A DNA stretch of 64,000 bases, from positions 1 through 64,000 of the forward strand of contig JAKQVC010000132.1 in assembly GCA_029571985.1 (NCBI GenBank), read 5' to 3'. Positions 1 through 64,000 of the stretch are shown here, piece after piece. How positions within the stretch are numbered: position 1 is the stretch's first letter; each line of letters begins with the position of its first letter. Below the pieces are notes generated by a model. It was not told the DNA's origin and made no database searches. It saw only the letters and a program-made list of their open reading frames with translations. The DNA is from Bacteroidota bacterium (GTDB lineage Bacteria > Bacteroidota > Bacteroidia > Chitinophagales > BACL12). The translations under genes and the position numbers were made by a program.

Positions 1-101
1 ATTTGTGCTCTACAAATTTCATAGGAACTTTGAAGCAAACGTAAACCTAATCATAAAAGCGCAATAAATCAATTCTCATACGAAATAAAACACATAATCT
101 C

Positions 102-109
102 TAACTTTG
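102..109 (+). promoter_or_regulatory. Possible -7 promoter element (TAACTTTG)
   Basis: The octamer fits the Bacteroidota -7 consensus TAnnTTTG exactly and lies about 24 nt before the ATG of the lipoprotein gene at 133. No convincing -33 TTTG is seen at the usual 19-20 nt spacing, so this is a half-promoter call. Confidence 0.35.
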
Positions 110-132
110 TTAAGCCCGATTCTTCAAATCTA

Positions 133-540
133 ATGTTGATGAAAAATCTACTCCTGTCGTTTTTACTTATCGGATTTTCGTCATGCGCCTATGATTATAT
201 CCATGCCGACTACCGTGATGTTGTGTGTGGCGAATACACGGGCATCAAAGTAGAGAGTGCACTATATTCGGAAGCGGATACCGTAGTTTTATATGCATTA
301 TCGCTGGAAAAATCCGATGAGGATTCTATCGTTGATTTAGTTTATCAGGTGCTAGTAGATGACAGCATTTATACTTCTCCAACATATGCATTCTACTTTA
401 CCGGTGAAGTATTCCAGTATGCCGGCTATGACCCCGAATGGGTGCCAACTCTGGTATTTACCAACCCCGACCTGCACTTCCATCATCAACCCGGCATCGG
501 GCCATATTACATAGATCTCTATGCTACTAAGATTGAGTGA
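133..540 (+). CDS. Small lipoprotein, unknown function
   Basis: This 135-residue protein starts with a lipoprotein signal peptide: a hydrophobic stretch (LLLSFLLIGFSSC) ending in a lipobox whose Cys is about residue 18. The mature part is acidic and rich in Tyr, with no motif I recognise. The second Met (139) is an equally good start, because the first two codons add little before the Lys. It stands alone, with a -7-like element just upstream. Its size, export signal and position at the edge of an Rhs-tip array would suit an orphan immunity protein, but that is inference from context only. Confidence 0.75.
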   Translation: MLMKNLLLSFLLIGFSSCAYDYIHADYRDVVCGEYTGIKVESALYSEADTVVLYALSLEKSDEDSIVDLVYQVLVDDSIYTSPTYAFYFTGEVFQYAGYDPEWVPTLVFTNPDLHFHHQPGIGPYYIDLYATKIE

Positions 541-969
541 GTCCCGATAAGTGGCTTATCCGCTCAACAAGAAGCACATAATCATTATAAATGTGTTGCC
601 ATTCAGTGCCCACAAAAACATCGTGGTGGGCCCGGCTTCCCTCAAACCAGTATTGCTCTGATAATTGGATTTTACGATCATAATAAACAAACAAATTAGC
701 CAGTTGCACCGCTATCAGAATGCTATAGACAGAAAACTGAGTGTCGAGAAGTATTATATTCAACAGAAGAGGTTTTATAATTGGCTACATCCATCTCCAA
801 CCTGGATAAATTGTCCCGAATTTCTGTCTTGTAGGTCTCCATGGTGAATATAATTATCGCATAAGCGCACAACATTTAAAATTACCAAATACCAAATAAA
901 CCACTAACTTAGTAAAGTCCGACATATTATAAAAAGCTGTAAAGCATGTAACGCGTAGCATTCCTTCAA
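541..969. other. Gene-free stretch between two lipoprotein genes
   Basis: About 430 bases with no supported gene. Short open frames on both strands (527-763 minus, 665-847 plus) lack signal peptides, family resemblance and ribosome-binding sites. The sequence just before 903 (CTAACTTAGTAAAGTCCGA) resembles the stretch at 101-119 before the first lipoprotein gene, hinting at a shared upstream region. Confidence 0.4.
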
Positions 970-1407
970 ATGAAAAAGCACTTTACCTATTTTTTCACGA
1001 TTATATTCTTAATTTCCTGCAATAAGCCATTAATGCAAGATAGTGAGGATATTGACCACATCAGTGAAATGGTGCTGTTCTATTGGGATGCGGAAGACTC
1101 TTTAATTAAAAAGTCTATTTCGATTGACTCAGCACATGAGATGAGCCTTATAAAAATAATACAAAAGTCTCAACCCACACAAAAAACACCACCAAAAGCA
1201 AGTGACTTCTCAATAGAGTTTACGGTAACGTATGCAGATAATGAAAAAGAATATTTTGACATTAACGTATATGGTAGCATGAGTTACACTTACATAACCG
1301 TTTCTAACGATGGCAAATATTTCAGAGCAGTTAAAGGAAAATACACAAACAATGAACTCGCCATTTTTCTGACAGATTATGTGCGTTTGCTCGGCATATC
1401 TATTTAA
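970..1407 (+). CDS. Small lipoprotein, unknown function
   Basis: This 145-residue protein has a clear lipoprotein signal (MKKHFTYFFTIIFLISC, Cys 17). The mature domain alternates short beta-like segments (FSIEFTVTYAD, EYFDINVYG, YTYITVSNDGKYF) and ends in a hydrophobic helix-like segment. That layout broadly resembles the exported protein at 5302-5730, which follows an orphan Rhs tip, but I cannot claim homology. It is followed by the convergent recombinase gene. A role as a leftover immunity protein is plausible but unproven. Confidence 0.75.
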   Translation: MKKHFTYFFTIIFLISCNKPLMQDSEDIDHISEMVLFYWDAEDSLIKKSISIDSAHEMSLIKIIQKSQPTQKTPPKASDFSIEFTVTYADNEKEYFDINVYGSMSYTYITVSNDGKYFRAVKGKYTNNELAIFLTDYVRLLGISI

Positions 1408-1473
1408 TGAAATTGGGTTCGTAACTTACAATATGTTGGGTTGTTATTGAATTAAAATAATATAACGAATCTT

Positions 1474-2517
1474 CTAATTCCGAAGCTGTCTAAAAGCTAA
1501 ATCGGTTTCTGTGTCTATATAATGCTGACTAAAGTGAACGTATTTATAAAATTCTTTGCTTCCGATTGCATGCCCGGAAATTTTTCTAACCACCTGCTCG
1601 GGCACGCCTAGGATGAGTAAGGTGGTTATTGCAGTTTTGCGCATTGTATGGGTAGTAACCAGGTCGCAGAAACGAGCAGGACCTTGCTTTGCTTTAACAG
1701 CCCGTGACCTCCCTTTTCTGGAACGAGATTTTCCAATTACATGAGTCCAACCGGCTAGTTGGCAGATTTCTTTGATATTTTTGTTCATTCGACCTTTGGA
1801 AACCATTGGCAATAAGGTCTTCAAGCCTTTATACTTGGCAAGTATTTCCAAAGCATAGTCTGGAAGTTTCACAACTGTCTCTGTTTTAGTTTTCACTGAT
1901 CTTACTTTTAGATAAGTATGTCCATGAACTTTTTCAAGGTTTGTGCGTGTTAATCTCGAAAGGTCGGAGTATCGAAGTCCCACTGTCGATCCAAATACCA
2001 ATACATCTTTAGCCTGCCTCAAGTGAGCTGGAAGACTTTCTGTAAATAAGTTGTCTGAAATCAAAAACTTTAGTTGCTCCTGGGTAAACACTATAATAGG
2101 CACTTTTTCGCTTCTTATGTAAAAGTTTCTGTAAAATTCCCCTATTGCAAGCAACTTCTCATGTTTTAAATAGCTAAAGAATGTTTTTATAATTTTAATA
2201 TGAGAGCCAACATAATTGTCATAAACTCCTTTTGCGTATAAATGGTCGGTATATTTCCTATAAAATCGTTCCCAATACCGCTTTTCAACTGCTAACTGCC
2301 TGCTACTCAATTTGTTGGATACCCGTATCCTTAAATAAAAGCCTGTTTCAGATTGAAAAGCTGAAAGCTCTTTAAGTACAATGGAGTATGATTCGATGGT
2401 TCCTGAACTAAATACACTCCCATCTCGTTTTAGGCGTTTGCCTGACTTGCTGGCACTAACAAATTCCATAAAAAGCGGGATTAATTCAATTTCGGCTGTT
2501 TTGGGTTGTCTATTCAT
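1474..2517 (-). CDS. Tyrosine recombinase / phage-type integrase
   Basis: This 347-residue protein is a site-specific recombinase of the tyrosine family. It has a Bacteroidota-type N-terminal SAM-like core-binding domain (about 10-125) and a C-terminal catalytic domain (about 140-340). The catalytic set is visible: Arg in GLRYSDL, a beta-hairpin Lys in KTKTETVVKLP, His-x-x-Arg in THTMRKTA, His in ISGHAIGS, and the nucleophile Tyr in FYKYVHF. It appears intact. It sits next to an array of Rhs tips that share a 24-bp repeat, so it is a candidate for moving the island or rearranging the tips. No flanking att repeat or tRNA was found. Confidence 0.93.
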   Translation of the reverse strand: MNRQPKTAEIELIPLFMEFVSASKSGKRLKRDGSVFSSGTIESYSIVLKELSAFQSETGFYLRIRVSNKLSSRQLAVEKRYWERFYRKYTDHLYAKGVYDNYVGSHIKIIKTFFSYLKHEKLLAIGEFYRNFYIRSEKVPIIVFTQEQLKFLISDNLFTESLPAHLRQAKDVLVFGSTVGLRYSDLSRLTRTNLEKVHGHTYLKVRSVKTKTETVVKLPDYALEILAKYKGLKTLLPMVSKGRMNKNIKEICQLAGWTHVIGKSRSRKGRSRAVKAKQGPARFCDLVTTHTMRKTAITTLLILGVPEQVVRKISGHAIGSKEFYKYVHFSQHYIDTETDLAFRQLRN

Positions 2518-2593
2518 TTTTGGGGTGGATTTAAAGAAATATGGATAAATAGCACCTAGCTAAAGTTGCAGAGCGCCACATGGGACAGCTAAA

Positions 2594-2690
2594 TTCTTTC
2601 AAAAAATGTCAATAAATTAGCCACGAAACTATTCAAATTCTGCATAAAAGTGTTTATATTGCGTTTATTTTAAAATTTTGAAACTGAGCA
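2594..2690 (+). repeat. Conserved leader in front of orphan Rhs tip 1
   Basis: This 97-nt stretch ends at the orphan's ATG and aligns without gaps to 4390-4486, also 97 nt and also ending at an ATG. By eye about three quarters of positions match. The best-kept part is around AAAGTGnTTAnATTGCGTTTATT. A shorter version precedes orphan 3 on the minus strand. It may hold a promoter or be part of the mobile or duplicated unit. Confidence 0.7.
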
Positions 2691-3599
2691 ATGCCAGCGC
2701 CTAGAAACACTTCACAGCACTATCCGTTCGGGATGGTAATGCCGAGTAGGAATTGGGACGCTGTAGGCAGCGATGGGTATAGGTTTGGGTTTAATAGTTT
2801 TGAAATGGATAACGAATTTTTCGGAGAAGGGAATTGTTACTATACGGAATTTAGAGAATATGATTCGCGCATAGGTAGGTGGTTTAGCATTGATCCTTTA
2901 TTTAATTATTTTCCTTGGCAAAGTCCTTATGTAGCATTTGATAATAATCCAATTTTTTATAAAGATCCAAAGGGCGCTGCATCAGAGCCTCATGATAATT
3001 ATAATAAACTTGAGAGGAGAAGAGAAAAGAACAGGAAGTATATGGATTCAAATCAAAGAAAGGTTGAAAGAAAAATGAAAAGGACAGGGCTTACGGATGT
3101 AGAAGTGCGCAATCAATATCGACATAAACATTGGATTGATCATCCAACAAAATATGATGAATCTACGGGCGCTAGATTATACTATCCGGATATTAAAAAA
3201 GATGGGGCAATTAAATTTACTATTCCTTATGACGGACAAACAATGGTGAGACAAGATGTTCTTTACAAAGGAGAGCTAAGATTAGACTATGATGCGCAAG
3301 GATACCCTGATCGTATAATAGTAACAAGCGAGCCAGATGGAAATCTACTTTATGATTCTAAAGAATATGTATTTCAGAAAAATACAACTGGTCCTATAAA
3401 CACCAGCAATGAGCAAACGACAATTATCAGAATACAAGTTATACCTGATCCAAGTCCACCTGAATCTAAATTTGGCGATGGCCGGTACGATTTAAAAGGG
3501 TCATCCGGCAAGATAAAAATAAGTATCAGCCCAAACCAAGGGGTTCTTGAATTAAAACCATATAAACGATCATCAAAATGGCTCGGAAAGGATATATAA
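2691..3599 (+). CDS. Orphan Rhs tip 1 (Rhs core fragment plus variable C-terminus)
   Basis: This 302-residue protein is only the end of an Rhs protein. After a 10-residue leader (MPAPRNTSQH) it begins at the YPFGMVMP motif and contains the Rhs-associated core: YDSRIGRWFSIDP near 62-74 and the cleavage-type DPKG near residue 93. A polar C-terminal domain of about 200 residues follows, which I do not recognise. There is no signal peptide and no YD shell, so on its own it could not act as a normal Rhs effector. It overlaps by 22 nt a YwqK-like protein, a typical effector-immunity arrangement. I read it as a spare tip cassette. Confidence 0.88.
   Translation: MPAPRNTSQHYPFGMVMPSRNWDAVGSDGYRFGFNSFEMDNEFFGEGNCYYTEFREYDSRIGRWFSIDPLFNYFPWQSPYVAFDNNPIFYKDPKGAASEPHDNYNKLERRREKNRKYMDSNQRKVERKMKRTGLTDVEVRNQYRHKHWIDHPTKYDESTGARLYYPDIKKDGAIKFTIPYDGQTMVRQDVLYKGELRLDYDAQGYPDRIIVTSEPDGNLLYDSKEYVFQKNTTGPINTSNEQTTIIRIQVIPDPSPPESKFGDGRYDLKGSSGKIKISISPNQGVLELKPYKRSSKWLGKDI
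2722..2745 (+). repeat. 24-bp Rhs tip-junction repeat, copy 1
   Basis: Contains CCGTTCGGGATGGTAATGCC (2724-2743), identical in all four Rhs tips of the window, including synonymous positions. It marks where the shared Rhs core ends and the exchangeable tip begins. Confidence 0.9.
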
Positions 3600-4195
3600 T
3601 TATAGTCGCGAACATTTTAATAAATGTATTTATTGCAAATTCATTTGCCCAGTCTATTAATCTATTCAGCAGAGATTCTGTTAATAATATGGATTCAGCG
3701 AGATTAACACAGGCAAGTTGGGCAATTGACAGTAATGAATATTCTATTTACATTAATGGTCTTTTTGATAGCGACACATTAAATACGTTAACAATCAGCT
3801 TTCAAGATCACGGTAGAAGTGTACAAATTTCAAACTACAGCAATGGTCATAAGAATGGGATAAACATGTTTATTCGAAAAGGCAAAATAGAGTCAGTCGA
3901 ATATTATAAAAATGACACTTTAAATGCCATTTCCAAGGATTTCCAAAAAGGAATATTAAGGTCTGAGATAGAATATTCTATGGGTGTCATTGATGGAATG
4001 TATAAAAGTTATTACACTAATGGATTACTAAAATATGTTGCGATTTATAGTGACGGAAAATATATTGGCACTTGCCAATCCTATTACAGGAACGGGAGAC
4101 TTAAGTATTATAATCCATGCATTGGTCAAGGCAATTGTACATCTACTTTTTATAAGCGAAATGGAAAAATTAATAAAGTATTAAATTCTAAATGA
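3578..4195 (+). CDS. Exported YwqK-like MORN-variant repeat protein; likely immunity partner of orphan tip 1
   Basis: This 205-residue protein starts inside the end of the orphan-tip gene (22-nt overlap), which implies translational coupling. It has a signal peptide (hydrophobic IIIVANILINVFIANSF, then AQ). The mature part carries MORN-variant repeats: GHKNGINMFIRKGKIES, GVIDGMYKSYYTNGLLKY, and YIGTCQSYYRNGRLKYY. This repeat type defines the YwqK antitoxin/immunity family, which partners secreted polymorphic toxins. The pairing and the family agree, so an immunity role is well supported although untested. Export suggests that the toxin acts in the periplasm or envelope. Confidence 0.85.
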   Translation: MARKGYIIIVANILINVFIANSFAQSINLFSRDSVNNMDSARLTQASWAIDSNEYSIYINGLFDSDTLNTLTISFQDHGRSVQISNYSNGHKNGINMFIRKGKIESVEYYKNDTLNAISKDFQKGILRSEIEYSMGVIDGMYKSYYTNGLLKYVAIYSDGKYIGTCQSYYRNGRLKYYNPCIGQGNCTSTFYKRNGKINKVLNSK

Positions 4196-4389
4196 AACGG
4201 GCGGTAATTTGTCTAGTGGAGTCCTGCATTTACGGACCCTATTTCCACATTAAAATGGCCCTAGCAGGTAAATCAACAATGTTTAGGTGCTGGCTTTGTC
4301 ACATTTTGATTTAAGGTGCTGGTCCTTTTGTATTACTCCTCAAATTCTAGACCAGAAGTTTAGTTAAATAATGATAAGAGGCTACTAGA

Positions 4390-4486
4390 TTCTTCCAAAA
4401 ATGGCCAATAATTTAGTGACAAAACTATTCAATTTATGCAAAAAAGTGCTTAAATTGCGTTTATTATAAACGTTGGAAACCTGGTT
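4390..4486 (+). repeat. Conserved leader in front of orphan Rhs tip 2
   Basis: Second copy of the 97-nt leader (see 2594-2690), ending exactly at the orphan's ATG. The sequence between the end of the preceding gene (4195) and this leader shows nothing I can name. Confidence 0.7.
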
Positions 4487-5302
4487 ATGCCAACAGTTAG
4501 ACCCACTTCCCACCACTATCCGTTCGGGATGGTAATGCCGAGTAGGATTTTCAACGTTGGAGACTATCATTATGGATATAATACTCAAGAGAAAGTTGAC
4601 GAAATATCAGGTGTTGGAAATCATTATACCGCGGAGTATTGGGAATATGATTCAAGAACGGTTAGAAGGTGGAACCAAGATCCAAAGCCAGTTGAATGGG
4701 AAAGCCCTTATGCTGCGAACAGAAACAACCCGATTTGGTTTGAAGACCCAGAAGGAGATTTTCCTTTTAGGAGATACGAAAAAGGCGATGAAATAAAAGT
4801 TAGAAGATGGTTTAAAGTGGTTGCTGTATTAAAAGTTGTGGATTTTGTCGAAGTTAAAGGAAGGGGTGTTCGCATAGAGTTGGAGTATAAAGATAAAAAG
4901 ACGGGATTGACTGATTTAAGGTGGATACAGACCATAAGGACCAATGACCCATTGGGTGGAGGGAAGCCAAACGAACCCTATAATGACCCGAATCCATCTG
5001 ACGATCCTCCAGGTTTAACTAAACCATTTTATTATACTGATGCCGAAGTTGCTGCTAAAGCTCACAATCCCGGGGAAACCGATTTCTTAGACGAACCTAA
5101 ACGAAATGCTGGCAAATCAAAGATAGTCTGGAAGGGAGAATTAAGTGTTGTTGGAAAAGATGCCGCCACTGGAAAATATGAGAGCATTAAAAATCTACAG
5201 TATGGGTTTAAATTGAGAAGAGATGGAACAGTGAAAGCAATAAAACTTCGTGATCGAAGTGTTTCGAAATTTCAGAAACAATCTATAAAATCTGCTAAGT
5301 GA
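4487..5302 (+). CDS. Orphan Rhs tip 2 (Rhs core fragment plus variable C-terminus)
   Basis: This 271-residue protein has a leader like that of orphan 1 (MPTVRPTSHH), then YPFGMVMPSR and a shortened Rhs core (YGYNTQEK, EYDSRTVRRWNQDPKP, NPIWFEDPEG near residue 85). The C-terminal domain (about 90-271) has a pattern I associate with other Bacteroidota Rhs tips: an RTNDP-G segment, FYYT, FLDEPKR, then W-G-ELS and YGFKL. I know no function for it. The gene has no shell and no signal peptide. Its stop overlaps the next ATG (TGATG), as expected for an effector-immunity pair. Confidence 0.87.
   Translation: MPTVRPTSHHYPFGMVMPSRIFNVGDYHYGYNTQEKVDEISGVGNHYTAEYWEYDSRTVRRWNQDPKPVEWESPYAANRNNPIWFEDPEGDFPFRRYEKGDEIKVRRWFKVVAVLKVVDFVEVKGRGVRIELEYKDKKTGLTDLRWIQTIRTNDPLGGGKPNEPYNDPNPSDDPPGLTKPFYYTDAEVAAKAHNPGETDFLDEPKRNAGKSKIVWKGELSVVGKDAATGKYESIKNLQYGFKLRRDGTVKAIKLRDRSVSKFQKQSIKSAK
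4518..4541 (+). repeat. 24-bp Rhs tip-junction repeat, copy 2
   Basis: Second copy of the junction sequence (core 4520-4539), in the same orientation as copies 1 and 4. Confidence 0.9.
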
Positions 5303-5730
5303 TGAGAAGAATAATATTTTCAATAATACTTTCGAGCATTTCACTATTAACCTATGCTCAGACCATGAATAGAATTAGGATTGAACATGTAGGAGAAATG
5401 GACAAACCTTTCCCCATTATTGAGCTATATTCAGACAAATCGGAGATAGTAAATACCCAAACTATAACAGAAATGCTTACTATGGCGGATAGCTCTGTTT
5501 TTTCAAAAGTCATTAAATATTTTGATAGCGAATTTGTTGGAATGATGGTATCTTCTGACTTTGAGTATGGGACTTTTTCGGTGTCATTTTTTGAGGGCAC
5601 GGAACTCCGCAAGCAAATTTATTTAAATAAAGAAGGAGCAATTTATTTGCTTGTCAATTTGCAAACATACATTTTTGAAGGTGAAGAAAATAAGATTGCG
5701 CTTCAAAGCATGGTTAGAAGATTACTCTGA
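5302..5730 (+). CDS. Small exported protein; likely immunity partner of orphan tip 2
   Basis: I start this gene at the ATG at 5302, which overlaps the TGA of the orphan tip; a GTG one codon earlier is possible. The protein has 142 residues with a signal peptide (MRRIIFSIILSSISLLTYAQ). The mature domain mixes short strands and helices (FPIIELYSD, VFSKVIKYFDSEFVGMM, FSVSFFEG) and ends in MVRRLL. I do not recognise a family. Coupled translation, small size and export all fit a periplasmic immunity protein. The last 9 bases overlap the end of the convergent regulator remnant. Confidence 0.82.
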   Translation: MRRIIFSIILSSISLLTYAQTMNRIRIEHVGEMDKPFPIIELYSDKSEIVNTQTITEMLTMADSSVFSKVIKYFDSEFVGMMVSSDFEYGTFSVSFFEGTELRKQIYLNKEGAIYLLVNLQTYIFEGEENKIALQSMVRRLL

Positions 5731-6002
5731 ATACGCTTTTTTCGTTTTTCTGTTTCTGAGGAAAACGTCCACCTTCTCAAAGACGTGCGCCCTTTCCGCT
5801 TCGTTCAGCTTCTCAATATCCTGCAAACGCATTAGCGTTTTTTTATCCAGATCCACTATTATTTTATCGAGCAGGAATTCCAAGCTCGATTCCAGTACAT
5901 CAGCAATTTTAGAAGCCACTTCCACAGTTGGTTTTACTTCATCCCGTACAGTAGTATTTCTCGAATTTAGTAGTTTTAACTGATATTGTTTCCGGGGGGG
6001 CT
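5722..6002 (-). pseudogene. Truncated XRE-family transcriptional regulator
   Basis: The frame read from about 6000 down to the stop at 5722 encodes the last two thirds of a Bacteroidota XRE regulator. The end of the helix-turn-helix domain is visible (RDEVKPTVEVASKIADVL, then SSLEFLLD), followed by the usual tail (DKKTLMRLQDIEKLNEAERAHVF). The first helices are missing and the preceding QLKLLNSRNTT looks degraded. A run of seven G/C bases at 5995-6001 sits at the point where similarity stops. No ATG is available, only a GTG at 5925 inside the domain. I call it a pseudogene left by insertion of the flanking tip cassettes. Confidence 0.65.
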
Positions 6003-6008
6003 TAATTT

Positions 6009-6260
6009 CTACACTAAAATAAATAGTATTAATGCAATTACTAAGGCAATAAGAGTAAAAAGTTTATATAGGTTTAGCAATTTAATATTTAATTTAATGA
6101 AATTGATTATTATCCAAACAAGGTAAAGTGGCATGTATATTAGGAACATCAAATAAATGGTAAAATAATTTAGATAGTCAAACTTAGTTGCTGCAATTAT
6201 TATTAATGAAAGTATTGCCAGAGTTACTAGAATTTGCGAATATTTATATTTATATAACAT
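6009..6260 (-). CDS. Small membrane protein; likely immunity partner of orphan tip 3
   Basis: Starting at MLYKYKYSQ (ATG at 6260), 7 nt after the stop of orphan tip 3, this is an 83-residue protein made almost entirely of three hydrophobic helices: ILVTLAILSLIIIAAT, YFTIYLMFLIYMPLYLVWIIINFI, and KLFTLIALVIALILFILV. A longer frame begins at 6419, but it would lie within the tip gene and adds a non-membrane stretch, so I prefer the later start. An integral-membrane immunity protein is known for several polymorphic toxins. The other partners in this island are exported rather than embedded. Confidence 0.72.
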   Translation of the reverse strand: MLYKYKYSQILVTLAILSLIIIAATKFDYLNYFTIYLMFLIYMPLYLVWIIINFIKLNIKLLNLYKLFTLIALVIALILFILV

Positions 6261-6267
6261 GATATCC

Positions 6268-7173
6268 TTACTTTCTTTTACTAAGTTCGAAATGTGTTGC
6301 GTGTTTCGTTGACACTTCATGAAAAAAGCCGGACTTAATTGCTCGTTGATCAGCATCACTATCCTTACCCATTTCATTTGTTTGCGAGCCGGTTTTTGCG
6401 GAACTATAGGAAAATCCAAGTCTTTTCATCGCATGACCCCATAAATAGTTACCGGCATCCATTGCATTGTAGGCTGTTGAGGAAGATTCGAATAAATAAA
6501 AGTCTCCGCGAGAATCATTATTACCTCCACCTGGCGATCCTCCGAGCTTGACGCCATAATCCATTTTACCATGGCCTCTTGCATCCCTACCAGATTCGGT
6601 TGCAGCAAAATAGGTGCGTCCGAAGATTCCTCTCCAATAAATGTCAGTTTGTTTCATGATGCTGTTTATCTCTCGGTCTGAAATAGTAGTTATTGCTTGG
6701 TCTCCTTCATCTAACGATTCAAGTTTAAATATATCAATTCTAGAATCATTAAACTTGAAGTACCTATCTCCAATGAAATAGTTAACGCCATTTTCGTCTT
6801 GTTTAAGTTCTCCTATTGCTCCCCAAAGCCCAGCTTCATCTAAATTAGTGACATCAATAAATTCACCTTTGGTATTAAACCTATAGATTGTATCTCCAAA
6901 AATATCCGTATTGATTATCGGAGAATTTTCAAAACAAGCATAATATGACAAGGAATTATTTGGTTTTAGGTCAATGTTCCACCTTCTCCCTATTGTTGAT
7001 GAATAAACCCAAAATTTAGCACTATACAAGACACCAGTTTGATAAACTTCATCATCTTTCTCTTGCGTATTAAACCCAAACCTATACCCCTCCGCACTTC
7101 CAGCCTGCCAATTTCTATTCGGCATTACCATCCCGAACGGATGGTGCTGTGAAATGACTCTATTAGTAGGCAT
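6268..7173 (-). CDS. Orphan Rhs tip 3 (possible Ntox44-like toxin domain)
   Basis: This 301-residue protein starts with a leader like those of the other orphans (MPTNRVISQH), then HPFGMVMPNRNWQAGSAEG, RFGFNTQEKDDEV and a degenerate Rhs core (STIGRRWNIDLKP, SPIINTDIFG near residue 93). The C-terminal domain contains GHGKMDYGVKLGG, DAGNYLWGHAMKRLGF and DADQRAIKSGFF. These Asp-Ala-Gly-Asn and Gly-rich motifs recall bacterial toxin domain 44, a putative nuclease family, but I cannot confirm this without a profile search. The gene is on the opposite strand to the main Rhs gene, and its first 74 coding bases after the leader almost match that gene. Confidence 0.87.
   Translation of the reverse strand: MPTNRVISQHHPFGMVMPNRNWQAGSAEGYRFGFNTQEKDDEVYQTGVLYSAKFWVYSSTIGRRWNIDLKPNNSLSYYACFENSPIINTDIFGDTIYRFNTKGEFIDVTNLDEAGLWGAIGELKQDENGVNYFIGDRYFKFNDSRIDIFKLESLDEGDQAITTISDREINSIMKQTDIYWRGIFGRTYFAATESGRDARGHGKMDYGVKLGGSPGGGNNDSRGDFYLFESSSTAYNAMDAGNYLWGHAMKRLGFSYSSAKTGSQTNEMGKDSDADQRAIKSGFFHEVSTKHATHFELSKRK
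7069..7142 (-). repeat. 74-nt inverted repeat with the full-length Rhs gene (copy in orphan 3)
   Basis: Reads on the minus strand as the same sequence as 24999-25072 on the plus strand, with 4 mismatches in 74 nt by eye. The longest exact runs are 26, 20 and 18 nt. Codon phase is the same in both genes, with CCG of PFGMVMP a codon in each. It includes copy 3 of the 24-bp junction (7119-7142). Confidence 0.9.
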
Positions 7174-7232
7174 AATTACGTTTCAGAGGTTCAAGAATAG
7201 CGCAATTTAAGCACATTTTTACATTTTTTGGG
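7174..7232 (-). repeat. Conserved leader in front of orphan Rhs tip 3
   Basis: On the minus strand this reads ATGTAAAAATGTGCTTAAAT, then TGCG and a GAAAC motif before the ATG. It matches the leaders of orphans 1 and 2 in their central part, with a one-base gap. Confidence 0.6.
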
Positions 7233-7721
7233 ATAATTTTAATACTAATTTACACAGCATAGAGCTCTCTAAATTAGGTGGCCCACCGTAAAAATCAAAT
7301 GCCATTCGTCAGAATTTGTTTACAATGTTGCCAAAATTATTACAAACTGTTGATTATCAATAATTTCTATATTGAAAGCTTGCATATATAAATGCTGATT
7401 GTTGTCACAAATGAATAAATTTCTTGGCATTTTCTCAGCTTATTTGTATTAAATTGATCATATTTCTTTGAAATTATTTGGAAATTTAAAATATAGTTTC
7501 TTAAATTTGGTTACATGTAGATTCTTTTATTAAGATACTGCATCGATAATTCTTTATTGACCCATTCAAAACACAGTTATGCAACTTCCAACTCCCAAAC
7601 CGAAGGTAGAGCCACTCAACGCAGTGGCCAGCTAGTTTAACATTTGGTATACCTTTTATCTATTCTGTTTAATTATTCAAGTGCTATGCGGTAGTAATTC
7701 GTATCACTGTTTAGAATAATA
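7233..7721. other. AT-rich gene-free region upstream of the Rhs operon
   Basis: About 490 bases without a supported gene. It must hold the promoter of the operon starting at 7722 and lies inside the putative invertible segment. I see a small hairpin GCCACT-CAACGC-AGTGGC near 7611-7630. I see no promoter with convincing spacing. Confidence 0.4.
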
Positions 7722-10049
7722 TTGTTAATATTTTTTGTTTTGTTTTCGATACTTTGTAAACATATCGACAAAGGCTTATTGCTATATGCAACAGTAATTA
7801 TTATTGCATGCTTTACTCATAATATTACTCATGCCCAAACAATTAATGAAGATTCTATTATCAACGTGAGTGACTCATTAACATACAATTTACCTATCGG
7901 ATTTGACTCAACGTCAATCAGCAGTACATTGGACAGTATTAGTCAATTGAATTCGCTTGCCAATGAATCTTTGAGAATTTTAGATATGGATAGTTTATTA
8001 CCACTAAATGGGGCTAGGATGCAGTATCTATCGGCTTTCGACTCCCTTCAAACAGCGAACTTTTTCAAACAGAAAATTGGTCAATATAATCTCCCCGATA
8101 TAACTCTGGGTGCCTCTATAGCATACTTACCCATTGTTGATTCTCTATATCTTGAGCCGGGGATACGTAAGAATTATTGGATAAATATTTCACCAACAAT
8201 TATGCAGCTTCCGGTAAACTTTACTCTCGCTTCGGGAAATGACATTACCTATTTCGATAATCAGTTTAGCAACCCTATTATGTTCAATATTGGTTTCGAT
8301 TTCCATCAGTATGTATCGAATGTACAACAAGACTTATTATTAAAGTTTGAACATCAATCATCAGAGCTAATTAATGAATTTGAAAATATCACTTTTGAAG
8401 ACTCTTTAGCCTTGTTTGAACAAGCTAAAGACACTTTAGCAAATTTCTCATATTTATCTTACGTAAATAAATTGAAAGAAGAAAGGGCCTTGTTAGGCGA
8501 TAGTATTAATAATTGCTTATCGGATGATACGAGTAGAATGGCAACCATTGATTCTGTAATTGAGGCATATAATCATTATAGAGAGCAATTTAATCGTCTG
8601 GCTGTATTCCAAGAAAAGTATTATACCCTTAAGGCTGAATATGAAAAATATCAATTACAAATCTTAGAAACGTCAGATAAATTATCCTCGGCTGGTCCTG
8701 AAGATTTAATAGCAACCGCCGAGAATCTTGGTCTATCTACAAATTTACCCAAATGGCCGTTAAATTTTAAGCGCCTCTCTTTTGGGCCCCAGGTCATTAA
8801 TCACACACCAATGACTTTTCAGAACTATATTTCAAATGGTGTAGATGTTCGGTATAATAAAGCCGATTTAATATTAATTGGAAACGTTCTCATTCAACAA
8901 TGGCCAGCCGGTTACAATGTTGCTCATGTTGATTCCATATTAACTCCCACAAACCCAAATACACAAAAGGCCTATATTGCAGGAGTTGGATTTGGTGATT
9001 TAGATAGTAGCCATATACTATTTACGGCAGCATTTGTCAAAGAGGAATTAAACTCAGGAGGCGGAGGTGGTGAATATCGAAATTTACTTTTGTCGTTTTT
9101 CCAAACCCAGGAAGTATTGAAAAATCTGAATCTTACCTATGAGGTAGCGACATCACAGTTAAGTTTAACCCCCGAAATAGCAGATTCCGTTGCGTTACTT
9201 GGGATTGCCGACAAACTCGGATCCTATCTCAAACTTTCATATTCTTTGCCAAAAACACAAACTACAGTTTTAGTCGATTACGCCCTTGTTGGACTCAACT
9301 ATATAAGCTTTGGAAATATATTTAGTCAACCGGGCACTTATAATGCCGGTATAGGTTTTACACAAAATGTGTTTAATGGAAAGTTCTCCATTAATTACAA
9401 GTATTTGCTAAGTCAAACTCTCCGAGAAAACTTCATAGATTACACTACCGCATACCACACATTGAGTTTAGACTATAAACTTTGGAAATGGGGTTCAGTT
9501 AATTTGACAATAGTTCCGTTTCAATACAATTATTCCTTAGACAGTGAGCCCTCCACTCAAATAAGCTCAGTATCAAATCTCATAACTTCGAACTTAATTG
9601 TAAATTTCCCAATTAAAGCATCGCCAATTGTATCAATCTTTAGCTATTCCAACTATGCAACTCAAAGTAGTGTATTAGACACTGTGTTTTTTTTGAAAAT
9701 AAATCAAATATCTAATAATACAATAGCTAGTTTAGGAGGAAAGCAGGTGCTGTTTAATGCCATGTACTTTATACCTGGAAATGATTATTCTGAGTTTAAT
9801 ATAAATAACGCAGAGTTAATGATTGAGGTATTTAGCAAAACGTCAATCCAAATGCATACGGGCGTCAGCTTTCTTGATTTTGCGCAGTATAATGATCAGC
9901 TAGGAGGCAGTTTAAATCTAAACCTTACCCTAGGCAAATTACTTTCTTGGTCGCTCATATTAGATAGGTATTTTGAAGTTGAACGCTCCAAGACAAACTA
10001 TTTCTCTAATATATTTTTTAACACCGCTATATCCCTCACCTTAAATTGA
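7722..10049 (+). CDS. Predicted outer-membrane protein opening the Rhs operon
   Basis: This 775-residue protein has an N-terminal signal peptide: hydrophobic LLLYATVIIIACFTH and an Ala-x-Ala-like THAQ near residue 39. A helical, probably coiled-coil region follows (about 200-325; many Glu/Lys/Leu, for example KAEYEKYQLQILETSDKL). A long beta-rich part (about 340-775) with alternating aromatic and hydrophobic residues suggests an outer-membrane barrel. No ATG precedes the signal peptide: the open frame begins at TTG 7722, so the true start is uncertain. It is the first of seven genes spaced 0-6 nt apart. I do not recognise the family. Its position suggests a dedicated export, anchoring or assembly partner for the two giant Rhs proteins. 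Confidence 0.82.
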   Translation: MLIFFVLFSILCKHIDKGLLLYATVIIIACFTHNITHAQTINEDSIINVSDSLTYNLPIGFDSTSISSTLDSISQLNSLANESLRILDMDSLLPLNGARMQYLSAFDSLQTANFFKQKIGQYNLPDITLGASIAYLPIVDSLYLEPGIRKNYWINISPTIMQLPVNFTLASGNDITYFDNQFSNPIMFNIGFDFHQYVSNVQQDLLLKFEHQSSELINEFENITFEDSLALFEQAKDTLANFSYLSYVNKLKEERALLGDSINNCLSDDTSRMATIDSVIEAYNHYREQFNRLAVFQEKYYTLKAEYEKYQLQILETSDKLSSAGPEDLIATAENLGLSTNLPKWPLNFKRLSFGPQVINHTPMTFQNYISNGVDVRYNKADLILIGNVLIQQWPAGYNVAHVDSILTPTNPNTQKAYIAGVGFGDLDSSHILFTAAFVKEELNSGGGGGEYRNLLLSFFQTQEVLKNLNLTYEVATSQLSLTPEIADSVALLGIADKLGSYLKLSYSLPKTQTTVLVDYALVGLNYISFGNIFSQPGTYNAGIGFTQNVFNGKFSINYKYLLSQTLRENFIDYTTAYHTLSLDYKLWKWGSVNLTIVPFQYNYSLDSEPSTQISSVSNLITSNLIVNFPIKASPIVSIFSYSNYATQSSVLDTVFFLKINQISNNTIASLGGKQVLFNAMYFIPGNDYSEFNINNAELMIEVFSKTSIQMHTGVSFLDFAQYNDQLGGSLNLNLTLGKLLSWSLILDRYFEVERSKTNYFSNIFFNTAISLTLN

Positions 10050-10055
10050 AAAATA

Positions 10056-11132
10056 ATGAGAAGCAAAATTATTCTATTATTCCTTGGACTCTCATTCTCT
10101 CTGCTGAAGGGCGAAATAGTAGTCTCTTTCTATCCTGTTAATTCTTTAACATTTACGCAGAATCAAATGTGGGATTTTGGCCTTTTAAACACGGATAAGT
10201 TGCCTGTGCAGTCTAGTATTGAAGTTTCTGTGCTTAAAAACGGGTCATTTCTCATAGCCAGCTCTAAGCTTCTTAACATTACGTTAGTAAAAGGGTCTAA
10301 CACAATTACTTATGCACAGCGAGCGTCTTGCATTATTACCTATGGTGCAGGTGAAATTAGTGCAAGTTTTAGGTCGACAAAAATTTTACCCTCCGGAGAT
10401 TATGCACTCTGTGTTACAATAAAAAACGATATCGGGCAGGTAATCGGATACTCATGTCAGGAAATGAGCATAAATACATATACTCCACCCATGCTTACTT
10501 ATCCTTTGGATAACGCAATTCTAGTATCTAATACACCAAACTTGACATGGATTCCAGTTATGCCAACGGGACTGGGTACTGTTTCTTACAAACTTGAACT
10601 TTGGACTGGAAAAGGTGATAACAATTTTAAAGTAGCGGGAAACTTATTTGAAACAACAACGACAACCCCAAGCTTTCAGTATCATGCAAAATTGCCACCA
10701 TTAGAAATTGGTAAGACATATACCTGGATGGTGAGTGCCTTTTTAGGCGAGACATTTTTGGGAAGCACTCAAATATGGCACTTTTCAATTGGAAACCAAG
10801 ATGTTTACAGAATGACCAGCGAGGAGGAGAATTCCTATCGAGTTATTGGTGACCAAACACAGAATGCTGAATATTCGGCTATATCCATATTAAAAATGTC
10901 TTACAATAATATAGCAAATGATTCGATTCTTTCTTATACCATATATCCTGCTGATTATCAGGACAGTGCGATAACCGAACTGCCGGAAATAATTTTAAAA
11001 TCAGGTATCAACAATATTGATATCAATCTCTCTGAAATTGAATTATTTACTGAAGACCAGCGATATACACTAGAAATTTCTGATGGGAATTTAAGGAAGT
11101 ACTATTTTAACTTTATTTATTCTGAATTATAA
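10056..11132 (+). CDS. Exported protein with fibronectin-III-like domain
   Basis: This 358-residue protein has a signal peptide (MRSKIILLFLGLSFSLLKG). Residues 20-145 are beta-rich, ending in SYTYTPP-like linker sequence. Residues about 148-248 resemble a fibronectin type III module (PNLTWIPV, YKLELWTG, LEIGKTYTWMVSAFLG, WHFSIGN). A further beta-rich domain follows. It begins 6 nt after the outer-membrane protein and its stop abuts the next start. It has no sorting signal. A structural or adhesive accessory of the exported Rhs complex is likely, but no function is known. Confidence 0.82.
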   Translation: MRSKIILLFLGLSFSLLKGEIVVSFYPVNSLTFTQNQMWDFGLLNTDKLPVQSSIEVSVLKNGSFLIASSKLLNITLVKGSNTITYAQRASCIITYGAGEISASFRSTKILPSGDYALCVTIKNDIGQVIGYSCQEMSINTYTPPMLTYPLDNAILVSNTPNLTWIPVMPTGLGTVSYKLELWTGKGDNNFKVAGNLFETTTTTPSFQYHAKLPPLEIGKTYTWMVSAFLGETFLGSTQIWHFSIGNQDVYRMTSEEENSYRVIGDQTQNAEYSAISILKMSYNNIANDSILSYTIYPADYQDSAITELPEIILKSGINNIDINLSEIELFTEDQRYTLEISDGNLRKYYFNFIYSEL

Positions 11133-11729
11133 ATGAAAATATTAAAGTTTACGATATTGGTTTTCGCTTTCCAAGCATGCACTAACAATGCACAATTGGA
11201 TTTTATCGAGGCGACATCGTTCTTAGAAGATGAAGATAATGAGGTAAGAGTCACTAGAATAGAAGATTCAATTCAATTTGAACTAACATATATTCCGGTG
11301 GAGATAATTGCATTGCAAGGGTCCGGCTCAGTTGAAAAATACAAAGACCAGTATCCTTCTATTTTGTCTGATTATAACGAACTTGAATACTATAAGCTCG
11401 TTATCAGCTCATTGAAATCATCAACAAGATCGCATTTGATGGGTCAATTTACAGGTCTGTCTGATGAGTCAGATGCATATTTGGATTTGCTTATTCAGAA
11501 AGACATCTATTTTTTAAGTAATGCAGATACAATAAGATGTGCCTATATGCATAAGGAGGTATCTGAAAGTATAACCAATCAATTGAACTATACAATCGCA
11601 TTTCCATTCTCCGCTGTTACTCGCAAGGATAGGACAATCGAATTGAAAAGTCAGTTTATGAATTTTAGAAATATTCGGTTTGTAATAACCGAAAATAGTA
11701 TACAGTCTATACCGAAAATCAAAATTTAG
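11133..11729 (+). CDS. Lipoprotein of the Rhs operon, unknown function
   Basis: This 198-residue protein has a lipoprotein signal with Cys 16 (LVFAFQAC). The mature region mixes acidic helices (SFLEDEDNEVRVTRIED) and strands and has no motif I know. It starts at the base after the stop of the fibronectin-like gene and ends 6 nt before the giant shell gene, so it is certainly part of the operon. As a lipoprotein it could tether or fold the complex at the outer membrane, which is inference from position. Confidence 0.82.
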   Translation: MKILKFTILVFAFQACTNNAQLDFIEATSFLEDEDNEVRVTRIEDSIQFELTYIPVEIIALQGSGSVEKYKDQYPSILSDYNELEYYKLVISSLKSSTRSHLMGQFTGLSDESDAYLDLLIQKDIYFLSNADTIRCAYMHKEVSESITNQLNYTIAFPFSAVTRKDRTIELKSQFMNFRNIRFVITENSIQSIPKIKI

Positions 11730-11735
11730 TCTGCT

Positions 11736-14700
11736 ATGAATAATAGATCATTCAGAAGAAAGGTTGCAATCCTATTACTAGGATTAAATATTTATCAATG
11801 TGCGTATCCGACAATCGCATTTGCATTGACCTCTGGCCCTTCACAGCCTGAAATGCAGCAGTTTAGCCCTATTGGAACATCTGATATGGTTGATTTATTT
11901 AGTGGTGACTTTCAATATAATATACCACTACTCGATGTTGAAGGGTATCCCATTAATATTTCTTATGCATCAAGTCCGGCCATGGATCAGGAAGCCAGTT
12001 GGGTAGGTTTAGGTTGGAATATTAATCCGGGACTAATCAGCCGAGATGTACGTGGAATTCCTGACGATTTTAAAGGAGAAGGTATCACCACAGATTACTC
12101 GACTAAGGATAATATTACAATCGGTATAGATTTGGGTGGAACTATTGAATTGGCAGGCTTTGATTTGCTAAGTCCGAGTTTAGGTGGTGGTATTTATTAT
12201 AATAATTATCAAGGGTTTGGCATCAACTATGGCTTAACTTTTACTACCGGAATCGCCGGTAACCTGACAGCTGACCTGGGTTTAAATTATGATAGCCAAA
12301 GTGGAGTTGATATCAAACCAAGTATTGGGTTTACCCAAGAAATTAACAATTTAAATAAGCGGAGTTTTGACCTTAGTGCCGGAATAAACTCTCGTCAGGG
12401 AATGCAATATATGGGTTTAAGTACATCAAGAAGCTACTCCCATATGTATACAAAAACCTTAGATGATGGCACTGAAGTAGAAAAACAATCCGCATTTAGT
12501 AGTCAACCTGGAAATTTAACCGGTAGTGTTTCCGTAAACTTTAATTCTCCAGTTCTAGGTCCATCATTGTCAAATCCGACGAAAAACTATTCTTTTTCAT
12601 TCAGACTTGCAGTTGGAGCTGAAGCTTTCGGAACATTTCCAGACGGATATGTTTCTGGTAATTTTTATCGTGAGTATGTGGCGGATAATACTGTTTCAAC
12701 AGCAAGCTATGGGCAAATGTATTCGGAAGTGGGTGCAGCTGATGAAAATGCTGCTCTTGATTTTGCCAGAGAAAAGGATATAACGGTGCGAAAGGAAAGT
12801 AAAAATTTAGCCATCCCATATGCCACTTTTGATGTGTTCAACATTATGGGCCATGATGTAGGTGGCTCTTATCATATTTCAAGAAATGACGTAGGAGTAT
12901 ATCGCGATGCCTACACCGAAAATAGTGGCTTCTCTGCATCTGGTGGACTTGATTTTGGCGCTGGTGCTGTGCTTGATGTGGGGGCAGACGTTGACGTATC
13001 GGCATCATCTACAACTACTTCCGGTTGGACAGAGGATAATCTTTTTAAAAACTTCAGCGCATTTACCAACAATGGCACCGAACCCTTATACGAGCCATAT
13101 TATTTCAATAATGCAGGTGAAGTAATAGTAAAAGACCGGACACTATATGATAACACGGGTAAGTCGAAGGCTTCACGAGTAGGACTTGATAAAATTGGAT
13201 CGACCTACCTGGCAAAGAACCTGTTAATTAATCAAAATATAGATGGTGGGGGTTCAATACAATGGGTAGGTGGTACTTTAAGGAATTTGGAGCGTGTAAA
13301 ACGTCAACAGGTTTTTTCTACACTAAATGCATATGAAGCTTCACAATTTGCGGTTACAAAGAACTTAGAAAGTTATGATATGAATACAATTACCTGCTCA
13401 AAAACCGAAATCGGCAGGTTGAATTGGCCTTCACATCATATTTCAGAAGTAACAGTTACTAAAGGTGATGGTATGCGGTATGTATTTGGCATTCCTGCAT
13501 ATAATATTTCCAAACGTGAAGTGACATTCAACATTGAGGGTATGGCGATGGTCGATGGATTGGTTACCTATTCACCCACTGAGGATGCCAGTTTTGCAAA
13601 TGAAAGAGGGAAGGATCATATGTACAATGCGCAAAGCACTCCTGCCTATGCACATAGTTACCTACTAACAGAGGTGTTGTCAGCTGATTATGTTGATAAC
13701 ACAGGAAATGGCGTTTCACCTGATGATAGAGGTAAAGCCTATAAGATAAACTATACACGTGTCCATGACAAATTTGCATGGCGAACGCCAATTGAGGAAG
13801 ACAAGGCAACCTTTTCTAAAGGTTTAAATTCTGTTGATAACGATGACAAGGCAAGTTATGTTTTCGGCGAAAAAGAAATATGGTTGACCCATAGTATTGA
13901 ATCAAAAAACATGGTGGCTATCTTTTTTCTAAATGAGGAAGGTAGAAATGATGCCTTAGGTGTTGTTAATGAGCATGGCGGTAAAAACATCGCTAAAAAA
14001 TTATATAGCTTAGATAGAATTTCACTTTACTCAAAGGCTGATTTGCAGGAAAATGGTGCAAATGCAACTCCCATAAAAACAGTGCATTTTGAGTATTCTT
14101 ATGACTTGTGCCAAGGTGTACCAAATCAAGTGAATACAGCCTATGGAAAATTGACCCTAACCGGATTATATTTTACCTATGGAAATAGCACAAAAGGAAA
14201 ACTAAATAAATATAAATTTCATTACGAAGAGGCTGATTCGGATCTAAATCCCGATTATAATAGTCAAAATTATGACAGGTGGGGAACTTATAAAAATCAA
14301 GATGACAATCCAAGCTCGTTATCAAACGAAGACTTTCCTTATACTATTCAGGATACCGCATTAGCCAATGAGTTTGCTGCGGTTTGGAGTCTTCGAAGTA
14401 TAGATTTGCCATCCGGTGGAACTATTGAAGTTACTTATGAGTCAGACGACTACGCCTATGTCATGAATAAGCGAGCCGCTCAAATGTTTATAATTGATGG
14501 CTTCGGAAATAGCCCCACAGCTACTCCAAGTAATAAACTTTATGACGATGGACCAAATAACTATGTCTTTTTAACTGTTCCAGTATCAGTTAACAATGTA
14601 GATGAGTTACAAGAGTTATATTTAGATGGATTAAATCAATTATATTACAAATGTTTTGTTGATGTGAATCATGACGGAGGATATGAATATATTACAGGAT

Positions 14701-17700
14701 ATGCTCAAATCGATAGTTGCGGCTTGGTTGGAGCTGGACCGACTGACGAGATTTGGATAAAACTTCAAAATCCATCCTTTTTGGATGAAGACGAAAATCC
14801 AATCGCCTATGCATCATGGCAATTTTTGCGCTTAAACATTCCAGAAAAAGCCTATCCGGGTTCGGACCTGGATGAAGCAGATGCAGAGGACTACATTTTA
14901 GCAGTCGTAGGTATTTTCCCTTCCTTATTTGAAATGATTGTCGGATTTAATAATGTGGCTAAGATTTCAAATAAGGGCAAGTTAGTAAATACCGGTCATT
15001 CATTTATTCGGCTAAATAATCCAACGTTTCAAAAGCTCGGCGGAGGTTCAAGAGTGAAAAAAATTGTACTTTATGACAATTGGAATAATATGGTACCAAC
15101 CCAGGAAACATTCCAATATGGACAAGAATACAGCTATACAAAGGAGGAAAATGGACGAATAATTAGTAGTGGTGTTGCAAGTTATGAACCAGTAATTGGT
15201 AGAGAAGAAAACCCATTTGTTGAACCGCTTTACTATGAAGAAAAGAAATTCCTGGCACCTGATAACACCTACTATGCAGAATTACCTTTAGGTGAATCCT
15301 TGTATCCAAATGCAAGCGTTGGTTATAGTAAGGTTACAGTTAGAAACCTGCAATATGATAATGTAAAAAGAACTGCTACCGGTTATTCAGTATCTGAGTT
15401 CTATACAGCTCGTGAGTTTCCGACAATTTCATATTTCACCAATATTGAGGTTGCACCAATTAAGCCAAATCCTATCCTTAAAATATTAAACCTCGGCGTT
15501 CAAGAATCCTTGACTGCTTCTCAAGGTTTTGTAGTTGAGACCAACGATATGCATGGCAAGCCAAAATTTGAGGCAGTTTATAATGAGATGGGAGCGCTTA
15601 TTTCTTCTAAAAAATATGATTATCAGGTTGATGATCCAAATGCTGAACAGTTACACTTGAGTAATAATTGTTCAGTTGTATATGCAGATGGTTCAATTGA
15701 CAATCAAACTATTGGCATGGATTACGACCTCTGGCAGGATATGCGCCAACAAAAAACTAACGTGTTGGGTGGAGGCGTGCATTTTAACAATGAATTTGTG
15801 TTTCTATTCTTAGGCGTTTTCCCTTTACCTAGCCTGTATCCGTCCTTAAAATCATCTGAAACTATGTTTAGGTCAAGTGCCACGACAAAATTGATAAAGC
15901 GGGCAGGAATTTTAAGTAAATTAACGGTAAACGAGAACGGGTCTGAAATATCTACAGAAAACTTATTATATGACGCGGAAACAGGTCAGGTAGTGCTAAC
16001 AAAAGTTACAAACGAATTTAAAGATCCAATATATAAATTCACCTATCCTGCACATTGGATTTATGATGGAATGGGGCCTTCCTATAGAAATATCGGCGCT
16101 GAAATAAATGGCATTAGTATTATTAACGGATCAATCGGCGGCATAGACCCAAATCCATATTTAGTGCCAGGTGATGAATTAATTGTATTTGACGAGGAAG
16201 GCATTATGGATCCCACGAGGTTATATGTCATCAAACCAGCTTCATTGCGTATAGTGGATAAGTTTGGAAGGCCATTTACTAAATATTTACCAGGCACAAC
16301 AGATATCGATTATGATGCAAAAATTAAAATAGTTCGTTCAGGAAGAAGGAATATGTCAACCATACCGGTTGGAAATTTCACATCCTTAGAAACGCCTGTA
16401 AATAATCTTACAGATTCTTTGGATATTGGGGAGGCTACCAAGTTGTTAAGCGCTGATGCTACATTGTATTCTGAGTTATGGAAGATAGACAAAGTTCAAA
16501 CCGCAGCACCATGTGATACTGTGACAGCCCCTTCCAGTGAATGCTTAGCTGCTTTGTTAAATGCGTTGTTCAGTGCCGATTTGTATGATCTCGAGTCTGC
16601 TGATTCATTAACAGTGAACGAAATTTTGGACTCAGATTCTGCGAGTTGCGCTCCACTAGAATCAGGCTGGGGCGATGAATTTGTATATCTTATTACACCT
16701 CCAATACCTGCGTATAATTTTAAAAGCATACCTTCAGGGGTGTCGGTGACGCTACCAGCTTTTTATACACTTCAGTATCAATTGGGTGATTGCATTATTA
16801 CGTTAGATAAGAATGAGTATCTAAATTCTATTTGTCCACCATATCCCTTCCCTTTCACAGGGGATATCGAATTTTCTGTTGATGGCGGTACGGGACAAGT
16901 TGTTTTTGATTATGGTGGACCGGCTTTTTCAAACGTTCCCGGTTGTGCAGATGGAGTTGTAAACATACAATGTATTTCCTGCGAAGATGAATGCTTAACT
17001 ATGATTCCAGGTGATACCATTAATCCATACGTGTATAATATCCTCGGTGTATGGCGTCCGGTTAGAACATACGCATACCACACCTTAAGAACTCCTGATT
17101 TATCAGAAGAATCAGTTGATATACGAACTGATGGGGTTTATGAAGATTATGACCCTTTCTATAGTTATGATATGGGTTCCGACAAATGGAATATAGATAC
17201 CGCCAACACACATTGGATTTGGGTTGAAGAAAGCAAACTATTTGATAAATATGGTAATGCAGTTCAATCAAAGAATGCGCTAGATATCCATTCTTCTGCC
17301 TTATATGGATATAACAAGACTTTGCCTGCTGCAGTCACCTCCAATGCACAATTGAAGCAAACAGCCAATGATAATTTTGAAGATTATGATTTTGATATAA
17401 GTTGCAATAATGGCATAGGCCAATGTAAGTCTTCTCATTTTAGTTTTGAAAATTCTTTGATAGAAGATTCGGTATCAGTTTCCGGGGATGAGTACCATTC
17501 TGGCAATTATTCATTAAAAATTGTACCGAATGCTGCCTCTGTAGTTACAAAGGATATATTAAACCCAAGTGGTGAAATAATAGAAACTCTCGATGCGAAC
17601 AAATATGTATTAGGAGACGATCCATTCATTCCCGAATTCTCTCCAAGTGAAGGCTCTTACCTAATCAGTGGTTGGGTTATGGTTGATACAGTATGCAATT

Positions 17701-18098
17701 GTAAAACCTATGGTGAAGGGCTAATAGATATTTCATTCACTGGTTCAGCAACGACCTATGGTATTGTCCCTACAGGTCCGATAATTGAAGGATGGCAGCG
17801 ATTCGAACAAGTTTTTGATGTTCCTGCGGATGCAACACAGATACATGTTACACTTTCTGGAAATGAATCAAATGATACCTACTTTGATGATATAAGGATA
17901 CATCCTTTCCTTGCTAATATGAAAACCTATGTCTATGATCGTGTATCACTGAGGTTAATGGCTCAATTAGATGAGAATAATTATGCTACCTTCTATGAGT
18001 ATGATGAAGAGGGTAACCTTGTCAGAGTGAAGCGTGAGACTGAGCGGGGTGTTGTTACTGTTCAAGAAGGACGGTCACATTTAAAACAAGTAAATTAA
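11736..18098 (+). CDS. Giant YD/Rhs-like shell protein without tip
   Basis: This 2120-residue exported protein has a signal peptide around residues 9-31 (VAILLLGLNIYQCAYPTIAFA). The mature start (MQQFSPIGTSDMVDLFSGDF, then ISYASSPAMDQEASWVGLGW) is the standard N-terminal section of Bacteroidota Rhs-like proteins. Next come a Gly-rich strand-rich segment (about 125-330), long YD-like beta sections, and a carbohydrate-binding-module-like domain (about 1900-2050; FENSLIEDS, YHSGNYSLKI). Two YD repeats close the protein (TYVYDRVSLRLMAQLDENNY, YEYDEEGNLVRVKRE). It lacks the Rhs core and tip and ends naturally. With the 2392-residue Rhs protein it may form a two-part cocoon, by analogy with TcB/TcC, which is inference. 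Confidence 0.88.
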   Translation: MNNRSFRRKVAILLLGLNIYQCAYPTIAFALTSGPSQPEMQQFSPIGTSDMVDLFSGDFQYNIPLLDVEGYPINISYASSPAMDQEASWVGLGWNINPGLISRDVRGIPDDFKGEGITTDYSTKDNITIGIDLGGTIELAGFDLLSPSLGGGIYYNNYQGFGINYGLTFTTGIAGNLTADLGLNYDSQSGVDIKPSIGFTQEINNLNKRSFDLSAGINSRQGMQYMGLSTSRSYSHMYTKTLDDGTEVEKQSAFSSQPGNLTGSVSVNFNSPVLGPSLSNPTKNYSFSFRLAVGAEAFGTFPDGYVSGNFYREYVADNTVSTASYGQMYSEVGAADENAALDFAREKDITVRKESKNLAIPYATFDVFNIMGHDVGGSYHISRNDVGVYRDAYTENSGFSASGGLDFGAGAVLDVGADVDVSASSTTTSGWTEDNLFKNFSAFTNNGTEPLYEPYYFNNAGEVIVKDRTLYDNTGKSKASRVGLDKIGSTYLAKNLLINQNIDGGGSIQWVGGTLRNLERVKRQQVFSTLNAYEASQFAVTKNLESYDMNTITCSKTEIGRLNWPSHHISEVTVTKGDGMRYVFGIPAYNISKREVTFNIEGMAMVDGLVTYSPTEDASFANERGKDHMYNAQSTPAYAHSYLLTEVLSADYVDNTGNGVSPDDRGKAYKINYTRVHDKFAWRTPIEEDKATFSKGLNSVDNDDKASYVFGEKEIWLTHSIESKNMVAIFFLNEEGRNDALGVVNEHGGKNIAKKLYSLDRISLYSKADLQENGANATPIKTVHFEYSYDLCQGVPNQVNTAYGKLTLTGLYFTYGNSTKGKLNKYKFHYEEADSDLNPDYNSQNYDRWGTYKNQDDNPSSLSNEDFPYTIQDTALANEFAAVWSLRSIDLPSGGTIEVTYESDDYAYVMNKRAAQMFIIDGFGNSPTATPSNKLYDDGPNNYVFLTVPVSVNNVDELQELYLDGLNQLYYKCFVDVNHDGGYEYITGYAQIDSCGLVGAGPTDEIWIKLQNPSFLDEDENPIAYASWQFLRLNIPEKAYPGSDLDEADAEDYILAVVGIFPSLFEMIVGFNNVAKISNKGKLVNTGHSFIRLNNPTFQKLGGGSRVKKIVLYDNWNNMVPTQETFQYGQEYSYTKEENGRIISSGVASYEPVIGREENPFVEPLYYEEKKFLAPDNTYYAELPLGESLYPNASVGYSKVTVRNLQYDNVKRTATGYSVSEFYTAREFPTISYFTNIEVAPIKPNPILKILNLGVQESLTASQGFVVETNDMHGKPKFEAVYNEMGALISSKKYDYQVDDPNAEQLHLSNNCSVVYADGSIDNQTIGMDYDLWQDMRQQKTNVLGGGVHFNNEFVFLFLGVFPLPSLYPSLKSSETMFRSSATTKLIKRAGILSKLTVNENGSEISTENLLYDAETGQVVLTKVTNEFKDPIYKFTYPAHWIYDGMGPSYRNIGAEINGISIINGSIGGIDPNPYLVPGDELIVFDEEGIMDPTRLYVIKPASLRIVDKFGRPFTKYLPGTTDIDYDAKIKIVRSGRRNMSTIPVGNFTSLETPVNNLTDSLDIGEATKLLSADATLYSELWKIDKVQTAAPCDTVTAPSSECLAALLNALFSADLYDLESADSLTVNEILDSDSASCAPLESGWGDEFVYLITPPIPAYNFKSIPSGVSVTLPAFYTLQYQLGDCIITLDKNEYLNSICPPYPFPFTGDIEFSVDGGTGQVVFDYGGPAFSNVPGCADGVVNIQCISCEDECLTMIPGDTINPYVYNILGVWRPVRTYAYHTLRTPDLSEESVDIRTDGVYEDYDPFYSYDMGSDKWNIDTANTHWIWVEESKLFDKYGNAVQSKNALDIHSSALYGYNKTLPAAVTSNAQLKQTANDNFEDYDFDISCNNGIGQCKSSHFSFENSLIEDSVSVSGDEYHSGNYSLKIVPNAASVVTKDILNPSGEIIETLDANKYVLGDDPFIPEFSPSEGSYLISGWVMVDTVCNCKTYGEGLIDISFTGSATTYGIVPTGPIIEGWQRFEQVFDVPADATQIHVTLSGNESNDTYFDDIRIHPFLANMKTYVYDRVSLRLMAQLDENNYATFYEYDEEGNLVRVKRETERGVVTVQEGRSHLKQVN

Positions 18099-18104
18099 TA
18101 GAGC

Positions 18105-18818
18105 ATGAATCGTACAATATTGATAGCTTTTTTATTTCTGAACTTTGGCTTGTCAAGTTTCGGGCAAACTCCGATGCAGGTTATGGAAAAAATCATACAG
18201 GCATATCAAACAAAGGAAACTTTGTCCTATTATGGCAAATATAAATACTTTGAAAATTTGACCTCGACCAAACCTACCGACTCCTTAGAATCCTATATTG
18301 TAATGTCAGATTATAATATGTATTTTAAGATTGCTGATTATGAAATTGTAGGAGGGAAGGATTATAGTGTATTTACGGATAATAAAAAGAAGCAAATAGT
18401 GTTAGAAACCAGGCAGGAATCAGAAGGCCGCAAAAAGGATTTAAACTTTCTTTCTAATTTATTGACAACAACCGGTGCTTCAGTTTCCGCGTATAAAAAC
18501 GATAACTCTATCAATGCCATTACCATAGAGTATACGAATCAATCTATTACAAGAATTGATGTGTTTTACAATCGAAGCAACTACTATGTAGAAAAATGCA
18601 TTATCCGGTATTTGGATCACATAGATAGCAAATCCGGCCAACCTGTATTTGTGCGGCTGGAAATAGAGTATTTCAATTTTGTAAAAACTGAAAAAGCTGT
18701 CGCTCCAGAATATACAATATCAAAGTATATTCAGCTTAATAAAAATAAAACATTTAGTGTACAAAATACTTATGCCAAATATTCACTGGTTAACCTAACT
18801 GAGCTTAAAAAGATATAG
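18105..18818 (+). CDS. Exported LolA-like protein of the Rhs operon
   Basis: This 237-residue protein has a clear signal peptide (MNRTILIAFLFLNFGLSSFG, then Q). The mature part starts with a helix (MQVMEKIIQAYQTKETLSYYG) followed by many antiparallel-like strands (YIVMSDYNMYFKIADYEIVG, AITIEYTNQSITRIDVFYN, VFVRLEIEYFNF). That order is typical of LolA/LppX-like lipid-binding folds, so a LolA-like fold is my best guess, not a firm call. It sits between the two giant Rhs genes with 6-nt and 2-nt gaps, which suggests a chaperone or assembly role for them. Confidence 0.8.
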   Translation: MNRTILIAFLFLNFGLSSFGQTPMQVMEKIIQAYQTKETLSYYGKYKYFENLTSTKPTDSLESYIVMSDYNMYFKIADYEIVGGKDYSVFTDNKKKQIVLETRQESEGRKKDLNFLSNLLTTTGASVSAYKNDNSINAITIEYTNQSITRIDVFYNRSNYYVEKCIIRYLDHIDSKSGQPVFVRLEIEYFNFVKTEKAVAPEYTISKYIQLNKNKTFSVQNTYAKYSLVNLTELKKI

Positions 18819-18820
18819 TT

Positions 18821-21800
18821 ATGAGAATCATATCATCGCTTATATTACTCATTTCGAGTTGTTTTATTTGCAAATCGTTGAGTGCAAATACCGAGCAATA
18901 CTACGGAGAGAAAATTGGTAGTTCTTTCAGAGTTGATAGTATACTCATTGTACGTGATGATAAATTTAATACGCCTGCATGGAGTACAATTGATACAAAC
19001 ATCAGCGCCCATGATTTAATTATATTTGAATTAAATGATGATACAACGTATATTCAATCAGTAGCATTCACATGCGATGTTACTTTGAAAATCGAGTACT
19101 GGGACTCAACCAATACTTCATTTATCATTTATAAGACACTTTCAATTGCTTTCGATCCTGGTGATGTTAAAACTTATAATGCCAGAGCAATATTTGCGAT
19201 GGAGGATGCTTATAAACTGAAATTGACTATTCAGAATATAAATTATGTTCAGACCGGATGGGGCGGCACTTTACCTCCTGTGTTCCGGTTGCGTGCGGAG
19301 ATTCATATTGAACGGAAATATTTATTCGATTGTCAGGCTGTACTTGATGCTATTTCCAATGTTAGTACTACCAAAGGTTTAATAAATATTGCCTGGGATG
19401 AGGTTGACGGCGCTGAGGAGTATGATTTGGAGTGGACTTATTATCATGATAGCAGCGAAGTAATTAAGGATTACTACCTGGATACAACCGATGTTTATTC
19501 AAATTATAATTCTTTATTTAAGCATAATGCAACACGAGTAACTATAGTGGATAATCAGTATCAGGTACCAAATGTTTATGAAGCTGGATTTTTGTTTTAT
19601 AGGATTAGGGCAATTCAATATACTGCTGATAGTATTCGATTGCAAACACCGTGGATTACAGAGGGTTATTCAGAAGAGTTTTATACTTATGAATATAAGG
19701 AACGTTTAACCGGTCATGAAAATGACCTGAATTGGCAGTTTGCTGTTCAATTTGCTGAAGAAGGCAAGAGAATTCCAACAGTCAACTATTTTGATGGAAG
19801 CCTAAGGTCTAGACAAACAGTTGTGAGAAGTGAATCTATTGAGCGAGTAATAGTTAGCGAAACTCTCTATGATCATCAGGGTCGTGCTGCAATACAGACT
19901 ATTCCGGTTCCTACAGAAGATACGAATGCAAAAATTAAATTTTATACTGCATTTTCCATGAGTAATTCTACTTTGGAATATACAAGAGACACTTTTGATA
20001 TTGGCACATGTGATTTCGTGGTTCCGGCAATGGATTCAACTTATGGCGCAGCTGAATATTTTTCAAAGAATAACGCAAATTGGAATTCGCCAACAGGGGC
20101 TTGGATACCAGCAGCAGACGGCTTTCCATTTAGTGTTACGGAGTACACACCAGATTTGACCGGTAGAATAAAACGTCAGACAAATGTTGGTGCTGCTTTT
20201 AAGTTGGGAAGCGGAAAGGAAACTAAGTATTTCTACGGGCCAGCTGGCCAAACTGATTTGGATAGGGTTTTTGGGAACGAAATCGGCTTGAACGAGCACT
20301 ATTGGAAAACTATGGTTGTAGATCCAAATGGCAGCATTTCTGTAAGTTATACTGATGGGTCAGGTCATGTTGTTGCAACTGCATTGGCAGGTGAGGCCCC
20401 TTCAAATTTAACAGAGCTTAGTTCTAATACAGGAGCTACCACGGTTTCAACCGATTTGCTGGATGTCGCCCCGATAGTAGGTACCGATTTCCTGCAATAT
20501 GATTATACATTGTTGGTTACAACAGCAGGTACCCATGATTTTTCTTATTTACTCGGTTACTCAAATTACAACCCAGACTGTATCCCAATAGAATTAGATA
20601 TCTGCTTGGATTGCCTATATGATATTGAACTTGAAGTTACAGATTTATGTGGCAACGCTACCCTACCGGGAGACACTGCCCATTTATTAGCCTTGAAAAA
20701 CTACAGCCCTGGGGATGTTTATAATACAGAATGCTCTGGCAGAATCGCCCACGAACCAACATCAGCTGAATTTTCTTTGTATTTAGATATTGGCGAATAT
20801 CATGTAAAAAGTTTTATTCAGGTAAGCGATGCTGGAAAGGAACAATATCTTGATACCCTACTTAGTAATGATACCTGCATTTTAACTTACGATGATTTCT
20901 TGGAATCGGCAATTGCGGAGTTAGATTTTAGCGGTTGTAATATAACTTGCGAAGATTGTCTGGCTGACCTTGGTGAGCGTGATTCCTTTATAGATAATTA
21001 TATCAGTGATCTTCTGCTCGCCGGTATTGACACTATTGGTATGGATACCATTCAGGCAGATAGTATTTATTCTGAGTTACTTGCAAATTGTGATGTTTTA
21101 TGTGATACCATTGTAACTGAATGCGAAGCATTATATGCGGCCATGATTGCTGATATAAGTCCGGGTGGTCAATATGCCAAGTATTCAATAATTGGTGGTG
21201 TTTATACACCAGCAAGTGTATCTGTTTTAAATGCAGCTAGTACTGATTTTGCAGATGATTTAACATTTGAGGATTTAACTTATCTAGATGCGTATGGTAA
21301 TCCGGACCATGTGATGGTTGGCGGAATTTCAATCACACCAGATGACCTTACCCTTGAGCAATTTATTGAGCTGTTTCCGGCCCATCCATCCTGGGCCAAT
21401 TCGCTCGTAACTCTTCACCCGGAGTATTGTGCATACGAATGGTGTATGGAGAATGAAGAAAGTTATGATTACGCAGCGGATATGTTGGCAACAGAAACAT
21501 ATGTGGATGCGGAAATCAAAGGATATTTGAATCCACTGAATAATGCACCCGTTGTGTATGATTTTTTAAACTATGATCCATTATTTGAAACCGGCGGTGT
21601 GGGAGATGATTACAAGGATGACATGGAGAATGATCTTGAAGATTGGGAGTTAAGCGGCTATTCTGCTTGGGAGTTAGCCACCATTTCCGCTAATTGTCCT
21701 GATGACCCAGGGTCTTGTACTACTGATTCCATCGACCAGCATTGTCCCGGTAATGCACTTGTGGGTTGGACTGTTTTCAGAGGATTATATCTGGCAAAGA

Positions 21801-24800
21801 GAAGTTATTACACCTACCAGCTAATAGATGCTGAATGTGGATTAAGTGCATTAAATATTGGCGTAGACGGAGCATTTGCAAGTATGCAGCGCAGAGTTTT
21901 GTATTATGATGACGTTATGGCACTTGATGGCGGGGCTGACACAGAGGCCGAGTTTTATGCTTATTCAGATACACTTATGAGTGAGATGTGCGAAACAAAT
22001 TGTGAAGCCATGGCTGATATGTGGATGTCTTTGCTTGGTCCATGCACTGATGGTATTTCAGCCGGGGCCTATGACTCTATTCGGGATGGATTAATCGAAG
22101 TCTGTATCGCCGGTTGTGATTCCGTGCATCCATTTGGAGCTTCAGATTTATTGGGCGCGCCCGTACCTGTTACCCCTTCCGGTTACACCAGTTTTCAAGA
22201 TGTCTTAGAAACGGTCCTCGGTATTGCTCCTGGTGATACAGCCTGCAACGCATTATTAATCGATTTCCCTGACCCTTACACCGCTCCATCAACCCCATAT
22301 AATGAAGTGTTTATGGGCGATTTTCAGGATGATTGTGTATGCGATAAATGGAATGATATTTACACCAATGATTACGTTCCTGATTCTTCATCCTATGAAT
22401 CATTTGCTGATTTCTTAAGTATTCATTATGAAAGTGTGCTCACTGAAGAAGTGGTTGATGAAATTATGGCTGTATGTGCTGACGCAAACTGTCTTTTTAC
22501 AACACAAGTCGTTACGCTGCCTGCAGGCTTGTCATGTAAACCATGCATCCCTTGTGGACAAGGGTTGATGGAAGTGTACAATGATTTCTTTTTAGTGGAT
22601 GGGTATCCAATGGGAGGCTTTGAAAATTACGAATCTACCCTTGCCTCTTATCTTAACGCAGAGTATGGATATAATTTACCTTACTGGGAATGGAAAGCAT
22701 TTTTGGACAGCTGTTTAGTTGATTCGTTAGCAGTAGTTGCTGGAGATACTTGCGATGACTTTAGCAGAGACTTTGATGATGTACTGTGCGACCAGGCACT
22801 ATTTACTAGCCTGCCAATTGACACAACAGATTGTTATGACTACCTGATGGCGATTGCAGAGGCTAATGCTACTATGATGTATGCCAGTTATGTTGATTCA
22901 CTTGAAAATGCCTGGTGGGCCGAGTATACCGCGCATTGTCTTGAATCAGCATATTATCAAGATTTTGACGTGGAACGTCCAATGAATGAATATCATTATA
23001 CCTTATATTATTATGATCAGGCCGGTAATTTAGTGCAAACTGTACCTCCACAAGGTGTTGATATGTTGGATGGGACGGAGCAAACAACGCAAGCTACCTA
23101 TAGAATGGATGGCACAGGTTCTCCCCAATATCCGAATCATAATCTTGAAACTCGATATTATTATAATACACTAAACCAGTTAATTAAACAGTATACACCA
23201 GATGGTGATACTACCCTGTTTTGGTATGACCGTTTAGGCAGAATTGTTGCCTCGCAAAATGGCAGACAAAGACCGAATGACCAATATTCGTATACCAGAT
23301 ACGATGCATTAGGTCGCATCATTGAAACCGGTCAGTTAGAGAGCAGCGAAGACATGACATTTGCCATTGCCATGGATAATGCTGATTTACTTGATTGGAT
23401 AGACTCCGGTACACCTAAAACCGAAGTAGCCCAAACATACTATGATAATGCAGCCTTACCCGTGGATATACATTTTGTTAAAGGTGAACAGTCGCGTTTA
23501 AGAAACCGGATAGCTAGTGTCACTTGGGAGCTTACCTATGATGGGGATTCACTCACCTATGATTATGCTTCGCATTATAGTTACGATATTGCCGGTAACG
23601 TGCACAGCTTGGTGCAGGAATTAGGAGGCCTAAGAGGCACCGGTAATGATTTTAAACGAATAGATTATGAGTATGATCTTATAAGTGGAAAGGTAAATCA
23701 GGTTTTATATCAGCCGGATTCCGCAGATCAATATTTTCATGAATATTTATATGATAAGGATAACAGGTTAGCTACAGTTTTGACCAGTCGTGATGGCTAT
23801 CTTTGGGATTATGACGCCAATTATCTGTATTATATGCATGGTCCACTAAGGAGAACAGAAATCGGTGAGCGCCAGGTGCAAGGTATGGATTATGCCTATA
23901 CTTTACAAGGTTGGCTTAAAGGGATGAATAGTGAAGGTCGAGACAAAGACAAGGATATGGGTCTGGATGGTAAAAGTAGTGGGTCTCACAAATGGTTTGG
24001 TAGGGATGCAGCAACCTTTGTATTGAGTTATTTTAATGCAGATTACCGCCCGATTGGTTCGGCAAGGTTTACCGCAACATTTTCTCCAACTGCAGGTTTT
24101 GGAGCCAGCAGCCCTTCTTTGTATAACGGAAATATTCGAAAAGCTACCTATAGTATTGAAAACTTAACAGAACAGGTGATAGGATATGCATATCAATATG
24201 ACCAGTTAAACCGGTTGATTGGAATGGATGCTTGGCTCAATTTTAGTGCCGGATCTTATAACTGGCCTGGAAGTGGTAGCGCTTCAAACAAATACAAGGA
24301 ACGGGTTACCTATGATGCAAATGGTAATATCCTCACCTATATCAGGCACGGTGGCAGCCCTGCGCCAATGGATAGTCTCACTTATGCGTATTATGCCAAT
24401 ACAAACCAATTGAAGCGTGTTGATGACATATCAAGTTCATATACTGAAGACATAGATGACCAGTCCGGGGATAACTATGCCTACGATGCAACGGGGAACT
24501 TGATAGAGGACGTTGCGGAGGAAATAGAGATTATTTCATGGACATTGATGGGTAAAATCGACAGCATAGGCCGCACCTCAACCAGCACTAAGGCTGAACT
24601 GAAATTCTACTACGATGCCATGGGCAATCGAGTAGGAAAAGTGGTATATGATGGCTCAGATACCATAAAAACGTGGTATTTTAGGGACGCACAAGGTAAT
24701 ATCATGGGCACCTATGTTGAACAATCGGATACTTTGCGCTGGACAGAACAACATATCTATGGTTCCAGTCGTTTAGGTTATTGGCAACCCGACTCTGTTA

Positions 24801-25999
24801 TGTATCCTAAACCTACACTTGTTACCACCGATACAACAAGGTACCACCTTCGTCACGGGGATAAACGGTACGAAATTGTTAACCACCTGGGTAACGTACT
24901 TTCTGTCATAACCGACCGTAAAATTCCTAAGGAAACCGGCACACCAAACGGAGTTGCTGACTACTATTCCGCAGACATTTTTAGTGCTCAAGATTACTAT
25001 CCGTTCGGGATGGTAATGCCGAATCGGAATTGGCAGGCTGGAAGTGCAGAGGGATATAGGTTTGGGTTTAATGGACAGGAGATTTTAAGTTCAATTAATG
25101 AATCAAATTCTTATCATGACTTTGGTAATAGGATTTACGAATGTAGAATCGGTAGGTTTCTAAGTATTGACTTGAAATCAACTGAGTCCCCAGGTATTTC
25201 ACATTACACATATGCATCAAATCAACCAATAGCCATGGTAGATTTAGACGGAAACGAGAATGTGATATATTTAGTATTAACGGCTAAATCCAAAGCTGCT
25301 TTATCTCAAGCAGATGTTGAGTCTATCGCAGCCCAAGCTAACCATTATTTTGAAACTCTGGGTTTAGCTACAAGAATTGTAATTTATGACGAGGTAGCAA
25401 ATGGCACTTTTGATATGTCCTATATTGACAAAAGTGATGCTGTTGCCTTAGTTGCAACTAATATTGAAGATGCGATTTCCTTTACTACAGACAACCTGAA
25501 TAAGAAAACTGGCAAGGCATTTAGAAAAATTTGGGATCGTAGCCAAAGCAAGAAACAATTAGATGCTATAATTAGAGAATATGGATCATTTGAGGAATTC
25601 CAAAAGACTAACCCCGATGTGCTAAAAAACATTTCAGAAACCAATTTCGAGGTGGGTGATATTTCTAAAAATCAAGTAATTGCATTGAATATCGGATATA
25701 TAAATGCCGAATCAAATCTGTTTAGCACCGAGGAAACCACATATGATGCAGCAGGATTTATAATTCTTCATGGCAAAGGACATCTAATCCAAAAAGTTAT
25801 TGCTCATGTTTCCAATTCTTTTATGACAGATGGAGCAGCCTATTCGGAAGATTACAAAGGTGGTTTAATTGAATGCAGAGATGAATATCTAAATACTCCA
25901 GAATCAAAAGAAATTGCGACCCAAATGAGATCTCAAGAAGGCGGCAATGAAGCTAAATCAATTGATAACTATAGTAAAAACAAATCTAAGAAAAATTAA
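18821..25999 (+). CDS. Full-length exported Rhs protein with exchangeable C-terminal tip
   Basis: This 2392-residue protein has a signal peptide (SSLILLISSCFICKSLSA). Residues 30-380 are beta-sandwich/fibronectin-like, leading to a typical Rhs start (NYFDGSLRSRQTV). A Cys-rich section spans about 590-1380 (CLDCLYD, NITCEDCLADLGERDSF, CKPCIPCG). YD repeats cover about 1380-2050 (YYYDQAGNLVQ, FWYDRLGRIVASQN). The Rhs core runs from YYPFGMVMPNRNW (about 2060) through RIGRFLSIDLK to MVDLDGNE (about 2145); the usual DPxG is here DLDG. The tip (2146-2392) is unknown and contains ILHGKGHLI with HGKGH at 2317-2321, a zincin-like spacing lacking the Glu. There is no T9SS domain. Confidence 0.92.
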   Translation: MRIISSLILLISSCFICKSLSANTEQYYGEKIGSSFRVDSILIVRDDKFNTPAWSTIDTNISAHDLIIFELNDDTTYIQSVAFTCDVTLKIEYWDSTNTSFIIYKTLSIAFDPGDVKTYNARAIFAMEDAYKLKLTIQNINYVQTGWGGTLPPVFRLRAEIHIERKYLFDCQAVLDAISNVSTTKGLINIAWDEVDGAEEYDLEWTYYHDSSEVIKDYYLDTTDVYSNYNSLFKHNATRVTIVDNQYQVPNVYEAGFLFYRIRAIQYTADSIRLQTPWITEGYSEEFYTYEYKERLTGHENDLNWQFAVQFAEEGKRIPTVNYFDGSLRSRQTVVRSESIERVIVSETLYDHQGRAAIQTIPVPTEDTNAKIKFYTAFSMSNSTLEYTRDTFDIGTCDFVVPAMDSTYGAAEYFSKNNANWNSPTGAWIPAADGFPFSVTEYTPDLTGRIKRQTNVGAAFKLGSGKETKYFYGPAGQTDLDRVFGNEIGLNEHYWKTMVVDPNGSISVSYTDGSGHVVATALAGEAPSNLTELSSNTGATTVSTDLLDVAPIVGTDFLQYDYTLLVTTAGTHDFSYLLGYSNYNPDCIPIELDICLDCLYDIELEVTDLCGNATLPGDTAHLLALKNYSPGDVYNTECSGRIAHEPTSAEFSLYLDIGEYHVKSFIQVSDAGKEQYLDTLLSNDTCILTYDDFLESAIAELDFSGCNITCEDCLADLGERDSFIDNYISDLLLAGIDTIGMDTIQADSIYSELLANCDVLCDTIVTECEALYAAMIADISPGGQYAKYSIIGGVYTPASVSVLNAASTDFADDLTFEDLTYLDAYGNPDHVMVGGISITPDDLTLEQFIELFPAHPSWANSLVTLHPEYCAYEWCMENEESYDYAADMLATETYVDAEIKGYLNPLNNAPVVYDFLNYDPLFETGGVGDDYKDDMENDLEDWELSGYSAWELATISANCPDDPGSCTTDSIDQHCPGNALVGWTVFRGLYLAKRSYYTYQLIDAECGLSALNIGVDGAFASMQRRVLYYDDVMALDGGADTEAEFYAYSDTLMSEMCETNCEAMADMWMSLLGPCTDGISAGAYDSIRDGLIEVCIAGCDSVHPFGASDLLGAPVPVTPSGYTSFQDVLETVLGIAPGDTACNALLIDFPDPYTAPSTPYNEVFMGDFQDDCVCDKWNDIYTNDYVPDSSSYESFADFLSIHYESVLTEEVVDEIMAVCADANCLFTTQVVTLPAGLSCKPCIPCGQGLMEVYNDFFLVDGYPMGGFENYESTLASYLNAEYGYNLPYWEWKAFLDSCLVDSLAVVAGDTCDDFSRDFDDVLCDQALFTSLPIDTTDCYDYLMAIAEANATMMYASYVDSLENAWWAEYTAHCLESAYYQDFDVERPMNEYHYTLYYYDQAGNLVQTVPPQGVDMLDGTEQTTQATYRMDGTGSPQYPNHNLETRYYYNTLNQLIKQYTPDGDTTLFWYDRLGRIVASQNGRQRPNDQYSYTRYDALGRIIETGQLESSEDMTFAIAMDNADLLDWIDSGTPKTEVAQTYYDNAALPVDIHFVKGEQSRLRNRIASVTWELTYDGDSLTYDYASHYSYDIAGNVHSLVQELGGLRGTGNDFKRIDYEYDLISGKVNQVLYQPDSADQYFHEYLYDKDNRLATVLTSRDGYLWDYDANYLYYMHGPLRRTEIGERQVQGMDYAYTLQGWLKGMNSEGRDKDKDMGLDGKSSGSHKWFGRDAATFVLSYFNADYRPIGSARFTATFSPTAGFGASSPSLYNGNIRKATYSIENLTEQVIGYAYQYDQLNRLIGMDAWLNFSAGSYNWPGSGSASNKYKERVTYDANGNILTYIRHGGSPAPMDSLTYAYYANTNQLKRVDDISSSYTEDIDDQSGDNYAYDATGNLIEDVAEEIEIISWTLMGKIDSIGRTSTSTKAELKFYYDAMGNRVGKVVYDGSDTIKTWYFRDAQGNIMGTYVEQSDTLRWTEQHIYGSSRLGYWQPDSVMYPKPTLVTTDTTRYHLRHGDKRYEIVNHLGNVLSVITDRKIPKETGTPNGVADYYSADIFSAQDYYPFGMVMPNRNWQAGSAEGYRFGFNGQEILSSINESNSYHDFGNRIYECRIGRFLSIDLKSTESPGISHYTYASNQPIAMVDLDGNENVIYLVLTAKSKAALSQADVESIAAQANHYFETLGLATRIVIYDEVANGTFDMSYIDKSDAVALVATNIEDAISFTTDNLNKKTGKAFRKIWDRSQSKKQLDAIIREYGSFEEFQKTNPDVLKNISETNFEVGDISKNQVIALNIGYINAESNLFSTEETTYDAAGFIILHGKGHLIQKVIAHVSNSFMTDGAAYSEDYKGGLIECRDEYLNTPESKEIATQMRSQEGGNEAKSIDNYSKNKSKKN
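24999..25072 (+). repeat. 74-nt inverted repeat with orphan tip 3 (copy in the full-length Rhs gene)
   Basis: Partner of 7069-7142 on the other strand, 70 of 74 bases identical by eye and in the same codon phase. It includes copy 4 of the 24-bp tip junction (24999-25022). Recombination with the orphan copy would invert about 17.9 kb. Confidence 0.9.
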
Positions 26000-27175
26000 A
26001 TGCATTATCTACTTTGGTCAGTTATATTGATTATGCAGCTTGCTGTTATACCTTGTTGTGGTCAAAGTATTAAGCCAATTTTAGCATCAATGGAGTTAAT
26101 TAGTTTTTATGGATTAGAAAACACTTGCTCGACAGACTCCGCACACTCTAAATTGTTAATTACTAGCAACTTAGCTAATACTAAGAATGAGATTTGGCTA
26201 ACAAATATTTCTATTATCCTCAACGACTCTATGCTAAAGCAACCTTTGGAATTTATACTGACTTCCAATTCTCAAATGTATTGCACAGCACAAAGTATTG
26301 AGGGGGATGAAATAATATTGTGTGTTTTTGCTTCTGATACAATAAAGTTAAATGATTCACTTATAATTGCTGTCAATAAAGAAGTAAATTACATAATTAG
26401 GCTTAATTACATTTCTCTTGATTTAAAAACATTACTGGTAAGTGATAATTGTTTAATTAGCGATATAACGAGCAGCAGCCGAAATACCTACTATATCACT
26501 GGATCGTTTAAAAATACAACAAAAATATTGGGTGTTTCTTTGACTTCCCTAGGCCAGCAAGATGTATTTATTGCGGAATTATCAAATGATAGCATATTAT
26601 GGATTCACCATTTGGGAACGCCCTCGGCAGATATATCAATGCAAATGATATACAGTTCAGATTTAATATACTTGGCTGTGAATCATAATGTGAATAGAGG
26701 TGCATTGGCAAGTAATAATCTTGAATGCCCTTATTGTGCTATTTATATATTTGATAGTAATGGCCAGCAAGTGGATTATTTAGAATATATTAAAGTGGGT
26801 GCTATACGAAATGAAATCATCAGCATTGAAGTAGATGATAGTTCTTCTCTTCACTTGTTGCGAAATGAAACATTGCTGGGCAATAAAAGTGTTGACTACT
26901 ATCATTACATATCTCCAGCACAAGGCCAAGAAGTATCAATAGCATTTAAAATGGCGAATGCTAAAAACTTAGTTTTGGCAGATGGATTAATTCCATATAT
27001 TTTAACTGAAAAAAAAGCAATATCTATTTATAGTAAAAGATATTTAAAGAGATTTGAAATAGTTTCTATTTCCAATCGCCCAATCCCAAAAGCAGTGAGA
27101 TGTAAGTCTAATCTATTACTGAAGGACCTGAATATGGTTTATGTTTTTAATCAAATTTATATTAATTACTACTAG
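26000..27175 (+). CDS. Exported beta-propeller-like protein behind the Rhs tip; possible immunity partner
   Basis: This 391-residue protein begins at the base after the Rhs stop codon (TAAATG). It has a signal peptide (WSVILIMQLAVIPCCGQ); the CC pair could be a lipobox, although the site is atypical. Residues about 155-215 look like SBBP-type beta-propeller blades (YYITGSFKNTTKILG, QDVFIAELSNDSILWIHHLG), with weaker blades after. By position it matches the immunity genes that follow the orphan tips, but it is two to three times larger than they are. An accessory protein of the complex is the alternative. It is the last gene of the operon. Confidence 0.8.
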   Translation: MHYLLWSVILIMQLAVIPCCGQSIKPILASMELISFYGLENTCSTDSAHSKLLITSNLANTKNEIWLTNISIILNDSMLKQPLEFILTSNSQMYCTAQSIEGDEIILCVFASDTIKLNDSLIIAVNKEVNYIIRLNYISLDLKTLLVSDNCLISDITSSSRNTYYITGSFKNTTKILGVSLTSLGQQDVFIAELSNDSILWIHHLGTPSADISMQMIYSSDLIYLAVNHNVNRGALASNNLECPYCAIYIFDSNGQQVDYLEYIKVGAIRNEIISIEVDDSSSLHLLRNETLLGNKSVDYYHYISPAQGQEVSIAFKMANAKNLVLADGLIPYILTEKKAISIYSKRYLKRFEIVSISNRPIPKAVRCKSNLLLKDLNMVYVFNQIYINYY

Positions 27176-27311
27176 TTAAATATCTGGAAATAACAAGCAA
27201 AATGTGAGAGATGTTTCGTTAAGTCTTTTTAATAGCTCCACTAAATTAGTTGCAAAAAAGGTGAAGATAATCCTACTGTTGATGACAATAGCCATATTAC
27301 ACATATAAGTA

Positions 27312-27356
27312 CAAAATCATTAAAACTTGCAAATAATGCAAGTTTTAATGATTTTG
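27312..27356. terminator. Perfect 19-bp hairpin after the Rhs operon
   Basis: Arms 27312-27330 and 27338-27356 are perfect reverse complements around a 7-nt loop (AAATAAT). It is AT-rich and has no clear T-run beyond the arms, so it could be a bidirectional terminator or a recombination/attachment palindrome rather than a standard intrinsic terminator. Confidence 0.5.
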
Positions 27357-27407
27357 CGAAGAAATAGCCAATTCTAGAGGGTTTTAGCCTGTACTATTTC
27401 GTAGTAT

Positions 27408-27640
27408 TCAGGCCTTGTTGTTTAGAAATGATGATAGTATGTCAAACAAATCTCGCGGATGTTGCCTATCCAAATCCGCACAAATTTTGCCACCAAATAG
27501 TTCTTCAAAGGAAACCTCTTTCATTGAGCAATATTGGATACACGCCCTGCGTAGCTTTTGCTTTCGCTCATGTAGTTTACAAGCGTACTTGAAAGTTAAC
27601 TGCCATAGCAGGCACTCGCGCTGACATTTCCCCATCCCAA
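27408..27640 (-). pseudogene. Remnant of an AbiEii/AbiGii-type nucleotidyltransferase
   Basis: On the minus strand a short frame contains VSFEELFGGKICADLDRQ followed by HPRDLFDI. This is the conserved C-terminal signature of the AbiEii family, the toxin of type IV toxin-antitoxin and abortive-infection pairs. Directly after it the frame ends (LSSFLNNKA, stop at 27408), where intact members continue for many residues. Upstream the frame carries sequence unlike the family, with no nucleotidyltransferase motif and no antitoxin gene. I judge it a decayed fragment at the edge between the island and the core genome. Confidence 0.6.
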
Positions 27641-27719
27641 AAAAAATGTGTGGTAAATCGGATGGCTTGTCTGTTGCTTTACTGCTCGATTTAAACGGGC
27701 ATCTGCTTATCTTAGCTGC

Positions 27720-28403
27720 GTGAAAAAGATTGTGATTGCCATAGATGGTTACTCGGGTTGCGGTAAGAGTACGCTGGCGAGACAGTTGGCGCATAAACTC
27801 AATTATGTGTTTCTGGATACGGGTGCCATGTATCGGGCAGTTACTTTGTATGTATTGAGGCATGGTATCGATTGGCTGGATGAGGCGGCATTGACGGATG
27901 CTTTGACACGGATACAGATTGATATGACGGCAGATGCCGGTGGAAAAACGCATACCTTTTTAAATCAGGAGTCGGTTGAGGAGGAAATAAGAGGCATGGC
28001 AGTGAGTAATAGGGTGAGCGAGGTGGCGGCTGTGCCTGCTGTAAGACGATTTCTGGTTGAACAACAGCAGCGCATGGGTCGTAACAAAGGTATTGTGATG
28101 GATGGTCGCGATATTGGCACGGTGGTGTTTCCTGATGCCGAACTCAAGTTGTTTGTAACGGCTGATATGGAAACCCGCATTCAGCGCCGCTATCTGGAGT
28201 TACAGGCAAATGGTTTTTCGGTAACCGGTGATGAAATTCGCCAAAACCTCGAAAAACGCGATTTTGAGGAAACTACCCGGCTGGATAGTCCGCTCCGAAA
28301 GGCGGAGGATGCCATTTTGCTGGATAATTCGCATATGACGCCCGAACAGCAACTGCAGTTTGCATTGGACCTGGCAAATGGCCGCATACGTAAGGAAAAC
28401 TGA
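27720..28403 (+). CDS. cmk: Cytidylate kinase
   Basis: This 227-residue enzyme phosphorylates CMP/dCMP with ATP in pyrimidine nucleotide metabolism. The Walker A loop GYSGCGKST is at residues 10-18. The CMP-kinase signatures follow: FLDTGAMYRAVTL, VVPAVRR-type EVAAVPAVRRFLVEQQ, and MDGRDIGTVVFPDAELKLFVTA. The C-terminal RLDSPLRKAEDAILLD with its ATP-lid Arg residues is complete. Length is normal for the family. The start is a GTG at 27720 directly before KKIVIAIDG, with no alternative ATG. It is the first core gene after the accessory island. Confidence 0.95.
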   Translation: MKKIVIAIDGYSGCGKSTLARQLAHKLNYVFLDTGAMYRAVTLYVLRHGIDWLDEAALTDALTRIQIDMTADAGGKTHTFLNQESVEEEIRGMAVSNRVSEVAAVPAVRRFLVEQQQRMGRNKGIVMDGRDIGTVVFPDAELKLFVTADMETRIQRRYLELQANGFSVTGDEIRQNLEKRDFEETTRLDSPLRKAEDAILLDNSHMTPEQQLQFALDLANGRIRKEN

Positions 28404-28435
28404 CCCGAATACCTCTAAAACAGGGAATCTGGCAT

Positions 28436-28443
28436 TACATTTG
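28436..28443 (+). promoter_or_regulatory. Possible -7 element (TACATTTG)
   Basis: Exact match to TAnnTTTG 24 nt before the ATG at 28468, in the gap after cmk. No good -33 element is visible, so only the -7 half is supported. Confidence 0.35.
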
Positions 28444-28467
28444 TAACAGAAAGTTAACACCCTGTTT

Positions 28468-28947
28468 ATGCGCACACTCTTTGTATTGACCCTTTTGTTG
28501 GGTTCGATTTCGATGGCTCATGCTCAACGCGTGGCCCGTCACACCTCAGCTTCCGGCAGCGTTTATCCGGATGTAAGTCTGACTAATTTAGTTGGCATGT
28601 ACGACATGACCCTCACCGATTGGGAACGCAACCTGAAACTGATTTCCAAATTGCGGGATGATTTTGGCGATGGCGGTATCAGCTACACGATTGAACCTAA
28701 ATCAGGTTCGGCTGATGGCATGTGTTTCATCACTAAAAAAACGGATGCGATTGAATTAGTATATACGATTGGTACAAACAGCACTTCCATTTTTACCGAT
28801 TTTCTGAAAGAAATTAAACCCAATTACGTGCAGGATGCTGATGGCTATCAGATTTATAGCTGGGAGAGTTTTACAAAAGTGAAATATGTTTTCGCCGTAA
28901 AAATTACTACCGAACAAGAATATGTTCGGGTGTATGTGTCGCAATAA
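28468..28947 (+). CDS. Small secreted protein, unknown function
   Basis: This 159-residue protein has a textbook signal peptide (MRTLFVLTLLLGSISMAHAQ). The mature domain has one amphipathic helix (LVGMYDMTLTDWERNLKLI) and several strands, ending YVRVYVSQ, with a single mature Cys. I recognise no family. It lies 64 nt after cmk with its own promoter-like element and converges on porQ, whose stop is 11 nt away. Core-genome context and intact features indicate a real gene. Confidence 0.82.
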   Translation: MRTLFVLTLLLGSISMAHAQRVARHTSASGSVYPDVSLTNLVGMYDMTLTDWERNLKLISKLRDDFGDGGISYTIEPKSGSADGMCFITKKTDAIELVYTIGTNSTSIFTDFLKEIKPNYVQDADGYQIYSWESFTKVKYVFAVKITTEQEYVRVYVSQ

Positions 28948-28958
28948 ATAAAGCGCTG

Positions 28959-30005
28959 CTATTTCAGAAACTGATTGAGGTTGGCTGCAATGGTTATATG
29001 ATGCGAGCCGCCGGCCAAGGAATAAAATTCATGTCCGTAATCGATGCGGTATTTATTGATGGCCATGCCAAATCCCAAAGAAAATCCGGTTAAGCCTCTA
29101 CGCGTATCCACAGCCATTTCGCGACGGGTCATATGGTCGTAACCGATGCGCACACTTACATTTTTTCCGAAGTAGAATTCACCGCCCACCATCAGGTGTT
29201 GGGCAATTTTATCTACGGTATATTTTTTGTCATCGGGCAGGGTATCCGTGCTAAAAATATTGGTTTCTTCAACGGCATTCGGGTCATCGTAGCGGATATC
29301 AAATGTTTGCAAATCGTGTAAGGTAAAGCTGATATTTACCGGCAGGTGACGCAAACGTTTCGAAATACCAAAATCAATACTAAACGGCAGGTTTTCGTAC
29401 TGCTCTGATATGTACGGTTTAATCTGTGTGCCCATATTGCGCAACACCAAACCCATGCTCAATAATTTTGCGGTATCGATATAGGCCATTCCGATATCTG
29501 CAGCCATGCCGAAGGAGGAATAACTTTCTAAACGACTGTATAGCATTTTCGCATTTGCACCATATCGGAGTTTACCTTCGCCATATCCAAAACCCCAAAC
29601 GGCAGCATATTCGCTTGCAGTAAATTTTCCAAGGACTACTCCTGCCGGATCGGTCATATTAAAATTGCCATAGCTTCGATATAATAGACCGCCACCCATA
29701 CTTACTTGGCTATCGCCCAATTGTTTGCCAAAAGCAGCATAGCCATGTTGCACGCCTGAAGGCATAAAAGCGTGGTTGATGCTGAGTGCGCCATCCATTT
29801 TGGCGTTGAGCAGGGCCGGATTCATATAGCCGAGTGTAACATCACCTTCGCCGGGTGTGGAAACATTTAACCCGCCCAAACCGCTTATGCGCGCACTTGG
29901 CGGCAATTGTAAGTAGGCATAGGTATAGCTGCCACCATATTGGGCAAACGTTTGCCCGCACAGCACAATAGAAAGGGTAAGGAGTATGTATCGCATCACG
30001 TTCAA
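28959..30005 (-). CDS. porQ: Type IX secretion system protein PorQ
   Basis: This 348-residue outer-membrane protein has a signal peptide (MRYILLTLSIVLCGQTFAQ; the ATG two codons earlier is also possible). The opening YAYLQLPPSARISGLGG and NPALLN are the PorQ/PorV-like hallmark. The rest is barrel-type alternating sequence (YAAFGKQLGD, GGGLLYRSYGNF, MAADIGMAYID, LHDLQTFDIRYDDP) ending in NLNQFLK. PorQ is needed for T9SS, in the attachment complex with PorU and PorZ. The many proteins with T9SS sorting domains in this window are potential clients. It follows lon on the same strand but a terminator separates them. Confidence 0.93.
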   Translation of the reverse strand: MNVMRYILLTLSIVLCGQTFAQYGGSYTYAYLQLPPSARISGLGGLNVSTPGEGDVTLGYMNPALLNAKMDGALSINHAFMPSGVQHGYAAFGKQLGDSQVSMGGGLLYRSYGNFNMTDPAGVVLGKFTASEYAAVWGFGYGEGKLRYGANAKMLYSRLESYSSFGMAADIGMAYIDTAKLLSMGLVLRNMGTQIKPYISEQYENLPFSIDFGISKRLRHLPVNISFTLHDLQTFDIRYDDPNAVEETNIFSTDTLPDDKKYTVDKIAQHLMVGGEFYFGKNVSVRIGYDHMTRREMAVDTRRGLTGFSLGFGMAINKYRIDYGHEFYSLAGGSHHITIAANLNQFLK

Positions 30006-30016
30006 CAGGGGATAAC

Positions 30017-30046
30017 GAAAAGTCCCGCAAAAAATTTTACGGGACT
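30017..30046 (-). terminator. Intrinsic terminator of lon
   Basis: On the minus strand, AGTCCCG and CGGGACT (7-bp stem) enclose a 12-nt AT loop and are followed by TTTTCG. It lies 28 nt after the lon stop and just before porQ. Confidence 0.65.
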
Positions 30047-30073
30047 AAGGTATATCATTCTGATGACTGCTAT

Positions 30074-32533
30074 TTACTTTTTACGCACGGCTTTTTTGGC
30101 CGGTGATTTTGGTTTTGCCATCGGCGTTAGTGCCAGGTCGAGTACCTGCTGCATGGTATCTACATAATGGAAACGGATACCTTTAATGAAGGCGGCATTG
30201 ATTTCGGCCACATCTTTGCGGTTTACGCTGCACATGATGATGTCTTTGACACCGGCTCTTTTGGCAGCCAGCACTTTTTCTTTGATACCGCCAACGGGCA
30301 ATACTTTTCCACGCAGGGTAATCTCGCCTGTCATGGCCAGATGCGGCTTTACTTTACGACCGGTAAAGGCTGAGGTAATGGAGGTGAGCATGGTAATACC
30401 GGCACTTGGTCCGTCTTTCGGGATAGCGCCTTCGGGCACATGAATATGAATGGCTTTTTGTTCAAAGGCCTCTTCTGCTATGCCGAGTTCCTGTGCATGT
30501 GCGCGAATAAATGCCAGGGCGGTAGAGGCAGATTCTTTCATGACATCGCCGAGGTTACCGGTCATTTGCAACGAGCCTTTTCCCTTGCTGAGCGAAGTTT
30601 CGATAAATAATACATCGCCACCTACGGGTGTCCACGCTAAGCCCACAACAACACCGGTTGGTAAGGATTCGAAAATACTTTCTTTATCAAATTTTACCGG
30701 ACCTAATATAGATTGCACATCAGCCGGTTTCAACGACTTGGTATATTTTTCGCCGGTGGCTACATATTTGGCAATTCTGCGCATAACAGAAGCAAGCTGA
30801 CGATCGAGATCGCGCACACCGCTTTCGCGGGTATAGTGTTCGATGAGGGTCATTAATGCCGCATCCGATAATTGCACATGTTTAGGTTTTAAACCGTGCT
30901 CTTGTTTTTGTTTAGGCACTAAATGGCGTTTGGCAATTTCCACTTTTTCTTCACTGCTGTAACCGCTCAGGTAAATAATTTCCATGCGGTCGCGGAGGGC
31001 GGGTTGGATGCTATTGATATTATTGGCCGTGGCAATAAAGAGCACTTTAGATAAATCGTATTCTACTTCCAGATAATTATCGTAGAAGGTGCTGTTTTGT
31101 TCCGGGTCTAATACTTCTAATAAGGCACTTGATGGGTCGCCACGAAAATCGGTACCCACTTTATCAATTTCATCTAAAATAAAAACGGGATTACCGGATT
31201 TTACGCGCTTGAGCGATTGCAATACACGTCCGGGCATAGCGCCGATATACGTTTTGCGGTGTCCGCGGATTTCGCTTTCATCGTGTAATCCGCCCAAACT
31301 CATGCGCACATATTTACGTCCGAGGGCACGTGCAACGGATTGTCCTAACGATGTTTTACCAACCCCTGGAGGACCAACCAGACAGAGGATAGGAGATTTT
31401 AAATCGCCTTTTAATTTGAGTACGGATAAATATTCGATGAGTCGGTCTTTAATTTTATCCATACCATAATGATCCTGATCTAAAACGTTTTGTGCGTGTT
31501 TTAAATCAAAATTATCTGTGGTGTAATCGTTCCAGGGTAATTCGAGCATTAACTCGATATAATTGGTAATGACACCAAATTCGGCTGCATTCGGATTGAG
31601 GCGCTGCAGTTTTTCAATTTCTTTTTCAAATACATCGCGAGCGGAAACAGGCCAATTTTTTTCTGCAGCTCTGGCGCGATAGCGTTTAATATCTTCATCT
31701 TGTGAAGGCCCGCCAAGTTCTTCCTGAATAGTGCGCAATTGCTGATTCAAAAAATATTCGCGCTGTTGACGGTCGAGGTCGGTGCGTACTTTATTTTGAA
31801 TTTTATTTTTGAGTTCGAGCATCTGCAATTCGTTATTGAGATGATCGAGCACCACCTGGGCGCGCACAGCCATATTATCTATTTCCAGGATTTTTTGTTT
31901 GTCGGCCACATCAATTTGCAAATTGCTGGAAACAAAATGAATGAGGAATACCGGATTATTAATATTGCGCAAAACGACGCTGGCTTCCTGCGGGATATTG
32001 GGGGATATTTTAATAATATTATTGGCAAGGTCTTTAATGGCCGATACTTGCGCATTAAATTCTTTTGGATTGCCATGTGCTACATCCTCAAGCAAGGTAA
32101 TTTTTGCCTGCAGGATGGGGTCCTGGGTGATGAATTCGTCGATGGTGAACCGGCGTTTGCCCTGAATAATAACTGTTGTGCTGCCATCAGGCATTTTCAA
32201 TTGTTTGATGACTTTGGCGATGACACCTGTAGTATAAAGCTGGTCAGTTTCAGGGTCTTCGATATTGCCATCGCGCTGTGCTACTACACCAATTAGTTTA
32301 TTGGAGCGAAAGGCGGTTTGCAGTGCCTTGATCGATTTTTCTCTGCCCACGGTTATCGGTAGTACGATGCCTGGAAACAATACGGTATTGCGTAGTGGCA
32401 TCACCACGATGGTATCCGGGTAGTCAATTTTGGGTTGATCTTCCTCTTCTTCGAGCGACAAAATGGGCATAAACTCCACTTCTTCCTCCACCATAGACGA
32501 CAATGCCTGTTCGTCGAATCCAAATTCTCTCAT
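30074..32533 (-). CDS. lon: ATP-dependent protease Lon
   Basis: This 819-residue cytoplasmic AAA+ serine protease degrades misfolded and regulatory proteins. The N-terminal substrate-binding domain starts at VVMPLRNTVLFPGIVLPI (about 45-62). A coiled-coil segment (QREYFLNQQLRTIQEELGG) precedes the AAA+ module with Walker A GPPGVGKTS (about 390) and Walker B FILDEID. The protease domain has the catalytic Ser in PKDGPSAGITM (about 710) and Lys in GGIKEKVLAA (about 752). A basic tail (KSPAKKAVRKK) ends it. Length and motifs are complete. The start at 32533 fits the acidic N-terminus typical of Bacteroidota Lon. Confidence 0.97.
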   Translation of the reverse strand: MREFGFDEQALSSMVEEEVEFMPILSLEEEEDQPKIDYPDTIVVMPLRNTVLFPGIVLPITVGREKSIKALQTAFRSNKLIGVVAQRDGNIEDPETDQLYTTGVIAKVIKQLKMPDGSTTVIIQGKRRFTIDEFITQDPILQAKITLLEDVAHGNPKEFNAQVSAIKDLANNIIKISPNIPQEASVVLRNINNPVFLIHFVSSNLQIDVADKQKILEIDNMAVRAQVVLDHLNNELQMLELKNKIQNKVRTDLDRQQREYFLNQQLRTIQEELGGPSQDEDIKRYRARAAEKNWPVSARDVFEKEIEKLQRLNPNAAEFGVITNYIELMLELPWNDYTTDNFDLKHAQNVLDQDHYGMDKIKDRLIEYLSVLKLKGDLKSPILCLVGPPGVGKTSLGQSVARALGRKYVRMSLGGLHDESEIRGHRKTYIGAMPGRVLQSLKRVKSGNPVFILDEIDKVGTDFRGDPSSALLEVLDPEQNSTFYDNYLEVEYDLSKVLFIATANNINSIQPALRDRMEIIYLSGYSSEEKVEIAKRHLVPKQKQEHGLKPKHVQLSDAALMTLIEHYTRESGVRDLDRQLASVMRRIAKYVATGEKYTKSLKPADVQSILGPVKFDKESIFESLPTGVVVGLAWTPVGGDVLFIETSLSKGKGSLQMTGNLGDVMKESASTALAFIRAHAQELGIAEEAFEQKAIHIHVPEGAIPKDGPSAGITMLTSITSAFTGRKVKPHLAMTGEITLRGKVLPVGGIKEKVLAAKRAGVKDIIMCSVNRKDVAEINAAFIKGIRFHYVDTMQQVLDLALTPMAKPKSPAKKAVRKK

Positions 32534-32694
32534 AATAATTTCGTTTTTAGCCTGTTAAACCAAACACATACGATAAACGCAGGTTTGGGCAGATTTGAGG
32601 TTCAATAGTCGTGCCTTGACAAAAAAACTGACAGTTTAGGTCAAAATAAGGCATTTTCGGGTATATCTCTGCCAAAATAGGTAGATTTGTTTCG

Positions 32695-33330
32695 ATGACT
32701 GAAGTCTTTGTGTTCAAACAACTTTTCGTGTATTTGCTGCCGCTGAACATATTTCTGGGGGAATACGACCTTGGATTACAATATCGGTTTTCCGAAACCT
32801 GGGCGGGCGACATCACGATTGGCTATCAGGACGACATTGAGGGCACTTATACAGCCGAGGCTTACCGCGACATTTTTAGTCAGGGCACTTTTTACTACAG
32901 CGGACCTGTTGCCAGGGCCTCCCTTATCCGCATGGTTCCCCGAGGAATAAATCCGCTTAAAACCGATTATAACCAATTAGAATTGGGATATAGATATCTT
33001 AGCTATGACAGTTTAGATTTTATGGATGAGGAAGAGCCCGGCAAAGTATTTAATATTTCGGAAAACATGCATGCCGTAAATTTGAGCTGGAAAGCCGGGT
33101 ATAACCTGGTGCCGCGTCAGGTATTTGAGATGAATGGATTTGTAGGTTTCGGGTTACAAATGCGGTTTAAGGAAACAACGGTTAACAGTTACGGTTACGA
33201 TTTCAACTCGCATCAATTTCCAAAAGAAGAAACAACCAATGCCTTGCAATTTGTGCCATTATTTCATGCTGGCATTAAAATAGGATTAAAAAATAAAATT
33301 ACACCACAATCAGATGCTGTTGAAAATTAA
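32695..33330 (+). CDS. Hypothetical beta-barrel-like protein overlapping the M48 protease gene
   Basis: This 211-residue protein shows repeated amphipathic strands (DLGLQYRFSETWAGDITIGYQ, QLELGYRYLSYDSL, HAVNLSWKAGYNLV, GFVGFGLQMRF, FHAGIKIGLKNKI) typical of small outer-membrane barrels. A hydrophobic stretch at 8-20 (KQLFVYLLPLNIFLG) is an unusual signal peptide without a clear cleavage site, so the start may be mis-set. A TAGATTTG motif lies only 5 nt before the ATG. It overlaps the next gene by 17 nt, so the two are probably co-expressed. Function unknown. Confidence 0.75.
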   Translation: MTEVFVFKQLFVYLLPLNIFLGEYDLGLQYRFSETWAGDITIGYQDDIEGTYTAEAYRDIFSQGTFYYSGPVARASLIRMVPRGINPLKTDYNQLELGYRYLSYDSLDFMDEEEPGKVFNISENMHAVNLSWKAGYNLVPRQVFEMNGFVGFGLQMRFKETTVNSYGYDFNSHQFPKEETTNALQFVPLFHAGIKIGLKNKITPQSDAVEN

Positions 33331-35581
33331 TCTCCCCTTGATGGCCCTGCTTTTGCAGGCCGGTTTGTTGCATGCTCAGGCATATGACTTGAATACTTTT
33401 ACCAGCTTACAAAGCGCGGGCCCATTACCCGATGATTTTACCGTTAAATCGTCGGAAAAGTACCAGCAGGATGTTTCCAATGTTGAAGGTGCCAATAAGC
33501 GGGAGCAAAAGGACCTGGAATCGTTTCTGCTGGAATCGAATTTTGAAATTGAGGACGTTCTGCATAGTGGCCGTATTATTTATGGCGACCCGATTACTGT
33601 GTATCTCATGAAAATAAAAGATGAAATTTTACGCGCCAATCCGGAGATACGACAGGACATTCGCATATATACCTTATTGTCGAATGAAGTAAACGCCTTT
33701 ACGTTCGACAACGGTATTGTTATTGTAACTACCGGTTTAGTTGCGCAGGTACAAAATGAAGCACAACTGGCTTTTATTTTATGTCACGAGTTCGTGCACT
33801 ACGACAAAAAACATGCTATAACCGGTTATGTTGAAAGTAAAAAGGTAGAGCGGGGTACCGGTGTATATGCCAGTATTAGTCGTGATGAAGAAGATTTAGT
33901 AAAATTCCGCTTTGCAAAAGAGCAGGAAACAGAGGCAGATGAAGTTGGTCTGGAATATTACAAGAACACCAAATATAGCTATATGCCTATTGAAGGTGTT
34001 TTTGATGTTTTGTTATATAGTTATTTACCCATTGACGAGGTAGCTTTTTCGCGCAGCTATTTTTCCGATACCTATTATGTTATTCCGGACAAAATGTTTC
34101 TGGATACTTTAACTGCGATAGAGGCAGAAGAAGATTATGATGATGAAAATGCCACACATCCAAACATTAAAAAACGCAAGGCAAATATCCTGAGCCGGAT
34201 TCCGGAAACTGAGGAGACTGGAAGGGTTGATTTCCTGTTACCACTGGCAGACTTTCAACTGGTGCAGGCGCTGGCCAGGTTTCAGGGGTGCGAGTTGTAT
34301 TTAATTGATGTTGAATTTGAAAATGCTTTATACCAGGCCTATGTATTGGAACAAATGTATCCCGATAATGCTTACCTGAAAAAGGTAATTGCCCAATCGT
34401 TGTATGGATGGGCAATGTATAAAAATGCAGGGGCGACACCGGAATGGCATTCGCACTTTAAAAAAATTCAGGGCGAGTCGCAGCAGGTGTATTACTTGTT
34501 TAATAAACTGTCGAGCAAGGAAATGCTGATTCTTGCATTACGTAACACCTGGGCACAACATTTAGCTCATCCGGAAGACCAGTCATTTTTGTCGATGAGT
34601 AAAGATTTGGGTTATCAACTGGCGGCCAAACAAGATATCAGTTATACCGATTTTTTATCGCAAAAAGAAATAGATAAAGAAATTAAAGCCGCAGCGCAAA
34701 AGGCTGATACACTGAACACGGCCACTGACAGCAGTAGTTTGATTACAGATACGAAAAACGCCAACGCATCCTCTAAATATGATAAAATAAAAGGTGACAA
34801 AGGCAAGGAAAAAACCAGCACGCCCACAACGGCAACGGCTTATTGGAAATATGCCTTTCCGGGTTATCTGAACGATCCGAAATTTACCGGTTTGATTTAT
34901 GCCCCGGATGAGGATGCAGAGGATGAGGATGCAAAAAATCCGCTGTTTACGGTTAAACGAAACCGTGTAGAATATCATTTAGGCTTAGATGAAGTTGTGG
35001 TGGTTGACCCTGTATTTATTAGTGTAGATGAACGGAGCGAAAATCCGGTTGAATACATTGCTGCAGAGGAAGCCCGTGTGTCGCTTCGGGATAATATTGA
35101 ATCATTCTCCGAAAAATTAGACATGAAAGTTACCTACCTCGATCATAGTAATTTGAACGACCGGGATGTGGAAGACTTTAATGATATGGCAATTTTAAGC
35201 CGATGGGTACATGAGGCGCTGGCACACATGGATGAAGAAGTAACCATGCAAAATTCAAGTAATGATGAATTACAAACCCTTGCGAAAAAATATGGTGTTG
35301 ATCATTTTGCGTGGATGGGCATAGTATCCTTTACAGAACGCGAATCGCGTGTTGGTTTAAAAATATTCATGTGCCTGTATGTTCCGATTGCGCCCTTTTT
35401 GATTTACGATCTGGTGACACCGGATAAAAGTACTTTTTTCTTTTCCCTGGTTGCCAATGCGGAAACCGGAGAATTCGAAATGCAGTATTTTTCGATGAAT
35501 GACCTGAGCAATTCTAAGTCGGTGCAATCCAGCAACATGTACTTTATGCTTGAACAGATGTCGGCCGATCAAAAAAAATAA
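33314..35581 (+). CDS. Exported M48-family metallopeptidase
   Basis: This 755-residue protein has a signal peptide (LPLMALLLQAGLLHAQ). The zinc site HEFVH (in FILCHEFVHYDKK, about residue 158) and the third ligand region EQETEADEVGLEYY (about 203-216) define an M48-type peptidase. Before it, GIVIVTTGLVAQVQNEAQLA is the usual lead-in helix. The 500 residues after the peptidase domain include helical repeats, a low-complexity linker with many Lys/Thr/Asp, and a mixed domain without a recognised family. This makes it much longer than BepA-like or Ste24-like members. It acts in the periplasm or at the outer membrane. The overlap with the preceding barrel-like gene suggests envelope quality control. 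Confidence 0.9.
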   Translation: MLLKINLPLMALLLQAGLLHAQAYDLNTFTSLQSAGPLPDDFTVKSSEKYQQDVSNVEGANKREQKDLESFLLESNFEIEDVLHSGRIIYGDPITVYLMKIKDEILRANPEIRQDIRIYTLLSNEVNAFTFDNGIVIVTTGLVAQVQNEAQLAFILCHEFVHYDKKHAITGYVESKKVERGTGVYASISRDEEDLVKFRFAKEQETEADEVGLEYYKNTKYSYMPIEGVFDVLLYSYLPIDEVAFSRSYFSDTYYVIPDKMFLDTLTAIEAEEDYDDENATHPNIKKRKANILSRIPETEETGRVDFLLPLADFQLVQALARFQGCELYLIDVEFENALYQAYVLEQMYPDNAYLKKVIAQSLYGWAMYKNAGATPEWHSHFKKIQGESQQVYYLFNKLSSKEMLILALRNTWAQHLAHPEDQSFLSMSKDLGYQLAAKQDISYTDFLSQKEIDKEIKAAAQKADTLNTATDSSSLITDTKNANASSKYDKIKGDKGKEKTSTPTTATAYWKYAFPGYLNDPKFTGLIYAPDEDAEDEDAKNPLFTVKRNRVEYHLGLDEVVVVDPVFISVDERSENPVEYIAAEEARVSLRDNIESFSEKLDMKVTYLDHSNLNDRDVEDFNDMAILSRWVHEALAHMDEEVTMQNSSNDELQTLAKKYGVDHFAWMGIVSFTERESRVGLKIFMCLYVPIAPFLIYDLVTPDKSTFFFSLVANAETGEFEMQYFSMNDLSNSKSVQSSNMYFMLEQMSADQKK

Positions 35582-35629
35582 ATACCGGAATCCATTTTCA
35601 TTTATCAGCATTTTTCTGACAGTACCATT

Positions 35630-36472
35630 ATGATAAAAATCGGCATATTTCGGCCTACTGCATATCTGATTACGGGTATGTTGGTTTGCGGCTTATCTAC
35701 ACACGCACATGCGCAAAATCCGGGTTATGCCGGGCAGCATGTATTGGTTTATGGTATTTTTGAACCATCTGCCAATTTAATGAGCTATGATTATATCGAT
35801 CAAAGTGTATATTATTTTTCAGACATATTTGCTGATCAACTTGAAGTGAGTGATTTATACACGTATACGAATCCAATTGGTTTAGGTTTAGATATTACTT
35901 TGAGTAAGAGTATCAGTGTGGGCGCCAACTTCAGGTATATCAATATTAAAATGCCATTAAATGTTTATTATTTGCAGGTTGATGGAGAAGACGCATACGA
36001 TTTTGCTTATGTAGGCGAAACACGCCTGACCGGGGCATTATATGGCATTTATCTAAAAAAATATGCCTTTAATAAACATGGCTCTATTGCACCTATCGGC
36101 AGATATACCAAATATGAATGGATTTTCGGTACACCTCAATCAGAAGGTTATGGTTTTGCTATTACGGAAGACGAAGGAATAGATTATTATTTGAACACCG
36201 ATAAATTAGTTTCCGATTATTCTTTAGTGAACATTATTGATTCCAAAACGCTTCTATTCAGATTTACCTGGGGTTCTCAACATGTATATTTTAACAAAAT
36301 GGTTCTTGATATCGGTTTATTCGGAACCTTAAGTGTTCCGGTTCTGCTGAGCTATTCCGATATGTTTGACCTGAACGATGCCTATTACACAGGGGCACCT
36401 ATGCATATGGATGGCCTCGTAAAAGCGATGCGTTTAGGCATTAATATTAATCCCGGCATATTCGTTTACTAA
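35630..36472 (+). CDS. Exported barrel-like protein, unknown function
   Basis: This 280-residue protein has a long signal peptide (YLITGMLVCGLSTHAHAQ). Alternating strands with Tyr and Gly (LGLDITLSKSISVGANFRYINI, ALYGIYLKKYAFN, LFRFTWGSQHVYFNKMVLDIGLFG) and a Gly-turn-rich pattern suggest an outer-membrane barrel. The C-terminus ends NPGIFVY, with a terminal aromatic as in many barrels. It follows the M48 gene by 48 nt and may belong to the same unit. I do not recognise a family. Confidence 0.8.
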   Translation: MIKIGIFRPTAYLITGMLVCGLSTHAHAQNPGYAGQHVLVYGIFEPSANLMSYDYIDQSVYYFSDIFADQLEVSDLYTYTNPIGLGLDITLSKSISVGANFRYINIKMPLNVYYLQVDGEDAYDFAYVGETRLTGALYGIYLKKYAFNKHGSIAPIGRYTKYEWIFGTPQSEGYGFAITEDEGIDYYLNTDKLVSDYSLVNIIDSKTLLFRFTWGSQHVYFNKMVLDIGLFGTLSVPVLLSYSDMFDLNDAYYTGAPMHMDGLVKAMRLGININPGIFVY

Positions 36473-36486
36473 ACCAGGCATGGTTT
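36471..36486. terminator. Small bidirectional hairpin between convergent genes
   Basis: AAACCA-GGCA-TGGTTT forms a 6-bp stem that overlaps the stop codons of both flanking genes and is followed by T-runs on both strands. It is weak, but well placed as a shared terminator. Confidence 0.35.
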
Positions 36487-38312
36487 TATTTCACGGCGAT
36501 TGGCAACTTGAATTGTCCGACAGAGATAATATACATACCAGCAGCCCAGTTTTCCACTGAAAGCTGAACGCTAACATTACCCGTCTGTTCAATTGTTTTT
36601 TGCCATACCACGCGACCGGTCAGATCCAAAATACGCAAATCGGTTTGGTTATGCTGTTGCATATTAAATGTAATGCTGAGCAATTCAGTTGCCGGATTCG
36701 GAAATATATGGATATCACTTACACCATCCAATGCCGGAATGGCAACGGTTAATACGGTTACATCGCTGATTTCTGAGCAACCCTGTTCATTGGTTACCTC
36801 AACCGAATAATTTCCGGATTCAGTTGCGGTGTATGTTTGTTCTGTTGCACCGTCTATTGCTTCACCATTTAAATACCACTGGTAGGATACACCTTCAGTA
36901 GCCGTCATGGTATTTCCATCGATGGTAATGGTTACGGTGAATACCGGCAGTTCTTCCACTATAAATGTTTGCTCGCGCACACAACCTGCAGCATCCGTTA
37001 CGGTAACGGTATAGGTACCGGCCTCTAAATTTTCCAAATCTTCAGTGGCATCACCGGTTGACCAATCGAACGTATAAGGTGCCACACCGCCTGAAACGGT
37101 AAGATCAACATTTCCCTCCTGACTGGCGCAGATATAATCCGTTATTAAGCCAGTAACCAGAAAATCGCCGCAAGCATCCGTGATATGATAGATATTTCCA
37201 TTGGCCAGATTTGCGCAATACATTTCTCCGGAGATATCGGTGCCGAATGCAGATATATCCGTTTTCACATCATCCATACGTTCAAAAATCCAGGGAGCAC
37301 CGGCATCTGCATTCACCCACCACCAGTTTCCTGAAACATAATCCGCACACAAATAATATCCGTACATACCTGGAAATGCAGTACCGCGGTAAACAAAACC
37401 ACCGGTAATACTAAATCCGCCGGTAGAATAATTATGCGGATAATCTAAAATCGGGAAGGTATATGCAGCCGGGTCACCATCGCAACCGGTCATATTAAAT
37501 TCATCAAAAGCTTCGTAGCATCTCCAGCCGTAATTGAGTCCGCCCATGCCTGCGGGTTCCACATTTAATTCTTCGTGTAGGTTTTGACCAACATCGGCAA
37601 TCCAGAGATTTCCAGTAAGTGGATCAAATGAAAATCGCCATGGGTTACGCAGACCGATCGACCAGATTTCGTTAAGTGTATCAAGTGCACCGATAAAGGG
37701 ATTATCGTTAGGTATGGCAAAAGGCTCGATGCCATTCACATCAATGCGCAACATTTTGCCTAAACGGAGCATAGCATTTTGGGCTCTGTCGCCCGGGTCG
37801 CCGGCGCTGCCGCCATCGCCCATACCGATATATAACATGCCATCAGGGCCGAATTTGATACAACCGCCGTTGTGATTCACAAAGGGCTGGTCAATATTCA
37901 TCATAACCATTTCAGAGGCCTCATCTGCCACGTTCGGGTCGCCGGCACTTACGGAGAATCTGCTGATTACGGTATTTCCATCCTCATCGTTGTAATGCAC
38001 ATAAAAGTATCCGTTAGAGGCATAATCAGGGTGGAAAGCCAAACCCAGGAGTCCTTGTTCCTGGTAACCGGATTCGATCTGGTCGGTAATATCCAGGAAA
38101 TAATCCGGCAGCACGGTTCCATCCGCCTGCACGATGCGAATACGCCCCGCACGTTCAACGATAAAGAGCCTGTCGTCGCCACAATGTGCGATATCCACCG
38201 GATTATTCAGGCCTGTTGCGAACACCTGTAAATCTATAACAGGCTGAGCATCAACACGTTGCATCAAAAAACACAGGCTTAAGGCTAAAAAGAAAATTCT
38301 ATACATACCCAA
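36486..38312 (-). CDS. PQQ-dependent sugar dehydrogenase-like protein with T9SS sorting domain
   Basis: This 608-residue secreted protein has a signal peptide (IFFLALSLCFLMQRVDAQ). Residues about 25-370 are a six-bladed glucose/sorbosone dehydrogenase propeller: the first blade has DRLFIVERAGRIRIV, then HNGGCIKFGPDGMLYIGMGD and SIGLRNPWRFSFDPLTG with WIADVGQN. A SprB-like repeat (about 385-440, PYTFDWSTGDATEDL, GTYTVTVTDAAGC), an Ig-like module (about 445-510) and a type A sorting domain (about 530-608, IFPNPATELLSITF to YIISVG) follow. The cofactor would be PQQ, but Bacteroidota often lack PQQ synthesis, so activity is uncertain. T9SS should carry it to the surface. Confidence 0.9.
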   Translation of the reverse strand: MGMYRIFFLALSLCFLMQRVDAQPVIDLQVFATGLNNPVDIAHCGDDRLFIVERAGRIRIVQADGTVLPDYFLDITDQIESGYQEQGLLGLAFHPDYASNGYFYVHYNDEDGNTVISRFSVSAGDPNVADEASEMVMMNIDQPFVNHNGGCIKFGPDGMLYIGMGDGGSAGDPGDRAQNAMLRLGKMLRIDVNGIEPFAIPNDNPFIGALDTLNEIWSIGLRNPWRFSFDPLTGNLWIADVGQNLHEELNVEPAGMGGLNYGWRCYEAFDEFNMTGCDGDPAAYTFPILDYPHNYSTGGFSITGGFVYRGTAFPGMYGYYLCADYVSGNWWWVNADAGAPWIFERMDDVKTDISAFGTDISGEMYCANLANGNIYHITDACGDFLVTGLITDYICASQEGNVDLTVSGGVAPYTFDWSTGDATEDLENLEAGTYTVTVTDAAGCVREQTFIVEELPVFTVTITIDGNTMTATEGVSYQWYLNGEAIDGATEQTYTATESGNYSVEVTNEQGCSEISDVTVLTVAIPALDGVSDIHIFPNPATELLSITFNMQQHNQTDLRILDLTGRVVWQKTIEQTGNVSVQLSVENWAAGMYIISVGQFKLPIAVK

Positions 38313-38405
38313 ACTTTAGACAGCAAAAATACGTTTAGAGATTTATGTTAACACTATCGACGTGTAAAGGATTGTAAAAGTCGCGTCAGATTTGTGGAAA
38401 AAATA

Positions 38406-38436
38406 TTTGTATATACAGAAATCTCCTTTATCTTTA
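38406..38436 (+). promoter_or_regulatory. Bacteroidota-type promoter of the Omp28-like gene
   Basis: TTTG at 38406-38409 and TATCTTTA at 38429-38436 are separated by 19 nt, which is the expected -33/-7 spacing. The -7 differs from TAnnTTTG only in its last base. The start codon at 38471 leaves a short leader. Confidence 0.55.
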
Positions 38437-38470
38437 AATAATAATTCATCAGAATCTACCTCTTACGAAT

Positions 38471-39313
38471 ATGAAAAAACTCCTGATCGTTGCCATAGCT
38501 GCTACAACAGCAGTGGCATTCTCCTCTTGCGCCAAAGACAGGATCTACGGTTGTACCGATCCATTTTCTATTAACTACAATCCAAATGCAACGGATGATG
38601 ATGGTGGCTGTTTTAAGCCATCCAGCCAGAAACGTGCGTTGGTTGGCGATTTCACGGCAACCTGGTGTCCTTATTGCGGACAATGGGGTGCTCCTGAATT
38701 CAAGGAAGCAATTGAGCAAAGCGGTGCAAATGCGATTCCGCTGTCCATTCACAACACAGACGAAATCACTACAACAGAATCTACTGCCTTAACTGATTAT
38801 TATGGTGCAGAAGGTATTGTTGGTGGATATCCTACTTTATATGTTTGGAATCAGTCAAGCTTTACCGATGGTTCTAACGGAGCCGGTATGGTAAGCACTG
38901 AAGTTAGTGCAGGTACTGCTGAAGCAAGTGCTGTTGCCGGCTTCACTGATAACGGAACATCAATTACTCTTTCAGTAAGTGCACAGGCATTCAGTGATCT
39001 TACAGGAGATTATTATGTTGCTGCTTATTTAATGGAAGATGGCCTTGTATATCAGCAACAAATTGCAGGTGCTGATCCAGATCCAAACTTTGTGCACGAC
39101 CATGTAATCCGTGCATCAACAAACGGTTCTTGCTGGGGTGAGCAATTCATCTTCGGTTCAGGTTCAACCGGAACTGTTTGGACAAAAACTTACCAGATCA
39201 CCAAAAATGCAGCCTGGAAAACAGAGAACATGTATATGGTTGCTATCGTATGGAAATACGACAGTGCTGAAGGTAAATACACTTACGTAAACGCTCAGGA
39301 AACGAAAATGTAA
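38471..39313 (+). CDS. Omp28-like lipoprotein with CxxC motif
   Basis: This 280-residue protein has a lipoprotein signal (LLIVAIAATTAVAFSSC). Directly after the Cys comes GCTDPFSINYNPNA, a calcium-binding-like motif common in Bacteroidota surface proteins. The thioredoxin-like site is ATWCPYCGQWGAPEFKEAI (about 67-85). Another fold segment, YYGAEGIVGGYPTLYVWNQ, keeps the cis-Pro of thioredoxin-like folds (GGYPT). This arrangement matches Omp28-related outer-membrane lipoproteins. A disulfide-handling role is inferred from CPYC. It has its own promoter and a strong terminator, so it is monocistronic. Confidence 0.88.
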   Translation: MKKLLIVAIAATTAVAFSSCAKDRIYGCTDPFSINYNPNATDDDGGCFKPSSQKRALVGDFTATWCPYCGQWGAPEFKEAIEQSGANAIPLSIHNTDEITTTESTALTDYYGAEGIVGGYPTLYVWNQSSFTDGSNGAGMVSTEVSAGTAEASAVAGFTDNGTSITLSVSAQAFSDLTGDYYVAAYLMEDGLVYQQQIAGADPDPNFVHDHVIRASTNGSCWGEQFIFGSGSTGTVWTKTYQITKNAAWKTENMYMVAIVWKYDSAEGKYTYVNAQETKM

Positions 39314-39335
39314 TTCCTGTTAAATACTTTTTTTG

Positions 39336-39368
39336 AAAAGCCGTCTCTTGGGAGATGGCTTTTTTTTT
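39336..39368 (+). terminator. Intrinsic terminator of the Omp28-like gene
   Basis: AAGCCGTCTC and GAGATGGCTT pair (one G-T) around a 4-nt loop, followed by a run of nine T. Placed 23 nt after the stop codon. Confidence 0.85.
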
Positions 39369-39381
39369 GATTAGAGCTTTT

Positions 39382-39424
39382 GGTAGTGGGTAGTGAGTAG
39401 TGGGTAGTGAGTAGTGGGACAAAT
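39382..39424. repeat. GTAGTGGGTAGTGA heptad repeat, left arm
   Basis: Tandem GTAGTGG/GTAGTGA heptads ending in GGGACAAATGCAA. The reverse complement occurs at 39537-39575 and again at 40419-40458. Between the two arms lies an 11-bp inverted pair: CGACTTCGTCG (39431-39441) and CGACGAAGTCG (39482-39492). Confidence 0.8.
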
Positions 39425-39536
39425 GCAAATCGACTTCGTCGAGGGTTGTTGGTTGGACATTAAAGATATTTGTACATGCAGCGACGAAGTCGTCATTAAA
39501 AAATATAACTTTCATTCCTCACAAAAAATCCTGTAT

Positions 39537-39590
39537 TGTCTCACTACTCACTACCCACTACCCACTACCCACTACCTCCCCTCCCGAAGC
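39537..39590. repeat. CACTACCC heptad repeat, right arm
   Basis: TGTCTCACTACTCACTACCC and further CACTACC heptads, then CCCGAAGC. Inverted relative to 39382-39424 and in the same orientation as 40419-40470, which shares the ending CACTACCT-CC-CCCGAAGC. Confidence 0.8.
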
Positions 39591-39619
39591 CACCAATTCC
39601 TTCTTAAAAAAACATCCCT

Positions 39620-40333
39620 TTAAAAAAACTTCCGCTTATACATCTGAATCGTATTCTCAATCCCATAATACAACGCATCACTAATGATGGCGTGGCCGAT
39701 AGATACTTCATCTACTACTTGTAAAGCGTGAATAAAATAATGTAGATTTTGCAGACTCAAATCATGGCCTGCATTTACGCCGAGGCCTAATGTATGTGCA
39801 GCTCGAGCAGCAGTGATGTAAGGCGCAACGGCTTGCTCAGGGTTATGTGCAAAGTTTTCAGCATAAGGCCCTGTGTAGAATTCAATGCGGTCGGTGCCGC
39901 TGCGTTTGGCGGCTTCTACCTGGGCGATTTCAGGGTTGAGGAAAATACTGACGCGACATCCATAACTTTTTATTTCTGCGATGATGTCGGTTAATTGTTG
40001 CATATGTGCTATTACGTCCCAGCCGGTGTTGGATGTAATTACATCTGGTGGATCGGGAACGAGTGTTGCCTGTGCGGGTTTGATTTCGCGGATGATATCC
40101 ATGTAGCGTTGATCGGGATATCCTTCGATATTAAATTCTGTGGTGATGACTGGTGCAAGGTCGTAAACATCGCGCAGGGTGATATGTCTTTCATCCGGAC
40201 GCGGGTGAACAGTGATGCCATCTGCACCGAAGCGCTCGCAGTCGCGGGCAAATTGCACGACATTCGGCACAGCGCCACCGCGTGCGTTGCGTAGGGTGGC
40301 TACTTTATTGATATTAACGCTGAGTTTGGTCAT
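39620..40333 (-). CDS. pdxJ: Pyridoxine 5'-phosphate synthase
   Basis: This 237-residue TIM-barrel enzyme joins 3-amino-2-oxopropyl phosphate with 1-deoxyxylulose 5-phosphate in the last step of de novo vitamin B6 synthesis. Family motifs are clear: LSVNINKVATLRNARGG at the N-terminus, GADGITVHPRPDERHI, TEFNIEGYP, ATLVPDPP, and GVNAGHDLSLQNL near the end (catalytic His regions). Length matches the family. The ATG at 40333 is followed directly by TKLSVNI. A TAATTTTA element sits 11 nt upstream of it. The gene lies between two copies of the heptad repeat element. Confidence 0.97.
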   Translation of the reverse strand: MTKLSVNINKVATLRNARGGAVPNVVQFARDCERFGADGITVHPRPDERHITLRDVYDLAPVITTEFNIEGYPDQRYMDIIREIKPAQATLVPDPPDVITSNTGWDVIAHMQQLTDIIAEIKSYGCRVSIFLNPEIAQVEAAKRSGTDRIEFYTGPYAENFAHNPEQAVAPYITAARAAHTLGLGVNAGHDLSLQNLHYFIHALQVVDEVSIGHAIISDALYYGIENTIQMYKRKFF

Positions 40334-40418
40334 GATTTTGGGGTAAAATTACTTAAATCCAGTGTGTGTGTCTAAATGCACGAGGCTGGGAAGGCGGGAA
40401 GACGGGAAGAGGGCTGCC

Positions 40419-40470
40419 TTGCATTTGTCTCACTACTCACTACCCACTACTCACTACCTGCCAACCCGAA
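40419..40470. repeat. CACTACCC heptad repeat, third copy
   Basis: Begins TTGCATTTGTCTCACTAC, the reverse complement of the end of the left arm at 39410-39427, and ends near CCCGAAGC like the right arm at 39537. It is a dispersed repeat of roughly 50 bp upstream of pdxJ. Confidence 0.75.
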
Positions 40471-40509
40471 GCAAAAAACATCCTCAGTAATCATCACGCC
40501 ATTATAGAC

Positions 40510-40541
40510 AAAAAAAAAGGGGCAGAATTTCTTCCACCCCC
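40510..40541 (-). terminator. Intrinsic terminator of ahcY
   Basis: On the minus strand a GGGG/CCCC stem with inner GAA/TTC pairing is followed by a run of eight or more T. It starts about 23 nt after the ahcY stop. Confidence 0.6.
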
Positions 40542-40563
40542 ATTGAAAGCAAGATAACAAGAA

Positions 40564-41880
40564 TTAATAGCGGTAGTATTCCGGCTTGTATGGACCGGTT
40601 TTTTCTACGCCGATATAATTTGCTTGTTTAGTATTTAATTCTTCGAGCTCTACACCTAATTTTTTGAGGTGGAGGCGCGCTACTTTTTCATCTAAATGTT
40701 TAGGCAGTGTATACACTTTATTTTCGTAGCTGCTGTGATTTTTCCAGAGTTCGATTTGTGCGAGTGTCTGGTTGCTGAATGAATTACTCATTACAAAACT
40801 TGGGTGACCCATTGCACAACCGAGGTTTACTAAACGACCTTCTGCGAGCAGGAGGATGTCTTTTCCTTCTATGGTATATTTGTCAACCTGAGGTTTGATG
40901 GTATCACGTGTATTACCGTAATTATTATTTAACCAGGCTACATCAATTTCATCATCAAAGTGGCCGATGTTACACACAATTGCGTTGTGTTTCATCAAAC
41001 GGAAATGACGTTCGGTGATGATATCACAGTTACCTGTTGCAGTTACAATAATGTCTGCTTCGCGTACTGCATCTTCCATTTTCTTTACTTCATAACCATC
41101 CATTGCTGCCTGCAATGCACAAATCGGATCGATTTCAGTTACAAGCACACGAGCACCTGAACCGCGCAATGAAGCTGCTGAGCCTTTACCTACATCACCA
41201 TAACCGGCAACAACAGCTACTTTACCGGCCATCATTACATCCGTAGCGCGACGAATCGCATCTACTAATGATTCTTTACAACCGTATTTGTTATCGAATT
41301 TAGATTTTGTAACGCTATCGTTTACGTTGAATGCTGGCATCGGTAAAGTACCTTTTGCCATACGCTCATATAAACGATGTACACCTGTAGTTGTTTCTTC
41401 AGAAATACCGCGAACATGTTTAATCAGTTCAGGATATTTATCGAGTACTACATTAGTTAAATCGCCGCCATCATCAAGAATCATATTCAGGGGCTCATTG
41501 TTTTCGCCGAAGAACAAGGTTTGTTCGATACACCAGTCATATTCTTCGAGGCTCATACCTTTCCATGCATACACCGGGATACCGGCAGCAGCAATTGCAG
41601 CAGCGGCGTGGTCTTGCGTAGAGAAGATATTACAAGAGCTCCATGTAACTTCTGCTCCGAGTGCTTTTAAGGTTTCGATGAGCACAGCGGTTTGGATGGT
41701 CATATGCAGACAACCTGCGATACGCGCACCTTTCAATGGCTGTTCAGCACCGAACTCTTCGCGGATAGCCATAAGGCCCGGCATTTCGGCTTCAGCCAAT
41801 TTAATTTCTTTACGACCCCATTCAGCGAGGGTGATGTCTTTTACCTTATAAGGTAGTTTTTTGTCAGTAATGACGTTCAT
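40564..41880 (-). CDS. ahcY: Adenosylhomocysteinase
   Basis: This 438-residue NAD-dependent cytosolic enzyme hydrolyses S-adenosylhomocysteine to adenosine and homocysteine in the methyl cycle. Signatures in order: [20 protein letters not shown] (about 58-77), [15 protein letters not shown], the substrate-binding [15 protein letters not shown], the Rossmann loop [18 protein letters not shown], and the C-terminal [12 protein letters not shown] with the Lys and Tyr that reach into the partner subunit. It is complete, with the family's usual length. A leader of about 40 nt with a good promoter precedes it, and I see no riboswitch. Confidence 0.98.
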
Positions 41881-41912
41881 GTGTTATGTTTAATAGTGTT
41901 TTAAACGCCCTG

Positions 41913-41943
41913 CAAAGGTAAACAATTGCTTAACCACGGGCAA
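41913..41943 (-). promoter_or_regulatory. Bacteroidota-type promoter of ahcY
   Basis: On the minus strand TTG (41943-41941) and a perfect -7 TACCTTTG (41920-41913) are 20 nt apart. The -7 lies 32 nt before the ahcY ATG. Confidence 0.55.
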
Positions 41944-42004
41944 TGTTTGAACCATTTGATTACCCTTTCGGTTCATAGGAAAGTCAGGTTTATTTCACAA
42001 CCTG

Positions 42005-42012
42005 TAATTTTG
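42005..42012 (+). promoter_or_regulatory. -7 element (TAATTTTG) of the bacilliredoxin gene
   Basis: Perfect TAnnTTTG match 19 nt before the ATG at 42032. No -33 TTTG is seen at the expected distance. Confidence 0.4.
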
Positions 42013-42031
42013 TAACCGACAAACACCAGAT

Positions 42032-42460
42032 ATGTATCCAAAAGAGCTTGTACAACCAATGAAAGAAGAGCTGACCGCTGTTGGCTTTGAAGACCTTTCT
42101 ACACCTGAAAAAGTGACTGATGCCATTAAAAACACAGATGGCACCTTGTTGCTTGTATTCAACTCCGTATGTGGCTGTGCTGCAGGTGCTGCCCGTCCTG
42201 GGGTAAAAATGTCGCTGAGCGCAGAGGTTAAACCAGACCGTTTCGGCACTGTTTTCGCCGGATTTGATATTGATGCCGTAGCAGAAGCACGCCGTCATAC
42301 CCTTCCCTACCCTCCAAGTTCACCTAGCGTTGCCTTGTTCAAAAATGGCAAACTGGTATACTTCATGGAACGCCACATGATTGAAGGCCGCAACGCCCTC
42401 ATGATTGCCAATGAGTTGGCTAATGCTTATAATAAGCATTGTGCGGTTGTTGAAGGGTGA
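42032..42460 (+). CDS. BrxA/BrxB family bacilliredoxin
   Basis: This 142-residue thioredoxin-fold protein belongs to the YphP/YqiW family. The active site CGC is in NSVCGCAAGAARPG (about 48-61), and the family block FAGFDIDAVAEARRH plus the cis-Pro region YPPSSPSVALFKNGKLVYF are present. In Firmicutes these proteins remove bacillithiol from proteins after oxidative stress, and many Bacteroidota also make bacillithiol. The gene has its own -7 element. A perfect 19-nt palindrome lies inside the last codons. Confidence 0.95.
   Translation: MYPKELVQPMKEELTAVGFEDLSTPEKVTDAIKNTDGTLLLVFNSVCGCAAGAARPGVKMSLSAEVKPDRFGTVFAGFDIDAVAEARRHTLPYPPSSPSVALFKNGKLVYFMERHMIEGRNALMIANELANAYNKHCAVVEG
42422..42440. 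repeat. Perfect 19-nt palindrome at the end of the bacilliredoxin gene
   Basis: AATGCTTAT-A-ATAAGCATT, with 9-bp arms around a single base, within the coding sequence of the last residues. It may be chance or a regulatory or terminator-like structure. Confidence 0.5.
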
Positions 42461-42555
42461 GTGGGTCAGTGGGTCAGTGGGTGAGTGTTGACTTACCGAC
42501 TTACAGTCTTACAGGCCTCGTACTTTTTTTGCGGGTCAGTGGGTGAGTGGGTGAG
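42455..42555. repeat. Octamer repeats GTGGGTCA/GTGGGTGA in two clusters
   Basis: Clusters at 42455-42487 and 42532-42555 surround a short unique stretch (TTACCGACTTACAGTCTTAC). The period is 8, unlike the 7-base units around pdxJ, but the bases used are similar. This fills the gap between two convergent genes. Confidence 0.7.
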
Positions 42556-42557
42556 TT

Positions 42558-44774
42558 TTAGGGAGTTATTTTTATGAAGGTGCCTACCCATAGTGTTTGG
42601 CCATCGATTACTTCGAGCATATATTGCCCGGGTGCGAGATGATCAATTGCTATGCGATTATTTTGTAAGGTAACTCCAACCGCATTTCCTGTAATGTCGC
42701 GCACCTGCACAATCGCATCAGATGACAGTCCATTTATCAGCACCTGATCAACCGCTGGATTAGGATACACAGTTAATGAACGAACTAACGGCTGATTAAT
42801 GCCATTAATGATTTGTTCGGAAGAGGAAGCTGTATTTCTGCAGCCATAATATTTCGTAATGGACAATTGAATCGTATAATCGCCGGCTACTGTATAAGTA
42901 TGCTCCGGTATTTTTTCGGTTGATGTTGTGCCATCACCAAAATCCCAGAAATAATCATCAGCTTCCAATTCAACAGGTGTAAATTGATAGGTTAATCCGG
43001 ACACTAATGCGGTTGAAAAATCAGCATCAGGTGCTTCCACCATATCTACAGCCAGTGCTTCATCCATCCAGGCTAAACGGTCGTGTAAAAAAGTGCGCAC
43101 TTCTTCCACAAAATAATCCGGATCAGACACACCTAATTCGCCCCATTTTTCAAAATTACGCGACACCGCATCCGGACCTAAATTGGTTGCTAATGAATCA
43201 ATCAATTCATCGAAAGCCGCATCGCTTAAAATATCCGTGCGCAAATCTGTCCACCTGCAATACACTTCGTTTCTGTATTCAGGGTCATCACGGAATTTAT
43301 CCCACCAAAATGGAAACGGCCAGTACGGATGCGTTATTTCCCATACCCAACCTTCGGTAGTCCACCATTCATAGCCACGATCATAATCCCATGGTGGGCC
43401 GATAAACAGTTGACCATTCTTTTCCTTATATAAAAAAGTGCTTCTGCCGTAGCTATCGTAGTTTGCAGAAAATTCATTTACAATCATAAAATCGATAAAT
43501 GATTTTACCGATATAAATTGCCTATATCCTAATTCAGCATCTAAAAAATCTGGGCCGTGCAGGGCATCTTCAAAACTATCTACATATGTGTGAATATAGT
43601 CTAACTGTTCCGGTTGAATTTCTTCAATACGCGGATATACCATTTTGAAGGCTACCGGGAAATCGCAGGTTGCTTCATTAATTGGTTCATAATCACTTTC
43701 CCAATCATTGGGTGAGAAATTTTCATTGATTTCAATAATGTAACCACCGGTAAGTGCTTCACCCGAAATATCAGTTGGGTTTAATGCGGCAATATCAACC
43801 CGATTATCATCTCGCTTAATTTTTTCTGTTAAAGAGAACACACCTAAATATTCGCCATCGATCATGAGCTCACAATATTTAGTTCTGGGCGCATATCTAT
43901 CCATGCGTCGCGACATGGTATAGGCAATTTGATTTTTCATGAGCGACAAATCAAGGTATTCGGCTTTCAGAATGAAATCATTTTCGCTGGGCAAACCCAA
44001 AATTACCGTATCAATTTCAAGCCCGGATGCATCGGTTAAATCAAAATCATAATTCTTTTTAGGATAACCCGGTCCTGTAAATCCTTGTAATTCTACCAGA
44101 ATAGAACCTGCATAGGCATAATCGGTATCCGTAGTATAATTCATCATACCCGGGCCATGGTCGATGATATAAAATCCGGCAGAAATTTTTGGTTCATTAT
44201 TAATAATCTGACCCCCCGTATTAATTTTAATAATCGGCAAATTGGAACTGGTAAACATAAACGGCAAAGCGGGGTCATCACCAAAAGTAATTGACCAGTT
44301 GTAGATAAAGCCTACATCAGCGAAAGCATAAGTATCGTAGATATATAATTGCCAGATGCCATTTGGATTCTGACCGTTATTTACCACACCCATATCCCCC
44401 ATCGGTTTCCACTCGCCGGTGAAGGGAGCTGTGCCGTCATAAATGGGTGAAGCCGCTGATTCATTAAAACAGGTATTCTCAAAATTATCCCCATCGCCAC
44501 CAACGCCATTGATGAGCATAAAAACACTACCATCCGGTGCAATCACACGCACATCCAAATCGCTATCCCAGGTATGGTCAATATTCAAACAAACCGATTC
44601 CAAACCAAAATCCATATCAATGACATCAGGCAGACCACTCACTTCTAAATTGAAGCTGATGGAAGTTCCGTCATCCGGGATACCGGTGTTTACGGTTTGG
44701 GAAAATGTTTGTGCCTGCAACATGTGTACATGCAAACTCAGCAGGCAGAGGAGCGTAATATACGTGCGTTTCAT
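42558..44774 (-). CDS. CotH-type kinase protein with P-domain, PKD and T9SS sorting domain
   Basis: This 738-residue secreted protein has a signal peptide (YITLLCLLSLHVHMLQAQ). Residues about 30-165 form a proprotein-convertase P-domain (VCLNIDHTWDSDLDVRVIAPDGS, GIWQLYIYDTYAFADVG). The CotH domain (about 175-565) follows, with EYLGVFSLTEKIKRDDNRV, GGYIIEINE and the conserved PPWDYDRGYEWW with its metal-binding Asp. A PKD module (about 600-655, YFWDFGDGTTSTEKIPEHTY) and a type A sorting domain (about 665-738, YPNPAVDQVLINGL) end the protein. CotH proteins are atypical secreted kinases. T9SS export is expected. No neighbour suggests a substrate. Confidence 0.92.
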   Translation of the reverse strand: MKRTYITLLCLLSLHVHMLQAQTFSQTVNTGIPDDGTSISFNLEVSGLPDVIDMDFGLESVCLNIDHTWDSDLDVRVIAPDGSVFMLINGVGGDGDNFENTCFNESAASPIYDGTAPFTGEWKPMGDMGVVNNGQNPNGIWQLYIYDTYAFADVGFIYNWSITFGDDPALPFMFTSSNLPIIKINTGGQIINNEPKISAGFYIIDHGPGMMNYTTDTDYAYAGSILVELQGFTGPGYPKKNYDFDLTDASGLEIDTVILGLPSENDFILKAEYLDLSLMKNQIAYTMSRRMDRYAPRTKYCELMIDGEYLGVFSLTEKIKRDDNRVDIAALNPTDISGEALTGGYIIEINENFSPNDWESDYEPINEATCDFPVAFKMVYPRIEEIQPEQLDYIHTYVDSFEDALHGPDFLDAELGYRQFISVKSFIDFMIVNEFSANYDSYGRSTFLYKEKNGQLFIGPPWDYDRGYEWWTTEGWVWEITHPYWPFPFWWDKFRDDPEYRNEVYCRWTDLRTDILSDAAFDELIDSLATNLGPDAVSRNFEKWGELGVSDPDYFVEEVRTFLHDRLAWMDEALAVDMVEAPDADFSTALVSGLTYQFTPVELEADDYFWDFGDGTTSTEKIPEHTYTVAGDYTIQLSITKYYGCRNTASSSEQIINGINQPLVRSLTVYPNPAVDQVLINGLSSDAIVQVRDITGNAVGVTLQNNRIAIDHLAPGQYMLEVIDGQTLWVGTFIKITP

Positions 44775-44839
44775 AACGTAACACGAAATTAATCTTTCCT
44801 TAACACAATTTGACTTTCAGGGTCGAAACGACAGAAAAA

Positions 44840-46273
44840 TTACAATGATTCTAAAAAGCGTATCAGTTGCTGACGTTGCTCGGCATCCAGTTGCATAAAG
44901 GCTGCCTTTACCGTGCCCGCCTCACCCCCGTGCCAGAGGATAGCTTCTTCAATGTTACGGGCGCGGCCGTCGTGCAGGTAAAAGGTATGCTTATTAACCG
45001 TTTGAAACAATCCAATCCCCCATAGCGGTGGTGTGCGCCATTCGTTTCCGGTGGCGAGAAAATCCGGTCTGCCATCAGCAAGTCCTTCACCCATGTCATG
45101 CAATAGTAAATCCGTATAAGGATGAATGGTTTGATTATTCAATACGGCAAAAAGCGGATGAGTGCCGGTTTGTGCATTGGGAAGGTGACAGGAAGTGCAT
45201 CCAATTTTTTCGAAAAGCAATTTTCCTTTTTGTACAGCCGTTTGTTCCACATTTCGTCTGGCAGGAACCGCAAGTGTAGCACAGTACAGATGTAATTTTT
45301 GCAAATCATCATCCGGCATTTCCGGTTTGCCGCCATCAGGTAATGCTTTTAATTCCTGCTGGTATGCAGAAATATGCTGATCAGAGAATATAGAAGTTGT
45401 AATGCCAATATCGCCATTGAAAGCGCCGCTAATTTGTTGCAATAAGGTAGGTTCATTTGCCTTCCATCCAAAGCGACCTAACTGTTTTTTATTTTCGATG
45501 ACATTCCATACATAATTCGGTCGACCACTGATACCATCGCCATTCGCATCCTGTTCATCGGCAGCTTTTAAAATATCCTGTTCAGCAATAGCTTCCAATA
45601 AACCGAGTCCAATCATTTGCGGTGCAACACGAGGAGAAATTAAATTATTTTCTGCCATCGGACCGTACTGTAAATCGAAGAATTGTATTTTAGGTTTACG
45701 CAGTGTATATGGTTGCCCGTCGGGATATGTTCCTGAAATCTCTTCCCAAATAATTTCGTAAGAACCTTCAGCCTTAGCTGCATCGATGGCATGATCCTGA
45801 AATTGTCCGCCATAAATCGGATCAGGAAGTGGTGCGCCATGTGCATCTGAACCAGGTATACTTAAACGGATTAAAAAGCCTTCCGACAATTGCCCAACAG
45901 TTGCTGGAGGTTGTCCGCGACCATCTTTAAAATGACAACCACTGCATGATTTTGCGTTAAAATGCGGGCCTAAACCATCGCGCGCTTTTGTGCTGCTTGG
46001 TGATTGCACCCAGTTTTGATTAAAGAAGGAATTGCCTACAAAAAAAATTAATTCATCCTGATCAGACAAACCAGGTACTGGCAAGGCAAAAGCATTTACA
46101 GATGCGTCAAATACAGTTGCATCACCACCGCTCAATGCTTCATCGGGTGTCGGACTATGCATAGCCACTTCAGATGCAGCTTGTTTGCATGCATGCAGCG
46201 TGATTGCAAACACGCTTGATGCCAACAAGACAACAACTATCAGTTCTTTGCGATATGTAATACCACCTGACAT
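44840..46273 (-). CDS. Di-heme oxidoreductase (DUF1111) lipoprotein
   Basis: This 477-residue protein has a lipoprotein-type signal (VVVLLASSVFAITLHAC). Two c-type heme sites are present: CSGCH in FNAKSCSGCHFKDGRGQPP (about 110-128) and CTSCH in GKLLFEKIGCTSCHLPN (about 355-371). The segment EAILWHGGEAG near the C-terminus is typical of this di-heme peroxidase-like family, often annotated as thiol oxidoreductase. Heme attachment places it in the periplasm. Its start codon directly follows the stop of the imelysin gene, an arrangement seen in iron-responsive clusters. It may handle ferrous iron or electrons for imelysin-mediated uptake. Confidence 0.93.
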   Translation of the reverse strand: MSGGITYRKELIVVVLLASSVFAITLHACKQAASEVAMHSPTPDEALSGGDATVFDASVNAFALPVPGLSDQDELIFFVGNSFFNQNWVQSPSSTKARDGLGPHFNAKSCSGCHFKDGRGQPPATVGQLSEGFLIRLSIPGSDAHGAPLPDPIYGGQFQDHAIDAAKAEGSYEIIWEEISGTYPDGQPYTLRKPKIQFFDLQYGPMAENNLISPRVAPQMIGLGLLEAIAEQDILKAADEQDANGDGISGRPNYVWNVIENKKQLGRFGWKANEPTLLQQISGAFNGDIGITTSIFSDQHISAYQQELKALPDGGKPEMPDDDLQKLHLYCATLAVPARRNVEQTAVQKGKLLFEKIGCTSCHLPNAQTGTHPLFAVLNNQTIHPYTDLLLHDMGEGLADGRPDFLATGNEWRTPPLWGIGLFQTVNKHTFYLHDGRARNIEEAILWHGGEAGTVKAAFMQLDAEQRQQLIRFLESL

Positions 46274-47464
46274 TTATTGAGTTGGCGAAACGTTTATGGT
46301 GAGTCCGAGTGTAGTGGCAATTGTTGCAAATTGCTCTCCTAATTCCTGCACAGCTAATATAGATTCCATAACCGATTGCCTTGCATCAGGTCTGATGATG
46401 GCGCGATCAAATGGTTGTGGCATGGTTACAAATGACTGATATGTTTTTTGCAATTGTTGTTGCATAGTTTCGGCAACCGGGCCGTGTTGTAATTCAAGTA
46501 ATTGCGACAAGGAAACAACACGAAGCGTATCACCTGCCAATCGATGCATGCTGCCGCGATATACATTGGCAATGCCCATCAGATTATAAATTAAATCGTC
46601 GGATGTATTATCGCTAAAACAACTTTGTTCATCTTCCTGATCAGCATTATCATAGGCTGTATACATCCGCTCGCCTGCTAATTCCACTTTTGCCATCACA
46701 CCCAGACCGGTTAATATTTTTTGGAGCGATTCATCCGCCGGTGCTGCAATAAATGAGTGCCGATAATTATCATGAACATCAGGTGACCAGGCTTTTTTTA
46801 CAAGCTCCAGGTGCTCGACCAAAAGAGAAGTTGATAGTTCCAGGAATTTTCTTCGCCTGTCATTAATCGGATTGCCTGCAATAAAATCGGTGGATGGCCT
46901 TTTTCCTGCATCTACAGAATCTAAGTCCTGTCCCCATAACATAAATTCAATAGCATGAAAGCCGCAACTGATGTTTTCTTCACCACCCTTTTCATTTAAA
47001 TCGACCAATAAGTTTCGCGTAATTTCCGGATAGGTGGCTACATTTTGAATAATACCGACGGATGAGGCTCCAGCCACATAATCGACATAAGCTTCATCAA
47101 GCGGCCATGCATTGAGCAGACCTTCCACACCGGTAACGCCGTTATCAATAGGACCATCATAAAAGCGGAATGTTTCGGTTTGTGCATACCATTTTCTGGC
47201 TTCACGCCAGGCATGCTGGGCAACAAGCTGGGTGCTATCATTCGGGTTGTGCAAGAAAACTGAAATAGCCTGCTGCATGGAAACTGCAGAGGTTAGCGCG
47301 TCGGTGTAAGCAGCATAAACTAAAGTCGCATAACCTTCAACTACGGCTTCTGCATTCACTTTTCGGTTCCCGGATACTGAAGTTGAGCACCCATTGATTA
47401 GAAATACTATAGACAAGCCTGCAGAGACAACAGATAAAGACTTGATAATCAATGAATTACGCAC
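46274..47464 (-). CDS. Imelysin-family lipoprotein (probable iron uptake)
   Basis: This 396-residue protein has a lipoprotein signal with Cys 26 (LSIVFLINGC). It is alpha-helical with two imelysin repeats. The GxHxxE motif characteristic of the family is in CGFHAIEFMLWGQDLD (about 172-187). The repeat halves show ARKWYAQTETFRFYDGPID and GVTGVEGLLNAWPLDEAYVD. Imelysins are iron-regulated outer-membrane or periplasmic proteins. It directly precedes the di-heme oxidoreductase with no gap. A -7 element overlapped by a palindrome lies just upstream and suggests repression, possibly by iron. Confidence 0.92.
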   Translation of the reverse strand: MRNSLIIKSLSVVSAGLSIVFLINGCSTSVSGNRKVNAEAVVEGYATLVYAAYTDALTSAVSMQQAISVFLHNPNDSTQLVAQHAWREARKWYAQTETFRFYDGPIDNGVTGVEGLLNAWPLDEAYVDYVAGASSVGIIQNVATYPEITRNLLVDLNEKGGEENISCGFHAIEFMLWGQDLDSVDAGKRPSTDFIAGNPINDRRRKFLELSTSLLVEHLELVKKAWSPDVHDNYRHSFIAAPADESLQKILTGLGVMAKVELAGERMYTAYDNADQEDEQSCFSDNTSDDLIYNLMGIANVYRGSMHRLAGDTLRVVSLSQLLELQHGPVAETMQQQLQKTYQSFVTMPQPFDRAIIRPDARQSVMESILAVQELGEQFATIATTLGLTINVSPTQ

Positions 47465-47493
47465 TATTATTTATTTATACAACTTCTAAACAG

Positions 47494-47507
47494 TGTACAA
47501 AAGTACA
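47494..47507 (-). promoter_or_regulatory. -7 element with overlapping palindrome before the imelysin gene
   Basis: On the minus strand TACTTTTG (47505-47498) is a perfect -7 element. It lies inside the inverted repeat TGTAC-AAAA-GTACA (47494-47507). An operator overlapping a promoter fits repression. The -33 is weak. Confidence 0.4.
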
Positions 47508-47538
47508 TGTTCGATCGGATATGGCAGGAATTTTGGGG

Positions 47539-47556
47539 ATACCTATAAGTAGGTAT
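47539..47556. promoter_or_regulatory. Perfect inverted repeat ATACCTA-TAAG-TAGGTAT
   Basis: A 7-bp palindrome with a 4-nt centre, in the gap between the imelysin gene and the small gene at 47585. It could be a second operator for the iron genes or a terminator stem for the upstream gene, though no T-run follows. Confidence 0.35.
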
Positions 47557-47584
47557 TCGGTATAAGCCGTTAATGCCTGTATAT

Positions 47585-48169
47585 TTATTTGCCTGAATTG
47601 AGCATCCAATTTTGGATTGCAGAGATATCGCGGAATTCGATTGGCAGGCTTCTGATATTGATATAGAGTTTACGAATGAATGCCCACGATTCTGGTCGTT
47701 TCGGCACATCGATTGTGTATACACCTTTTTGAAAAGGTATATCATTGCAGATACAATATTGACAACCTTCCTGTGTAACCATATGGTAACCCGGCCAGAG
47801 GATGGTCATTTTGCGTAATTCAAGCAATCGCAAATTTACGGTATCACTATTGCGAAAAACCTCCAATTCATATTGATAACCGAGGGGGTCATATTGACTT
47901 AAAATCCAGCAAGAATCCTTTTCAGAATATTCCACTTTTGCTGTTACATATTGCATGGATCCATTAGATGAATCTGTCAGGAAAATATCTCCAATGCGCA
48001 CGGTAATGGTGCTTGGCGTCAATTCCTTTTTTTGTACATCGAGTAGTGTAAAGCGAAACTCGCTATAGGCGATGGTGTCGCCGGGTATTTGAGCCTGCAT
48101 GGATGAAATAAATCCAACCAGGCAGCATAGGCATGCAGTTACAGCGTTACGTTGGGTTTGACAGCACAT
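47585..48169 (-). CDS. Small exported protein, unknown function
   Basis: I choose the ATG at 48169, which gives MCCQTQRNAVTACLCCLVGF and then an SSMQAQ cleavage site; the longer open frame to 48286 would put a non-signal stretch first. The product has 194 residues. The mature part is beta-rich (YSEFRFTLLDVQKK, TITVRIGDIFL, YELEVFRN) and has a Cys cluster near the end (GCQYCICND). It overlaps the end of the tocopherol-cyclase-like gene by 23 nt on the same strand, so the two are likely co-translated. No family recognised. Confidence 0.75.
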   Translation of the reverse strand: MCCQTQRNAVTACLCCLVGFISSMQAQIPGDTIAYSEFRFTLLDVQKKELTPSTITVRIGDIFLTDSSNGSMQYVTAKVEYSEKDSCWILSQYDPLGYQYELEVFRNSDTVNLRLLELRKMTILWPGYHMVTQEGCQYCICNDIPFQKGVYTIDVPKRPESWAFIRKLYINIRSLPIEFRDISAIQNWMLNSGK

Positions 48170-49142
48170 GTGTGTTTCCGGCAATTTCCAATCCTGCAAA
48201 TTTCCCGGTATCGTTAAAAATAATACGATTTTCTTTTTTGCTGATGAGGGTGATGTGTATAACTGCCTGCATACTCTCCTGCACACGTCCTTCCATCAAC
48301 CCTAAAATGGGGCTTAACAATTCGGCGCCGGGGGCCTTTTCAGCATGCACTTTGAGGATAAACTGTTTATCTTCCAATCGCACGTCTGCACCTGAATCAG
48401 AAAACTGACAATTAATGAGTTTGGCACCAGTGTAGGTAGCAAATACTTGCGTTTTATTGTTGTAATAAAATGCGCAAATGAATCCGGTAAATGCATTCCC
48501 TATCCAGGGTATACGGGCAACGGATAATTTGAATGAAATATCCGGTTTTGAAAAATGGTTGCTTTGCATCCAAAGCCAGCCTGCGGGAAAGGATCTACCC
48601 CAATCCTTTTCGATATAGGCACGACCTCCGGTAAAATCAATTTCACGACCATTAATCATGAGTTTACCGGTAAGGTTACTATACATACTGATGACCTGGT
48701 GATAGCATTCCATAAACGGCACCCATGAATACCAGCCCATGATGCCGGGCGCCCACCATTTTTTATTCCAATATACATGCTGATTAAAATGCAGTTGTCC
48801 TTTACAGTCGGGCAGCTGTAATTTTAATCGATTAAGTGAAAATGAATTTTCCTGCAGTTTTACTTTGAATCGCCTGGTATTCGTCTTAAAGTAGACCGGA
48901 TCAAATTTGTGATACCTGGCAGTAACAGCAGAGCCATCTAATACCTGTATAAAAGCTTGTTTATTGCCGTGTTCGTCCATAGCGATTCCGGGAATAAAGG
49001 CAAATGTGTGGTTGCCGGTTTTGTCGACAATTTTAAAATACCAGCCTTCAAAAAATTTCTTCTTCTTAAACCAGCCATGGTATAATTCATGATGAAAACA
49101 CGCGCGTAGGTATGCAAATGGTTTGAACATGCTGAGCAGCAC
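48147..49142 (-). CDS. Tocopherol-cyclase-like family protein
   Basis: This 331-residue protein matches the tocopherol cyclase-like family by KKFFEGWYFKIVDKTGNHTFAFIPGI-type opening (about 29-54), the central WAPGIMGWYSWVPFMECYH (about 120-138), and YIEKDWGRSFPAGWLWMQ (about 167-184). The last of these is the hallmark Asp-Trp-Gly segment of the lipocalin-like fold. Plant members cyclise tocopherol precursors. Bacterial members outside phototrophs have unknown lipid-like substrates. No signal peptide is clear. The start at 49142 fits the family N-terminus. Confidence 0.88.
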   Translation of the reverse strand: MLLSMFKPFAYLRACFHHELYHGWFKKKKFFEGWYFKIVDKTGNHTFAFIPGIAMDEHGNKQAFIQVLDGSAVTARYHKFDPVYFKTNTRRFKVKLQENSFSLNRLKLQLPDCKGQLHFNQHVYWNKKWWAPGIMGWYSWVPFMECYHQVISMYSNLTGKLMINGREIDFTGGRAYIEKDWGRSFPAGWLWMQSNHFSKPDISFKLSVARIPWIGNAFTGFICAFYYNNKTQVFATYTGAKLINCQFSDSGADVRLEDKQFILKVHAEKAPGAELLSPILGLMEGRVQESMQAVIHITLISKKENRIIFNDTGKFAGLEIAGNTHVLSNPT

Positions 49143-49200
49143 TGGTATCTAAAGATAGTGTTTTATTTGAACATGCGTTTACCGGCCCAGTTCTATCAGC

Positions 49201-50952
49201 TTAACGCAGGAGCGTTACATTACCACTCTCCAATTGCGTTAAGCCTGATGGGTCGTTTGACTGCAGCAGATACACATAAACGCCAATTGGAGCGGGTCTT
49301 CCTTCGTGCGTGCCATCCCACGGTAAGGTAAGCTGGTTGGTGGAATAAACCATTTCCCCCCACCGGTTATAGATATCCAATTGGAAGGTGCTTTCAAAAC
49401 AATTCACCACAGGCCCAAACCGATCATTAATTCCATCACCATTGGGTGAAAAAGCATTTGGTAACTCCAATGTACAATTATAGTCGACTGAATCAGGTGT
49501 TGTGCAATCAATAATAGAAATAGTGGTAGAAAAGGTATCTGTTTGACAACCAAAATTTGCGATAACAGTAACCGTGTAGGTACCGGGCAATGTATAGGTA
49601 TGCACCGGCATATCAGTTTGGGTTACCACCTCTTCTGGCGACCCATCACCGAAAGAGATAGTAGCTGTTTCGAAAGGCAGGTCGGCCATGAACTGAAAAT
49701 TTGTTGCATTTTCGGCACATAAATCCATGGCGATAATATCGAGATTTGCCATTGGTAATTCGGCAGGAATAAGCGATAGAATGGCAGGAGGCAATCCAAA
49801 AATACCGGTAGTTGGTGATAAGCCAATCGGCGGTAAAAAAATGGCTTGATCAACAAAATTACAACCCACACCCGGCGTGTTCGGACTCGTGATAGCCGAT
49901 AACCAGTCTTCAGAATTAACAGCCAAATAAATATTTCCATCGGGTGCTAATTGCAATGTACCCACCGATTGGAAATTGAATGATGAAGACAAGCCAACCA
50001 AAACAGGTGTTGACGGTGTTCCATCAGCGACATCAACCTGATAAACAGCACCATTAAATCCGGCATCGTAATACATCGAATAATAGAGTAAATTATTATC
50101 CGGGGAAAATTCTACGCCATACGGATTATCCAGCGTTTCGAAACCACCGGCTTCTGTTAAGGCACCGGTGCAAGTATTAAAATTAAATAATTCAATTTCT
50201 TTTGCACCAAAAATTGCCACTGCCAATTGTGTAAACACATGATTAAATTTCATGCAACCCATAGTGCCATCACCGTCGGTTACCGGCACTGTAGAATGAA
50301 TGGAGCCGGCAGTGCTCACTACAGGTGTAAGATCGATACCAGCGCTTGTTAATTGAAATGCTTTAAAAATAGCATTATCCCGTTCGTGCATTACAATCCA
50401 ATAACCTGAACCATCGCCATTTACAGCAACAGCTAATCGTTCGGTCGTATTGGTTTGTATCAATATGTTTTTTTCTGTGGGCACAACATCGCCCAGGCCG
50501 CCATTCAGGGTCATATCAACCACTGAGTATCTGAATCCGTTAGTAGCACCTCCGATGGTTTCATCAACAGTAAATACAAAATACCTGGTTTCGGAATCCG
50601 GTTGTGGAACAATAACAACGCCTTGGGTAGATGATGTAAACGCACCCCCTAATACACCATCGCCATTTGGCATTACCTCATGCAAACGATTCCAAATTTG
50701 TAAACCATTGGAATAAAAAAGTAAATCACCCGTAACATCATCTGACACGCTTGCACAGCCTTCATAGCTCACTAATTGGCCGGAAGTAAGTGTGGTGATG
50801 CCGCCTGCGGTAAATTGCAAACCAGCCCGGTTGCCAAAAAACCAATGGTTATTTGCATTTTGTGCCTGAACCGTATGCGCAAATAAAAATAGAATAACCA
50901 CCATGTTTATCTCCTGCAACCATACCAAACTGTTTCGCGTGGTAAAGCGCAT
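49201..50952 (-). CDS. Secreted propeller protein with PKD and gliding-type C-terminal domain
   Basis: I start at the ATG at 50952 (MRFTTRNSLVWLQ), which gives a plausible signal peptide ending HTVQAQ; earlier Met codons at 50958 and 51000 add 2 and 16 residues. Mature residues hold a beta-propeller (WFFGNRAGLQFTAGG, GDLLFYSNGLQIWNRLHEVM, GVEFSPDNNLLYYSMYYD, LQLAPDGNIYLAVNSEDW). A PKD module follows (PVHTYTLPGTYTVTVIANFGC), then the gliding-motility-associated C-terminal domain (LPNAFSPNGDGINDRFGPVV, LDIYNRWGEMVYST, IGVYVYLLQ). This last domain is a T9SS type B sorting signal. It belongs to large Bacteroidota surface proteins of unknown binding role. Confidence 0.88.
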   Translation of the reverse strand: MRFTTRNSLVWLQEINMVVILFLFAHTVQAQNANNHWFFGNRAGLQFTAGGITTLTSGQLVSYEGCASVSDDVTGDLLFYSNGLQIWNRLHEVMPNGDGVLGGAFTSSTQGVVIVPQPDSETRYFVFTVDETIGGATNGFRYSVVDMTLNGGLGDVVPTEKNILIQTNTTERLAVAVNGDGSGYWIVMHERDNAIFKAFQLTSAGIDLTPVVSTAGSIHSTVPVTDGDGTMGCMKFNHVFTQLAVAIFGAKEIELFNFNTCTGALTEAGGFETLDNPYGVEFSPDNNLLYYSMYYDAGFNGAVYQVDVADGTPSTPVLVGLSSSFNFQSVGTLQLAPDGNIYLAVNSEDWLSAITSPNTPGVGCNFVDQAIFLPPIGLSPTTGIFGLPPAILSLIPAELPMANLDIIAMDLCAENATNFQFMADLPFETATISFGDGSPEEVVTQTDMPVHTYTLPGTYTVTVIANFGCQTDTFSTTISIIDCTTPDSVDYNCTLELPNAFSPNGDGINDRFGPVVNCFESTFQLDIYNRWGEMVYSTNQLTLPWDGTHEGRPAPIGVYVYLLQSNDPSGLTQLESGNVTLLR

Positions 50953-51116
50953 GCACATTTCCGAAAAACGCCTAAATATTGCCGGAGTGGCACGTAACAT
51001 ATTACTTAGCAGTTGTTTATTGTCAAACAGGTGCTCAAGTTGAAAGTTCGTGTTGTCACCAGAAAATTCCTTACCCGTGTAAATGATTTACACATATTCC
51101 AGGCAGCCATCTATAA

Positions 51117-51159
51117 ATCAAAAGCTCCCGTTCTGCAATCAGATCCGAGAGCTTTTGGC
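51117..51159 (-). terminator. Intrinsic terminator of the Calx-beta gene at 51176
   Basis: On the minus strand CAAAAGCTC and GAGCTTTTG pair (9 bp), with inner TCTG/CAGA pairing around ATTG. It lies about 18 nt after the stop codon, and the stem itself ends in TTTT. Confidence 0.65.
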
Positions 51160-51175
51160 GAAAGGGTCGAAATGA

Positions 51176-53089
51176 TTATTGCTTCACAAAAAGCTGCGTT
51201 TTTGTTTGGTATTCATTTTGAATATGCATCAAATAAGCACCCGGTGCCAGGTATTGCACGGGTATAACAGTTGTATTACCGGACATAACCATTGTAAATA
51301 CCACAGAACCTTGCAGGTCAGTGATGATCAGGTTATTGTATACAGCATCTGTTTGAACCGTTATTACATCTATAGCAGGATTCGGGTATATGGTTAGGGC
51401 TGTTTCCTCTAAAGTTGGTATTGCCAATACTGCTTCCACTTCGATATCAGCGGCATAGCGAGGTAATAATTGATATCCGTCCAAATACGGTGCACCGGTA
51501 TCAAACTGACTGCCAATTCCGGTAACATGTAAAACGAAAGGTTCAACTATTGATGGTGCAGGCAAGGCAGCCAAATCTGTATTATTGTCGATACGAATAG
51601 TATAGGTATTGATACCATCGGTTAATTGCACATTAAATGAAGAACCATCACCCAGCCATTGAGCTATATCTACATAAGTCAGATTGTGTATGGTTGCCAT
51701 TTGTGATTCCGTTGATTCGTCAAGGGCAGTCACAACTGATGGTGTCTGCAAGGGATTAGCTGCATCAACTAACCACAAAGTATCCGGTTCTATTTCATTT
51801 AAACCGTTAAACTGCGATATAACACCTTGAACGGTAACTTCATCGCCTTCGGTTACCGTATATCCAAATGTTTGATCAAAACTAAATACACTGATACCAC
51901 CGGTTGCATCAATGAGTGTAAATTGCAGGCCACCATCCCAGGTATTTATTCCATGCACAACACCTGTTAATTCGGCTAGGGCACCAACTTGCGTATTGAC
52001 ACCACCGGCATCACTACCAGTAACCTCTGAAATTGCATACTCGGTGTAATCTAGAGGAGCTGGTGTATCATTGTCGATAACACCCAGTAAATAGGTAGAT
52101 GGTAATCCAACTGCACAAGCTCCGGAAACATAAGTCAGGTCGAGGATTAAAGATTCATCGGGTTCGTCAAGTAAATCATCAACAATGTCGAAGAAAAAAG
52201 TATAATCAGTAGCACCACCTGCTGTAAAGCTATGTCCAAAAGCTGTGAAAATAACGTCCGCATCATCTGTTGTAGACATGACACTTACAGTTACATCTAC
52301 GGTGCAATCAGCTGTTGCCGATAAGTGTATATTTGAACTCACTGTGCCATCCGCTTCACCAGCCAATGCAGCAGCCGGATCGAATGTTACAAGCGGCAAG
52401 GGTTCGCCTTCAATAGCGGTTAATACAATATCATCCAAAGCAAATTCATCGCGAGAGCCTGCACCACCCACATCGTCGCCTGTCCAACGCAGATATAATA
52501 ATGAACCTGCGGTAAAGGATAATCCTGAAATAGTGGTTGCCATTTCATTGATATAAGGCGTAAAATCCATCATTTCAGGTGAAGTATAGTCCAAGTCTGA
52601 TATTGGATTATATGTAACATTATCATAAGAAATAGAAAAATTAAAGCTATTGCTTCTGCCTTGATCATTTAATACATAAATGGTGTATGCCACATCCAAC
52701 TCTGTGATATCGATACCGGTATTATTTTCTATTTTCAAGATAAAGCTTCCCGGAGTAAAATCATCAGCAACCGGCTGCACCATTAAACCTTGGTTACCTG
52801 CAATATCTACTCCATAAATACCGCCAGGTGTTACAAGTCCCATTGTTGTTCCCTTTGCAAAATCGCCGGTTGTAGCTGTTTCACCAAAATCAACATCACC
52901 ATCGCTAAATCCGGTTGCACTCCATAAATCAGAATCGAGCATGCCTCCGCCGCCGCCTGGTTGAAATCCGGCTCCGGCAAATCCGGTAAAATCAATGGTT
53001 TGCGGAACGCCGGGTGTATTGAGCATTAACTGTGCATGTGATACAGCAGCAAACATACATGCGGCTGCAAATAGAGTAATTTTTTTCAT
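51176..53089 (-). CDS. Secreted Calx-beta/OB-fold protein with T9SS sorting domain
   Basis: This 637-residue protein has a signal peptide (ITLFAAACMFAAVSHAQ). Residues 20-230 form an N-terminal domain shared with the next gene (FTGFAGAGFQPGGGGGMLDS, FSDGDVDFG). A Calx-beta-like domain follows (about 235-335; ATADCTVDVTVS, DESLILDLTYVSG). Residues about 345-550 resemble the OB-fold modules of extracellular nucleases (GALAELTGVVHGIN, VTVQGVISQFNGLNEI, QMATIHNLTYVD), but no nuclease domain is present. The type A sorting domain is at about 565-637 (IYPNPAIDVITVQT). It lies 29 nt after its paralogue. Confidence 0.87.
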   Translation of the reverse strand: MKKITLFAAACMFAAVSHAQLMLNTPGVPQTIDFTGFAGAGFQPGGGGGMLDSDLWSATGFSDGDVDFGETATTGDFAKGTTMGLVTPGGIYGVDIAGNQGLMVQPVADDFTPGSFILKIENNTGIDITELDVAYTIYVLNDQGRSNSFNFSISYDNVTYNPISDLDYTSPEMMDFTPYINEMATTISGLSFTAGSLLYLRWTGDDVGGAGSRDEFALDDIVLTAIEGEPLPLVTFDPAAALAGEADGTVSSNIHLSATADCTVDVTVSVMSTTDDADVIFTAFGHSFTAGGATDYTFFFDIVDDLLDEPDESLILDLTYVSGACAVGLPSTYLLGVIDNDTPAPLDYTEYAISEVTGSDAGGVNTQVGALAELTGVVHGINTWDGGLQFTLIDATGGISVFSFDQTFGYTVTEGDEVTVQGVISQFNGLNEIEPDTLWLVDAANPLQTPSVVTALDESTESQMATIHNLTYVDIAQWLGDGSSFNVQLTDGINTYTIRIDNNTDLAALPAPSIVEPFVLHVTGIGSQFDTGAPYLDGYQLLPRYAADIEVEAVLAIPTLEETALTIYPNPAIDVITVQTDAVYNNLIITDLQGSVVFTMVMSGNTTVIPVQYLAPGAYLMHIQNEYQTKTQLFVKQ

Positions 53090-53118
53090 GATTATTTTTT
53101 CTTCAGGTAAATGGTGTG

Positions 53119-55089
53119 TTATTGCTTAATAAAATTCGTTAAACCAATTCCGGATGGCGTTACAGTCGCAAGCAGATAATTACCTGCCGGCAAAGCTGTT
53201 ATGTCAATAGTGAAAGTATTTGTCTGAGTCATGATTAATGCGCCTTTACTATCGAAAATATAGCTATTTTGAATATCCTGAATACCTTGAATTGTGATGG
53301 AAGTAGTTGCAGGGTTTGGCGATACTTGTATTTGAGCGTTTACCAGATCCTGTATGCTCACTTCATCATTATCGGTGATGGTGATATCGTGTTCGGTAAT
53401 ATCGCCTAATACGCAGCTTCCGGCAGTTACTTCTATGGTTAGAATAACATGCTCATCTATTTCTATTTCTGCATCTTCCAGTATACTCACATTAACTGGT
53501 AAAACTGTTGAACCACCAGCAGTAAATGCTATTTCAGTTGGCAGCGTAAGCGAATAGTCCAATCCATTTACTGCTGTAGATGCAGGTGTTGCGGTAACTT
53601 CTACAGTGCAATCAGCAGATTCAGAGATGATGATATTTGCAACAGCACTTCCTGCGGCTTCAGATTTTACATCCGCATCAACAACAAATGAAACAGATGC
53701 TATACTGGCAACATCATTATCTGTAATATTTATTTCATAATCTGAAATACCTGCAGTGATACAACCGCCTGTCCAGGCAATCATATTAATAAGCAACATT
53801 TCAGTTGGTTCAATATCTAAATCATCAATAATTGGTATTTCGAAAGTGCTGGTGGTAGCGCCGGCTGCCGTGAAGGTGATAAACGTTGGCAGCAGGTAAG
53901 AATAATCCAACCCATTTTCCATTGTAGATGCTCCATCGAGATACAATTGGAATACGCAATCGGCAGGCTCACTTAATTCAATTGTGCCGGATACAGTTCC
54001 AACAGCTTCATCATCCGTTACACCGATAGTTGTAAAAGAAGCAATCGGCGGCACGATAGAGTCATTATCTGCAATAAAAATTGTTGATGATGGCGTTGCG
54101 CCGGGCAAACATCCACCAATAACATCATTTACATAAATGATACCGAATTCGAGTGGCTCTGTAGTCAGATCATCTACGATACCGATATCTAACGTAGCAG
54201 AAGTTGGGCCTCCCGCGGTGAATGTATATGAAAATACACCAAGGCCATAATCAAATGCAGGTGTTGCAGTTGATGCCGGGTCGTAGCTAAAGTTGAGTGT
54301 GCAATCGGCACTTTCGGAAATAGATATTTCTATGCTGGTTGCGCCAACTGATTCGTCGACCGTTAGCGTTTCAGGTGAAAAATTATACACAGGAGTTGCG
54401 GCAGCTTCATTGGCAATAAAAGAAATGCCATTAAAACCGAATTCATCGCGTGAGCCACTACCACCCACATCATTACCGCTCCAGCGCACATACAGAAATT
54501 CGCCCGGAGGCACACTAAATCCGGTAGCTAGTACTTCGAATGGTATTTCATAAAAATTAAAATCCGCAGAATCCGGCGATATATATTCCGACTCAGGAAT
54601 TTCAGTATAATCAATATTATTGGTGGAGAAGCTACATATAAAATTGTTGGAACGTTCCTCATCATTATAGGAAAAGGTGGTATAGCCAATCAGAACTTCA
54701 CCAATAGTTACTGCGGTATTATTTTGAAGACGGATTGTAATCGCGCCCGGAGTGAAATCGTCAGTAGTAGGTTGTACCCATATATGGTTCGGCGTTGGCA
54801 GTGTGAGTGCATAAACGCCCCCGGTTGTAATGGTGCCTAATTCGGCTGAGCCACGTGCCAGATCGCCATCTAATACCGTTCCACCGAAATCAACATCCCC
54901 GGTAGAAAACCCCTGAACGGCAAAAACATCAGAATTGAGGGTTCCGCCTCCGCCACCGGGTTGAAATCCAGCACCAGTAAAGTCAGTGATATCAACCGTA
55001 ACGGGAACACCGGTAGCCGTAATCGACAGTTGGGCCATCAGGGTTGGCGTGTAGGCGAAAACACTAAATGCAAGTAAAATTCTGAACAT
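53119..55089 (-). CDS. Secreted protein with three Calx-beta domains and T9SS sorting domain
   Basis: This 656-residue protein has a signal peptide (ILLAFSVFAYTPTLMAQ). The N-terminal domain (20-230) resembles that of the downstream gene (FTGAGFQPGGGGGTLNSD, FSTGDVDFGG, FVRWSGNDVGG-like YVRWSGNDVGGSGSRDEFG). Three Calx-beta units follow at about 235-335, 345-445 and 455-570, each with ES/EP-ADC and a DD-x-E-x-E calcium-binding-type segment. The sorting domain is at about 585-656 (VSPNPATTSITIQG). It is first in a two-gene unit of tandem paralogues. A role as a calcium-bound surface or biofilm protein is inferred from the domains. Confidence 0.87.
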   Translation of the reverse strand: MFRILLAFSVFAYTPTLMAQLSITATGVPVTVDITDFTGAGFQPGGGGGTLNSDVFAVQGFSTGDVDFGGTVLDGDLARGSAELGTITTGGVYALTLPTPNHIWVQPTTDDFTPGAITIRLQNNTAVTIGEVLIGYTTFSYNDEERSNNFICSFSTNNIDYTEIPESEYISPDSADFNFYEIPFEVLATGFSVPPGEFLYVRWSGNDVGGSGSRDEFGFNGISFIANEAAATPVYNFSPETLTVDESVGATSIEISISESADCTLNFSYDPASTATPAFDYGLGVFSYTFTAGGPTSATLDIGIVDDLTTEPLEFGIIYVNDVIGGCLPGATPSSTIFIADNDSIVPPIASFTTIGVTDDEAVGTVSGTIELSEPADCVFQLYLDGASTMENGLDYSYLLPTFITFTAAGATTSTFEIPIIDDLDIEPTEMLLINMIAWTGGCITAGISDYEINITDNDVASIASVSFVVDADVKSEAAGSAVANIIISESADCTVEVTATPASTAVNGLDYSLTLPTEIAFTAGGSTVLPVNVSILEDAEIEIDEHVILTIEVTAGSCVLGDITEHDITITDNDEVSIQDLVNAQIQVSPNPATTSITIQGIQDIQNSYIFDSKGALIMTQTNTFTIDITALPAGNYLLATVTPSGIGLTNFIKQ

Positions 55090-55194
55090 AGGTATAAAGT
55101 TAAATGTAGGGTAAAAATACAGACTATTTGCGGGATACAGCGGGATTTTAGGGCATTATTATGTTTAGAATGTGTGAAATCTGTGCGTTGGTTA

Positions 55195-55225
55195 TTTGGA
55201 TATTCAAATTCGTTATTGATATTTG
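55195..55225 (+). promoter_or_regulatory. Bacteroidota-type promoter of the YqgE gene
   Basis: TTTG (55195-55198) and GATATTTG (55218-55225) are 19 nt apart. The -7 differs from TAnnTTTG only in its first base. It is 22 nt before the ATG at 55248, which also has a G-rich ribosome-binding site. Confidence 0.5.
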
Positions 55226-55247
55226 AACCAAGAACTACATCTGGGGG

Positions 55248-55814
55248 ATGATACAATACGATGGAAAACCGACAGCCGGGCAGTTGCTGATAAGTGAACC
55301 TTTCATGCTTGACCCCAATTTCAAGCGGACGGTCATTTTGTTATGTGAACATGATACGGAGGGTGGCACGGTAGGATTTATTTTAAATAAATCGCTCGAT
55401 GTGCGGGTATGTGACGCATTGCTGGATTTTGATGTGGTAACCAACGAATTATTTTACGGGGGTCCGGTTGCACAAGACACCTTGCATTATTTGCACCGCT
55501 ACGGCGATAAAATAGAAGACAGTCTACAAATTGCACCTGACATTTTTTGGGGTGGAAATTTCGAACAATTAGGTGATATGCTGCGCGATGGGTTGATTGA
55601 CCCTGCCGGGGTAAAATTCTTCTTAGGCTACAGTGGTTGGAGTCCCGGACAATTACATGAAGAAATGGAGGATAAATCCTGGATTATTGCGCAGGCTACC
55701 GGCAAATATGTTTTTGAAATTAACCGGCAGGAATTATGGAAAAAAGTGCTTAATGATTTAGGTGGTGAACATAAACTTATTACCAACTATCCTGAAGATC
55801 CTCGTTTGAATTAA
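55248..55814 (+). CDS. YqgE/AlgH family protein
   Basis: This 188-residue cytosolic protein shows all family blocks: GQLLISEPFMLDPNFKRTVI (11-30), LLCEHDTEGGTVGFILNKSL (31-50), ELFYGGPVAQDTLHYLH, and FFLGYSGWSPGQLHEEM. Despite the AlgH name (alginate regulator in Pseudomonas), the molecular function is unknown. Length is normal. It has its own promoter and converges on the pdeM gene. Confidence 0.96.
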   Translation: MIQYDGKPTAGQLLISEPFMLDPNFKRTVILLCEHDTEGGTVGFILNKSLDVRVCDALLDFDVVTNELFYGGPVAQDTLHYLHRYGDKIEDSLQIAPDIFWGGNFEQLGDMLRDGLIDPAGVKFFLGYSGWSPGQLHEEMEDKSWIIAQATGKYVFEINRQELWKKVLNDLGGEHKLITNYPEDPRLN

Positions 55815-55846
55815 ACCGCTGATTCAACCGGCATTACTTTAAAATT

Positions 55847-56494
55847 TTACATAGTCCCATCATGAATCGCGATCAACTCCTGATCGGCGATAGCAAATAC
55901 CTGGTCATGTGTTTTAGGGTTGATAGCAAAGCCGCCGGTAAAGGACCCAAACGCAGGTAGCACCATGCGATTTCCTGAAATCCAAAAGCAGGGTAAACGC
56001 AGCGATTGCTTAGCTTTTCCATATAAACGTACGACAGGATGAATATGTCCGTGCATATTGAATTGCCCATCTTCAACCTGGCAGGTATCATGCGATAATA
56101 CTAAATGACCAAGTGTTAACTGTTCAGCATGACATAAAATGTTGGCATCGGTATACCATTGTCGGTCTAAAATATCATGATTTCCATAAATTAATTCGAT
56201 ACTTACCTGTTGGTGTTTTCGCCAATCGAGAAAAATTTCCATACCGGCATTATGCGCACTGTGAAACATATCTCCTAAAAAAACAATCCGCTTTGCCTGC
56301 ATGTGCTGTTTGGCTGCATCTATTCTCGCCAGGTCGCGGTGAATGACCCCTGCAGGGATGGCAATACCATGTTTTCGAAAATGCGCTTCTTTCGTGAAAT
56401 GTGCATCTGCAATCAGGAGCAATTGATGGGCAGGCAGAAAAACCATTTTATCTGCGAGTAATTGTATATCTATTTCCTGAATCGTTAGGCGCAT
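55847..56494 (-). CDS. pdeM: Ligase-associated DNA damage response endonuclease PdeM
   Basis: This 215-residue metallophosphoesterase-fold nuclease has the metal-binding motifs in order: LLIADAHFTKEAHFRKHG (about 27-44, Asp-x-His), VFLGDMFHS (Gly-Asp), YGNHD, LSHD, and GHIHP near 150. PdeM belongs to the ligase-associated DNA repair set with an Lhr-type helicase, an exonuclease and an ATP-dependent ligase. Here the helicase is directly upstream with a 52-nt gap. Ligase and exonuclease are not in the window. All metal ligands I can identify are intact. Confidence 0.94.
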   Translation of the reverse strand: MRLTIQEIDIQLLADKMVFLPAHQLLLIADAHFTKEAHFRKHGIAIPAGVIHRDLARIDAAKQHMQAKRIVFLGDMFHSAHNAGMEIFLDWRKHQQVSIELIYGNHDILDRQWYTDANILCHAEQLTLGHLVLSHDTCQVEDGQFNMHGHIHPVVRLYGKAKQSLRLPCFWISGNRMVLPAFGSFTGGFAINPKTHDQVFAIADQELIAIHDGTM

Positions 56495-56546
56495 AACAAG
56501 AAAAGGTTAAAGGTAGTGTTTGCTTACATGTATTGCTGTCTGCTCC

Positions 56547-58994
56547 CTACCCTTTTTCGCGTTTCATAGCTTCAATGCGGTCCGCGAGACTTTCAGAGCT
56601 CAGTTTATTTCTGCTCAGATCATCAACCACAATTGGAAAAGCTAACGGGCTGAATCGCTCTGTATGACAGATAATGATTTGCGATTTAGCGATGCGCATG
56701 AGGGCTATTCTCAACCGTGCATTTTCCATTTGGTCGGTAAGAATTTCGTCATAAGCCTGTTTTATCAATAAATTTCCCGGTTCATATTGTCGAAGCACAT
56801 CAAATATCAACTGCGCACTACTTTGCAGATGACGGGCGCGTTTTTGTTCGCCGGGATATCCCTGAAATACCATACCGGAAATCACAGCAATATCCCTGAA
56901 TTTTCGGCGGGCAAGTTCAGTGGCATTTACACTGTTAAAAACATCTTCATCAATATGCCGCATATCAAACATCGTGCGCACCCATACCTCATTTACTTCA
57001 ACTGTTTTATTACATAGTAATTCAAACCCATAATCATTCATAGCCACGCTGATACTCAATGATTGTGTTTTACTCAACCTGTAAGCAATTAATCCGGCCA
57101 ACGCTTCATGCACCATCCTGCCTTCGAAGGGATAGCAAAAAATATGAAATCCATCTTTACTTTCTGCGGTCTCGACCAGCATAGACTGATAATCCGGAAT
57201 TACTGAACGTTCGCGTTGCAAATCTAAAAGCGGTGTGAGCACCTTATATTCCAGATTGTGTATTTCCTGTTTTGCAGCAAGGCCTAATTGTTTCCGCATT
57301 ATGTCAGCCATATAGCCGGACAAGGGCATTCGGCCACCCATATAAGATGCCGTTATTGCTTTTTGCTCCTTTGTTTTACGCACATAGGCGGTCATGTCTT
57401 TGAGCATCACAAATTCAAGACAATGTCCGGCGAACCAAAACACATCACCGGCTTTTAAGGATGCAATGAAATATTCTTCAATAGATCCTAACCTTCCGCC
57501 ACCCATAAATCGGACCGTAACCACGGTATCGCTTACAATTGTGCCAATGTGCAAACGATGACGTGTAGCTGCGCGTTTATCCATAATCCGATATACGTCT
57601 CCAACTTTACCTACTTTGCTAAATTCATCATAAGCCTGAAATGTTTCACCGCCTTGCGTGATATGGCGTAATAACCAGTGCCAATCTTCAGGTGTTATCA
57701 GGTGGTACGCGTAGGTTGACTGCACTTCCTCATATAATTCTTGAGAGCGGAATCCACCGCTGATACTGAGTGTAACCATATACTGCAGCAGCACATCAAA
57801 ACACATAACCTGCGGATCTCTTTTCTCGACAACACCGGTGGCAATAGCTTCGCGAATTGCCGAAATTTCCATTAATTCGAGGGCATGTGTTGGAATAAAA
57901 TAAATCGTAGAAACAGCACCCGGCGCATGACCACTTCTTCCTGCTCTTTGTGTAAAGCGGGCAACTCCTTTAGGGGAACCAATTTGAATAACTGTATCAA
58001 CCGGTCGAAAATCTACACCCAAATCAAGACTGCTTGTACAAATAACAGCTTTTAGTTGCCCGGAATGCAGATGTTCCTCTACCCATTCGCGCACTTCTGC
58101 ACTTAAGGAACCGTGATGCATGGCCATTATACCAGCCAATGCAGGATCCTGATCCAACAATGCATGATACCAGATTTCCGCCATTGCCCGTGTATTGGTG
58201 AATACCAAGGTGGTTTGTGCATTGCGTATAATGCGCAAAATGTCCGGTAATAATTTTAACCCGATATGACCTGCCCATGGTAATGTTTCGATATGGTCAG
58301 GCAAAACGGTATGTACATCAATACGTTTATTTTGTTGACTGCGCACGATAACGGCATTGTGTTCATCTGCATCTCTGCCTAATAATACTTCAAGCGCCTC
58401 CATTAAATTACCGATAGTGGCAGAAATTCCCCAAATACGCAATGTGCGATTTTGGTGTTTGATTAATCCTTTTAATCGGCTCAGTGCTAATTCAATTTGC
58501 ACACCACGCTTACTGCCAATTAATTCATGCCATTCATCTACCACTACACAATCCAATTGTGCGAATATGTCAGCATACCCAACCTGACACAACAACACAT
58601 GTAAACTTTCAGGCGTAATAATCAGACATTCCGGTAACTGTTTTTTTTGCGCTTGTTTTTCTTTTGCGGAGATATCACCGGTTCGGATTTCAACACGCCA
58701 ATCCATATCAAATACATCACAAGCTTCCTGCAAGGCATGCCGAATATCCTTAGCTAATGCACGCAAGGGTGTAATCCATAACACCCGCAATCCCTTTTGC
58801 ACATGAGTGCCGGCCGCCAGATGCTGCGCAATTATGGGCAACCACATAGCATAAGTTTTGCCGCTGCCGGTAGGTGCATTTAATATACCATTATACCCGT
58901 GGCTGTATGCTTCTGCAAGTTCCTGCTGAAAGTCATATTCAGTCCAGTTTCGGGAAGCATACCAGGCTTTGAGTATGGCTTGGTAAGTATGCAC
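56547..58994 (-). CDS. Ligase-associated DEXH-box DNA helicase (Lhr-type)
   Basis: This 815-residue superfamily 2 helicase is the ATP-driven partner in the ligase-associated DNA damage response. Motif I is NAPTGSGKTYAMWLPI (about 39-54), Ia is WITPLRALAKDI, and motif II is CVVVDEWHELIGS, where DEWH is typical of this subgroup. Motif III SATIG, motif IV FTNTRAMAEIW and motif VI FTQRAGRSGHAPG are present. The C-terminal Lhr winged-helix/core region (about 420-800) is complete. It starts 2 nt after the GH57-like gene ends and precedes pdeM, so the three genes probably form one operon. Confidence 0.94.
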   Translation of the reverse strand: MHTYQAILKAWYASRNWTEYDFQQELAEAYSHGYNGILNAPTGSGKTYAMWLPIIAQHLAAGTHVQKGLRVLWITPLRALAKDIRHALQEACDVFDMDWRVEIRTGDISAKEKQAQKKQLPECLIITPESLHVLLCQVGYADIFAQLDCVVVDEWHELIGSKRGVQIELALSRLKGLIKHQNRTLRIWGISATIGNLMEALEVLLGRDADEHNAVIVRSQQNKRIDVHTVLPDHIETLPWAGHIGLKLLPDILRIIRNAQTTLVFTNTRAMAEIWYHALLDQDPALAGIMAMHHGSLSAEVREWVEEHLHSGQLKAVICTSSLDLGVDFRPVDTVIQIGSPKGVARFTQRAGRSGHAPGAVSTIYFIPTHALELMEISAIREAIATGVVEKRDPQVMCFDVLLQYMVTLSISGGFRSQELYEEVQSTYAYHLITPEDWHWLLRHITQGGETFQAYDEFSKVGKVGDVYRIMDKRAATRHRLHIGTIVSDTVVTVRFMGGGRLGSIEEYFIASLKAGDVFWFAGHCLEFVMLKDMTAYVRKTKEQKAITASYMGGRMPLSGYMADIMRKQLGLAAKQEIHNLEYKVLTPLLDLQRERSVIPDYQSMLVETAESKDGFHIFCYPFEGRMVHEALAGLIAYRLSKTQSLSISVAMNDYGFELLCNKTVEVNEVWVRTMFDMRHIDEDVFNSVNATELARRKFRDIAVISGMVFQGYPGEQKRARHLQSSAQLIFDVLRQYEPGNLLIKQAYDEILTDQMENARLRIALMRIAKSQIIICHTERFSPLAFPIVVDDLSRNKLSSESLADRIEAMKREKG

Positions 58995-58996
58995 AA

Positions 58997-61417
58997 TTAC
59001 AATCTGATCTTAAGTTGTTCGCCCACTGCTTTGCATTTCAGCAGCCATTTTTTATACTCTTCCTCCCCAATATTTCGCATGAACGCTTTATTACCGATAT
59101 GTTCCTTACCGATTTTAAAATAGGCATTCTGAATTCGCCATAATCTGAATTTTACATCCAGTTCATGTAAACGAATCAGTACCTGAGAAATTAAATCCAA
59201 TTGATTGAAGTCATATGGTGCAAGTGACCACTCTTTAACGAGCCGATATAGATACTGAGCAGATGCGATTCCTAAACTTTGCTGATCAAGGGTAACTTTC
59301 CAATCTAATGCAGCCGTTACTAATTGATCCAATGTAAATACATCTCTGCTATAGGTAAAAAACCAACGTTTCAAATCCGCATTAATCACCACATTTGTAT
59401 TTTCAGCAAGCAGATCCGGAATGGGCTTATTTTGGATGCGTAGCATATTTACCAGTGTGTACGTCCGATGGTATACACTGCGATACGTGTCTTCCGCTGT
59501 TAAAATATCGCGTTCCAGCATGCCGGAAATCAGTTTTTCGCGGTCGTCGGGAAATACATCCTCCAGCGTAAAGCGTTTAGCTCCAAATGTAGTATGTATC
59601 AATAATGTGATATCACTGATACTACTTTTACGGAATGCTTCTCGCAAGTCAAGAAATAGTTCTTCAAACTTATCATCATCCATAACATCAGCATAACCGC
59701 CAATTACGTGATGTTGACCCAAATACAGCGCTGCAAAATATAATTTTTCGGAGGCGTATGTAAAAGTACTTTGTAAGCGAAGAGAACCGACAGATAAAAC
59801 CAAATCACCGGCCGTTATCTTTTCAAAAAAGTCTGCATCAATTTTATAATTCAACCTGAAACCGGTAAACAGTCCTCCATCAAACAAACTTAATACTGCA
59901 TGATGTAATCCCACCTTTGTAAGGGTTAAACGCTGAGGTCTGATTTCAGCCCGATATAAGCCTGCAGCGTGTACATACTTTTCAATATTAGAAGGTGCCA
60001 GTTCCAGCAACTGCATAAAATGATCAAAAAATCTTGCCTGCGTTTCGTGTTCAGCTATTTGGATAACGCGGTCGGCATACTGCAGAATTTGTTTTGTTTC
60101 GATACGACTGACTTCATCAAAAAACCACCCGCAACTGGTAAACATCAACATAGCATGTCGCTGCATTTCCAATAAACGTATGGCCCTTATTTTCTGTTCT
60201 TCTGTAAGTTTAACATGGCAGCAGTTTTGCAAGAAACGGTCAATTGTTTCACCATCACGTTGTAATACAACTGAAATATATTGATTGCGCACGTGCCAGG
60301 GATTATTTGTCCAGGCACTGAATTCCTGCTCAAAAATAATATCTGCCTGATCTTTCAGCCAGTTTAAAGCATTGCGCAAAGGCTCACGCCATTGTTGATG
60401 AAAACCGGGATTGCCGCCATCAGTACAACCGCAATTACTTCTCCACCGTTCAACGCCATGCACACAACTCCAGCTGCTATTTTCATGAATCCGCGCTTCA
60501 TATTGCGGCGGAAACATCGCCAGATATTGTGCATAATTTACCAATTGCACTTCAGGGTTACTCCGTAAAAACCGGATGCAGGATGCCAAGGCCATATCAC
60601 CTCTGTAATGATGATGTCCATATGATTCGCCATCAGTGGCAATATGCATTAATTGGGGTTGCTCCTTTGATGGTATGGCATTTACTAACGCATCAGCAAA
60701 CACTTTTCCTGAATTTAATAAGCCGGCAAATGCAACATCGCGTGACACTCGGCCATTATAAAAGAAAACCGCAATGGTGCGTCCGGAAGGTAAATGTACG
60801 ACATAAGGTTTGGTGGCATCCACCGATTGCTCATCAACCGACAACCAATTTTCATCACCTGTTTTACGTATTGCTTTTGCTTGTCGAGGAGCTAAAATGG
60901 TAAATTGAATATCGTGTTTGGCTAATACTTCGAGTGTAGCGGTATCAACAGCAGTTTCTGCAAGCCACATACCTTCCGGTTTGCGGTTAAAGCGATGTAC
61001 AAAATCTGCTATTCCCCAAAGCACTTGCGTTTCTTTATCGCGATCCAACGCAAGCGGCATAATCATATGATTATACACCTGGGCGATTGCATTTCCATGC
61101 CCATCGTGATTAATGCTACTTTGTTTATCTGCCAGGAGAATATTTTGGTAGGTTTCGGTATCATGTGCCGCAATCCAGCTCATCAGGGTTGGGCCGATAT
61201 TAAAGCTGATTTGCGCGTAATTGTTAACGATATCGATAATGCGTTGCTCGTCGTTCAATACCCTTGAGGCTGCATTTGGGCCGTAACATTCTGCATTTAT
61301 GCGTTCATTCCAATCGTGAAAAGGAGCAGCGGAAGGTTGTTGTTCAATAACTTCAAGCCAGGCATTTTCCCTGGGCGGCTGATAAAAATGCCCATGGATA
61401 CAGATATACTTCTTCAT
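58997..61417 (-). CDS. GH57-type glycosidase-like protein with DUF3536
   Basis: I start at the ATG at 61417, because the product then opens MKKYICIHGHFYQPPRENAW, the standard first strand of these proteins; the longer frame to 61486 adds a non-conserved stretch. At 806 residues it has an N-terminal GH57-like barrel (NAASRVLNDEQRII, SFNIGPTLMSW, GMWLAETAVD with the likely nucleophile Glu, IATDGESYGHHH) and a C-terminal DUF3536 region. GH57 enzymes act on alpha-glucans such as glycogen. No signal peptide, so it is cytosolic. Its pairing with DNA-repair genes is unexpected. Confidence 0.92.
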   Translation of the reverse strand: MKKYICIHGHFYQPPRENAWLEVIEQQPSAAPFHDWNERINAECYGPNAASRVLNDEQRIIDIVNNYAQISFNIGPTLMSWIAAHDTETYQNILLADKQSSINHDGHGNAIAQVYNHMIMPLALDRDKETQVLWGIADFVHRFNRKPEGMWLAETAVDTATLEVLAKHDIQFTILAPRQAKAIRKTGDENWLSVDEQSVDATKPYVVHLPSGRTIAVFFYNGRVSRDVAFAGLLNSGKVFADALVNAIPSKEQPQLMHIATDGESYGHHHYRGDMALASCIRFLRSNPEVQLVNYAQYLAMFPPQYEARIHENSSWSCVHGVERWRSNCGCTDGGNPGFHQQWREPLRNALNWLKDQADIIFEQEFSAWTNNPWHVRNQYISVVLQRDGETIDRFLQNCCHVKLTEEQKIRAIRLLEMQRHAMLMFTSCGWFFDEVSRIETKQILQYADRVIQIAEHETQARFFDHFMQLLELAPSNIEKYVHAAGLYRAEIRPQRLTLTKVGLHHAVLSLFDGGLFTGFRLNYKIDADFFEKITAGDLVLSVGSLRLQSTFTYASEKLYFAALYLGQHHVIGGYADVMDDDKFEELFLDLREAFRKSSISDITLLIHTTFGAKRFTLEDVFPDDREKLISGMLERDILTAEDTYRSVYHRTYTLVNMLRIQNKPIPDLLAENTNVVINADLKRWFFTYSRDVFTLDQLVTAALDWKVTLDQQSLGIASAQYLYRLVKEWSLAPYDFNQLDLISQVLIRLHELDVKFRLWRIQNAYFKIGKEHIGNKAFMRNIGEEEYKKWLLKCKAVGEQLKIRL

Positions 61418-61486
61418 TGTTGCAAATCTAAGTGATGCAGGCGATTTGGCGCTATCCGCCGGTATATTAATGCACAATCCATGCAC

Positions 61487-61514
61487 AAAAAAACCACGCC
61501 CTTAAAGAGCGTGG
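61487..61514 (-). terminator. Intrinsic terminator of the DUF4394 gene
   Basis: On the minus strand CCACGC and GCGTGG (6-bp GC-rich stem, 9-nt loop) are followed by seven T. It lies 60 nt after the stop of the gene at 61574. Confidence 0.85.
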
Positions 61515-61573
61515 CAATCAAACCTAAACAGATATAGCACCGCAGATATTGGCTGCTATAGCCTGCTCATGTA

Positions 61574-63523
61574 TTAAAATTTCACGAATGATTTACTGGT
61601 TGTTTTACCTCCGGACTGAACTGTAATCATATATCCACCGGGTACCAGTGGTGAAATATCCAGCGAAACACTTCCGCCTGCGGCTATCTCCTGTGCAAGT
61701 CCCAAACCAGTATCATTACCCATCAGGTCGAATATACGGATGCGGGTAAATGTTGCAGAAGACTCGGCTGTTTTCACAGTGAGCAAATCATGTGCAGGAT
61801 TTGGGAAAATATCCACTTTTAATTTACCAGCTCCAAATAATCCGGCAACTCGCATAGGATTGTAGACAGGGAAAGCAATATTTTTTACTGCCAGACCATT
61901 ACCAATCCAACCCATATCCATCGTTGTTCCAGTTGCCAAATCTATTTGATACAATTTATCAAAGGTTGAAGTGCCTGTGTTACCGGTGAAATACGCCCAA
62001 TTGATTACACCATCGTACACAATGTCTATATCTGAAGTTGGATCAGCAGCATTTTGCATCAACATGGTGCTGCCAATAGTGCTGAGCAGTCCATCGTTTG
62101 GTGGCGATTGTAAACCGAGAATATTATACATATTGTCATGCACATACAAGGCTGTTGTTGCTGCGCCAGCATAACTATTGGTATAGGCGACTGCACCCAC
62201 CATTGGGTCCATACCGAAATTGATATCAGCGGCATTATAATTCACGTTTAAATCTGTAAATAAAAGTGAGCCGTCAGTATTCAAACGGTAATTCATGTTG
62301 TTAGCACTCACCACACGAATTTTATCTACTACCGGATTAAAATCCACACCCACCTGAGTTCCACCCAAGCTTAACATGGTAGGTATCATATTGACAACCG
62401 TTGCTACACCCGTAGTTGTATTTAGTGTATACACTTGCGACTCGCCGGTAGCATTATTATATCCTAAGGCATACAATTCGCCGGTGGCAGGACGAAAATC
62501 AAGACCAACAATTGACTGATTTAGGGTAATACCGGTAACCGGAACAGCTTCCCGAATAATTCCCGGATTGCCGGTATCAAATGCTAATAAGAAATTATTT
62601 GTATTTAAAGCGTACCCCAAAGTGCCAATTAATTCCGGATATGTACGATCAATAAAACAAGCGATATCATCTATAAATAAACCATCACCAATCATACCAG
62701 CTATAACTGTACCCATGCCTGTTGTTAAGTCTAAGCTGATGAGTTTATCTGGAACACCATTGGCATTTGCTGCCAGATAAGCTTCATTCATTTGTGTCAT
62801 TGGATTAAAATAAATATCAAGGTCTGCAGGTGATACTGCTTTTAATCCGCCTCCATTTAATGTTCCTATGGTATTTAACGTTCCATTATTCGGTGGATCC
62901 TGCTTAGCTAAAACCTTGAGGGTTGCATCAATATCATATAATGTGGTAGAGGTAGATCCAACATAACTATTTGTATAGGCACCTGTTACAATATTTGGGT
63001 TTGCACCAGTGTATATGTCTGCTGCAGCATATTGCAAAGTCAGATCTGTAAATACCACCGCACCCGTTACCGGATGCAACCTATAATTATAATCACGATT
63101 ACTCATAACACGAATTCGATCGACAGTCGGGTTAAAATCAAATGTAATTTCCAGACGATCAGCGCCCACCGGACCTAGCACTAACGATATAGGTGTAAGA
63201 TTGACAGGCGTTGCTATTGCCGTCATTGGATCCAACACATATAATTGCGCAGTTTGTGTTATCCGATCATAGCCGAATGCATATAGTTGTCCGGTTAATG
63301 GGCGAAAGTCGATACCTTCCACCACTTGACCTGCCGTAATGCCTGTAATTTCGCCAACCCACATGGTGGTGGCAGCATCAGATGCATCGAACTGATATAA
63401 ATTACTTCCACTCAGGGCATAAATAGTTTGAGCCTGAATAGTTTGGATGGAGAACAGGGCGCAAGAAATAGAGAGCGCTGCCGTTACCTTTCGCATGTGT
63501 TTGAATACGTTGAACTGCTTCAT
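61574..63523 (-). CDS. Secreted DUF4394 protein with T9SS sorting domain
   Basis: This 649-residue protein has a signal peptide (VTAALSISCALFSIQTIQAQ; the Met at residue 10 is an alternative start). Two DUF4394 copies follow (about 33-300 and 305-555). Each has a TIYAL/LGYAL opening, a VEGIDFRPLTGQLYAFGYD/VGLDFRPATGELYALGYN segment, an FNPxVDRIRV/KIRV segment, and a NYRL-x-G-x-FTDL motif. A type A sorting domain ends the protein (about 575-649; DIFPNPAHDLLTVKT, SKSFVKF). DUF4394 looks like a propeller fold of unknown function. The gene is monocistronic, with a clear terminator. Confidence 0.92.
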   Translation of the reverse strand: MKQFNVFKHMRKVTAALSISCALFSIQTIQAQTIYALSGSNLYQFDASDAATTMWVGEITGITAGQVVEGIDFRPLTGQLYAFGYDRITQTAQLYVLDPMTAIATPVNLTPISLVLGPVGADRLEITFDFNPTVDRIRVMSNRDYNYRLHPVTGAVVFTDLTLQYAAADIYTGANPNIVTGAYTNSYVGSTSTTLYDIDATLKVLAKQDPPNNGTLNTIGTLNGGGLKAVSPADLDIYFNPMTQMNEAYLAANANGVPDKLISLDLTTGMGTVIAGMIGDGLFIDDIACFIDRTYPELIGTLGYALNTNNFLLAFDTGNPGIIREAVPVTGITLNQSIVGLDFRPATGELYALGYNNATGESQVYTLNTTTGVATVVNMIPTMLSLGGTQVGVDFNPVVDKIRVVSANNMNYRLNTDGSLLFTDLNVNYNAADINFGMDPMVGAVAYTNSYAGAATTALYVHDNMYNILGLQSPPNDGLLSTIGSTMLMQNAADPTSDIDIVYDGVINWAYFTGNTGTSTFDKLYQIDLATGTTMDMGWIGNGLAVKNIAFPVYNPMRVAGLFGAGKLKVDIFPNPAHDLLTVKTAESSATFTRIRIFDLMGNDTGLGLAQEIAAGGSVSLDISPLVPGGYMITVQSGGKTTSKSFVKF

Positions 63524-63724
63524 GTTTCTTTGATTTAGGTGAATGAAAAAATATACCGATACCAGCGAATGCTGCTATGCGGTTGGCCAACCGGCTTTAC
63601 TTACGATAAGATTTGTGTTTCAGTTTTCGACCGGCAACATTTTTTTTGAAGCAGTGAAAACGCCCCACCAGCCTGCGATACAGCCTGATACCGGCATTCA
63701 ATATCCTTTTGGTAATTTTGCAGC

Positions 63725-64000
63725 ATGCCTCGTTTGCCATTTTTGAGCTTTTTGATTTTGCTGTCACTAGCTGGCTCAGCTCAGGTTTCTTTTGACCCTG
63801 AGGTTATTCAGATTGGCAATATAGGCATGTATGTTACAAACGCGGGTACACTTGGCCGGCCGGATGTGCGCAATACCCCAACCGGCGATCCTTCTATGGA
63901 ATACCCGATTAATTCCGGTATTGAACACTTGTTTGAAGGTGGTTTTTGGCTCGGTGCTATTGTGGATGGTCAATATCTTGTTTCTACATCAGCAAAAGAC
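63725..64000 (+). CDS. Secreted protein, 5' part only (cut by window end)
   Basis: An open frame runs from the ATG at 63725 to the last base of the window with no stop, giving 92 residues. It begins with a signal peptide (LPFLSFLILLSLAGSAQ). The mature start has GMYVTNAGTLGRPDVRNTP, SMEYPINSGIEHLFEGGFW and LGAIVDGQYLVST, a pattern I associate with the N-termini of large Bacteroidota secreted proteins with a T9SS C-terminal signal. A TAATTTTG -7-like motif lies just before the start, possibly too close to act. The rest of the protein is outside the window. Confidence 0.8.
   Translation, partial: MPRLPFLSFLILLSLAGSAQVSFDPEVIQIGNIGMYVTNAGTLGRPDVRNTPTGDPSMEYPINSGIEHLFEGGFWLGAIVDGQYLVSTSAKD

Follow-up and report, generated by a model that had tools for sequence, protein, structure and literature searches.

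How an Rhs toxin exchanges its variable C-terminal tip has remained unsettled since 2009; homologous recombination was put forward in that year, together with the explicit remark that no integrase was known for Rhs. The stretch of 64,000 nt analyzed here (the window) carries a full-length Rhs gene of antibacterial type together with three orphan tips. It had been predicted that the full-length gene and orphan 3 share 74-nt inverted repeats in the same codon phase, and that inversion of the 17.9 kb between them would switch the tip of the toxin in the manner of a shufflon. Our analysis indicates that the locus is very probably a site-specific switch of the Rhs tip driven by a recombinase; switching is strongly indicated in relatives and, by geometry, proposed for the window. 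The features of the locus are listed in Table 1.

Table 1. Features of the Rhs locus in the window, with coordinates, strand and supporting evidence.
Feature	Position	Strand	Evidence
Tyrosine recombinase, 347 aa, presumed tip invertase	1474..2517	-	Pfam Phage_integrase 2.1e-9; catalytic residues; clade beside Rhs tips
Orphan-1 leader, in-frame ATG, resembles orphan-2/-3 leaders	2589..2717	+	Repeats D1, I1; alignment
Orphan tip 1	2691..3599	+	TIGR03696 Rhs core 1.1e-8
Recombination site of orphan 1, spacer GTTCG 2726-2730	2718..2740	+	
Putative immunity gene, tip 1	3578..4195	+	Weak MORN_2 match, below Pfam cut-off
Orphan-2 leader	4385..4513	+	D1; 79% to orphan-1 leader over 178 nt
Orphan tip 2	4487..5302	+	Weak TIGR03696
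Recombination site of orphan 2, spacer GTTCG 4522-4526	4514..4536	+	
Putative immunity gene, tip 2	5299..5730	+	Position; no Pfam match
Putative membrane immunity gene, tip 3, 83 aa	6009..6260	-	Position, hydrophobic sequence; no Pfam match
Orphan tip 3	6268..7173	-	Weak TIGR03696; homologues in long open Rhs frames elsewhere
Recombination site of orphan 3, spacer 7134-7138; left border of proposed invertible segment	7124..7146	-	
Orphan-3 leader, in-frame ATG	7147..7230	-	I1
Operon genes upstream of Rhs shell, inside segment: 775, 358, 198, 2120, 237 aa	7722..18818	+	No Pfam match
Full-length Rhs gene, 2392 aa	18821..25999	+	DUF6443, RHS_repeat; TIGR03696 1.6e-12
Recombination site in full-length Rhs gene, spacer GTTCG 25003-25007; right segment border	24995..25017	+	
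Putative immunity/partner gene of current tip, 391 aa	26000..27175	+	Position; no family match

The predicted repeats were readily recovered. The arms at 24999-25072 (+) and 7069-7142 (-) are identical at 70/74 positions, ungapped extension to 24996-25082 and 7059-7145 gives 78/87, and both arms are read in frame, as YPFGMVMPNRNWQAGSAEGYR and HPFGMVMPNRNWQAGSAEGYR, in agreement with the codon phase proposed. No other strong inverted pair joins orphan 3 and the main Rhs gene, the separation being 17,850 nt. Exact copies of the 21-nt core occur four times in the genome, all within this locus, and a single copy with one mismatch lies on contig C121. Chance matches are excluded as the origin of the arms. 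The original prediction had overlooked that orphans 1 and 2 also begin with an identical 24 nt, ATCCGTTCGGGATGGTAATGCCGA, in + orientation, and that the homology between shell and orphans has a sharp left border: identity is at random level (~0.2-0.3) upstream of the site and ~0.95 from the site onward. The data support a refinement in which a core of ~23-27 bp is the working site and the remainder of the 74-nt arms a common tip linker.

The full-length Rhs gene consists of a constant shell reaching to ~24995 and a variable tip past the site. Its matches to DUF6443, RHS_repeat and TIGR03696 lie above cut-off, identifying an RHS shell with an Rhs_assc_core. The three orphans share a common leader of ~110 nt that includes an in-frame ATG. 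Toxin and immunity functions of the tips and their partners are suggested by position, weak matches and remote homologues; Pfam scans of the tips in the window returned no family, and Rfam and tRNA scans of the window returned nothing.

The recombinase gene at 1474-2517, which had also escaped the original prediction, is divergent from orphan 1 and located ~200 bp from the orphan-1 site. Alignment and Pfam both recover the tyrosine recombinase catalytic set R-K-H-R-H-Y, and R182, K209, H290-x-x-R293, H316 and Y326 are invariant across 19 aligned clade members; the fold is not in doubt. The integron integrase (IntI) profile scores 33 bits, below its curated cut-off of 220. A single homologue is present in the genome, on contig C121 (71% identical); this gene, too, diverges from an Rhs orphan tip that bears the same site. 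The cassette there comprises the tip and a MORN-type partner, and behind the immunity gene the site recurs as a bare copy. A clear clade of ~39-71% identity emerged from searches covering the order, one large family and the phylum; a homologue search of a genome-contig collection gave a single remote recombinase. A genome of the same genus (G003) is without the recombinase and therefore offers no direct comparison for the window locus.

Across Bacteroidota the recombinase clade mostly sits at Rhs tips. A canonical site is found ≤300 bp from the recombinase gene in 30 of the 43 clade loci (27 by scripted count, L049 and L084, which are cut at contig ends, and L066, where the site lies beside a split gene), compared to ~0.02 site-adjacent loci expected by chance from 80 sites in ~104 Mb. 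The distance is mostly 96-209 bp. In these loci the recombinase stands where the shell would be, and the tip is read in the direction leading away from it. Degenerate sites were observed in L063, L092 and L095, the recombinase lies within the segment in L130-L132, and four clade loci (L054, L091, L094 and L133) showed no recognisable site nearby. Around ten more distant tyrosine recombinases the YPFG motif was absent from the surrounding ~3.7 kb. One clade member, on the Flavobacterium plasmid NZ_CP109997, is found in an unrelated setting lacking both Rhs and a recognisable site.

The core of the site, TTACTATCC GTTCG GGATGGTAA, encodes YYPFGMV, a conserved motif directly preceding the variable tip. 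It is composed of imperfect inverted arms separated by a 5-bp spacer, and in TTACTATCC-GTTCG-GGATGGTAA 8/9 arm positions pair. At L096, a bare site with no tip behind it, the palindrome is perfect (10/10; ATTACTATCC-CTTTG-GGATAGTAAT). Palindromy amounts to 6.7/10 at recombinase-linked sites and 5.6/10 at unlinked Rhs motifs from genomes without the enzyme (p=2e-5), the excess residing chiefly in wobble bases. Covariation of left and right arms across sites was not significant (219/2000 shuffles reach it) and was therefore left out of the evidence.

Strand exchange by tyrosine recombinases needs matching spacers. The spacer is uniform within 21/23 loci, yet varies between species; permutations gave a mean of 5.6 matching loci, none of 100,000 reached 21, and in recombinase-negative control genomes the spacer was identical in 4/28. 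Part of this identity could stem from common descent of the tips at one locus. At the site the identity between shell and orphan rises from ~0.2-0.4 to 0.7-1.0 in 15/16 pairs, and the left border of homology falls on the same base in distant genera.

The relatives display this arrangement in several layouts. A minimal form, shell-site>tipA-immA...immB-tipB<site-recombinase, with sites 3.2-4.0 kb apart, occurs in four genomes of three genera (G533, G625, G569, G616), and in a distant family the recombinase of three genomes (G887, G836, G1000) lies between convergent sites. Two-tip inverted loci are present in the four minimal-form genomes as well as in G887 and G1000. G088 combines a shell with three orphans in both orientations, and G624 carries 22 sites in two arrays, forming long tandem arrays. 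As in a shufflon, one short site recurs next to the recombinase in several copies, pointing both ways, at a boundary between constant and variable coding sequence. Some 60 tips have frames open for ~190-435 aa from the site, although a start codon is missing from most orphans. For the most part the C-termini of these tips are unrelated to one another; among those that can be recognised are a lysozyme and a PIN domain. MORN_2 partners also occur. The toxin part of orphan 3 has homologues in open Rhs frames of 1471 aa (G195) and 1259 aa (G182), and a tip fused to a shell in G309 corresponds to a parked tip in G624 (74% over 66 aa).

The window contig shows the 17.9-kb segment in a single orientation, and what we observed in relatives is that contigs of six genomes stop at the site. 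In G325 (contigs C7, C3 and C13 compared) exactly the same 27 nt stand at the end of the shell contig, at the end of the recombinase contig and at either end of the tip contig; this tip contig (C13, 4,890 nt) has facing tips at its ends and a third tip inside. In G671, which is assembled in four contigs, the 1.23-Mb recombinase contig and the 3.09-Mb shell contig stop at the same base (C2 and C4, shared core 25 nt), the shell frame of 2,767 aa being cut at DYYPFG; the other end of C4 lies inside an rRNA operon and is an ordinary break. G321, G500 and G135 show breaks at the site in the same pattern, and a contig of G836 terminates 12 nt beyond the start of the spacer. Since cores of 25-54 nt are shorter than the reads, a break is indirect evidence of reads running into both tips. 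Such cores should interrupt an assembly only if reads join both ways, and tips therefore probably switch in real populations of the relatives. Repeat artefacts could account for part of the breaks, but the cores measure only 25-54 bp.

The site, its association with the recombinase, the matching spacers, the fixed homology border and the preserved frame were all obtained by computation and are consistent with the following scheme. The recombinase 1474-2517, the likely catalyst, would act at the site inside the YYPFGMV codons, just before the variable tip. Recombination of the shell site with an inversely oriented orphan site would invert the DNA between them and fuse the shell in frame to another tip together with that tip's immunity gene, and the old tip would be parked behind the orphan leader. 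In the window the first move would be a 17.85-kb inversion between 24995-25017 and 7124-7146. This inversion is inferred, only one orientation having been assembled. The segment includes the operon and its upstream region, so that the geometry originally proposed, in which the whole operon moves, is right. With the inversion the shell would also come to face orphans 1 and 2, and their sites would become inverted partners; the shared site supports the view that both are reachable once the first inversion has happened. Between the direct repeats of orphans 1 and 2, recombination would cut out a tip together with its immunity gene, and excision and reinsertion between direct sites is a likely side reaction. 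The proposed shufflon-like switch is supported for the family and, by its geometry, for this locus; the 17.9-kb inversion itself was not seen in the MAG.

Tips might also be shuffled by homologous (RecA-type) recombination or slow displacement, with the recombinase as a bystander. Such shuffling is known from Salmonella rhs, where recombination over a 522-bp, 95% identical region has been proposed (PMC3967940), it has also been proposed for Enterobacteria (PMC2935791), and window arms with 70/74 identical positions would be compatible with it. However, shared cores go down to 25-27 bp, and the left border is fixed at one base in distant genera, whereas the core fragments reported by Jackson 2009 vary in length. 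A bystander would not be expected at a near-fixed distance from the site, nor do matching spacers within loci and the perfect palindrome of L096, where no tip follows, fit homologous exchange, which we consider improbable. Still less probable is a reading without any recombination, in which the arms are conserved coding homology between ordinary Rhs linkers. YYPFGM/L is indeed frequent as an Rhs motif in genomes that lack the recombinase, but plain linker homology is contradicted by conservation of wobble bases and spacer specific to recombinase-linked loci, by the recombinase association and by the assembly breaks at the site.

A more serious competitor, though a rather unlikely one, holds that tip cassettes are mainly gained and lost as integron-like circles via direct repeats, inversion being incidental. 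The tandem direct sites of orphans 1 and 2, the bare site on C121 and the arrays of G624 speak in its favor; the minimal two-tip loci, on the other hand, carry inverted sites only, and the contig ends of G325 fit an invertible segment. Circles and inversion may coexist.

Literature searches combining Rhs with shufflon, DNA inversion, or tyrosine or site-specific recombination found no such system within their coverage, outside which most subscription papers lie. This agrees with the original claim that no described Rhs locus is known to work this way. An Rhs locus with its own recombinase thus has no published precedent that we found, and would work like the R64 shufflon and the Mu G segment. 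In the latter, a single invertible segment carries two alternative C-termini facing one another, with Gin just outside. Gin is a serine recombinase that switches tail fibres, whereas here a tyrosine recombinase and toxins are involved; the likeness would be one of working principle. The R64 shufflon similarly has a tyrosine recombinase beside several invertible partial gene copies with recombination sites between them, with a constant N-terminus and exchangeable C-termini (PMC3414803). There, Rci acts on tips of the pilus adhesin pilV; here Rhs toxin tips with immunity genes lie in chromosomal Bacteroidota DNA, with the site in the YYPFGM codons, and the resemblance appears to be one of layout.

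Enterobacterial rhs loci (Jackson 2009; Koskiniemi 2014) share the full-length Rhs gene, silent tips with immunity genes and tip exchange. They differ in that exchange there proceeds by homologous recombination across long core fragments whose length varies, compared to a fixed border and cores of 25-27 bp here, which sets the present loci apart. Among Bacteroidota, Ornithobacterium hominis has an Rhs gene with arrays of displaced tips varying between samples; displacement was assumed, and no recombinase, site or inversion was described (PMC6421346, PMC13183296). Integrons likewise combine a tyrosine recombinase with cassettes having a fixed recombination border, and express the first position. 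In contrast, the core here is of double-stranded type and lies inside a coding frame, the geometry is that of inversion, and the integrase profile stays below cut-off.

If tips are switched in this way, tip choice would be a heritable, reversible and probably frequent switch within clones, with bearing on how kin are recognised, on immunity repertoires and on the way Rhs genes in draft genomes are read. Such a switch predicts the positions of contig breaks and supplies a defined site and enzyme. That a dedicated system of this kind, including a device at the parking place, has spread through Bacteroidota is a tentative idea that we hold to be somewhat unlikely.

The parking place itself carries a further motif. 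TCTTTGA (consensus AGTTCTTTGAAA) is located 50-52 nt upstream of the spacer in 22/29 recombinase-adjacent sites and at 22 nt in one further site, with 0.4 occurrences at any position expected from shuffling; in the window leader the match is degenerate. The leader carries AGTTCTTTGA, which might conceivably be a boxA-like antitermination element, a reading we lean against. An untranslated parked tip would then be transcribed, providing immunity without toxin and rendering cells immune to switched kin, and a promoter together with antitermination may express the parked immunity genes. Alternatively, TCTTTGA may serve as an accessory recombination site. BoxA is usually located in the 16S-23S rRNA spacer, and this spacer of G671 holds the same letters, AAGTTCTTTGA.

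A recurrent element was found in the leaders, the stretches 5' of recombinase-adjacent sites: at many loci (e.g. L049, L084 and L097) the motif AGTTCTTTGAAA lies at a near-fixed distance of 50–52 nt from the spacer of the site. The letters of this motif recur in the 16S-23S rRNA spacer of genome G671.

In genome G624 we counted 22 tip sites spread over two arrays (L097, L098, L116), with one complete and one truncated recombinase. A stop or frameshift interrupts the recombinase at the tip loci L065, L066 and L099, which perhaps represent frozen switches. Clade recombinases at L054, L091, L094 and L133 showed no recognisable site in their vicinity. The clade may also serve other switches, as suggested by its member on a Flavobacterium plasmid, which is neighbored by secretion/pilin-like genes and lacks an Rhs tip.

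Coordinates of further features
Feature	Locus	Position	Remark
Second truncated Rhs shell and more Rhs tips	L157 (G000:C14); L009 (G000:C112)	start; 668-2823	
Recombinase-clade member	L147 (NZ_CP109997.1)	18822-19859	Flavobacterium plasmid
IS21-type istA/istB pair and bare site copy	L008 (G000:C121)	12814-15124 and 15993-16015	

The window's own genome (G000) carries further Rhs shell and tip sequences without a linked recombinase on contigs C14 and C112. On C121 the second tip cassette is adjoined by the istA/istB pair and ends in the bare site copy, whose spacer reads GTTCA.
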